Below, in pieces: positions 1 to 35,536 of a DNA stretch of 35,536 nt (position 1 is the stretch's first letter; the number at the start of each line of letters is the position of its first letter). The notes under the pieces are model-generated. The model saw only the letters and a program-made list of their open reading frames with translations. It had not been told where the DNA came from and did not search any database. Both the position numbers and the translations under genes were made by a program. This stretch comes from a virus: positions 1 through 35,536 of the IMG/VR virus record IMGVR_UViG_3300046683_000386; one strand, 5' to 3'.

Positions 1-471
1 GCCACCCGCGTACCCACTAGGGATCGGAGCGCCGAAGCTTCTGTACCCAGACCACGCGCTTGCAACTTCCGGGCCAGGGGCCGCGGGCCTTTCGAAACGC
101 GTCACGATCGCCCGTACCGCTGGCAGGCCGCGCAGCCCCCGCGCCACCGCCGCCATGTGCTGCATCGCGTAGAGAACCCCCGCCGCACTGTTCGCCCATG
201 CCGCGTTCCTTCCCGGCGGCAACGCGCCGCCAACGTGGAGTTGGAACGGCCCGAAGCTCGTCCCACCATCACCAACCTCGCCGAACCGGCCGCCACCCTC
301 GACCCTGCTCACAGCGGCGACTGCGTACGGGTCAAGGCCAAGCCTGCCGCTGTACGCGGCGATCAGGTTCCACAACTGGGGTTGGATCCCAGGGTTCCGC
401 AGGCCGACGCGGCTACCGCCATTCCTGGTTCCACCGCCGCCAGGCGTTCCCGATGTTCCACGAGGAGGCAT
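1..471 (-). CDS. Virion-associated lysozyme / lytic transglycosylase-like protein (partial, C-terminus off window)
   Basis: The ATG at 471-469 opens a frame of 157 codons that reaches base 1 without a stop, so the protein is cut by the window edge. A Gly-rich head (residues 1-20) leads into a lysozyme-like fold: LGLDPYAVAAVSRVEGGG at about 45-61, with Glu58 the likely catalytic acid, then GDGGTSFGPFQLH (67-79), the conserved core of phage goose-type or transglycosylase-like muramidases, and a helix with VTRFERPA near 123-130. It would cut peptidoglycan while DNA enters the cell. It lies 28 nt downstream of the giant internal virion protein, as murein hydrolases often do in short-tailed phages. 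It could instead be an endolysin, but no holin is visible and the neighbours favour a virion part. The fold is recognised by motif only. Confidence 0.75.
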   Translation of the reverse strand, partial: MPPRGTSGTPGGGGTRNGGSRVGLRNPGIQPQLWNLIAAYSGRLGLDPYAVAAVSRVEGGGRFGEVGDGGTSFGPFQLHVGGALPPGRNAAWANSAAGVLYAMQHMAAVARGLRGLPAVRAIVTRFERPAAPGPEVASAWSGYRSFGAPIPSGYAGG

Positions 472-499
472 CGCTAGATCATCCCTTGTTCGTCGGTCA

Positions 500-3400
500 T
501 CATCCACCCCAGCCTGAGTACGCGCCGCTCGTCGCCTGCGTCGGCGAGTGGTACGCGGGTGGTGCTGCTGGTGCCTGCGTCGAGACGCCCTTGCCCTGCT
601 CGCTGAGGCCACGCGTCCGCAGGTTCTCCAGGTCGCCGTAGCGAAGCGGGACACCCCAATACTGTTCGATCGCGAGCATGTCCGCGTTACTGAGCCCGGG
701 GATCGAGCTACTCCCACCCGGCATGATGTAGACCTTCGACTTGTACGGCGGGATCAACCCGGGGATACCACCGTGCTCCTGGATCGCGCGGTACTGCGGC
801 GTCTCGAACAGTGAGCCGAGGCCGCGGAACGGTGCGGGTAGGCCAGCGCCCGGCCCGGCGTACGTGCCGCCGAAGAACGGGTCGCGGTTCGTCAACGCGA
901 CGTACGCGAACTGTGCGGCCGGGCCGAGCAGTGCCAGGCCGAGGTCGCTCGGCTGTGCGTTCGGATCCCCCGCCAACGAGCGGGCCGTGTTGATGATGTC
1001 GAGTGGCGTCGCGAGCGGGTTGATGCCCTGCGGCTGGATGATCGGCTGGACACCACCCCGCGGCTTACCCGCCGGGATCGCCTCCGACGCGAAGCCGGGC
1101 AGTGGCACACCCACCTGGTAGTCCTGGTTCTGCGCCGTCATGAACGCGCTACCCATCACGCCGAGCACCCAGAGCCGCTCCGGGTGGCGCGTCACCCACT
1201 TCGCGGTGATACCCATGATCGTCTTGAACCAGGGGTAGAAGGGCGCGATGGTGACGATCCACTCGCGCTCCATACTGCCGAGCTGCGAGTAGTTGCCGAG
1301 CGCGTCGAGGACGCCATGCCGAACAGTGTCGAAGTCGGCCTCGCTCATCGTCTTCATCGCCTGCTGAAGATCCTCGACTGTTCGTACCATCTTCCCCGTC
1401 ACCTGCGAGATCTCCGCGACCGCCGCCCCGGCACGAGCCGCGTTCTCCGCGTGGATGTTGAAGCGGTAGTTCGCCTCCGCGAATCCGCGTAAGAGCCTGA
1501 CTGGCGCGAAGTCCGTCGAGTACGGCGCGAGCAGGCGAACAGTCCGCTTCGCGATCGAGCGGTTCCACTGGTCGGAGAGCGCACCGACGTGCTGCAACTG
1601 GCGGTTGAACTGCTCGCCCAGCGAGCCCGCGAACAGTTCCGCGAGGCGCGGGTCGCTCTGCATGAGCTGGCGCATGTTGACGAGGCCGATGCCGTCACTG
1701 TTGTGGAGGATCTGCCGCTTGATCAGGTCAGCCGCCTTCGCCACGCCGTACGTGTCGACCATGCTGTTGAAGAACGCGGTGCCGCCACCCTTCGTGAACA
1801 GGTAGCGGAACGCGAGTAGCGACTCGTTCGTCATCGAGTTCCACGCCGACCACGCGGGCTTGATGCCGAGCAGGAAGAACCGCCAGATCTGGTTCAAACC
1901 GTTCCGCAGGAACACTCGTCGCAGCACACTCGTCGGCCGCGTGTCCCGCTGCCAGATCCGCGCCACGTCACCGCTGATCCTGCGGATCCCCGCCTGTTCC
2001 ATCCGCGCCGCCCACGCCCCATCAGTCTCACCCTTCTGGATCCGCATCGAGTCCTGAAGATCCTTCGTCACGTAGTCGTACTGGGCACGGTCGATCGCGT
2101 CCTTCTCCTGGTTCGTCAGGTCACCGAAGTAGGCGGCACCGATCTTCACGTCCTTCGGGAACGCGGCACTCGGCCGTGTCCGCACGTAGAACTCGTCAGG
2201 ACGCTTCCCCCCGTCAAGCGCTAGCTGTGGGTCGAGCTTCCCGCTCATCGGCAGCACGAAGTTCTCGTAGATGTCCTGCGTCGCGAACCAGCGCGCCTGG
2301 TCGAGGTGATCCATGTGGAACAACTCCGGGTTGTTCGCGATCTGGCCGCGCATCCACAGCGTGTACTTGTTCGTCTTCCACTGGTCAGCCATGCCCTGCT
2401 GGACGAGTACCGCCCGCGCCCGCGTGTAGATCCGAGCACCCTCGATGTTCGTCGTCGACGCGCGATGCGGAGCGCGGAAGCTCGGCCCGTACTGCGCGAG
2501 CGGCCCATACGCAGGCTCTGGCGGCGGCCCCGCGACGACCGGCGGCGGCTGCTCTGGCGGTGGCTCCGCGGCGATGGGCGGCTCGACCGGCGGCGTCTCA
2601 GCGGGCGGCTGCTTGACTGTTAGCGGCGGCAGCTCACCCGCCGCCTGCGCCCGCGCGTACGTCATCGCCGGGCCTTGCTCGATCGAGAGCATGAACGGAT
2701 CCTCAGCCTTCACCGCGGGCCCAGCCGCCTCCCGCGCCGCGTTCATCGACTCGTGCCGCTCATACGCGACGCTCCGCTCGATGCTGCGCTTCGCCTCAGC
2801 CAACTTCGCGTACTCGCCGATCACATGGTCGCTGGTATGCGCGATGTAGCGGCCAGCCTCGCCGTGACTGATCGCGTAGTCAGTCCCCGCGACGTGGTAG
2901 CTGCCATCCGGGTTCCGCGTGAAGTCGAGCTTCTGCTCAGACTTCGCGATCGCCTCGTACGCCGTGCTCACCTGATCGTTGATCGCACGAACCGCCGCCC
3001 GGTTCTCGCTCCGCCCACTCGACTTCGCCTCGCGGCGAAGCTGCTTCAACTCCTCCATCGTCAGCTTCACCGTGACCGTGCCCGTGCCCCGCTTCGCCTG
3101 CGGGTTCCGCGCCGTCTCCTCGCCGATCGCGCCCTTACCCTCCCGACGCAGCCTGCTCGTCAACTCGTCGTAGAACAGGATCGGCATCCGCACCCGGAAC
3201 GTGACCGGCCCCTCATGCGGCACAGCCTCGGGCAGAGCCTCCGCCGCCGATGGTTCGGCCCGCCTCGCCGCGATGTCGCGGTTGATCCGCGCCTTCATGT
3301 CGACCAGCTTGCCGTGACCGATCTTCTGACGACCGCGGTACGCGTCGAACCCGGCTACGCGCTCACCCTCACCCGCGATCTGGCCGAATACCATCTTCTG

Positions 3401-5611
3401 GCCGACGATTTTGTTCCGCTGAGTGCGCGGCTCGATGTGGTACTCGGGGTGATCAGGAACTGTGTAATGGCCGGTCTTCTTATCGCGGACGAACAGAGCC
3501 TCAGCAGGCGCGGCAGGTGTCTCGCCCCACGTCTGGAACTTCGCGACATGCTCCGGCGCGACTGTTCGCGGCCCTGAAGAAGACGGCGGCGTAGGCTCGG
3601 GCGGCGGCGGCGTAGGCTCGGGCGGCGGCTCGTTCCGCCGAGCGTAGGCTTCGAGCGCCTGCCGTTCCTCCTCCGCCAACTGTTCGTAGCCCTTCCCGCC
3701 ACGCAGCCCAGCCGAGATCGTGACGCGCTCCGTCCGCGTCATGTGATGCTGACGACCCTTCCCACTCGCCGTCATCGGCGGCCTCCGCTCCTGCCACCGA
3801 TCCCGCGCATCCTTCGCGATCTTCAACTGCTTGTCGTACTGGTCGAGCATCGTCTGGTGCCGCAGGATCGCCCGGCCCACCGGCCCAGTCATCTCAGCCC
3901 GCTTCGGGTACACGTCCTTCGCGTACTGCGAGAACGTCCGCGGCTTCTTCCCGAGCCGCTTCAACCGCGCGTTGTGCTCCTTGAACAGGTCTTCGAGGGT
4001 ACGACCCTGCGTGCCATGGACGAGTGAGGTGAGCGACTCGCGGAGCTTCTTCTTCGTCTTCGACAGTTCATGCTCCGCCGCCTTCATCTCCCGCAGCGCC
4101 GCGCCCTGCGCCTCGATCTTCACCCTGTCAGGAACAGTCACACCACCAGTGACGTGCTTCTCCTTGAACGCGCCGCCCGACAACACCTTCCGCGTACCGA
4201 AGCGGCGCTGCTCGACCTGCTCCCGCGTCAACTGGCCGCGCTTGATCGCCTCGTCAGTGATCTGCTCGCCACGCTTACGGATCGCGTCGACCGCCGCCTG
4301 GAGCTTCGGGTTCTCCGCGTAGATCGCGGCCTTATCCAGCGACCGTAGCTGCGCGACCTGCGACTGAAGCGCCTTGATGACTGTTCGATCAGTCCCCTTC
4401 GGCGGTTTTTCACCCGCCTTCAACGCGTCCTGGAGTAACTGTTCGTGACCCTGGATCCGCGCCTCGCGATCCTGGATCAACTGCTCGATCGGATCCTGGA
4501 TGTCACGCGGCCCCTCAGCGATCACCATCGCGATCGCGCGCACCTGGTTGTCCGGCAACCCCTTGTACGTGTCGCGGACAGCCTGCTCGATGCGCTGATC
4601 GTTCATGAAGATCCGGTTACCAAGCTCGGCGCGGGCCCGTGCGATCGCCGACGCCGGGCCGAACGGGACGTTGATGTTGTGGCCGAACATTCCAAGCTCG
4701 CCACGCAGCCCACCAACAGTCGTCCCCTCCGGGCCGATCTTCCCGAACCGCTGCTCGTCGAGCATGTGCTGGAGGTACCGGCCGAAGCTCGTCGCCGCCT
4801 CGTGGTGCAACTGGAACGTGAAGCCCTCCGAGCCCGGGTAGTCGCGGATCGTGATGATGCGCGGCGCGAGCACACGCGCACGGAAGCCGGGCTTGTCGAG
4901 GCCCATGATCTGCCGGTCAAGCTCGCCGCTCTGCGCGGCCCGCTCAATCGCCCGCATGTGCAGGACACCGGGTAGCTTCCCAGCGACAGTCAAGTCGAGC
5001 AGCGTCCCCAGCGGGTCATGCTCGATGTTCGACAGGACGTGGCTCGTCCAATACTTCTGCTCGTAGTGCTTCCCGAGCGGCACGACGAGGCCACCACCGA
5101 TCGTCCGCGGGTCGTGCCAATACTGGCTGGAAAGCAGGCCACCGAAGCCACGCTCCGCGGCGGGGACGCTCTTGTCGGGGACGACCTTGATGCGGCTCTT
5201 GCCGATCCCAAGCTCGCTCAGTACCTCGTGGAGGTTCCCGCTCGGCGACCAGCCCGGAGCGCCCGTCGTCTTGTAGCCGAGGTGAAGGTCATGCCCGATC
5301 AGGTGGCCGAGGGCGTACGGCGCGGCGTAGAAGCTGTGCGCCAACTGTTCGAGGCCCATCCCACCCGGCTCCGAAGACGACCACAGATTCTGGTTGATCG
5401 TCTGGATCACGTTGCCGGGGCCGGTGATGATCTGGTGGCCGGGGATCTGATCGACGAAGTGGCCGACCTCGCCCCAGAAGCCCATGCCCTTACTGGTCGG
5501 CGCGGTTGGCGCGGGTAGCGCGCCGTAGTGCGGCGTCGTCGTCGTCGTCCCGCCGCCACCCCAGTTCCCGAACGCGCCCCCGGACGAGCCCCAGTTCGAG
5601 TAGCTCGCCAT
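500..5611 (-). CDS. Giant internal virion protein (DNA-ejection protein candidate)
   Basis: This is a 1703-residue protein whose ATG directly follows the stop of the upstream gene (TAGATG). I recognise no enzyme motif. The N-terminus is rich in Gly, Ser and Thr; residues about 380-640 are charged and look helical or coiled coil; two Pro/Glu linkers (about 655-675 and 1000-1037) separate three large blocks; residues about 1200-1500 contain hydrophobic and aromatic stretches such as WRFFLLGIKPAW, which could contact membrane; the tail is Pro/Gly-rich. Size, last-but-one place in the tail cluster and a lysozyme-like gene next door match the large core proteins of short-tailed phages (T7 gp16 type) that leave the capsid and form a trans-envelope channel. 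That function is inferred from size and context, not from homology I can verify. Confidence 0.6.
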   Translation of the reverse strand: MASYSNWGSSGGAFGNWGGGGTTTTTPHYGALPAPTAPTSKGMGFWGEVGHFVDQIPGHQIITGPGNVIQTINQNLWSSSEPGGMGLEQLAHSFYAAPYALGHLIGHDLHLGYKTTGAPGWSPSGNLHEVLSELGIGKSRIKVVPDKSVPAAERGFGGLLSSQYWHDPRTIGGGLVVPLGKHYEQKYWTSHVLSNIEHDPLGTLLDLTVAGKLPGVLHMRAIERAAQSGELDRQIMGLDKPGFRARVLAPRIITIRDYPGSEGFTFQLHHEAATSFGRYLQHMLDEQRFGKIGPEGTTVGGLRGELGMFGHNINVPFGPASAIARARAELGNRIFMNDQRIEQAVRDTYKGLPDNQVRAIAMVIAEGPRDIQDPIEQLIQDREARIQGHEQLLQDALKAGEKPPKGTDRTVIKALQSQVAQLRSLDKAAIYAENPKLQAAVDAIRKRGEQITDEAIKRGQLTREQVEQRRFGTRKVLSGGAFKEKHVTGGVTVPDRVKIEAQGAALREMKAAEHELSKTKKKLRESLTSLVHGTQGRTLEDLFKEHNARLKRLGKKPRTFSQYAKDVYPKRAEMTGPVGRAILRHQTMLDQYDKQLKIAKDARDRWQERRPPMTASGKGRQHHMTRTERVTISAGLRGGKGYEQLAEEERQALEAYARRNEPPPEPTPPPPEPTPPSSSGPRTVAPEHVAKFQTWGETPAAPAEALFVRDKKTGHYTVPDHPEYHIEPRTQRNKIVGQKMVFGQIAGEGERVAGFDAYRGRQKIGHGKLVDMKARINRDIAARRAEPSAAEALPEAVPHEGPVTFRVRMPILFYDELTSRLRREGKGAIGEETARNPQAKRGTGTVTVKLTMEELKQLRREAKSSGRSENRAAVRAINDQVSTAYEAIAKSEQKLDFTRNPDGSYHVAGTDYAISHGEAGRYIAHTSDHVIGEYAKLAEAKRSIERSVAYERHESMNAAREAAGPAVKAEDPFMLSIEQGPAMTYARAQAAGELPPLTVKQPPAETPPVEPPIAAEPPPEQPPPVVAGPPPEPAYGPLAQYGPSFRAPHRASTTNIEGARIYTRARAVLVQQGMADQWKTNKYTLWMRGQIANNPELFHMDHLDQARWFATQDIYENFVLPMSGKLDPQLALDGGKRPDEFYVRTRPSAAFPKDVKIGAAYFGDLTNQEKDAIDRAQYDYVTKDLQDSMRIQKGETDGAWAARMEQAGIRRISGDVARIWQRDTRPTSVLRRVFLRNGLNQIWRFFLLGIKPAWSAWNSMTNESLLAFRYLFTKGGGTAFFNSMVDTYGVAKAADLIKRQILHNSDGIGLVNMRQLMQSDPRLAELFAGSLGEQFNRQLQHVGALSDQWNRSIAKRTVRLLAPYSTDFAPVRLLRGFAEANYRFNIHAENAARAGAAVAEISQVTGKMVRTVEDLQQAMKTMSEADFDTVRHGVLDALGNYSQLGSMEREWIVTIAPFYPWFKTIMGITAKWVTRHPERLWVLGVMGSAFMTAQNQDYQVGVPLPGFASEAIPAGKPRGGVQPIIQPQGINPLATPLDIINTARSLAGDPNAQPSDLGLALLGPAAQFAYVALTNRDPFFGGTYAGPGAGLPAPFRGLGSLFETPQYRAIQEHGGIPGLIPPYKSKVYIMPGGSSSIPGLSNADMLAIEQYWGVPLRYGDLENLRTRGLSEQGKGVSTQAPAAPPAYHSPTQATSGAYSGWGG

Positions 5612-6892
5612 CTAGTGCTCCGTGCTGTAAGCCGGTGCGTGCATGACGCTGTCGTACTGCTTCTGAAGCTGCCGCCACAAGTAGCCCACGTCGAAGCCCT
5701 TCAACGCGCGGCTCATCAACGCGGCCTGCTGCCGGTACGTGCTGTAGTCGGCCTGCCACTGACTCAACTGTGTCGCCGCGTAGATCCTGCCCTTGTACCT
5801 CGTCATCGTCTGCGGGTTGAACTGGGTGCTCGGCTTGTACGCGGCGGGTAGCGGCGGCTTCACGACGCCAGCCGTCGAGGGGTTCGAGTAGGCGTAGATC
5901 ACGGCCTGACGCGCGATCTCGGGTGGCACGTCGTTCGCCTCCGCGATCTGGATCGCCGTCTTCCAGTTCGTCCCCTTCGCGAGTAGGCTCGCGACCTGCT
6001 GGTTCGAGTGCTGCTGGAGCGTGATGACCTGTCCGGCAGTCATCCCGTACTTCTTCGCGATGCCGGGGACGCTCTGCGACGCGGCGGCGCTGCCCTGCAC
6101 GTACTGGCCGGTCACCGGGTCGTAGCCGCTCTGCGCGATCATCTGCTCGCGGAACTGGAACGCCTGCTGATGCCTCGAAGCCCTAGCATCAGCCTCTTGC
6201 GCCGCGAACTGTGACGCCTGCTGCGCCATCTGCGCCTGCTGAAGCTGCATCTGCTGACCGAACTGGTACTGCGACTGGTTGAACTGCGCCTTCGCGAGTC
6301 CCTGACTCTGCGCCGTGTTCAACGCCTGGAAGAACGCCTGGCTCAACTGGTCACGCCGATTCGAGAGCGCGTCGAGCAGCTTCCCCTGAAGAACCTGCTG
6401 GTTCTGGCTGGCCGCGCCCGCCGCGATCGTCGGCATCTGCGCCGCCGCGTGCTTCGCCGCCGCCGCGTCCGCGATCAACGCCTGCGTCTGCGAATCCCCA
6501 CGAGCGCCTGTAGCGGCCTGTACGCCCGCCGAGTCCGCGCCCAGCCCTAGCCCTGCGAGGCGCTGCTGCGCGGCCGCGTCGACGCCCTGAGCCTGCTGTA
6601 GCGACGCGTCGTAGCCCTGGTTCACGCCCTGACTGGTCTGCGCGAGCGCGGATTGGACGGCGGCGAGGTAGTCCCGCGTCGACCGCATCTGCTGGTTGAA
6701 CGGCGTGGAAACCTCGCGGATCGTCGGCGTCGCAGCAAAGGCGAGTCCCTGCGCCTCGCGGCGTAGCTCCCGCATCGACGGGTAGCCGAACTGTCGCAAG
6801 TAGTTGTACTGCTGCGAGCGCGCGGTCTTCTTCCCACCACCGCCGCGAGCCCCGCCGCCCTTGTTCTGCTGTGCTCCTCCGCCCTTCGCCAT
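5612..6892 (-). CDS. Gln/Ala-rich internal virion protein candidate
   Basis: The protein has 426 residues from the ATG at 6892, which overlaps the upstream stop as TGATG; a longer in-frame start exists upstream but would run far into the previous gene. The first 25 residues are basic and Gly-rich, and residues about 50-300 are Ala/Gln-rich and predicted helical (for example QQMQLQQAQMAQQ), typical of coiled-coil core proteins. The C-terminal third is less repetitive and contains VTGQYVQG and TYRQQAALMSRALKGFD. It shares composition and position with the next gene upstream and with the giant protein downstream, so a role as a smaller ejection or core protein is likely. No catalytic motif is seen. 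Confidence 0.55.
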   Translation of the reverse strand: MAKGGGAQQNKGGGARGGGGKKTARSQQYNYLRQFGYPSMRELRREAQGLAFAATPTIREVSTPFNQQMRSTRDYLAAVQSALAQTSQGVNQGYDASLQQAQGVDAAAQQRLAGLGLGADSAGVQAATGARGDSQTQALIADAAAAKHAAAQMPTIAAGAASQNQQVLQGKLLDALSNRRDQLSQAFFQALNTAQSQGLAKAQFNQSQYQFGQQMQLQQAQMAQQASQFAAQEADARASRHQQAFQFREQMIAQSGYDPVTGQYVQGSAAASQSVPGIAKKYGMTAGQVITLQQHSNQQVASLLAKGTNWKTAIQIAEANDVPPEIARQAVIYAYSNPSTAGVVKPPLPAAYKPSTQFNPQTMTRYKGRIYAATQLSQWQADYSTYRQQAALMSRALKGFDVGYLWRQLQKQYDSVMHAPAYSTEH

Positions 6893-7839
6893 CAGAAGTT
6901 CGTCGGCGGCTGTGCGCCCTGGAGGCGTTGACGCTGCTGCCGCGGCTGCCGTGGCGGCCGCGGGTTCCACAGCTTGTACGTGCCGTAGTTGAGCTTCGGC
7001 CCGTGCGCGGCGAGGAGTCCCTGCTGCTGGAGGTTCTGCTGCGTCTGGAGCAACGCGTTCTGCTGGCCGAGGTTGTAGTTCTGGCCGAGCTGCTGAGACT
7101 GCTGCGTCAGGTTGTTCAAGAGGTTCTGCAAGGCCGAGGTCGCATTCGCCTGCTGACCCGCGTAGACGTGCTGGGCCTGCTGCTGGCCCGACTGTAAGCC
7201 GCCACCCGCGGCGACGCCCGTGATGTTCGCGTTCTGGAGCAGCCCCTGGAGGTTCTGCTGGTTGTTGTGGTAGAGCGTCTGCGACGTGCCGAACGGGTTC
7301 GCGCCAACCGCGGCCTGGAGCGCCCGGTCGCCCTGCACGAACGTCGGGTCACCGAAGTCGATGAGCGCCTGGTTCCGCTGCGTACCGATCGTCGCGTTGC
7401 CCTGGTCACGGGCGAGGCCGAGCTGTTGGAGTGCCATCTGATAGTTCGGGTCGGCAAGCAAGGCCGCCTTATTCGCCGCCTTCGCCTTCTCACCCGTCAC
7501 GTACTGGACGAGCGGGTTCGTCGCGAACGCCTGCGCCTTGTAGACGTTGCCCTTGTACTCGATACGGCCGTGCCGTCCGATCTTCACGCCCTTCTGGGTG
7601 AGCGCCATCCGCGCGAAGTTGTACGCGTCCTGCGACGAGAACCCCTTCTCCATCAACGCGTTCTGGAGGTTCGTCAACGCGAGGTTGATGCGGTAGGAAC
7701 GCGTCCGGTTCGACCGGCCCGTCCCATGATTCTTCCCACCACCATTGACCTTCCCACCACCGCCGCCAGGGTTCCCGCCAGGGTTCCGTCCCCCGCCCTT
7801 ACCAGCCGGGTGGCCCTGGTCGGTGCGTCCAGGTGCCAT
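6892..7839 (-). CDS. Gln/Asn-rich internal virion protein candidate
   Basis: This 315-residue protein starts at ATG 7839, sharing one base with the upstream stop (TAATG). Residues 1-45 are Gly/Asn/Lys-rich and disordered-looking. Residues about 48-110 form a more ordered segment (LTNLQNALMEKGFSSQDAYN). From about 125 to 290 the chain is dominated by Gln, Asn and Leu with short helical repeats such as LNNLTQQSQQLGQNYNLGQQ. It resembles the downstream Gln-rich protein in composition but I see no clear pairwise repeat. By position between the fibre and the giant core protein it is probably an ejected internal protein or a core scaffold. Function is inferred from context only. Confidence 0.5.
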   Translation of the reverse strand: MAPGRTDQGHPAGKGGGRNPGGNPGGGGGKVNGGGKNHGTGRSNRTRSYRINLALTNLQNALMEKGFSSQDAYNFARMALTQKGVKIGRHGRIEYKGNVYKAQAFATNPLVQYVTGEKAKAANKAALLADPNYQMALQQLGLARDQGNATIGTQRNQALIDFGDPTFVQGDRALQAAVGANPFGTSQTLYHNNQQNLQGLLQNANITGVAAGGGLQSGQQQAQHVYAGQQANATSALQNLLNNLTQQSQQLGQNYNLGQQNALLQTQQNLQQQGLLAAHGPKLNYGTYKLWNPRPPRQPRQQRQRLQGAQPPTNF

Positions 7840-8708
7840 TACAAGACCACCACCTGAATCGTCGGCCCCGCCACAGTCTCAGAACTCACGAACGTGTGTT
7901 TGAGGACGCTCACGCCGCCGCTCACGTTCGTCGTGGCGGCCGCCTGGATACGGAATGACCGCGGCCCCGCCGCGGGCACGGTGTAGTAGACGAAGCCGAT
8001 GCACTCCGTCTGCACGCCCGCGTCGCACTCGACCGACTGACTCGTCCACACCGTCGTGTTCGAGGCTGTCAAGTCAACTAGCCGGTACTGCGCGTTCGGG
8101 CTGCCACCACCACCGCTGGTCTGGAAGCGCAGCGACATCGCGATGCCGAGCGTCTGCTGGCCCGTCGTCGTCACCGTCGTCAGGTCGATGATGTTCGACC
8201 AGTTCGTCGCGCTGATACTCGCATGGTCAGCGCCGAGCGTCGCCGAGAAGATGTTCGTCTTCGCCGCGAGCATATGGTCGGTGATCGTGTTATCCGCGAG
8301 CGGGTCGTGGCCGCCATCCTTGTGCTGCGCCGCGTGGATGACAAGCTCCGCCGCCGTCGGCGTGAACGAGCCGAACGTCCCCGAACCCGTCGCGTCGGTG
8401 CAGTAGCGAAGCTCATTCGTCGCCGTGTTCCAGTAGACGCGGCCCTTGAAGTTCCCCGTCGTCGGATCCGAAGCGAGGTTCTCGAAGCCCTGGTTGATGT
8501 GAAGGTGGTCGCTGCGGGCGATCGTCGCGGCGACGCCCTCACTGTTCGCCGAGCCGGGCTGCGTCACCGCGCTCGCCGTCGACACATTCGTGTTCGCCTC
8601 CAACCCACCGTTCGCGACCTGCGTGATCGCCTGAAGGTCGGCCATCACCTGCGACGCGTCAAGCGGGTCATCGTTCACGATGTTGAAAGGCAGGTTGATC
8701 GCGCCCAA
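7839..8708 (-). CDS. Fibre-like virion protein
   Basis: The protein has 289 residues. The start is a TTG at 8708, supported by AGGAG six bases upstream and by the preceding gene ending at 8718; no ATG or GTG fits better. The N-terminal part (about 50-110) has the fibre-type element DHLHINQGFENLASDP followed by GRVYWNTATNELRY, a beta-structured unit common in phage fibres and baseplate appendages. The C-terminal half (about 140-289) looks like a beta-sandwich with alternating hydrophobic residues and contains Cys residues in VECDAGVQTECIGF. It sits directly after the nozzle gene, so it is probably a fibre or tip protein at the tail end. Receptor binding is a guess. Confidence 0.55.
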   Translation of the reverse strand: MGAINLPFNIVNDDPLDASQVMADLQAITQVANGGLEANTNVSTASAVTQPGSANSEGVAATIARSDHLHINQGFENLASDPTTGNFKGRVYWNTATNELRYCTDATGSGTFGSFTPTAAELVIHAAQHKDGGHDPLADNTITDHMLAAKTNIFSATLGADHASISATNWSNIIDLTTVTTTGQQTLGIAMSLRFQTSGGGGSPNAQYRLVDLTASNTTVWTSQSVECDAGVQTECIGFVYYTVPAAGPRSFRIQAAATTNVSGGVSVLKHTFVSSETVAGPTIQVVVL

Positions 8709-8717
8709 ACCAGGCTC

Positions 8718-10628
8718 CTAATCCGCGTCGATCGGTGTCAGCTTCAAGATGACGCTGTAGACGGCTGCGCCGCCGATAGCCGTGCCAGCGTAACCGAGCA
8801 CTCGGTCGGTAATGGCAGCGTCCTGCGACGACTCGGTGATCGTGAACGCGAGGTAGCGGCCCCGCGTCGTGAAGTAGCCCGCCTTCCGTTTCGCTCCACC
8901 ACCACCACCCCACACGCCGACGCCCCACTTGTCACTCAGCGACCAGACCCGCGTCGTCGTTCGCATGTCGAACGGCAGCGTCTCACCGACGCCCGTCGCC
9001 AGGTCGGCGCTCACGCTGAGGCTCACGTTCCCATACCCGTACAGCTCGGCTCGACGTAGCCGCTTCGGCGTCGTCATCCCGAACAGTTGCGCGCCGGTAC
9101 GCGCCGTCGCGGTGATCGCGACTGGGGTGCCGTTCCCATCCGTGTCCGCGGCCCCGTCGAACAGTCGCCGCACGAACGCGCCGTCGTTCGGGCTGCTATC
9201 CGCGAAGTAGCAGACCTGGCCGAGGCTCGTATCGACGACGACGGCACTCGCGATTGGCAGGTCGTGGGCCATCCACTGATGCTGCCCGCCGCGGCGTCGG
9301 ATCCAGCCGATGCGGAACAGGTCGGCGTACGCTTCGAGGACGCGCGTGTTCGCGCCCTCACCGACGGGCGTGAACGAGAGGTAGTAACGGCCGTTCAAGC
9401 CGAACGCGCAGAACTGGCTGCTGAGGTTCCACGCGAACGTCTGGAGTAGCGGCTGGACGCGCGTCGACTCCTGGCTGACGGCGTGACCATCCGTGCTGAG
9501 GAAGCCTGACTCGCTGAGGAACCAGAGGTTCCCCTCGATCGTCGGCGCGATCATGTTCGGGCCGGGCACGCCCGCCGCCGCGTCGACGAGTAGGTTCGCG
9601 CCGCCCGTGATGATGCCAGCGACGTTGTCCGCGTCGTCGTAGATGCGGTGCAACGCGTTCTGGGTGAAGACGAGGACGCCATCCGCGCCCGCCGCGCCGA
9701 GGCCGACGTTCGGGCCGACCACGATCGCGGTGATGGGACTGTCCGTGGGGAAGTCGACGTAGTTGTTCTTGTTGATGAAGCTCGCCGGAGCGTTGATCAC
9801 CGACCAGAACACGCGTCGAGGCGTCCCTGCGACGCCACTCACGAACAGTCGGTTCCTCCAGACGGTAAGGAGCGTGCCCTCCGGTACCTTCGCCGCGCCG
9901 GTCGTCGTATGCGTGACATGGCTGGCCGGGGCCGTGCCCCCGCCGAGCGCGTCCGTGCTCGTCATCAAAGTGATTGGGCGGGCGGCTAGCGCTCCGACGA
10001 AGGTGCATACGACCCCCGTGCCCGGCAGCGCGCCGCCCGTGCAGAGCACATTCCCAGGGCCGATCGGAGTCAACCCTTGAAGCGCGGTCTGTACGTCCGA
10101 CGCGGCAGCGTTGTAGGCCAGGTCAACGGTGTCCGCGCCGCCGTAGTGGAGCTTGAACGTGCCGCTCGACGGTGTGCCCGTGATCGTCACCGTCTGCACG
10201 TCGTTCACGTCCGCCGCGGGCAACGCCGTCAGCGTCGTCCCATCCCACGACCGCATCGCGTTCGCGCCGTCGCAGTAGTAGAGCGTGTCGAGGTACTGGA
10301 CACCCCCGACCGGCGTCGTCGTTGAGAGGCCCGAGTCGATCGACGCCCACGAGGATCCATCCACCGTCGCGTAGACATGCCCGTCAGCGCAGTGCGCGAC
10401 GATCCAGATCGTCCCGCCGCTGAGGTTGAGGGCGAGGAGCTTCAGGATATTCGCGGGCGCGGCGACGCTCCAGCCGCTGAAGCCGCGCCGTTTCAGGAGC
10501 GCGCCGGTACGGTCGATCTGCCAGTTCAACGTGTCGGCGAGGTCACCCGGCTCTAGCTCCGTGACGCTGGAACGCAGGTCGAGGCCGTTCGAGCCGATGG
10601 GGAGTTCAACCAGTCGGTCGGCGGGCAT
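8718..10628 (-). CDS. Tail nozzle / tail tubular protein B-like
   Basis: This is a 636-residue, beta-rich protein that overlaps the upstream adaptor gene by 23 bases. The N-terminus (GLDLRSSVTELEPGDLADTL) and later elements such as WRNRLFVSGVAGTPRRVFWS (257-276) match the pattern of beta-propeller nozzle proteins of short-tailed phages (T7 gp12-like, P22 gp10-like), which cap the tail below the adaptor ring. Residues about 144-245 contain the unit SSGTFKLHYGG...AYNAAASDVQTAL...GPGNV, a small beta-domain often repeated in actinophage tail proteins; here it interrupts the propeller between two blades. Neighbours (adaptors upstream, fibre downstream) support the tail assignment. Family assignment is by pattern, not by search. 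Confidence 0.65.
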   Translation of the reverse strand: MPADRLVELPIGSNGLDLRSSVTELEPGDLADTLNWQIDRTGALLKRRGFSGWSVAAPANILKLLALNLSGGTIWIVAHCADGHVYATVDGSSWASIDSGLSTTTPVGGVQYLDTLYYCDGANAMRSWDGTTLTALPAADVNDVQTVTITGTPSSGTFKLHYGGADTVDLAYNAAASDVQTALQGLTPIGPGNVLCTGGALPGTGVVCTFVGALAARPITLMTSTDALGGGTAPASHVTHTTTGAAKVPEGTLLTVWRNRLFVSGVAGTPRRVFWSVINAPASFINKNNYVDFPTDSPITAIVVGPNVGLGAAGADGVLVFTQNALHRIYDDADNVAGIITGGANLLVDAAAGVPGPNMIAPTIEGNLWFLSESGFLSTDGHAVSQESTRVQPLLQTFAWNLSSQFCAFGLNGRYYLSFTPVGEGANTRVLEAYADLFRIGWIRRRGGQHQWMAHDLPIASAVVVDTSLGQVCYFADSSPNDGAFVRRLFDGAADTDGNGTPVAITATARTGAQLFGMTTPKRLRRAELYGYGNVSLSVSADLATGVGETLPFDMRTTTRVWSLSDKWGVGVWGGGGGAKRKAGYFTTRGRYLAFTITESSQDAAITDRVLGYAGTAIGGAAVYSVILKLTPIDAD

Positions 10629-11292
10629 TGCCGAGCACCCTCCTACGGTCGCTGACGTGCGTCATCTGGCTCGGCGCGACGCTACTCCCAACCGTGTTCG
10701 CGGTGCGGCGTAGCTCGATCACACGCTTGTCGTAGATCCCGCGATCCGTCGTCGCGTTCTGGATCCGCTCCGCGCCGCCGCTCATCATCTGGACGCGCCA
10801 CCGCGCGTAGTGGACGAGCAGGTCGGCGAACTCGATGGGGTAGCGCGAGTCGAGCCCATCCCCGAACGTCGTGAACAGTGTCGGCGACGCCGAGTAGAGG
10901 ATCTGCACCATCGTCGTGTCATCCTCGATCGGCGCGGGGATCACGCCGATCGTCATCGCGCCCGGCTTCCCGAACAGGTAGTAGCCGCTCAACAAGCCAT
11001 CCGAGATCCAGGGTAGGAGGCTCTCACTGAGCGGCATCGGCTGGAGCTGCGACCCGCCCGCGACGACGAGCAATAACTGGTCGAAGTCACTCGGCAGGCT
11101 GTACTCGGACTGGTGGGCGACGAGGCTCAGGGTCATGAACGACTGAAGGCACTGCGACTGTTCGCAGACATCCTGGTACGCGTCGTTGAAGATCGAGAGG
11201 ATGTCCTCGTCAGACCAGAGCGCGTCGTCGACGTAGTTCGCGCGCAGCCGATCCTTCAAGTGCAGGAGGATCGGCTGGGGCGTGAGGCTCAC
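10606..11292 (-). CDS. Head-tail adaptor / tail tubular protein A-like (second of two)
   Basis: A GTG at 11292 overlaps the upstream stop as GTGA and gives 228 residues; a longer open frame reaches further upstream, but that extra part is Arg-rich shadow of the preceding gene. The fold signature is that of podoviral adaptor proteins: helical start (LRANYVDDALWSDEDILSIFNDAY), a strand region ending SEYSLPSDFDQLLLV, then IGVIPAP, ILYSASPTLF and a helical end with IEFADLLVHYARWRVQMMSG and a YDKRVIELRR tail. Such proteins form the ring between portal and nozzle (T7 gp11 analogue). The next gene is the nozzle. It resembles the neighbouring 190-residue protein in layout. Confidence 0.6.
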   Translation of the reverse strand: MSLTPQPILLHLKDRLRANYVDDALWSDEDILSIFNDAYQDVCEQSQCLQSFMTLSLVAHQSEYSLPSDFDQLLLVVAGGSQLQPMPLSESLLPWISDGLLSGYYLFGKPGAMTIGVIPAPIEDDTTMVQILYSASPTLFTTFGDGLDSRYPIEFADLLVHYARWRVQMMSGGAERIQNATTDRGIYDKRVIELRRTANTVGSSVAPSQMTHVSDRRRVLGNARRPTG

Positions 11293-11861
11293 CCGCCCGC
11301 CCTCCGCCGCCCGGCGAGGCGTAGCACGCCACCGCCGCCCCACGCCGCGTCGTTGCGGTGCTTCAACCGCTGCGCGTCCTTCTGGTAGTTCACGAGTTCG
11401 CCCTGGCCTAGCTCGGGCTGCCCGTCGTCGAACAGGATGTACGCGCTCGTGAGCCGCTCGACGAGCCGTTTCGCGCCGCCGGTCAGTTCCAGCGCCGACG
11501 TGTCCGTCAACGGCTCCGGCCGGTACGAGTAGTAGAGCGTCAGCGGCATGTCCGCGCCACTCGTCGGCCACACGTAGAGCGTCCGGGCGACGACGACGAA
11601 GAAGTTGTTCAGCGGCGTGTCCGAGATCGTGATCGGCGAGCCCGTCACGATCCGCATGTACTCGACCGTCGGCAGCAAGGTCAACGCGTTCGTCCCGTTG
11701 AAGACGCCTTCGACCGAGATCACCTCGGCTGGGAGGGTGACGCCGGACTGTCCAGCGAGAACAGTCACTGTTGCTCGTTTCTCCAAGAGCATCGTGTCCG
11801 CGGCGACGCGCTGGTTCGCCGCGTTCACGTAGTCAAGCTCGCTCTGCGCGCTCAGGCTCAT
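11289..11861 (-). CDS. Head-tail adaptor-like protein (first of two)
   Basis: The protein has 190 residues from ATG 11861 (ATGA overlap with the glycosidase stop). It shows the same layout as the following gene: a helical start, TVLAGQSGVTLPAEVISVEGV, then LYVWPTSGADMPLTLYYSYRPEPLTD and a helical tail RLVERLTSAYILFDDG...YQKDAQRLKHR. The pattern of a strand with VxP, a YxxxP turn, and a C-terminal pair of helices is common in phage adaptor and gatekeeper proteins. It could form one of two stacked rings under the portal or be a tail completion protein. The Arg/Gly-rich last 15 residues are probably disordered. Confidence 0.5.
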   Translation of the reverse strand: MSLSAQSELDYVNAANQRVAADTMLLEKRATVTVLAGQSGVTLPAEVISVEGVFNGTNALTLLPTVEYMRIVTGSPITISDTPLNNFFVVVARTLYVWPTSGADMPLTLYYSYRPEPLTDTSALELTGGAKRLVERLTSAYILFDDGQPELGQGELVNYQKDAQRLKHRNDAAWGGGGVLRLAGRRRAGG

Positions 11862-13498
11862 GCGAGCCCGCGCTGGTGTACCCGCACCTCGATCTCAGCG
11901 ACATCCGAGGAGATGGTGAGAGGCGGGGTAGTCGACCCGCCGCCACTCGACGTGACCAGGAAGCTACGACTGGCCGTAGCCGATAGCGGCGTCGCGTTCG
12001 TGTCCGTCGCCGTCACGTCGACGCGGTGGTTCCCCTCCGCGAGCACGCCCAGGTCAAGCGAGAACGCTCCTCCTGGAGCGGGAAGGCTGGCCGGTGTCAT
12101 CGCGACCGCCGTCCCAGAGTCGAGGCTCACCTTCACGCTCGCGATGCCATCCGTATCCGTCGCGGTGCACGTCACGAGCGCCGTCGCGGGGAGGATCACG
12201 ACATCGGTTGGCCCGCTCACGACGACGGTGGGAGGCATGTTCACCGGGGGTTGCACACGAACAGTGAACGGAACCGTCTTCTGGCTCGTCGTCGGCGTCA
12301 CGTTCGCGTCTGTAGCTGTCACCGTGATCGTATGCGCGCCCGCTGCGACGACGCCGAACGAGTGCTGGTAGACGTCACCGCCAAGCGCGGTACAGGCGAT
12401 GGGGTCGGCAGCGTCGAGGCTCGCCGTCACCGACGCCACCGTGTCAGCGTCAGTCACCGTCGCCGTCAGCGTCACCGTGGCGGCGCTCTCGAAGAACTGG
12501 TTCACTGTGGGCGCGGTGATCGTGATCGCCGGGGGGATCAGGCTGGCGCTGGTCGCGACTCCAGGAGCGATGATCAGGTTCGCCATCGCAGCGATCGACG
12601 CGGTATCCGAGCCGCCGCTATCGAAGTCACTGGTGCCGCCGTTCTGGTTCCAGTAGAACCACATCTTCAGGTTCGGCATCTTGTTGGGGATGTCGTAGTT
12701 CAACGAGCCACTCGCCGCCGGGTTCGTGTAGAGCCAGACGGGCCTGCCCGTCGGTTGGGTCGTCGTCTCACAGTTCGCGAGCGGCACGTTGGGGATGTTC
12801 GCCATCGCCCACGTGTTGAACGCCTGGAAGGCCGAGTAGAACGTCGCGCCCGCTGCTGGGTAGGCGTCGATCGCGAACCAGTCGACGCCCACGCTCGGCA
12901 CCCACTGGGAGGCGGGTAGCCGCGTCCCGTTGTAGTTCAACTGCTGCATGATCGGCGCGAACGCGATGTTCAGCGTCCAGCCCTGCGCCGTGTAGCGGGC
13001 CTTGACGACGGTCACGAAGTGCTCGTAGGCGGCACGCCACTCACTCGCGATCGTCGCCGCGAGGATGCTCGTCGAATCGCTCTGAACCGTGCAGACGTTG
13101 GCGCTCTTGCCGCTGGCGACGGTCAGTACCGTCTTCGCGCTATGCACGGGCTCGTGGTTGAACGTCACCCAGCACGGGTGCCCGTAGGTATGCAACGCGT
13201 TTGCGATCGCGATGATCTTCGCGTCGTGCGTACCCGCCGAAACCTGAGCCCACGGGTAGACGGTGTGGTTATCCGTCGAGTCCGAGCGGAAGCTGAACCA
13301 GCCGATCGCGGCCGTCCCACCGTTCGTCGTGTCGTCCGCGCTGATCGTCGTCGAGTCGAGCTTGTAGTAGCTACGGAAGCCCTTGAAGTTCGCGCTCGAC
13401 TGGGCCGTGTGGAGTTCCGTCTGATAGTTCGCGAGCGTGTTCCCGCCCAGGGACGTGCCGATGTAGCACCCGCTGGTGGGGACGGCTGGTAGCGCCAT
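11858..13498 (-). CDS. Virion glycoside hydrolase, clan GH-A-like, with two Ig-like domains
   Basis: The protein has 546 residues and the strongest ribosome site in the window (AGGAGGAG before ATG 13498). Residues 1-310 look like a TIM-barrel glycosidase related to GH26 and other clan GH-A enzymes: VTFNHEP carries a candidate acid/base Glu116, VDWFAIDAYP (206-214) is a typical barrel strand, Glu244 in ANCETTTQP is a candidate nucleophile, and MWFYWNQNG (279-287) fits a late substrate strand. Residues about 322-411 and 416-515 are two bacterial Ig-like domains with the SVTASLD/SVKVSLD and HTITVTATDAN/HRVDVTATDTN signatures. It would cleave a host surface polysaccharide or be a capsid or tail decoration. 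The family assignment and the second Glu are tentative. Confidence 0.6.
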   Translation of the reverse strand: MALPAVPTSGCYIGTSLGGNTLANYQTELHTAQSSANFKGFRSYYKLDSTTISADDTTNGGTAAIGWFSFRSDSTDNHTVYPWAQVSAGTHDAKIIAIANALHTYGHPCWVTFNHEPVHSAKTVLTVASGKSANVCTVQSDSTSILAATIASEWRAAYEHFVTVVKARYTAQGWTLNIAFAPIMQQLNYNGTRLPASQWVPSVGVDWFAIDAYPAAGATFYSAFQAFNTWAMANIPNVPLANCETTTQPTGRPVWLYTNPAASGSLNYDIPNKMPNLKMWFYWNQNGGTSDFDSGGSDTASIAAMANLIIAPGVATSASLIPPAITITAPTVNQFFESAATVTLTATVTDADTVASVTASLDAADPIACTALGGDVYQHSFGVVAAGAHTITVTATDANVTPTTSQKTVPFTVRVQPPVNMPPTVVVSGPTDVVILPATALVTCTATDTDGIASVKVSLDSGTAVAMTPASLPAPGGAFSLDLGVLAEGNHRVDVTATDTNATPLSATASRSFLVTSSGGGSTTPPLTISSDVAEIEVRVHQRGLA

Positions 13499-13512
13499 TG
13501 GGTTCTCCTCCT

Positions 13513-13863
13513 TTACCGGACGGCGAAGAAGATCGTGATCGCCGCGGTGCCGAGCACGGTCTGGAGGTTCGTCGAGCCTGTCACCTCATGCGCGCCGGTC
13601 GCGGTGTCACCGACGTACGCCCAGAGCGTCAAGTTCGTCGTGTCGAGCTTGAAGCTGTACGGCAACTGCGGGAAGGCGTGCCACGGGCTGATCAAGTCCT
13701 TGTAGCCAGCGGGCATGTCCGCCGCCGCGACTGCGTCGCCGCTCGACGTGTACGACGAGGACGGCACGAACGTGAACGGGATGAACTTCAGGTTGTCGTT
13801 GAACAGCGCGCGCACGATGCTCGCGCCGCCCTTCTTGTACGGGGTTGAAACGGTCAAAGCCAT
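13513..13863 (-). CDS. Small beta-rich virion protein (decoration or head-tail candidate)
   Basis: The protein has 116 residues; ATG 13863 has AAGGAG upstream. It is hydrophobic and beta-rich (KFIPFTFVPSSSYTSSG, FKLDTTNLTLWAYVGDTATGAHEVTG, AAITIFFAVR) with no catalytic motif. It lies two genes after the major capsid protein and has its own good ribosome site, which suggests a high copy number. A capsid decoration protein or a minor head protein are the simplest readings; I do not recognise the family. Confidence 0.5.
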   Translation of the reverse strand: MALTVSTPYKKGGASIVRALFNDNLKFIPFTFVPSSSYTSSGDAVAAADMPAGYKDLISPWHAFPQLPYSFKLDTTNLTLWAYVGDTATGAHEVTGSTNLQTVLGTAAITIFFAVR

Positions 13864-13901
13864 CGTGCTCTACTCCTTCATCACTGCGCCCCGCTGGACG
13901 C

Positions 13902-14444
13902 TTATTGTGGGCCCATCGGTGCCGTCAATGGCACCCTGGGTGACTGTTCAGTCGCGCGCAGGCCATCCCGTACCTCGGGACTCGTCTGCCGCTTCACGGC
14001 CGTCTCATCCTCCCAGAAGGCCGTGCCGTTCTCCTCATGCGTTTCCAGGAACTCGATCTCCCCCGGATCCTCCGTCTCGTAGACGCCGTAGTTGAAGTCG
14101 ATCGGCTTGCCGAGCTGGACTGCGACCGGCACGGCTACGCCGCCGTGCATCTCGTGACCAGTCCCGACGCGCATCAACGTCAACTCCGTCATCCGACTCG
14201 AATACCGCTTGAAACCCTCCCGTAGCGGCGGCGGGCCGACTACGACCTGCGGCTCCGGCTCCGGCTCGGCGAGCTTCTGGAGGATCTCGACCTGCGCGGC
14301 GAGCTTCTGGATCATCTCCTCCTGCGCGAGTACGAGATCCTGCGTCACACCGAGATCCTGGATAAGAGCGGCTGTCTCGACGTTCCCGAGATCCGCGGTC
14401 GGCGTTGCGACCGTTCCGGCTTCGGCGTCTTTTCGTGCGGGCAC
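13902..14444 (-). CDS. Putative capsid-associated protein with N-terminal coiled coil
   Basis: The start is set at GTG 14444, which has GAAGGAGA upstream; a longer frame would begin inside the inverted repeat behind the capsid gene. The 180-residue product has a helical, probably coiled-coil segment (about residues 20-62, VLAQEEMIQKLAAQVEILQK), a Pro/Glu hinge and a beta region with VPVAVQLGKPIDFNYGVYET followed by DPGEIEFLETHEENG. The last pattern, a strand leading into an acidic helix, recurs in small proteins coded next to phage major capsid genes. A role in head decoration or head completion is inferred from the position. Confidence 0.5.
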   Translation of the reverse strand: MPARKDAEAGTVATPTADLGNVETAALIQDLGVTQDLVLAQEEMIQKLAAQVEILQKLAEPEPEPQVVVGPPPLREGFKRYSSRMTELTLMRVGTGHEMHGGVAVPVAVQLGKPIDFNYGVYETEDPGEIEFLETHEENGTAFWEDETAVKRQTSPEVRDGLRATEQSPRVPLTAPMGPQ

Positions 14445-14467
14445 TGTGATTCTCCTTCGGGGGTAGC

Positions 14468-14519
14468 ACCCGCCTCTGAGTGAATGGGAGTGCGAGCTGC
14501 ACGGCACTCAGAGGCGGGT
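14468..14519 (-). terminator. Perfect 15-bp inverted repeat after the capsid gene
   Basis: Bases 14468-14482 and 14505-14519 are perfect reverse complements, with a 22-base loop that itself holds a GTGC/GCAC mini-stem. It lies in the gap between the major capsid stop and the next gene's ribosome site. There is no run of T after it in the direction of transcription, so it is either a U-less terminator or an mRNA processing or stability element that sets high capsid expression. Confidence 0.6.
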
Positions 14520-14532
14520 ACAGGTTTAGGAC

Positions 14533-15741
14533 TCAGGTCACGCCGGTCAGTAGACCGTGCGCCTTCTCCAGGTGGACGTGCAATCCGACTTCGGACAGGT
14601 ACTCGTTCTTGATCGCGTCCTCGTCGTTGTTCTGGATGTTCATCCGCAAGAGGGCGTCGCGCTTGCCCTCACTGTTCTGCGTGAACCGCTTCTCGACCTG
14701 GGCCATGTCGATCACGATGCCGACGCCCGCGTAGTCGTTGATCAGGAGGTCGTGGATCTTGATCATCAGCTCGCCGTGCCCGGAGACGTAGCGGCGCATC
14801 TGAACGCCGTACGTGTCCGCCGCGGGAACCGTCTCGATCCTGGCCTCAGCGATGTTGTCGAGCTGCGACATGACCCTGCGCGAGCAGAGCATCGTCTTCG
14901 TCGGCGATCCATAGCGGAACACCTTCTCGCAGAGCGACTCCATCGTCGCGTGGGTGAGCGTGCCACCAGCCGCCACACTGTTCGTGGTCAGCCAGTAGTA
15001 GATGCCACCCGTCGACCGTACGGCGCGGCCGGTCGTGCCGAAGGCCGGGCTACCAGCCGAGTCGGTCGTCGTCCGCTTCGTGCCGAACAGGAACGTCCGC
15101 TCCTGCTCGAACGCGTGCTGCGTCGCCGCCTTCTGCGCCTGGTAGACGCGGTCAGGGCCGCCGTACGTCGCCGTCGCATCGAGGGTGCCCGTGATTCCCC
15201 ACGGAGTCCTGATGATCTGGCAGTAGTTCGTGATCTGCGCCTCAGTCGTCTGAAGCAGGGTGCGTGACGCTGCACCTTCTGTGTTCACGTTCCCCATGAT
15301 GAGGACGTTGTCGCCGCTCACGGCGGCGGTGCCGCCGGTGCCGCTGTTGTTGTTCACCCAGTCGCGGACGCCGGTCACGGTATCCGTGGCGACGCTCGTG
15401 ACGAGTACGACCTCGGGCTTGCCACCAGCGAGCGACTTCGGGATCAGGACGAGGTCGCCTGCCCGGAAGTAGACGCCAGCGCCAGTCGCCACGACGAACG
15501 TACCCGAGCCTGAAGACAGGTTCGAGCCGAGCGTCGTCCACGACGGAAGAGGCTCATCCTCTAGGTGGTTGAAGACCGCAGCAGCCGCGCGGGAACCGCT
15601 CGACTGGCTGAGGATCGTGAGAAACGGGGTCTTGTTCGGGTCATACTGGTAGATCTGATCCTGCATCTCGATGATGAGACGCTGGGAGGCGATACCAGTA
15701 GGAGTCGCCGATCGGTACCCCGATGCTACGGTGGGGGCCAT
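14533..15741 (-). CDS. Major capsid protein (HK97-fold, DUF5309-like)
   Basis: The protein has 402 residues from ATG 15741, with GAGGTT seven bases upstream. The N-terminus (QDQIYQYDPNKTPFLTILSQ) and the C-terminal block (RNIQNN-like region ending YLSEVGLHVHLEKAHGLLTG) fit the DUF5309 group of HK97-fold capsid proteins, where the chain ends in a strand followed by EKAHG. Central segments (AFEQERTFLFGTKR, VFRYGSPTKTMLCSRRVMSQL) match the A-domain layout. It follows the scaffold gene by 43 bases, the usual order. It forms the icosahedral shell. I see no N-terminal protease-cleaved region, which agrees with a separate scaffold protein. Confidence 0.85.
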   Translation of the reverse strand: MAPTVASGYRSATPTGIASQRLIIEMQDQIYQYDPNKTPFLTILSQSSGSRAAAAVFNHLEDEPLPSWTTLGSNLSSGSGTFVVATGAGVYFRAGDLVLIPKSLAGGKPEVVLVTSVATDTVTGVRDWVNNNSGTGGTAAVSGDNVLIMGNVNTEGAASRTLLQTTEAQITNYCQIIRTPWGITGTLDATATYGGPDRVYQAQKAATQHAFEQERTFLFGTKRTTTDSAGSPAFGTTGRAVRSTGGIYYWLTTNSVAAGGTLTHATMESLCEKVFRYGSPTKTMLCSRRVMSQLDNIAEARIETVPAADTYGVQMRRYVSGHGELMIKIHDLLINDYAGVGIVIDMAQVEKRFTQNSEGKRDALLRMNIQNNDEDAIKNEYLSEVGLHVHLEKAHGLLTGVT

Positions 15742-15784
15742 CTTAGAACCTCATGTTCGTGTCTTTACGGGGACGTAACCCGAG

Positions 15785-16594
15785 CTAGCGTCGCTTCGGG
15801 TTACCGAAGATGTCCCGATCCGCGGTACCGGTGGAGATCAACTCGTTCTTGAACTCCTCCGCCGGGTCGAGTTCACCATCATTCGCCTGTGGGTTCCGGC
15901 CCTGAGAGCCGCCCATCACCGCCACGTCCTTCGACGCGGCAGCCCCATTCGAGGCTCCTCGCTGATTGCCCTTCTCGGCATCAGCGGCAAGCACAGCCAT
16001 CCTCATACGCTTGAAGACGATCTGTGGGTCGCCCTTGTAGAGATCCGGGTCGTCCTTCTGGAGGGCGACGAGGGCATCCACGTTGCGGCTCACCACCTCG
16101 TTGCCGAGGTCGGACTTCAGTCCGTCCACGAGCGACGTTGCGGTGGTGCGTCCGACGTTCACTTCGAGCGGCTTCAACCGCTCGTCCATGTCCGCCTTGA
16201 TCTGATCCAGGAGCATCATCTGGCCCTGGGTGACGAGGTACGCCGTTGCGTCGGCCGGGTTCTCATCGAACCATCGGCGCATGTCGTCGATCGACATATC
16301 CGGCATTTGCGGCTGCCCGTACTGCGGATCTGGTTCTCCAGGCTGACTCTGCGACTGGAGTGCTGCGATCTGATCCTGAAGCTGGGCGACTGTTTGCCCG
16401 AGCCTATGCCCCTCCTGGCCGAACGAACGGTCGAGTTCCTGGTAGGCGTCAAGCGCCTTCTGGACATCGCCGCCGAACCTGGTCAGTACGGGGTGATCGA
16501 TCCCGGCCCCTTCGGGGTTCCCGGATCCATCGTCAGCGTTCGGGTCGGGCTCCTGCCCTCCGAGTGCCGCTTCGATGGGGTCAACTGTGCTCAC
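15785..16594 (-). CDS. Capsid scaffolding protein
   Basis: The GTG at 16594 overlaps the preceding stop (GTGA) and has GAGGA eight bases upstream, giving 269 residues. The protein is acidic and helical: an Asp/Gly/Pro-rich head, a coiled-coil stretch around residues 60-85 (LGQTVAQLQDQIAALQSQ), helical centre (DQIKADMDERLKPLEVNVG) and a charged tail with DPAEEFKNELISTG. It lies immediately before the major capsid gene. This composition and place are typical for phage scaffolds that guide shell assembly and then leave. There is no protease domain. Confidence 0.75.
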   Translation of the reverse strand: MSTVDPIEAALGGQEPDPNADDGSGNPEGAGIDHPVLTRFGGDVQKALDAYQELDRSFGQEGHRLGQTVAQLQDQIAALQSQSQPGEPDPQYGQPQMPDMSIDDMRRWFDENPADATAYLVTQGQMMLLDQIKADMDERLKPLEVNVGRTTATSLVDGLKSDLGNEVVSRNVDALVALQKDDPDLYKGDPQIVFKRMRMAVLAADAEKGNQRGASNGAAASKDVAVMGGSQGRNPQANDGELDPAEEFKNELISTGTADRDIFGNPKRR

Positions 16595-16821
16595 GCTGTC
16601 ATCCTCGCTTCTTGGATCAACTGCTTCGGACGATCCCGAAGATACTGCGCCTCCCGGATGGACTGGCACGCCGCGATGTAGTCGTCATGCGACAAACGAC
16701 CGCTCAGGATCCTCCGCGTCCAGTCCTCGATCCGCGCGTCGATCACCTCGTCGATCGTCCGGTACGCCTCCGAATAGATGAGTTCTTCGAGCTGGTCGGC
16801 GATCTCCGGGTTCAGGGGCAT
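16591..16821 (-). CDS. Small helical protein between portal and scaffold
   Basis: The ATG at 16821 gives 76 residues; it lies 13 bases after the portal stop and ends in a GTGA overlap with the scaffold gene. The product is helical and charged (PEIADQLEELIYSEAYRTID, RRILSGRLSHDDYIAACQSI), with no Cys and no membrane segment. I do not recognise the family. Its place suggests a role in head assembly or in setting scaffold translation. A copy of the dispersed word ACTGTTCG (16823-16830) sits directly before the start codon. Confidence 0.55.
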   Translation of the reverse strand: MPLNPEIADQLEELIYSEAYRTIDEVIDARIEDWTRRILSGRLSHDDYIAACQSIREAQYLRDRPKQLIQEARMTA

Positions 16822-16834
16822 GACTGTTCGTAGC

Positions 16835-18649
16835 CTACGCGGCGGCCTGGCCCGGCGGGCCGACCGGCCCCGCAGCACCCGGCGCTCCAACCATCCCACC
16901 CTGCGGCGGCGACCCGTTCTGCGTCGTCGAAGGCTGCGTCGGCATCGGCGCGGGCTGACTGTTCGCGGGCACGATCTTCGCGCGGTCGTGCCGATCTACG
17001 CCCATCTTCTTCAGGATGTAGTTCGTCAGCTCCTTCGGGTCGACGACGCCGGGCGTCGCCAGGATCGGCGCGATCGACTGCATCGTCTGGGCCGCGTCTG
17101 AGCGGCTCTGGATGTCGACCGCCTGCTTGTCGGTGCCGACGATCGGGATGGGCAGTACCATCCCCGCCGTCTTCACGTCCTCAGCGCCGATCTGCGCGAT
17201 CCGAGGCGCAGCCTCCTGGTGGAGCTGCTCCCACGCCGCCGAGGCTTCCGGGTACTTGTAGAGCGGGATCGCGACGTCGTTGTCGAGGTACTGGAGGACG
17301 AGATACGACATCAACCAGCCGAGCCGCTTCATCGCGCGTTCGCTGAACACGTTCACCATCTCGGCGATCCGTTTGTTCCCCTCCTGCGTGACTGTTGCTA
17401 CGCCCGTCGCGGTCTGCACGCCGCCGGGGTTCACGCCGCTCAGGTAGTCAAACGCGCCGGTCACGGCCTGCATGTCGTTCTTCGCGTTCTGCTCCTCCTG
17501 GTAGCTCGCGCTGAAATCGATCTGCGGGTTCGTGGCGGGCTCGACGTCCTCCGTCTCGGGGACGTGCCACACACCGCCGGGGCGGAGCTTGATGTCGGAC
17601 TCCTTGATGCCCCCCGTCGCCTTCCACATCGGGTTGATCGTGAACGTGATCGCGTCGCGGCGCTGCCGCTTCAACGCGCTCAGATCCTCGTTCATGTCGT
17701 ACATCATCTTGATGATGCCGACGCCGTGCATCGAGAACGGCCGCTCGACGGGGCAGAAGTCGACGAACGGCTTCCGCTTATGCTGGAACGGGTTCGGCTC
17801 GTCCCTGAGAACAATCATCCTGTTCGCGATAACAGTCAGCCGGTCGTCCTCCCAGCGCTCCCACACCTCGACCTCAGCCGCGTCGGCCTGGTCGGTCAGC
17901 GTGTGCGGCTGGATGCCCTGCGCGGCGAAGCGCACAGCGAGGTCTGTTCGCCGATCATCCCCCGTCCACGGCCTGACCTCGTCGACGTTCTTGTAGAAGC
18001 CCTTCTTCTCCATGTCGCGTAGCTCGTCGAGCCTGACCCACTCACGCTGCCACACCGCGGGAGCCTTGTTCAGCGAGGTCGCCCTGACCGGCCACACGAA
18101 GTTGTAGACGTCGACCGTCTCGAAGAAGCCCTCGTTTCGCAACACCCACTCGACGTCCTCGTTCGCCTTCACCTCGAACTCGGCCATCAGGTTCGCGTCG
18201 AAGTGCTTCCTGAGCACCTCCAGCGTCCGCTGCTCCGTCTCCCTGACCCACGCGACCTTCGCGACCGAGTAGCCGGTGATGCAACCCTGGCGGACGAAGT
18301 TCCTGCTCTCACTGGGGAACCGCATCAGCTTCAACTGCCAGTTCACGACGGCGCTGAGGAGCGCCGCCTTCGGGTCGTCCTCCTCCTGCTCGACCGCCTC
18401 GAAGTCGATCTCGGGATCCTGGTCACCGACGATGCGGGGGACGATCGTCTCGACGTGACTGAACGGGTAGGGCGCGACGAACTGGCTGATGTACGGGTTC
18501 TCAGCGTCGGTGGGGGCGAGTAGCTCCCACTTCTGCCAGAACAAGTCCCACTGCTGCTTCAACGGGCGGAGATCCTGCTCCCACTGGGCTAGCTCCCGCA
18601 GCATCCAGTCACGCTCGGTGTCGGCGAGGACGCGCGGGTACTCGGGCAT
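16835..18649 (-). CDS. Portal protein (P22-type)
   Basis: The protein has 604 residues, with ATG immediately after the stop of the small basic gene (TAGATG). It has the layout of podoviral portals: helical start with WEQDLRPLKQQWDLFW, a motif region NPYISQFVAPYPFSHVETIV, GVGIIKMMYDMNEDLSALKR, then the conserved region QEEQNAKNDMQAVTGAFDYL followed by TATGVATVTQEGNKRIAEMV, and the long crown helix AMKRLGWLMSYLVLQYLDND. The C-terminal 60 residues are Pro/Gln/Gly-rich and disordered. It forms the dodecameric ring at one vertex, used by the terminase and the adaptors. Unusually, the terminase genes are about 9 kb away. Confidence 0.85.
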   Translation of the reverse strand: MPEYPRVLADTERDWMLRELAQWEQDLRPLKQQWDLFWQKWELLAPTDAENPYISQFVAPYPFSHVETIVPRIVGDQDPEIDFEAVEQEEDDPKAALLSAVVNWQLKLMRFPSESRNFVRQGCITGYSVAKVAWVRETEQRTLEVLRKHFDANLMAEFEVKANEDVEWVLRNEGFFETVDVYNFVWPVRATSLNKAPAVWQREWVRLDELRDMEKKGFYKNVDEVRPWTGDDRRTDLAVRFAAQGIQPHTLTDQADAAEVEVWERWEDDRLTVIANRMIVLRDEPNPFQHKRKPFVDFCPVERPFSMHGVGIIKMMYDMNEDLSALKRQRRDAITFTINPMWKATGGIKESDIKLRPGGVWHVPETEDVEPATNPQIDFSASYQEEQNAKNDMQAVTGAFDYLSGVNPGGVQTATGVATVTQEGNKRIAEMVNVFSERAMKRLGWLMSYLVLQYLDNDVAIPLYKYPEASAAWEQLHQEAAPRIAQIGAEDVKTAGMVLPIPIVGTDKQAVDIQSRSDAAQTMQSIAPILATPGVVDPKELTNYILKKMGVDRHDRAKIVPANSQPAPMPTQPSTTQNGSPPQGGMVGAPGAAGPVGPPGQAAA

Positions 18650-18838
18650 CTAGCCCTTCTTCCGCTTGCGGCCCGCCGCTGATAGCTGGCCGAACTTCTT
18701 CGCGCCGTACTTCTTCCGGCCGATCGACGCTGCCAGCGCGCCGGGGTTCTTCACGCCCTTCCGCTTCTCCAGGTCAGCCTTCAGCGCCTTGAACCGCGCG
18801 CCCGAGCCTAGCTTCGGCTTCGCCTTCTTCGCTGCCAT
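18650..18838 (-). CDS. Small Lys-rich basic protein
   Basis: The protein has 62 residues, rich in Lys and Arg (MAAKKAKPKLGSG start, KYGAKKFGQLSAAGRKRKKG end) with the core KGVKNPGALAASIGRKKYG, a pattern I have seen in unannotated phage proteins coded near portals. It is strongly basic and without hydrophobic segments, so it probably binds DNA or an acidic partner inside the head. Stop and portal start are adjacent. Function unknown. Confidence 0.55.
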   Translation of the reverse strand: MAAKKAKPKLGSGARFKALKADLEKRKGVKNPGALAASIGRKKYGAKKFGQLSAAGRKRKKG

Positions 18839-18839
18839 G

Positions 18840-19358
18840 TCAGTACCCCGTTCCGTTGCCGCCGGTCACTCCTGGCCCTCCGGGTACCTGGGACGCTCCG
18901 GTGGGCATAGAAGCCGCCTGACCACCGTCAGGGGCGGGGCCGCCGAGTAAGTCCATCAGGTGCGAGAGGAGCGACTCCTGCATCTGGGAGAGCTTGTCCT
19001 GGTCGGCCTGCGCCTGCTGCATCCACTGGCCGAGCAGCGAGACGAGATCCTGCGGGTCGCCGCCCTGCATCTGCTGGGCGAGGCTGCCGACCGCGTTCGG
19101 GTCGGTCGACGGGAACTCGTCCCATACCGCCTGCTCCTGCGGATCCTGCCCCTGCTCCGCGTTGGGATCCTGCGACGGATCCTGCGCGTTGGGATCCTGG
19201 CCCTGCTGGGAAGGATCCGGCGGCCCGGCTGTGGCCTGACTGTTCGCCGCCGCGCCGCCCCCACCCGTTCCTTGGCTCGGGTCTTGGGCCGACGTTCCGG
19301 CCTTATGCACCGCGGCGAGCGCGGCCATCATCGCTTCAGGGGGAAGGTTCTGGGCCAT
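18840..19358 (-). CDS. Low-complexity Gln/Asp/Pro-rich virion protein
   Basis: The ATG at 19358 (TGATG overlap with the upstream gene) gives 172 residues; a TTG one codon earlier is also possible. Residues about 24-75 are repeats of the type QDPNAQDPSQ and GQDPNA, clearly disordered. Residues about 90-140 are helical (VGSLAQQMQ, LVSLLGQWMQQAQADQDKLSQ). The tail is Gly/Pro-rich. Its DNA carries matching near-repeats (the gatcctg family around 19140-19200). It could be a head protein or an assembly factor; I cannot name it. Confidence 0.5.
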   Translation of the reverse strand: MAQNLPPEAMMAALAAVHKAGTSAQDPSQGTGGGGAAANSQATAGPPDPSQQGQDPNAQDPSQDPNAEQGQDPQEQAVWDEFPSTDPNAVGSLAQQMQGGDPQDLVSLLGQWMQQAQADQDKLSQMQESLLSHLMDLLGGPAPDGGQAASMPTGASQVPGGPGVTGGNGTGY

Positions 19359-19627
19359 CAAATCACCTCTACATCATCTAGCAGGACTCGGACGTGTTCC
19401 TTGAAAAGCATCACGCCGACCGTCCCATCCTCCGCAGCTTCAGACGTGATCAGACCGTACATCGACTGGCCTGTTCCCGGCCATGCAAACCGGATGGGCG
19501 TGCCCACGAGGGCGTGATGCGCGAACGGTGGGAGTGGCGGAAGGATTGCGGTGACGGGTTCATGGTAAGCGCCGTTCGGGCACGCATCGCCATTGAAGAA
19601 GCCTCCGCAGGCGGTACAACGCCTCAC
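19358..19627 (-). CDS. Zinc-ribbon plus SH3-like small protein
   Basis: A GTG at 19627 overlaps the upstream stop (GTGA) and gives 89 residues; a GTG six codons upstream is less likely because it would overlap further. The N-terminus has CTACGGFFNGDACPNG, three Cys in a treble-clef or zinc-knuckle-like array, and residues about 40-89 look like a small beta barrel (PIRFAWPGTGQSMYGLITS, VGVMLFKEHVRVLLDDVEVI). Such barrels bind partners or nucleic acid. It is the only zinc-type protein among the structural genes. Function unknown. Confidence 0.5.
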   Translation of the reverse strand: MRRCTACGGFFNGDACPNGAYHEPVTAILPPLPPFAHHALVGTPIRFAWPGTGQSMYGLITSEAAEDGTVGVMLFKEHVRVLLDDVEVI

Positions 19628-19962
19628 GTGTCCACCGTGACCCACTCGCTGCTGTAATCACTCGCGTCGCCCTCATCCCAGACGGCGATGAAGTCGGTGA
19701 TTCCAGCCGTGCTCTGAACCTTCTGGTAGAGGCCCGACGCGAACGTGATGCCGCTCGTCGAGCGGGCGCTGAGGATACTGCCGTCCGTGTGCAGGCCGGT
19801 GTAGTAGATGGTCGCGCCTATGGATGGCGTCGAGTAGGTCACCGTCATCTGCGTCCTCGCGGTGCCGCTACCGCCAGCACCGTCGAGCACGGCCATGATC
19901 CGGCTCGCCGTGTAGATCTTGCGCGCCGTAGGGTCGCTGACCAGGATGTCTTCAATGTTCAC
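19624..19962 (-). CDS. Small fibre-module protein sharing a domain with the large fibre
   Basis: A GTG at 19962 overlaps the stop of the GH16 gene (GTGA), giving 112 residues. It is beta-rich (MTVTYSTPSIGATIYYTGLH) and ends with ITDFIAVWDEGDASDYSSEW. The same element, TDFIAVWDEGD, closes the N-terminal domain (residues about 14-90) of the 1212-residue fibre gene, so both genes carry copies of one approximately 80-100 residue module. It probably attaches to the same partner in the tail or fibre base. Confidence 0.5.
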   Translation of the reverse strand: MNIEDILVSDPTARKIYTASRIMAVLDGAGGSGTARTQMTVTYSTPSIGATIYYTGLHTDGSILSARSTSGITFASGLYQKVQSTAGITDFIAVWDEGDASDYSSEWVTVDT

Positions 19963-22040
19963 GAGTGACTCCAGGCATCGACGTAATCGACCCACAGGTA
20001 GGTCGTGCAGTTAGGCGTGCTCGGCAAGACCAGGTCTTGTGACTGGAACGAGATCAGCATGTAGAGCGGCCCCAGCGCCTCCTTGAACGTCGGGAAGCGG
20101 CTGACCGCGAGGCCGTCGAAGTACCACGTGATCCAGGTCGCGTCGATCTTGGCACCGTAGGTGTGGAAGGTGCCGGGCGACCCCGGCCCGGTGCCGTCGA
20201 ACAGGCTGGGCGTGACGTTCCACGGTGAGGCGGTCATGTCGAGGATCTTCGACGGGCTGTGGCTGACCGTCGAGTTGCCGGGGCTGCCAGCGTTCCCCGG
20301 CTGGGGGCGATACGCGGCGTGGCGGTGCCCAGCGATATGCAGCTCGTTGACCGAGGGGCTGCGGTCGCCGTAGGCTTCGACGATGTCGACTTCGGCCTTC
20401 GTCGCTGCCGAGTCACGCGCGTCTAGCGGCGTGTAGAGCCAGAACGCGGGCCAGCCAGGGGCGGGGCTGACGGTGTTCCCGTCGACGTCAGTGCCGACGC
20501 CGTTGAACGCGAGTCGCGCCTCGAAGTAGCTCGAACCCCCCGTGGGGACTGCCTGGGTGAACCCGTTCCGCCACGAGTCGACGCTCTGGATATGCCCCGA
20601 CGCGTAGACGGTGCTGAGCGGATCAGTGTTGAGTTTCTGCATCTTGATCTGAAGCGTCGTCGCGTCACTCAGCGTGAACGTGTCTGAAGGGAGCTGCGTC
20701 GTGCGACGGAACTTCGCGCCGCTCGTGTCGATATGGGCGGGCGCGTACCACGGCCCCGCGCCGGTGAGGCCATCGGTGACGGTTGAGAGGCTCGTGAAGT
20801 GGTCGTGGAACGTCCTGGTGTAGCCGGTGAGGTTGAGCGCCGATCCTCGAATCGTGTCGTCCCAGCCGCCGGGGTCACCGGCGAGCGGGAAGATGTACCC
20901 GTCAGCGTATGAGTCGGGTGGCGCGACGTGCCGGTCGATGAGCGCCATCATCGGCGGGGCCAGCAGGTAGGGCGAGCCCGCGTCGAGGCTGGCCTCTGCG
21001 CCGCGCTTCCACAAAGCCCACGCGTGGGCCTTCGCGATCTCGCTCGCGCTGATCTCGCGCTGCCCCCACAGAAGCGTGTCGAAGCCGATGCTGGTCGTCT
21101 GAGCCCCGGTGCCGGTGGTCGTGCCGATCGAGCCGACCGGCTGGGCACCCGTGTCGAGGAACGCGCGTGGGTAGCAGGCCAGCGAGGATTCGGCGGCCCC
21201 GTCGACAGACACGTAGATATGGTCGTCGGTGCGGCGGCAGATGAGGCTATGCCACGTGTCATCCGCGCCTGGTATCGCGATCGTCTGGGTAAGCAGGCCA
21301 CCGTCGGAATACCAGTTGACCGACACCTCGTGGGTGAGGTGCTTGTACTGGAGTTGTGGCTGTTTCTGCCCGTTCCCGTTCGAGTTGCCGTTGATGTCGA
21401 AGAAGAAGGTGTCCGTCGAGGATGCCATCGCCGTCCAGTTCACGCGGAACAGGAACAGCCACCACTTCGACTCGTAGCCGGCGCGGCCCGCGTTGGGGAT
21501 TTCCAGGCCGAGGCCGTGCCCGTCGAAGCGGATCTCGTCTGAGTTCGGCCACGTGCCCTGCTGGAAGCTGTGTACCTGGATTGGCGTCATGCCGCTGATC
21601 ACGTCCGCCCAGGAGCGGACGGTGGTGCCGCTGCCGCCGAGGGTGACGCCGCTGGTCGCGTCCCACCAGTGGACGAGGTCGTAGTCGAGGCCAAAGACGC
21701 TTGGATCCCAGAGCCGGTCTGCAACGGTGACGTCTCCGATCAGGACGCTGGCCTCGGTTGTGACGCGCTGCTTGCCGTTCGTCTCGTAGAGGGTCGCGAT
21801 GTCGCCGTCTAGCAGCGTGGCGTCGGTCGCGTTGACGCCGTCGATGACGACGCTGTCACCGCCGCTATCGTTTACGACCTGGCATGTGAAGCCGTTTCCG
21901 AGCACGCCGGGTGTGGGTACGGTGATCGTGAGCGCTGCGAGTGCGACGAAGCGGAAGCCGCGATCACCTGGCGCGAGTGTCGTGTCGCCGCTGATGAGTA
22001 CCTCGGTGACGCGGCCGCTGCTGGTCTTGATCGTCGTCAC
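19959..22040 (-). CDS. Tail protein with LamG-like and GH16 glycosidase domains (depolymerase candidate)
   Basis: The GTG at 22040 shares one base with the upstream stop (TAGTG); the product has 693 residues. Residues about 1-100 resemble a fibre beta-domain (LTITVPTPGVLGNGFTCQVV). Residues about 115-345 look like a LamG/concanavalin-like domain (VRSWADVISGMTPIQ, WHSLICRRTDDHIYVSVDG). Residues about 400-693 contain a GH16 jelly roll: GWPAFWLYTP, the catalytic signature EVDIVE at 550-555 (nucleophile Glu550, Asp552, acid/base Glu555), then FHTYGAKIDATWITWYFDG, as in laminarinases and related beta-glucanases. It would cut a beta-linked surface polysaccharide at adsorption. Substrate unknown. 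The GH16 call rests on this exact signature and the downstream pattern. Confidence 0.75.
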   Translation of the reverse strand: MTTIKTSSGRVTEVLISGDTTLAPGDRGFRFVALAALTITVPTPGVLGNGFTCQVVNDSGGDSVVIDGVNATDATLLDGDIATLYETNGKQRVTTEASVLIGDVTVADRLWDPSVFGLDYDLVHWWDATSGVTLGGSGTTVRSWADVISGMTPIQVHSFQQGTWPNSDEIRFDGHGLGLEIPNAGRAGYESKWWLFLFRVNWTAMASSTDTFFFDINGNSNGNGQKQPQLQYKHLTHEVSVNWYSDGGLLTQTIAIPGADDTWHSLICRRTDDHIYVSVDGAAESSLACYPRAFLDTGAQPVGSIGTTTGTGAQTTSIGFDTLLWGQREISASEIAKAHAWALWKRGAEASLDAGSPYLLAPPMMALIDRHVAPPDSYADGYIFPLAGDPGGWDDTIRGSALNLTGYTRTFHDHFTSLSTVTDGLTGAGPWYAPAHIDTSGAKFRRTTQLPSDTFTLSDATTLQIKMQKLNTDPLSTVYASGHIQSVDSWRNGFTQAVPTGGSSYFEARLAFNGVGTDVDGNTVSPAPGWPAFWLYTPLDARDSAATKAEVDIVEAYGDRSPSVNELHIAGHRHAAYRPQPGNAGSPGNSTVSHSPSKILDMTASPWNVTPSLFDGTGPGSPGTFHTYGAKIDATWITWYFDGLAVSRFPTFKEALGPLYMLISFQSQDLVLPSTPNCTTYLWVDYVDAWSHS

Positions 22041-25000
22041 TAGACGACCATCCAGTTGGTACCATCGGCGACCACGGTGACATTGGCATACTGAGAGGAG
22101 AGGACGTTCGTGGTCGCGCCGTCGATCGTCGCCGAACTGGCCCGCGCCACGGTGACTGTGTTGCCGGACGAGTCGGTCTTCTTGACGGTGACCTTGAAGC
22201 CGGTACAGCTCGCCGCGGGCAGGGTGATCGTCCGCGCCGCACCCGACGCTGAGACACCGAACGTCGTGTCGTGATCCTGGTGGGTGAGCGTCGTGTCTGC
22301 CGACAACGCTTTGTATGGAGCACGGCCGATGCGGGGAGGCGTGTTCAGGAGGCCTGCTACGTGTGTTCCTCCTGATGGTATGAGCTGGTTAGCCTGGATC
22401 ACTACGTCGTCGACGGTGCCGCTGGCGACGTTGAGTAGCGTCGGCGTGGACGGGGTGTTCGGGAAGTGCAGGCCGCTGATGTAAACGCCGCTCGTAGTGC
22501 CATTCGTCTCGACTAGCGCCTGCCCGGACGGTAGGTAGATCCAGAAGTTTCGGATCGCGAAGGCGTCGCCGTTGTAGGTGAACATGGCCTGGTTGATGTT
22601 GTCGGCCGTGGTGTAGTCGCTGGCGAAGCAGTCGTTGAAGCTGACGTTACCGCCGGGTACGCCGACGTCCTGGATCAGGATCGGAGGGCCGAAGGTGTTA
22701 CTGGCACCCGGCTCGAACACGCAGGTGTTGAACGACCAGTTCTTTAGGATGTTCGAGATGATCGGGTAGGTGCTGTTCTGGTTGTACTGGAACCGGCAGT
22801 TGTAGAAGGACACCTCATCAGAGATCTCGGATGCGGTGAAGCCGGTCGCGTCGGTGACACCACGGACAGCTAGCCGCCCGCCTTGGAACATGCACTTGGT
22901 GGCGGTGAAATCGACGACCGTCGAGAGGTTCAGCAGCGGCGCGGTGGTGTCGCCCTGACGGGCACGGATCGTGCAGCGTTCTATGCCACAATGCCGCGTC
23001 ACCTTATGCGGACTGGTGGTGTAGTCGCCGTGGAAGTCGAGTACGGTGCCGGTGTAGCTGGCGTGGCTGGCTTGGAAGTCGATGTCGCGAACGATGACGG
23101 CCTGCGCCTTTATGGCTTCGAGTACCGTCCCCGTACTAGCCGTGTACTGGAAAAGAGTGACACCAGCCCCAAGGTTTATGTTCTGGATGTTCATGTTGCC
23201 CAGGCCGCCCGATCCGGTCAGGGTGATGCCGATGTACGTCTCGTCGGGTATCGACATCGTGGTCGTGACTGGGAACGTGCCCGGCCCGAACCGCCACTCC
23301 TGCCTTGATGCGATGTGGGCGTTGAACAGTGCGCCGAGGTCGGTGCCGCTGCCGACACTCGTGCCAGATCCGTCATAGAGGGTGATGGTCGTTCCGTCGG
23401 TGCGCGCCATATATGTCCATGGGGCTAACCCGCTTCCACCACCAGTTCCTGTGACGAGCTTATTCCAGTTCGTTCCGTCGGAGATCAGGTTGACGGCGGC
23501 GTACTGGGAGGAAAGGACGCTCGTGGTCGAGCCGTCGATCGTCGCCGAACCGGCGCGTGTTACGGTAACCGCGTTTACAGACGAGTCGGTCTTCTTGACC
23601 GTGAGTTTCAGTCCGACGCAGCCAACGGTGGGGAGCGTGATCGTGATCGCACCACTGGTAGCGTTGACTCCGAAGACGCGGTCGTGGTCGGATTGGCGCA
23701 GCGTCGTTGCGGCGCTGAGCGCCTGGTAGGGGATCTGGCCTGTCCTGGGCGGCTCGGTGACGGTGCCGTTGACGAGTGGGTTCGTCGTCGGGTAGGAGCC
23801 GAGGTTTTCGATGGTGAGATCGCCGATGCTGTTGGCGGAGCAGTTGACGAGTCCGCTGGTGGACGCGTTGGGGCTGAGGATGTTCATGCCGCTGATGTGA
23901 ACGCCGTGGGTGGTGCCGTTCGTCTTCACCAGGGAATAGCCGTCCTGGCAGTCCCACTGGCCGCCGATGATGCGTAGCCCGTTGCCGTGGAAGTTGATGA
24001 ACGCGGCTGCGCTGGCGGGCGTGCCTGACTGGTCACCGAGCCAGCAGTCCTCGTAGGTGTGGCCCGAGGCGGGTTCGATCTGCGTCTCGTGGACGTAGAT
24101 CGGGCCGGATGCGCTTGGTTCGAAGTGGCAGGCGCGGAACGTCCACGAGTAGCCGGATCCGTACCAGACCGGCCAGCCCGCGGTCGTCACGTTCGGAGCC
24201 TTGTTGCGGCTAAACCGGCAGCCGTCGAGGATGACGACATTCGCGAAGTCGTCCGTCGAGTTGGTGTGGTGGCTGCGGATGTTCATGGTGCCGCCGCTGA
24301 AGAGGCAGTCGCGGAACGCGATGTTGACGGTCTTGTTCACGTCCATGGTGGGCCCGCCGGTGTCGAGCTTGCCGCTGGAGACGGGGCCGAAGTAGCAGTT
24401 ACGGAAGGCGGCGTGGCGGGTCGGTGTCGAGTGGTCGACGCCTTCGATCGTCATGAACGCGAGGCCGTCCTTGGTGCCGTCGCCGACGACGTATGAGCTG
24501 CTCGACCATTGGAAGCCGATGCTGTCGACGGTGAGGCCTTGCGTGCCGACTGCGCTGAAGGCTTGTCCTGAGACTGGCGTCCACTTGAACTGGGTGGTGG
24601 ACGCGCCGCCGACGGCTGACTTCTTCTCGTCCTGACGCCCGCCCTGGCCGCGCAGTGTCACGCCGATGAACAGGTCGAGGGTCATCTTGGTCGACCAGGG
24701 GAAGACACCTGGGCCGAATACGAGGCTGGTGCGGTCGGTGGCGAGGCTGTTCACGAGCGCGCCCAGGTCGGTGCCCGTGGCTGCCGTCGCGCCGGTGCTG
24801 GTGTAGGCGGTGATGGTCGTGCCGTTCGTCTTTACGGTATAGGTTTCCGCGGCGGGTGCCGTCGTGCCACCGCCACCGCCACCACCGCCGCCAGCCGCGT
24901 CTGCGTATGCAGTCGTCGCGAGTTTCGTCGAGTTATCGTTGGAAGCCTGCGTAACGCCGGTGGTGCCGGTAGGAAGGCTGGGCGTGCCCGTGAACGTGGG

Positions 25001-25678
25001 TGACGCGAGGGGGGCGCGGCTGGTGTCCGTCGGGTGGACGTGATCCTGGTGGCTGGCCTGGCTATTGGTGCCAGCCGCGGCGGTGCCGTCGACGATCGGG
25101 CTGGCTGATCCGAGCGTCACGCCGGTCGTGGTACCAGCCGCGTCTGCGTATGCGGTGGTTGCGATCTTCGTCGAGTTGTTGCTGGGCGATTGTGTGACTG
25201 CGGTGGTGCCGGTCGGCAGGCTTGGCGTGCCGGTGAAGATTGGTGATGCGAGTTGCGCGTAGCTGGCTGCGGTTATCCCGCCGAGCTTGGCGACGCCCGG
25301 GTCGGGGTAGGTTCCGCTCAGGTCACCACCGGCCGCGCCGGTGGGTGCTCCACCACCACCACCCCCGCCGCCGCCGCCACCACTGCTACCACCGCTGGGC
25401 CCGGCTCCGACGGCAGTCATCTCCCATGAGCTGAGCGTCTGGGATGGGTCACCCTCGTCCCAGACGGCGATGAAGTCGGTGAGGCTGGTGGTATCCACCT
25501 GGTAGCCGTAGACCTGGTTTGAGCCGGTGGTGAGGATCACGTCGACCTGCGTGCGGGCGACGAGGGTGGTCAGCCCGTCAGCGGTGAGGGCGGTGAAGAA
25601 CACTGCCGAGGGGTTCGTGTCAGTCTCATACGTCGCCATCTGTGAGGATCTGCGGCGCAGCGAGTTGAAGGCTGTCAT
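22040..25678 (-). CDS. Large tail fibre / spike with duplicated beta-helix units
   Basis: The protein has 1212 residues; a second ATG 13 codons later is also possible. Order: an 80-residue attachment-like module ending TDFIAVWDEGD (about 67-77), a Gly linker (98-110), the fibre element LSGTYPDPGVA, and two fibre repeats of the type FTGTPSLPTGTT...STKIATTAYAD (about 146-180 and 226-261). Residues about 279-740 and 755-1212 are two related units, each opening with TNGTTIT or TDGTTIT and FGPG(V/T)FP, passing through Cys- and Phe-dotted coils typical of right-handed beta-helices, and closing with LTVKKTDSS...SATIDGSTT...LSSQYA. The helix domains may bind or cleave host glycans; no catalytic residues are identified. 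Each unit resembles pectate-lyase-type tailspikes. Confidence 0.7.
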   Translation of the reverse strand: MTAFNSLRRRSSQMATYETDTNPSAVFFTALTADGLTTLVARTQVDVILTTGSNQVYGYQVDTTSLTDFIAVWDEGDPSQTLSSWEMTAVGAGPSGGSSGGGGGGGGGGGAPTGAAGGDLSGTYPDPGVAKLGGITAASYAQLASPIFTGTPSLPTGTTAVTQSPSNNSTKIATTAYADAAGTTTGVTLGSASPIVDGTAAAGTNSQASHQDHVHPTDTSRAPLASPTFTGTPSLPTGTTGVTQASNDNSTKLATTAYADAAGGGGGGGGGTTAPAAETYTVKTNGTTITAYTSTGATAATGTDLGALVNSLATDRTSLVFGPGVFPWSTKMTLDLFIGVTLRGQGGRQDEKKSAVGGASTTQFKWTPVSGQAFSAVGTQGLTVDSIGFQWSSSSYVVGDGTKDGLAFMTIEGVDHSTPTRHAAFRNCYFGPVSSGKLDTGGPTMDVNKTVNIAFRDCLFSGGTMNIRSHHTNSTDDFANVVILDGCRFSRNKAPNVTTAGWPVWYGSGYSWTFRACHFEPSASGPIYVHETQIEPASGHTYEDCWLGDQSGTPASAAAFINFHGNGLRIIGGQWDCQDGYSLVKTNGTTHGVHISGMNILSPNASTSGLVNCSANSIGDLTIENLGSYPTTNPLVNGTVTEPPRTGQIPYQALSAATTLRQSDHDRVFGVNATSGAITITLPTVGCVGLKLTVKKTDSSVNAVTVTRAGSATIDGSTTSVLSSQYAAVNLISDGTNWNKLVTGTGGGSGLAPWTYMARTDGTTITLYDGSGTSVGSGTDLGALFNAHIASRQEWRFGPGTFPVTTTMSIPDETYIGITLTGSGGLGNMNIQNINLGAGVTLFQYTASTGTVLEAIKAQAVIVRDIDFQASHASYTGTVLDFHGDYTTSPHKVTRHCGIERCTIRARQGDTTAPLLNLSTVVDFTATKCMFQGGRLAVRGVTDATGFTASEISDEVSFYNCRFQYNQNSTYPIISNILKNWSFNTCVFEPGASNTFGPPILIQDVGVPGGNVSFNDCFASDYTTADNINQAMFTYNGDAFAIRNFWIYLPSGQALVETNGTTSGVYISGLHFPNTPSTPTLLNVASGTVDDVVIQANQLIPSGGTHVAGLLNTPPRIGRAPYKALSADTTLTHQDHDTTFGVSASGAARTITLPAASCTGFKVTVKKTDSSGNTVTVARASSATIDGATTNVLSSQYANVTVVADGTNWMVV

Positions 25679-25681
25679 GGG

Positions 25682-26632
25682 CTAGGCGATGCTGCCGATC
25701 GCACGGGGCAGGCTGTCCACGTTCCAGATGTCGAACGAGAATCCGCCCCATGCATCGTTGGTGGTCGTGTTGTTCGGCCCGCCATAGGCGACGACGGCAC
25801 TGGTTTGAGCGAAATCGACGGTGTAGGCGGCGTCCCATGTGTAACTAGTTCCGGGGGTGAGGCCGGTGACGAGCCCAGTCGCATCGCAGCATGACTGGTC
25901 GTTCGCGGAGATGGTCGAGGTATTGTTGAGCCCGCCGACGCCTCTCTGGCGGAACCTGACCGTCGACCCGTCGAGGACGCCCCAAAGCGTAGCCTGAGCA
26001 GCAACCGTCGTTCCGGTAATCAAGCCGCGAAGGTGGACGTAGACGTTACCGCTGCTGGGAGCGGTGAACGTAAGCCGAAGGTTCGTCGTGTCAAGCGCCG
26101 TCATCGCTAGGAGCGATGCGGCGCTGGCAGTGGCGGCGGTGCCAGGATCGTAGTGGGCACTGGCGAGCAGGCCCGGCGTGTCCCAAATCTCGAAACTGAT
26201 TCCACCACCGGTCGTGGCCTGAGACGTGTCATCCGCTCCGCCATACTTGATGGCTGAGGATGCGGCGGTGACCTCCACGCCATACGCGGCGTCATAGGTG
26301 AGGCTAGCGCCAGGGGTGAGGCCGGTGATGATCATCGAAGCGGAGTGCATATTTTCTTCGCTCGCCGACGCTCCGCCTTTACCGGTAATCGGGGCGACGC
26401 GGGCTTTCACCACGTCCGAGTTCGTGTGGTCGAGGACGCCAAGCAGAATGACAGGTTGGCTGCTCCCTCCTGTCACATTCGCGCGGATCCTGACCAGGAC
26501 GCTCCCGTTCGACGGGACTGTGAACGCGAGACGCAGGTTCGTCGTATCAAGGGCCGTCATCGCGAGCAGGGACGTGGTCGCCTTGGTGACGGCGCCGGCG
26601 GGGTCGTAGAAGGTTCCGGCTAGGAGCTTCAC
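25682..26632 (-). CDS. Fibre-module protein with two tandem beta-sandwich domains
   Basis: The GTG at 26632 overlaps the upstream stop (GTGA) and gives 316 residues. The protein is two copies of one domain: residues about 2-152 and 154-305. Both copies contain SLLAMTALDTTNLRL (residues 21-35 and 173-187, identical), a following LLGVLD or LWGVLD, TGLTPGASLTYDAAY or TGLTPGTSYTWDAAY, a YGG, and ISFEIWD or FSFDIWN. These are probably jelly-roll or carbohydrate-binding-like folds, used as fibre or decoration proteins. No enzyme motif. Confidence 0.55.
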   Translation of the reverse strand: MKLLAGTFYDPAGAVTKATTSLLAMTALDTTNLRLAFTVPSNGSVLVRIRANVTGGSSQPVILLGVLDHTNSDVVKARVAPITGKGGASASEENMHSASMIITGLTPGASLTYDAAYGVEVTAASSAIKYGGADDTSQATTGGGISFEIWDTPGLLASAHYDPGTAATASAASLLAMTALDTTNLRLTFTAPSSGNVYVHLRGLITGTTVAAQATLWGVLDGSTVRFRQRGVGGLNNTSTISANDQSCCDATGLVTGLTPGTSYTWDAAYTVDFAQTSAVVAYGGPNNTTTNDAWGGFSFDIWNVDSLPRAIGSIA

Positions 26633-27168
26633 CGCAGCACCACTACTAGCTCGACGAGGAGGTCGGTGCCAGACCCGGTCGAGCAGGAAAACCCGAGGAA
26701 GTCACCCTCGCCGAGGCTCGTCGAGAAGCCGGTGGCGGTGGCGAGCACGTTCGTGCTGGCGAAGGTGACGAGGACGCTAGAGACGTTGGAGTAGGTGGGG
26801 GCGGTCGTGACGGTCGCCGCCGCCCTTCGCAGTTGGACGATCATCGCGCCGCTGGCAGCGGTTCTGAGCGTCGCCTTCATACGCAGGATCGTGCAGTTGA
26901 ACGGGACGACGAATGCGAAGTCGGAGGCGTCTGTCTCGGTCGCTCCGATCGCACCAGCCTTGCCGAGCACGAAGGCACGTTCGAGGCTCTGCGAGGTCAT
27001 GTCGCCTACGGCGACGGTCGCGTCGAGGATCTCCGTCGTCGTGATCGCGCTGGCCGCGATCGTCGGGTTCGGGTAGGTACCGGCGAGGCTGCCACCAGCC
27101 GCACCCGAGGGTGCACCGCCGCCGCCGCTGCCGCCAGCGTTCGCGCCCGAGGGGAGTTGTCGTGCCAT
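26629..27168 (-). CDS. Short fibre-module protein
   Basis: The protein has 179 residues; ATG 27168 overlaps the upstream stop (TGATG). It starts with a Gly/Ser linker and GAPSGAAGGSLAGTYPNPTI, the same element seen in the large fibre (about 109-130 there), which is a common phage fibre motif. Residues about 75-179 form a beta-sandwich-like domain (FAFVVPFNCTILRMKATLRT, LLVELVVVLR). It likely forms a short fibre or an adaptor for longer fibres. Confidence 0.5.
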   Translation of the reverse strand: MARQLPSGANAGGSGGGGAPSGAAGGSLAGTYPNPTIAASAITTTEILDATVAVGDMTSQSLERAFVLGKAGAIGATETDASDFAFVVPFNCTILRMKATLRTAASGAMIVQLRRAAATVTTAPTYSNVSSVLVTFASTNVLATATGFSTSLGEGDFLGFSCSTGSGTDLLVELVVVLR

Positions 27169-27473
27169 CAGATACTCGCCACGGTATAGCTCGACGTGTT
27201 CGCGTCGCCGATCAGCTTCACCTGCGATACCTGGGGGAACGGGAAGACGCGGAACGCTCCGGCGGGGATGAAGTAGCAGTCATCACCGCCATTGGTCGGC
27301 GCGGTCGCCGTCGCGCCGTGCGTCGCGTACGTCATGTAGAGGCCGACCGTGGTCGAGTGGTTGTCGATGGTGATCGCGTCGCGGGGGCTACTGAAGTTGA
27401 TGATGTCCGCGAACGACGAGCTGGACTGGCCGCCCGTCGCCGCGCAGACGACGCTATGAGTGTTCGCCGCCAT
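27168..27473 (-). CDS. Small beta-rich fibre-module protein
   Basis: The protein has 101 residues from ATG 27473, three bases after the upstream stop. It is beta-rich and Ser/Thr-rich (FADIINFSSPRDAITIDNHS, CYFIPAGAFRVFPFPQVSQV). I recognise no family; the pattern of a short beta-barrel ending in a strand with KLIGDANTSSYTVASI is compatible with a baseplate or fibre-base protein. Neighbouring genes are all fibre-related. Confidence 0.45.
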   Translation of the reverse strand: MAANTHSVVCAATGGQSSSSFADIINFSSPRDAITIDNHSTTVGLYMTYATHGATATAPTNGGDDCYFIPAGAFRVFPFPQVSQVKLIGDANTSSYTVASI

Positions 27474-27476
27474 CGC

Positions 27477-28151
27477 CTAGAAGACTCCGACCCACGGCAC
27501 GTAGCGGAGCACGGTCGGCGTCGCCAGCGTCGCGGGAGCGGTACCGGCTACGGCCGAGCCGTGCGTGCAGGCGAGGTTGTACGCGCCGGTCTGGTAGCTG
27601 GCTCCGGTCGCTGCGGTGAGGCTCACCATGTCCTGTGAGAGCAGCGTCGGTGACGTGCCGGTGACGCTGAGGCTGAGGTAGTAGACGCCGCTCGTGGGTA
27701 CCTGGTAGGCGGTGGCGAGGGTGTGCTTGATCATCGTGTACGCCGCCCATGTCGTCCCGCTGGTCACGTCGGTTGACTGGCCGATCAGGGCGGGGGTGGC
27801 CTGCGTGTCGTAGATCGCCGCCCACTCGTGGGTGCCGCTGGTGTAGCCGGTCGTTGCGGCCATGTGACCGATGCTGGTGACGACGAGCCCCTTCGGGAGG
27901 TAGACGGCGACGCTGGTGACGAGGCCGCTAGCGCCGATCACGCCGTTCGTGTTCGCCGCGGAGAGCGGGATCGTCTCTGCGAGTAGCGGCGTGGTCGTGC
28001 CGAGCATCCAGGAGTCGCGGGCCTGGTTGTAGCCGCCGAAGGTGTGGGTCTGCCAGGATCCGGTGTAGACCTTCAGCGCGTTTCGGGCTGAGTCGATCTG
28101 GACTCGGTCTTCGGTGTTCGCCGAGTTGAACTCGGGCACATACTGAGCCAT
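27477..28151 (-). CDS. Beta-sandwich fibre-module protein, first gene after terminase
   Basis: The protein has 224 residues from ATG 28151, with AGAGAGG about 10 bases upstream. The N-terminus (EFNSANTEDRVQIDSARNAL) is short and polar; residues about 70-224 have the alternation of a beta-sandwich with TGVYYLSLSVTGTSP-like strands (SGVYYLSLSV), LPKGLVVTSIGHM and TPTVLRYVPWVGVF at the end. Such proteins are common in phage fibre clusters. It opens the fibre block after an 82-base gap. Confidence 0.45.
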   Translation of the reverse strand: MAQYVPEFNSANTEDRVQIDSARNALKVYTGSWQTHTFGGYNQARDSWMLGTTTPLLAETIPLSAANTNGVIGASGLVTSVAVYLPKGLVVTSIGHMAATTGYTSGTHEWAAIYDTQATPALIGQSTDVTSGTTWAAYTMIKHTLATAYQVPTSGVYYLSLSVTGTSPTLLSQDMVSLTAATGASYQTGAYNLACTHGSAVAGTAPATLATPTVLRYVPWVGVF

Positions 28152-28233
28152 CGTGGTTCCAACCTCTCTCCGCCACAGCGGACTCGTAGGCCAGTATTGG
28201 CCCAGGCAGAGACTACGACGCGTCTCGGACGGC
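28152..28233 (-). promoter_or_regulatory. Gap with 14-bp hairpin-forming repeat before the fibre block
   Basis: This 82-base space between the large terminase stop and the first fibre gene contains GGCCAGTATTGGCC at 28189-28202 (5-bp arms, 4-base loop) followed by the ribosome site of the next gene. I see no convincing -10/-35 pair. It may mark a transcription start or a boundary where the fibre block was inserted. Confidence 0.3.
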
Positions 28234-29961
28234 TCAGTACCCGGCGGTCAGCGACGTCGGTACCCACGGCTCCGACTCGACTGTTCGCCGCTGCCGGTAC
28301 GAGCCCGGCTCATGCAGCCACAGGTAGACGAGTCCACTCGCCGCCATGACGCGATCGTCCTTGCAGCCCTGCTGGGCTTGGGGTTTGCCGTTGCGGATCA
28401 CGAAGGTACGGCACTCCTCTAGGAGCTGCGAGTCGTTGCAGACGATGTCATCGTCGCGGAGCGCCTGCTCTAAACAGTCGAGCATCTCAGCCCTGGTCTT
28501 CTGCGTCGTCTCCCAGCCGTAGATCATCTGACGCTTCCGATCCTTCCGATCCCCGGATGGGCGTTTCCGGTAGATCATCGGGTAGTTGTCCTTCCGCAGG
28601 CTCGTGATCACGCTCGCGCCCCAGCCGCCGGTCACCTCGACGGCGATGAGGGCGCGGTTGTAGAGGTATCCGAGGCGGCAGAGGTTGTCGGCGAACAGGT
28701 CACGGTCGACGAGGCCATGCCACGCGGCGACGATCTCCATCTTGTCTCGCGGCATCACGTACGCGGCCTGGAAGTCGCCCTTGTCACCCGTCCCCGCCGC
28801 GCAGTCGCTGAAGATCAGGTAGTCCATCCCCTCCTGTGGTTCCTCCCAGATACGCAGGTTCCCGTACTTCGTCGGCTCGAACGTGGCGACGAGCTGCGAT
28901 CCGACTGTTCGCGCGACGAGGTCGCCGGTGTGGCGGGGCTTGCCTAGTTCGGTGTGCTCGCGGTGCCGCTCGACTGATTCGAGGTCGAAGTAGGGGCGGC
29001 CCGACGTGAGGAACGCTTCGCGGGGTGTCGCCGGGTACTCCTGGTTGAACTGGTCGATCCGGCCGCGGCACTCGTTCGCGATGCAGAGGCGTCGCCACTG
29101 CAACTGGTCGTCGCTGAGCGCCCACGGGGCCCATGTGCTGCGCTGGGCGAGTTCGGCGACCTCAGCCTCCTCCGACGTCCGCTCGAAGTCGACGGGTGCC
29201 TTAGACGCGTAGGTGGGTTCCTCCCACCACGGCGCGAAGAACGCGGCGTAGTCGGACTCCTCGGACTCCGCGGCGAGCCACATCTCGTGGAAGTTGTTAC
29301 CAACGCCCTGCGCCGTACTCTCGATGATGACGGCGGTGCCCTGCTCTAATGGCACTGTCTGGAGCGCGGTTGTCAGCGCTTCTGAGCCCTTGTCGCTGCA
29401 CCACGGCTGGCGGGCGACCTCTGATAGGTGCAGGTAGAGGATGCCGAAGCCCGCACCAGCGTTCTCCAGCGAGGTTGTTCGCATCGACGATTCGAGGCCC
29501 GGCTCCTTGTCGCGGAGGTGCTCCTGCTTCGTCGGGTTCTGGAACTCCAGGATCGATCCGCGCGTCGAGCTGTCCTTCATCGGCCTGCACCAGCGTGGCA
29601 TGTGCCGGAAGTAGCGCTCGGTGATGCCATGCAGGTAGCCGGTCGTCGTCTGGTCATGCGCGATCGTCAGGCTGTGCTGGTAGTGGCGGGTCGTGCAGCG
29701 CCAGAAGAAGAAGGCTTGGACGATCGTGCTCATCCCATGCCGCCTGGCTTTGAGGATGATGATGCGGATCGGCGTGCCCGCGATCAGGTCTTCGATCAGG
29801 ATCTTCGCGAGGCGACGCTGCGCTGGTTTGAAGACGAGTGGGATCGGGCGGAGCGTGTTCTTATCCGGGACTTTCAGGCACGTCCGGCAGAAGAACTCGA
29901 AGTCGTTCGTGAGCCGGTCGAGGACTTCGTCGGCCGACGTGGGCGCTGCCTGAACAGTCAC
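28234..29961 (-). CDS. terL: Terminase large subunit
   Basis: A GTG at 29961 overlaps the small-subunit stop (GTGA); 575 residues. The ATPase half shows a Walker A-type LKARRHGMST (70-79, Lys71), a Walker B-type strand ILYLHLSE with Glu181, and the coupling motif ESTA (214-217). The nuclease half shows acidic residues of the RNase H-like fold: Asp386 in YLIFSDCAAGTGDKGDF, Glu442 in AVEVTGGWG and Asp535/Asp536 in GCKDDRVMAA. It translocates DNA into the head through the portal and cuts it. Translation is coupled to the small subunit. Large subunits with this Walker A spelling occur in many short-tailed phages of actinobacteria. Confidence 0.9.
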   Translation of the reverse strand: MTVQAAPTSADEVLDRLTNDFEFFCRTCLKVPDKNTLRPIPLVFKPAQRRLAKILIEDLIAGTPIRIIILKARRHGMSTIVQAFFFWRCTTRHYQHSLTIAHDQTTTGYLHGITERYFRHMPRWCRPMKDSSTRGSILEFQNPTKQEHLRDKEPGLESSMRTTSLENAGAGFGILYLHLSEVARQPWCSDKGSEALTTALQTVPLEQGTAVIIESTAQGVGNNFHEMWLAAESEESDYAAFFAPWWEEPTYASKAPVDFERTSEEAEVAELAQRSTWAPWALSDDQLQWRRLCIANECRGRIDQFNQEYPATPREAFLTSGRPYFDLESVERHREHTELGKPRHTGDLVARTVGSQLVATFEPTKYGNLRIWEEPQEGMDYLIFSDCAAGTGDKGDFQAAYVMPRDKMEIVAAWHGLVDRDLFADNLCRLGYLYNRALIAVEVTGGWGASVITSLRKDNYPMIYRKRPSGDRKDRKRQMIYGWETTQKTRAEMLDCLEQALRDDDIVCNDSQLLEECRTFVIRNGKPQAQQGCKDDRVMAASGLVYLWLHEPGSYRQRRTVESEPWVPTSLTAGY

Positions 29962-30431
29962 GACACGCTGCGGAGCTTCTCCGGCTCAGAGGGCTCCTGT
30001 GTTTGGAGTAGCGCCTTCTTGACCTGCGCCTCCCACGTCTCTGAGAGGTCACCAGCCGCCGCGTCACGCTTCCGCCAGCGATCCGAGAAGCGTCGCTCCA
30101 GGGTGGTGAGGAAACCCGACCAGGCGGCCTTACCCTGCTCGGCCTGGTCACGCGCCATGTTCAGTAGCTCCATCTCGGCGAACGCTTCTGCCTCGTTGAT
30201 CCGCTCGAACAGTTCCCGGTAGATGAAGTTCTTGTCCTCCGGCTCGCCGTCGCTATCGCGGAGGTGCGCGTCCTCGCCGAGCTTCATCCACGACTCCCAC
30301 AGCTTCCGGTGAACGCCGAGGCGCTGCGCGACGACGTGCGGGAAGTGCGCGCGTTTCACCTCCCGCTCGATGACGGTGAGGATCTCCGGGGTCAACTCGG
30401 CGCGGCGGCTCATCGGGTGGGATGATGGCAC
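29958..30431 (-). CDS. terS: Terminase small subunit
   Basis: The product has 157 residues from GTG 30431, or 151 from ATG 30413; neither start has a clear ribosome site and I cannot choose. Residues about 10-60 look like a helix-turn-helix DNA-binding domain (PEILTVIEREVKRAHFPHV, AQRLGVHRKLWESWM), followed by a long charged helical part (YRELFERINEAEAFAEMELL) that would form the oligomer. It lies directly upstream of the large subunit with a 4-base overlap. It would recognise the packaging site, perhaps in the hairpin-rich DNA just in front (30439-30514). Confidence 0.75.
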   Translation of the reverse strand: MPSSHPMSRRAELTPEILTVIEREVKRAHFPHVVAQRLGVHRKLWESWMKLGEDAHLRDSDGEPEDKNFIYRELFERINEAEAFAEMELLNMARDQAEQGKAAWSGFLTTLERRFSDRWRKRDAAAGDLSETWEAQVKKALLQTQEPSEPEKLRSVS

Positions 30432-30438
30432 GAAGCGC

Positions 30439-30514
30439 GGACGCGGCCAGCACCGGCTCCGGGTGCCAGCCGCGTCCTAGCCCCCCGGCATTGGGGGTAG
30501 AACACGCCGGGGGG
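30439..30514 (-). terminator. Two consecutive strong hairpins before the terminase genes
   Basis: The first pair, 30439-30454 with 30462-30477, is a 16-bp stem with two mismatches and a 7-base loop. The second, 30481-30489 with 30506-30514, is a perfect 9-bp GC stem with a 16-base loop. Neither is followed by a T tract. The region separates the small-gene operon from the terminase genes and could end transcription, fold around the terS start, or form part of a packaging site. Confidence 0.55.
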
Positions 30515-30519
30515 ATCCG

Positions 30520-30669
30520 CTACGCGACGCGGTCAAGGTGCAGCAGCAGCGTCTGACTCTGCGGTGGCTTCGTGATCTGCGTGTCGCACCAGTGGCACTT
30601 CCCGTTCGGCAATGTGACTACGTCACACTCACATACTGGGCAGGGGAGGATCGGACGGGGGTCGTCCAT
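30520..30669 (-). CDS. Zinc-ribbon microprotein (49 aa)
   Basis: The ATG at 30669 gives 49 residues. Cys10, Cys13, Cys25 and Cys28 form CPVC...CHWC, a compact zinc ribbon, with an extra Cys15. The start overlaps the end of the previous zinc-ribbon gene by 41 bases. The upstream GGGGTGG is a weak ribosome site. It is probably a DNA- or protein-binding mini-factor; function unknown. Confidence 0.6.
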   Translation of the reverse strand: MDDPRPILPCPVCECDVVTLPNGKCHWCDTQITKPPQSQTLLLHLDRVA

Positions 30670-30841
30670 CAACGCCACCCCGGTGTTCAGGTGGCGCGTC
30701 GGGGATCTTCGCTACGACCCCCGCATAGAAACCGGTTTTATCGCAGTTCGGGCACTGGTCGCCCACCTCGACGGGCCAGTGCCTGACCGGGCAGCGCGGG
30801 TCGAGGCACTTGTACCACGCGACTGCCTCAACCCTGGGCAC
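30629..30841 (-). CDS. Zinc-ribbon small protein (70 aa)
   Basis: The GTG at 30841 gives 70 residues and overlaps the end of the ribbon-helix-helix gene by 14 bases. Cys12, Cys17, Cys30 and Cys33 form a four-Cys zinc site (CLDPRC...CPNC). The last 25 residues are Pro/Arg-rich, overlap the next gene and may be disordered. It belongs to the cluster of small zinc proteins; its role is unknown. Confidence 0.55.
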   Translation of the reverse strand: MPRVEAVAWYKCLDPRCPVRHWPVEVGDQCPNCDKTGFYAGVVAKIPDAPPEHRGGVDGRPPSDPPLPSM

Positions 30842-30962
30842 GAAGATCCCGCTTCGCCGCAGCGTTCAGGTGCTTACACACCCACGCCGTCAGCGTCTCG
30901 TCATGCAACTCAGCCGCCCGCAGCCACTGGGCCTTGTACTCGGGCCGGATCTTCATGTTCAT
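30828..30962 (-). CDS. Ribbon-helix-helix-like microprotein (44 aa)
   Basis: The ATG at 30962 (a second ATG lies two codons later) gives 44 residues: a short strand-like start MNMKIRPEYKAQ, then two helices with LHDETLTAWVCKHLNAAA. This is the spacing of MetJ/Arc or MobC-type ribbon-helix-helix proteins (strand, helix, turn at LT, helix). It overlaps the upstream helix-turn-helix gene by 53 bases. A dimeric DNA-binding regulator is the likely role. Confidence 0.5.
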   Translation of the reverse strand: MNMKIRPEYKAQWLRAAELHDETLTAWVCKHLNAAAKRDLRAQG

Positions 30963-31218
30963 CGGCGCTCGTGGACTCCGTTTCACTGGGCACCACCCCT
31001 TCCAGGCCAGGCAGGCGCGGCTCCTGCCAGATCATCTTCTTCGTGAACGCGTACCCGTCAGCGCGCATCACCGCGCGGAGCGTCCCCTCGCTGATACCGA
31101 GATCCACGGCGACTGACCGGAACCCATTCGCGGCGATCCGCCGCGCCGCGTCGTCGCTCGTCAAGAACTTCTGCCCCGGCCGTACCAGTACCATCGAGCT
31201 TTTCTGCTTCCAACTCAT
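30910..31218 (-). CDS. Helix-turn-helix protein
   Basis: ATG 31218 has GAGGAG upstream and gives 102 residues. Residues about 22-50 contain a helix-turn-helix (DDAARRIAANGFRSVAVDLG followed by ISEGTLRAVMRADG), with the recognition helix at SEGTLRAVM. The C-terminal 40 residues are acidic and Pro-rich and their DNA overlaps the next gene. It is probably a small transcription factor or recombination-type DNA binder. The start could lie at a second ATG eight codons later. Confidence 0.6.
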   Translation of the reverse strand: MSWKQKSSMVLVRPGQKFLTSDDAARRIAANGFRSVAVDLGISEGTLRAVMRADGYAFTKKMIWQEPRLPGLEGVVPSETESTSADEHEDPARVQGPVAAGG

Positions 31219-31306
31219 CCGTCGTCTCCTCGTTGTAAAGATAGTCTAGCGCGGCGGTGCCCTCATACTCGACGCGGCGCTGCAACGCCTCCCACGGCTC
31301 ACCCAC
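31058..31306 (-). CDS. Doubtful small ORF overlapping the helix-turn-helix gene
   Basis: The GTG at 31306 opens 82 codons. The first 45 residues (EPWEALQRRVEYEGTAALDY) look like normal acidic protein and fill the otherwise empty 80 bases before the helix-turn-helix gene; the rest is Arg-rich and reads through that gene in another frame. Either a short gene with an unusual overlap or no gene. Confidence 0.3.
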   Translation of the reverse strand: MGEPWEALQRRVEYEGTAALDYLYNEETTDELEAEKLDGTGTAGAEVLDERRRGAADRREWVPVSRRGSRYQRGDAPRGDAR

Positions 31307-31490
31307 TGGGCCGCTCCCGCACGATCATCTGAACAGCCGTCGAGCAGCGCGGGCACAGGTCGAGGTGCTCCATCTCGCTCATCACCCCGGCGCGTTCCCG
31401 CTGCGGGTAGACGGTGATCGTCATCCACCCGCTCACCATCTGCTTCATCGTCTGCTCCACGTCGCAGCGGTCGCAGCGCTTCACCATCAT
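31299..31490 (-). CDS. Zinc-ribbon small protein (63 aa)
   Basis: The first ATG of ATGATG at 31490 overlaps the upstream stop (ATGA) and gives 63 residues; an earlier GTG would extend into the previous gene. Cys6, Cys9, Cys46 and Cys49 (CDRC...CPRC) form a long-loop zinc ribbon, with a strand WMTITV between them. The fold resembles many unnamed phage zinc-ribbon proteins. Confidence 0.6.
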   Translation of the reverse strand: MMVKRCDRCDVEQTMKQMVSGWMTITVYPQRERAGVMSEMEHLDLCPRCSTAVQMIVRERPSG

Positions 31491-31609
31491 CCGCGGGCCC
31501 GGTCGAGCTGACACCCCTTCGACATGCACCGCTCGCCCTCACTGAGCGGCGCGTAGCAGCGCGGGCACGGCATCGTCACGATCTTCTTGAAACCCCGCGG
31601 ATTCGCCAC
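31487..31609 (-). CDS. Zinc-knuckle microprotein (40 aa)
   Basis: The GTG at 31609 follows the upstream stop directly (TAGGTG) and has AGGAG seven bases upstream, giving 40 residues; a shorter ATG start is also possible. Cys15, Cys18, Cys28 and Cys33 form CPRC...C...C. It couples to the next zinc protein by a 4-base overlap. Confidence 0.6.
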   Translation of the reverse strand: MANPRGFKKIVTMPCPRCYAPLSEGERCMSKGCQLDRARG

Positions 31610-31705
31610 CTACCGCTCCTGGAAGAACAGGTGGTCGACGAGTGCCAGCCCGAGCGCGAGCAGGACACCCACCGCCGTAGCGATGAGGATGATGTGGGAA
31701 CCCAT
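31610..31705 (-). CDS. One-helix membrane microprotein (31 aa)
   Basis: The ATG at 31705 overlaps the stop of the HNH-like gene (TGATG), giving 31 residues: MGSH, then a hydrophobic helix IILIATAVGVLLALGLALV, then a short charged tail ending FFQER. It is a single-pass membrane peptide. A lysis or exclusion role is possible but nothing in the sequence shows it. Confidence 0.55.
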   Translation of the reverse strand: MGSHIILIATAVGVLLALGLALVDHLFFQER

Positions 31706-31953
31706 CAGAACTCCAATCGGTTGTGATGATGACGACACAACCAGCGCACAGCGAGAGGCTGCGAGTAGTCGTCGTGGTGCATCTCGATATCCTCGTCGGT
31801 GCCGCACACCTCGCACGGCTCCGCTACGAGCCACCCCCGCTGCTTATAGACATTCGCGTAGGCACGCGCGATCGCCTTCAAGTGAGCGTCGGGGCGGCGC
31901 ATCTCGCCGTACTCGCCACGCAGCGCCCGCGCCTCATACTCGCCGACGATCAC
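31705..31953 (-). CDS. HNH-like zinc protein (82 aa)
   Basis: The GTG at 31953 overlaps the preceding stop (GTGA), giving 82 residues; an earlier start in the same frame would sit inside the membrane gene. A helical N-terminus (HLKAIARAYANVYKQRGWLV) is followed by CEVC at 47-50, then MHHDDYSQPLAVRWLCRHHH (58-77) with His59, His60, Cys73 and His76: the CxxC...HH...C..H layout of a small HNH/treble-clef fold. The lack of a typical long HNH second half leaves open whether it cuts DNA or is only structural. Small proteins of this type occur often in actinophages. Confidence 0.6.
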   Translation of the reverse strand: MIVGEYEARALRGEYGEMRRPDAHLKAIARAYANVYKQRGWLVAEPCEVCGTDEDIEMHHDDYSQPLAVRWLCRHHHNRLEF

Positions 31954-32063
31954 CCGAACACGCTCCACACATACGCGGCGACGAGCACGACCAGGATCCA
32001 CGACAACACGACCAGGACAAGCCAGATCGGCATCGCCTCACGCAGCGGCAACCGCCCCGTCAC
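31950..32063 (-). CDS. One-helix membrane microprotein (37 aa)
   Basis: The GTG at 32063 overlaps the regulator's stop (GTGA) and gives 37 residues; ATG at 32033 would give 27. The chain is a single hydrophobic helix (PIWLVLVVLSWILVVLVAAY) after a short basic head. It fits between the regulator and the HNH-like gene with 4-base overlaps on both sides. Function unknown. Confidence 0.55.
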   Translation of the reverse strand: MTGRLPLREAMPIWLVLVVLSWILVVLVAAYVWSVFG

Positions 32064-32347
32064 GCATACACCCCCGTCTTACAGATCCGACACGACGCTA
32101 TCCCATGCCGACACGGCTTCACGCCAGGCGCAGACCGCGAACGAGCCGCCTCACGCCCCACCACGACAGCCTCACCAGGCGACGCGACCAACACACCCAC
32201 AGGACTCGCCACAGCCTCCAACGCGATCCGCGCCATCATCGCATCACGCGCAAACACCGAAATCGACACACCCACACCAGCAGCAGCCGCCTTAAACACC
32301 GCATGCTCCCGATCATCCACCCGAATCGTCAACAACCTCGACCGCAT
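32060..32347 (-). CDS. Ribbon-helix-helix regulator with C-terminal zinc motif
   Basis: The ATG at 32347 gives 95 residues; the longer frame upstream passes through the promoter. Residues 1-45 have a ribbon-helix-helix pattern like DUF1778/CopG-type antitoxins and repressors (LLTIRVDDREHAVFKAAAAG, then VSISVFARDAMMARI). The C-terminus has CRHGIASCRIC (79-89), a Cys/His zinc-type cluster. Two 12-bp direct repeats overlap its start and promoter, consistent with self-regulation. It heads the small-gene operon. No toxin gene is recognised beside it. Confidence 0.65.
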   Translation of the reverse strand: MRSRLLTIRVDDREHAVFKAAAAGVGVSISVFARDAMMARIALEAVASPVGVLVASPGEAVVVGREAARSRSAPGVKPCRHGIASCRICKTGVYA

Positions 32348-32383
32348 AGCGCTAGACACTACCACACCCGCTAGCGCTAGACA
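32347..32383 (-). repeat. Two identical 12-bp direct repeats, operator candidate
   Basis: TAGCGCTAGACA occurs at 32347-32358 and at 32372-32383, 25 bases apart. Each has the palindromic core TAGCGCTA. One overlaps the -35 region and spacer, the other the start codon. A weaker half-match (GCGCTAG) occurs near 32438. Such short paired sites suit a dimeric ribbon-helix-helix repressor. Confidence 0.7.
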
Positions 32384-32384
32384 A
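32347..32384 (-). promoter_or_regulatory. Putative leaderless or near-leaderless promoter of the small-gene operon
   Basis: On the minus strand TTGTCT (32384-32379) is followed after 17 bases by TAGTGT (32361-32356), and eight bases later by the ATG of the regulator. TAGTGT fits the actinobacterial TANNNT -10. The transcript would start within one or two bases of the ATG, and no ribosome site is seen, which agrees with a leaderless mRNA. Confidence 0.5.
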
Positions 32385-32610
32385 AGCTGGAACCCAAACA
32401 CAGCGCCAACGGAACCTTCACGACAATGGGCCGCGTTGCGCTAGCCGCGGGGGGGTGGAGGGGCGGCTTGGGCTTCGGGTCGGGGTTTGGCTCTGCGATT
32501 GGGGTTTGGGCCTGACTGTTCATGTTCGTGTGCTCGTGGCCGCTCGTGCCCTGCCAGCGTGATAATGCGGGGTGTTGCCCCTGTATCGCATGGTTGAGCC
32601 AATGTGGCAC
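32377..32610 (-). CDS. Doubtful Pro-rich ORF (77 aa)
   Basis: The GTG at 32610 lies five bases after TATTAT (32621-32616), which could be a leaderless -10, and the frame stops inside the operator at 32377. The product is Pro-rich (PIAEPNPDPKPKPPLHPP) with no fold I recognise, and its C-rich coding strand is largely the complement of the G-run region. It may be a small gene or chance. Confidence 0.25.
   Translation of the reverse strand: MPHWLNHAIQGQHPALSRWQGTSGHEHTNMNSQAQTPIAEPNPDPKPKPPLHPPAASATRPIVVKVPLALCLGSSFV
32449..32510 (+). other. G-quadruplex-type run of G tracts
   Basis: Seven tracts of three or more G occur within 62 bases (32449-32455, 32460-32463, 32470-32472, 32477-32479, 32482-32485, 32501-32504, 32508-32510), separated by loops of 2-15 bases. 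The tracts are on the plus strand, which is the template strand for the leftward operon. Confidence 0.6.
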
Positions 32611-32975
32611 GCACGATAATAGGTGTTATGTCAAGTGACCCCGGACCCACGATTCGTCGGGCCGACCTGTAAAGCCGCTCCCAGAGCCAAACGTGGTGGC
32701 GTGGGCCGGTGGTGCCGGTGCTTCGGGGGCTGCTGGTCGTGGTGGTGGGCCTGGTCGTGGTCGTGCTGGCAGCTGCTCCTCGACCTGGTCGTGACTGTTC
32801 CGCTGGCAGCTCCAGCTCGGCCGCCTGGTCGCCGGTGGCCTGGAGCTGGTCGGTTGCCGGGGGTGCAGCTCGTCGGCCTGGTCGCCGGGCGTTGGCGCGT
32901 AGCTGCTCCTGGACGCGTGACGGCCGCGGCTCCGTGGTGGCTGGCCGCGGCCGTGGGCCGATCGGGTGGTGTGGG
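32611..32975. other. Gene-poor stretch with imperfect direct repeats
   Basis: No credible gene is seen over 365 bases. The minus frames have almost no ATG or GTG before the last 50 bases, and the plus frames are Val/Ala/Arg/Trp-rich with poor codon use. CTGGTCG, mostly as CCTGGTCG, recurs at 32733, 32750, 32783, 32824, 32846 and 32877, within imperfect units of about 30-45 bases that also carry GCAGCT or AGCTC. It may be a replication or regulatory region, or the remains of a coding repeat like the Asp-Gln linker of the VWA gene. Confidence 0.45.
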
Positions 32976-33203
32976 TTAGCTGGTGAGTTGTGCGATGGCT
33001 GCGCCGATGGTGATGGCGACGGCGAGTGTCCAGCTGCCTGCTGCGATTGAGCGGAGCGGTACGACGGCGCACCATGCGACGAATGGGCCGGATTGTTCGC
33101 GCCGGTCGAGTTCGCCGCGGATGGCGACGACGCGGCGCTGCTGCTCTCGCTCCTGGCCGTGCCGGTTGGTGGTGGTGGTGGTGATGGTTCCTAGCCGGAT
33201 CAT
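32976..33203 (-). CDS. Small membrane protein (75 aa)
   Basis: ATG 33203 has a strong AGGAGGA ribosome site, giving 75 residues. The N-terminal half is charged (GQEREQQRRVVAIRGELDRR), and the C-terminal 25 residues form a membrane helix (SWTLAVAITIGAAIAQL). It follows the VWA gene across a hairpin-bearing gap of 70 bases. Function unknown; it could be a tail-anchored membrane protein. Confidence 0.6.
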   Translation of the reverse strand: MIRLGTITTTTTNRHGQEREQQRRVVAIRGELDRREQSGPFVAWCAVVPLRSIAAGSWTLAVAITIGAAIAQLTS

Positions 33204-33230
33204 CTCTCGTTCCTCCTGTGGGGTGGTGGT

Positions 33231-33257
33231 GGCCGGGGGATTGGTTCGCCCCCGGCC
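33231..33257 (-). terminator. 9-bp GC hairpin after the VWA gene
   Basis: GGCCGGGGG at 33231-33239 pairs perfectly with CCCCCGGCC at 33249-33257 around a 9-base loop. It lies just after the VWA gene stop (33274) and before the ribosome site of the next gene. No T tract follows. It could reduce read-through or protect the mRNA end. Confidence 0.55.
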
Positions 33258-33273
33258 GGTTGGTCTCCTGCCG

Positions 33274-35235
33274 TTAGAGCGTGATGTGTGCGGCTCTCAT
33301 TGCGTGTTCGATCGTGGTGGTGAGTGCGTGGGCGACGTCGTTTGGGTTGCCTACGCTTGGCATCTCTAGGACTGCTCCCGCGTTGATGCCGCGTTGGCTG
33401 CCTTTCCAGTCGCAGCCGATGGCGGCCCAGACGACGGCGACGCCGCGGCGTTCTAGGTGGCGGATGATCGGTGCTGCTGCCATCCCCTGTGCGCGGCCGA
33501 ACCCGCCGTCTGAGGCGATGATCAGGACGCGTGCGCCACGGTAGGGGCTGGTTAGGTGGAGGCGGTCGTCTAGCCGCTTGAACCCTGCGCTGAAGTTCTC
33601 CCACCCATGCGTCGCGTGGCTGGTCTGGATGCGCTTCCGGTCGTGCTCGATCAAGCGTGCCGTCGTGCCGAACGCGACCAGCGCCGTGCGCGCGTTGATC
33701 GCGCGGCCGGCCTCGCCCAAGGCCCATGCGAGGCGGGCTACGTGTGGCTGCGCCTCCCGCATGCTCCCGGAACAGTCCGTCATCAGTCCGATGATCGGTG
33801 GTGGCGTCGTCGTGACCTGCTTACGCGTGTGGCGGAACAGGTCGGCGCGCACGACCTGGCCGCTCTGCCGCTGCGCCTCACGTGTCACCGCGCCGCGGCC
33901 GATCATCCGGCCCGGGGGCAGCTGCTGGCGGTGCCGCGTCCGTGCCACCTCGGGCAATGCCAACTGTTGGAAGTGCCGGGCGATCTCCGCGGCCAGCTTC
34001 CGATCCGCCGCTTCGGGTGCCCGGTCGAACGTCTGGATCGCGTCGCCGGGCGCAGTCTCATCCTGGCCGTGCACGATGCGGTGGACAGTCTCCGCATCCT
34101 CACGCTGCTCGGCCTGCCCGGCCGCGTCAACCGCTTCGCGCTGCTCCTGCTCGCTCATGTCGACGGCCTCGGCGAGTAGCTCGCGGATCGTCTTGGCGGG
34201 CTGCTCCTGCTCCTGCTCCTGCTCCTGGTCGCCGGGATCGCCGGGGGGCTGGTCGCCGTCGGCCTGGTCGCCGTCGCCGGCCTGGTCGCCGTCGCCGGCC
34301 TGGTCGCCGGGTGACTGTTCGCCGGACTCACCTCCGCCGGCTTGCTGCTGCTCGCCGTCGCCGGGCTCGGGCTGCTCGCCCGGCTCGGGCTCGGGTGCCG
34401 TGCTGGCCGCTGCTAGCTCGGCCTTCCACTCGGCCATCAGCTTCGCCATACCCTCCCGATCCGGCACGTCCCTGTCCTGCGTCTGGTTGTACCGCCCGGC
34501 TAGCTCGTCCAGAGCCTCGACCCAGGCACGGCCGTGCTTCGCCGCGTACGCGTCCCTGAACGGCTTCACAAGCGATCCTGGGAGCGCGCCGCCATTCGCG
34601 ACGTCACGGCCGAGGATCAGGGTTGCGCCCATCGCATCGCGCCACGCATCCCCGCTCTCATCCACGTGCGCGTCGCGGAGGATCAACTCATGCGCGACCG
34701 CGGCCAACGCCTCATGGTCGCCGCCATCCGCGACGACACGCGCCTCCATTCGTGTCTCTTCGAGGATCGTGCCGAAGTCAAGCACGTCCGCGCCTGCCCG
34801 TGACCAGTCCTTGAACCAGCGCGTGTCGCTATGCGCCGCGTGACCGATCTCATGCTCAACCAGTCCGACCGCCCTGCGGTGCTTACGCCGCCAAGTGTCC
34901 TGCGTCCACCGAACAGTGGCCGGGTCGACGCCGGGCAAGGCCACGTCCGAATCAAGCACGACCTCCCGCGTGTCCTGATCGTAGAACGCGGGCGCGCCTG
35001 TGCCCCGCGTCGCCGCCGGGCCGACTCGAACCGACAGGTTCGCCGCTCGTCGCTTGATCTCGTCGTGCTGCTTGATCGCCCGCTGATGGCTGCCGCTCTC
35101 GCTGTTCTCGGCTTCGTACGCTCCATACGCTGCTTGGCTGATGAGCCGCTCGTTCGCGTCGCGGATCACCTGCGCCGCGACTGGCAGCCACTCGGCCGGG
35201 TTGCGCCTACCCCTGATTGTGTCCATGAGTCCCAC
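33274..35235 (-). CDS. Metallopeptidase-like plus von Willebrand A domain protein (CobT/DUF2201-like)
   Basis: A GTG at 35235 follows the AAA+ stop by three bases and has GGGGAG upstream, giving 653 residues. Residues about 1-170 end in VEHEIGHAAH (126-135) with the zinc motif HEIGH (His128, Glu129, His132) and a later LEETRMEAR whose Glu159 or Glu160 could be the third ligand. Residues about 270-345 are an acidic Gln/Asp/Gly/Pro linker. Residues about 478-640 form a von Willebrand A domain with the metal site DCSGS (Asp487, Ser489, Ser491) and IIASDGG (Asp576). VWA proteins paired with MoxR/CobS AAA+ ATPases act in chaperone- or chelatase-like assemblies; the role in phages is not known. The zincin plus VWA layout resembles DUF2201 proteins. 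Confidence 0.7.
   Translation of the reverse strand: MGLMDTIRGRRNPAEWLPVAAQVIRDANERLISQAAYGAYEAENSESGSHQRAIKQHDEIKRRAANLSVRVGPAATRGTGAPAFYDQDTREVVLDSDVALPGVDPATVRWTQDTWRRKHRRAVGLVEHEIGHAAHSDTRWFKDWSRAGADVLDFGTILEETRMEARVVADGGDHEALAAVAHELILRDAHVDESGDAWRDAMGATLILGRDVANGGALPGSLVKPFRDAYAAKHGRAWVEALDELAGRYNQTQDRDVPDREGMAKLMAEWKAELAAASTAPEPEPGEQPEPGDGEQQQAGGGESGEQSPGDQAGDGDQAGDGDQADGDQPPGDPGDQEQEQEQEQPAKTIRELLAEAVDMSEQEQREAVDAAGQAEQREDAETVHRIVHGQDETAPGDAIQTFDRAPEAADRKLAAEIARHFQQLALPEVARTRHRQQLPPGRMIGRGAVTREAQRQSGQVVRADLFRHTRKQVTTTPPPIIGLMTDCSGSMREAQPHVARLAWALGEAGRAINARTALVAFGTTARLIEHDRKRIQTSHATHGWENFSAGFKRLDDRLHLTSPYRGARVLIIASDGGFGRAQGMAAAPIIRHLERRGVAVVWAAIGCDWKGSQRGINAGAVLEMPSVGNPNDVAHALTTTIEHAMRAAHITL
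34203..34310 (-). repeat. Tandem hexanucleotide and 18-bp repeats in the VWA linker
   Basis: The unit CTCCTG repeats about four times near 34203-34227 and codes for the Glu-Gln run. An 18-bp unit repeats exactly at 34263-34280 and 34281-34298 with a partial third copy, coding for Gly-Asp-Gln-Ala. The repeats probably arose by slippage and make the linker length variable. Confidence 0.7.
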
Positions 35236-35238
35236 GGT

Positions 35239-35536
35239 TCACTCCCCAATCCGTAGCGGTGCGATCTCGCGGCCGATCGACCGTGAGACGATCTCGGCGA
35301 CGATGCCGCGATCAGTCGCCGGGGCGCAGCCAACGAGGTTGGCAAGCGCCATCTCTTCGCCGAACAATCCCGCCAGCTTCACGTAGGCGAGTAGTTCCCG
35401 CATCTGCGGCGCATACGTGGTCTCGCCGGTGAGCCGCTTCGCCTCTAGGTTCCTCGCCGCCGCGACGACCGCGGCGGGTGCGCCTAGCCGCTCGGCCAGC
35501 GCGTAGTCAGTGCCGTACTCGACCTGCGCCGCAAAC
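35239..35536 (-). CDS. MoxR/CobS-like AAA+ ATPase, C-terminal part only
   Basis: The last 98 residues and the stop TGA are in the window; the ATPase core is beyond base 35536. What remains is a helical lid-type region (YALAERLGAPAAVVAAARNL, TGETTYAPQMRELLAYVKLA) and a C-terminal block LANLVGCAPATDRGIVAEIV, like the ends of MoxR/CobS-type ATPases coded beside VWA genes. The stop is three bases from the VWA start, so the two are probably translated together. Without the Walker motifs the call rests on the tail and the partner. Confidence 0.6.
   Translation of the reverse strand, partial: FAAQVEYGTDYALAERLGAPAAVVAAARNLEAKRLTGETTYAPQMRELLAYVKLAGLFGEEMALANLVGCAPATDRGIVAEIVSRSIGREIAPLRIGE

Follow-up and report, generated by a model that had tools for sequence, protein, structure and literature searches.

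An asymmetric 7-bp word scattered over both strands of an apparent tailed-phage fragment has the properties of a DNA-level recognition site

The window analysed here is the whole 35,536-nucleotide (35.5-kb) stretch of viral DNA, which appears to be part of a tailed-phage genome. Its recognised genes lie nearly all on the minus strand and encode, besides tail-fibre-like proteins, the following:

28234-29961, terminase
16835-18649, portal
14533-15741, major capsid protein
10606-11571, SU10-type adaptor

The protein encoded at 33274-35235 is similar to proteins that carry a cobalamin-biosynthesis (CobT-like) or AAA-ATPase annotation, and because all 21 of the 21 phage records matching it come from Gordonia, Microbacterium or another actinobacterium, the phage host is probably an actinobacterium; the window holds no tRNA gene that could serve as a further pointer to the host. 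No replication gene and no methyltransferase was recognised among the genes of the 35.5-kb fragment, and a D5_N domain search of the window gave no match, the record apparently being a fragment that lacks recognised replication genes. Read by eye, a small minus-strand gene at 32080-32385 looks like a ribbon-helix-helix protein, with GCGCTAGACA twice directly upstream as a likely operator.

Across the window, the word ACTGTTC occurs 37 times between positions 187 and 34917 (21 copies on the plus strand and 16 on the minus strand), and its 8-mer form ACTGTTCG 27 times (17 plus, 10 minus), exactly reproducing the counts of an earlier note on this DNA. The sites are listed by position, strand and the base that follows the word, with their gene context where it was noted:

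187..193, plus, then G
661..667, plus, then G
806..812, minus, then G
1321..1327, minus, then G
1377..1383, plus, then G
1537..1543, minus, then G
1631..1637, minus, then G
3561..3567, plus, then G
3679..3685, plus, then G
4132..4138, minus, then C
4380..4386, plus, then G
4438..4444, plus, then G
5344..5350, plus, then G
8541..8547, plus, then G
9081..9087, minus, then G
9159..9165, minus, then G
9843..9849, minus, then G
10873..10879, minus, then A
11157..11163, plus, then G
11759..11765, minus, then T
12259..12265, minus, then G
13943..13949, plus, then A
14671..14677, plus, then T; capsid gene, variable loop
14977..14983, plus, then G; capsid gene
16823..16829, plus, then G
16958..16964, plus, then G; portal protein C-terminal tail, unconserved
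19239..19245, plus, then G
23324..23330, minus, then A; sole site of 19.3-28.2 kb
28280..28286, plus, then G; terminase C-terminus
28904..28910, plus, then G; terminase, variable part
29952..29958, minus, then A; right behind the terminase start codon (GTG ACT GTT CAG)
30207..30213, minus, then G
32515..32521, plus, then A; stretch without a clear gene
32794..32800, plus, then C
33770..33776, minus, then C
34314..34320, plus, then G
34911..34917, minus, then G

The resulting density is about 1 per kb over both strands, or about 1 per 1.7-2.2 kb on each strand. The core is sharply bounded at the 7 bp ACTGTTC; G is the next base in 27 of the 37 copies, and TG is weakly favoured on the 5' side. 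Counts of most single-base variants of the word are close to expectation or fall short of it: GCTGTTCG and ACGGTTCG are missing from the window against 4.4 and 5.4 expected copies, and ACTGGTCG is mildly above expectation.

To place these counts against chance, we compared them with a series of null models. Base composition predicts 2.7 copies of ACTGTTC and 0.9 of ACTGTTCG, bearing out the earlier estimates of roughly 2-3 and less than one; the expectations rise to 4.4 and 2.0 under an order-2 Markov model and to 5.8 and 2.3 under an order-3 model, and in a Markov ranking of all 6-, 7- and 8-mers in the window ACTGTT(C)(G) tops the significance list. In a codon-aware null, in which synonymous codons were permuted inside each gene (1000 shuffles), coding DNA is expected to hold 2.10 +/- 1.38 copies of ACTGTTC, against 33 observed (z 22; shuffle maximum 8), and 1.29 copies of ACTGTTCG, against 25 observed (shuffle maximum 6). 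The excess over what protein sequence and codon use together predict is thus about 16-fold, and ACTGTTC ranks first among all 7- and 8-mers in the codon-shuffle ranking, with only overlapping words coming near. The over-representation reported earlier therefore stands under both Markov and codon-aware models.

The arrangement of the sites is that of a strand-independent signal. The 21:16 strand split does not differ from even (binomial p 0.51) and orientations follow one another at random along the window (18 runs against 19.2 expected), in agreement with the previous claim of no orientation bias. Spacing is not significantly clustered (coefficient of variation 1.18 against 0.96 +/- 0.15 for random placement, p 0.07), and no orientation switch, regular spacing or array of ACTGTTC was seen across the window. 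The one departure from even coverage is the interval 19.3-28.2 kb, which holds 1 site against 9.3 expected (p 0.001, post hoc) and covers a large tail-fibre-like gene with opposite GC skew; cautiously, we read it as a module of more recent arrival. Within positions 19000-29000, GC skew turns positive across the tail-fibre-like region, where ACTGTTC is nearly absent.

Coding context points the same way. Thirty-five of the 37 sites lie within ORFs of the gene set used for phasing, with sense and antisense placements about equal, and all six codon phases are used (sense phases 0, 1 and 2 with 7, 2 and 8 sites, antisense phases with 7, 6 and 5, and 2 sites intergenic), so that the word is indeed, as had been proposed, not one repeated peptide. 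The suggestion that the codons ACT, GTT and AGT are uncommon in these genes also holds: they make up 6.7%, 9.7% and 8.0% of their codon families in the window, and are used at the sites nonetheless. Where capsid, portal and terminase could be compared within their families, most of their sites map to loops, tails or protein ends that vary. Taken together, the six phases, the presence on both strands, the codon-shuffle z of 22 and the variable protein positions indicate that ACTGTTC is selected as DNA and not as peptide, codon or mRNA. We conclude with high confidence that ACTGTTC(G) is a selected DNA-level recognition site, independent of strand and reading frame, and its reader is very probably a DNA-handling protein.

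We then considered whether the word is shared. No near DNA match to the window was found among 50,697 phages, single-protein scans found no relatives, and alignment scans recovered many distant relatives plus a closest one (L093; 52% identity in capsid, 42% in terminase and 38% in portal), none of them enriched; the word appears only twice in the 32.9 kb of L093. In a set of 194 phage contigs, each 11 kb or longer and mostly terminase or capsid relatives, the window is the extreme outlier for ACTGTTC, and the highest-ranking words of actinophage controls fall far short of ACTGTTC in the window. Likewise, ACTGTTCG is not enriched in 18 bacterial and archaeal genomes from several phyla, 397 Actinomycetota genomes or 249 Pseudomonadota genomes: its density does not exceed about 0.1 per kb in these samples, against 0.76 per kb in the window. 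Neither the wider phage family nor the sampled host groups therefore carry the word, and no mention of ACTGTTC as a discussed word was found in the literature searched. The earlier note had held that loss of the word in related phages would speak against it; the available relatives do lack it, but their capsid proteins are no more than 52% identical in amino acids to that of the window, too distant a relationship to refute a phage-specific site. Of its suggested interpretations, a DNA-level site is upheld by phases, strands, codon null and variable positions, whereas a host-wide motif finds no support in the unenriched bacterial genomes sampled.

The closest known likeness comes from phage P4, whose annotated replication repeats, the "ori type 1 repeats" (ACTGTTCACC, also given as ACTGTTCAC), have a core identical to ACTGTTC. 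The P4 alpha primase-helicase binds these origin type 1 repeats (iterons). In addition, a paired-word scan revealed several GC-rich contigs with tight GAACAGT/ACTGTTC clusters in short regions; clusters of [CT]GAACAGT[CT] adjoin D5_N helicase genes in three contigs (L212, L254 and L222) and lie inside an HTH_36 gene in a further one (L181). Because the D5 contigs were retrieved with the word itself, their association with clusters carries selection bias, whereas the P4 match is independent. A triple-word scan of genome contigs returned mostly tandem repeats.

On these grounds our preferred reading, to which we give a probability of roughly one in three, is that the dispersed sites serve the phage's own replication-type DNA-binding protein. 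The reader would be a sequence-specific component of the phage replication machinery, either an iteron-binding initiator or a helicase-primase in type. It would bind individual dispersed copies, whichever strand they lie on, and load or start there in place of a clustered origin, and its gene would lie outside the 35.5-kb fragment. The P4 core identity and the clusters beside D5_N genes in the three contigs support this reading. It is weakened by the lack of a D5-type helicase or other replication gene in the fragment, by the lack of a cluster and by the Actinomycetota D5 loci: within about 1.5 kb of the domain, no ACTGTTC cluster was found in 21 loci from 199 Actinomycetota genomes, which counts against the reading since the host is probably an actinobacterium. 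The words that do cluster at such loci differ from ACTGTTC; AGTGAAC, AGCGGAC, AGTTAAC, AGGGACC and CCTACAC form clusters near the D5 domains of L492, L493, L505, L506 and L510 (Actinomycetota) and are probably divergent iterons. The likeness to P4 also has its limits, as known iterons cluster at an origin and the word sits in one or two short regions in P4 and the D5 contigs (there beside a helicase gene), whereas the window has single copies scattered within genes, no cluster and no helicase gene seen in the fragment; moreover, the next base is mostly G in the window and A in the P4 repeats.

We place this replication reading ahead of a second, somewhat less probable one, in which the word is bound, regardless of strand, by a phage protein that organises, segregates or packages the genome, or marks DNA as "self" so that a phage nuclease or packaging machine can tell phage from host DNA. 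Even orientation, a density of about 1 per kb, placement in structural genes without intergenic concentration, and the unenriched bacterial genomes would all suit such a role. However, no candidate protein was recognised in the fragment, and an organiser would poorly tolerate the nearly empty 19.3-28.2 kb interval unless that module arrived recently.

A variant built on the P4 likeness appears improbable: the scattered copies could be decoy iterons that titrate the P4-alpha/D5-type initiator on which a competing satellite or plasmid depends, or the phage's own initiator could fire from single sites genome-wide. If true, an origin word would be spread over coding DNA instead of one array, and in the decoy case iteron incompatibility would be used as a weapon (a "sponge"); the 21 Actinomycetota D5 loci without an ACTGTTC cluster weaken the sponge idea for that phylum.

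An unlikely reading is a Chi-like word that shields phage DNA ends by halting a RecBCD/AddAB-type nuclease of the host. Like Chi sites in phages, ACTGTTC(G) is a non-palindromic word of 7-8 bp dispersed through coding DNA, and Chi is over-represented in phages without their own recombinase (PMC3784561). Chi is, however, enriched in the host chromosome, unlike the window's word in the sampled genomes, which makes a host Chi-like word improbable; the excess here is also much stronger (8-20 fold, whereas the value reported for E. coli Chi is 2.3 fold), and the composition is not G-rich.

About as doubtful is a target of phage or host modification or restriction, whether by an asymmetric Type III/IIG-like enzyme or by GAAC/GTTC phosphorothioation. 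Asymmetric words of such length are typical of Type III/IIG-like enzymes, and ACTGTTC ends in GTTC/GAAC, but restriction normally selects against sites and the fragment has no recognised methyltransferase.

Lower still we rate the programmed nicking of virion DNA that is known from T5, phiKMV-like phages and Pseudomonas phage tf. The nick words of these phages are likewise dispersed, asymmetric and 7-9 bp long, with partly similar letters: the tf word TACT/GTGAC (TACTGTGAC) has ACTGT in common with the window's word, and the scan used here, run on tf as a positive control, recovers this experimentally mapped word as the top 9-mer. The known programmed nick sites are nevertheless located on one strand (PMC3517423), as in tf (11:0), against 21:16 in random order in the window.

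The remaining candidates fare worse. Uptake sequences of Pasteurellaceae and Neisseriaceae are dense and occur on both strands and in all frames, much as ACTGTTC does, but a natural-transformation uptake word inherited from a competent host is very improbable, since none of the sampled bacterial genomes has a comparable density. Mycobacteriophage L5-type stoperators, which also comprise tens of asymmetric sites across an actinobacteriophage genome, are longer, lie mostly between genes and follow the direction of transcription; as the sites here are nearly all intragenic and unoriented, a stoperator-like repressor site is not supported. A by-product of codon or peptide bias has practically no probability, such an artefact being ruled out by the codon shuffle (maximum 8 against 33) together with the six phases.

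Most known examples of scattered strand-independent words, such as Chi and uptake sequences, come from bacterial chromosomes. A word that is specific to a phage and bends codon choice in most of its genes points to a protein-DNA interaction so far unrecognised in phages, and the codon-shuffle word scan provides a simple computational handle for finding other such words.

Two capsid-related phages indicate that phage-specific scattered words may recur in this group. One (L126) has its own two-strand word, CGGAAYA, present in 74 copies in 41 kb against 9 for a reversed control, read in all codon phases and densest at 30-40 kb; this suggests that the phenomenon seen for ACTGTTC is not unique, although the word is a different one, denser and with a smaller excess over the codon null. 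The full record of this phage (L483-L485) encodes a RecT-like protein and a Toprim/AAA_25 primase-helicase, which is not of D5 type and so counts against the replication reading. A further contig, L128, is the same phage (99.99%) and hence no test of conservation for CGGAAYA. The second, L093, has a weaker scattered word, CAAGCTC(G).

Words of other kinds were observed in the same material. Four terminase relatives (L039, L447, L453 and L454), spanning 12-18 kb, have 20-25 copies of GAGCGGG on one strand and 0 on the other. In L039 the codon phases are mixed, and the word resembles a signal for programmed nicking or polarity rather than a ribosome-binding site. CCACGGA and ACGGAGA each occur 12 times, on one strand only, within the 12.9 kb of L181, and CTCGAG-based words are mildly over-represented in the GC-rich phages L093, L150, L487 and L488.
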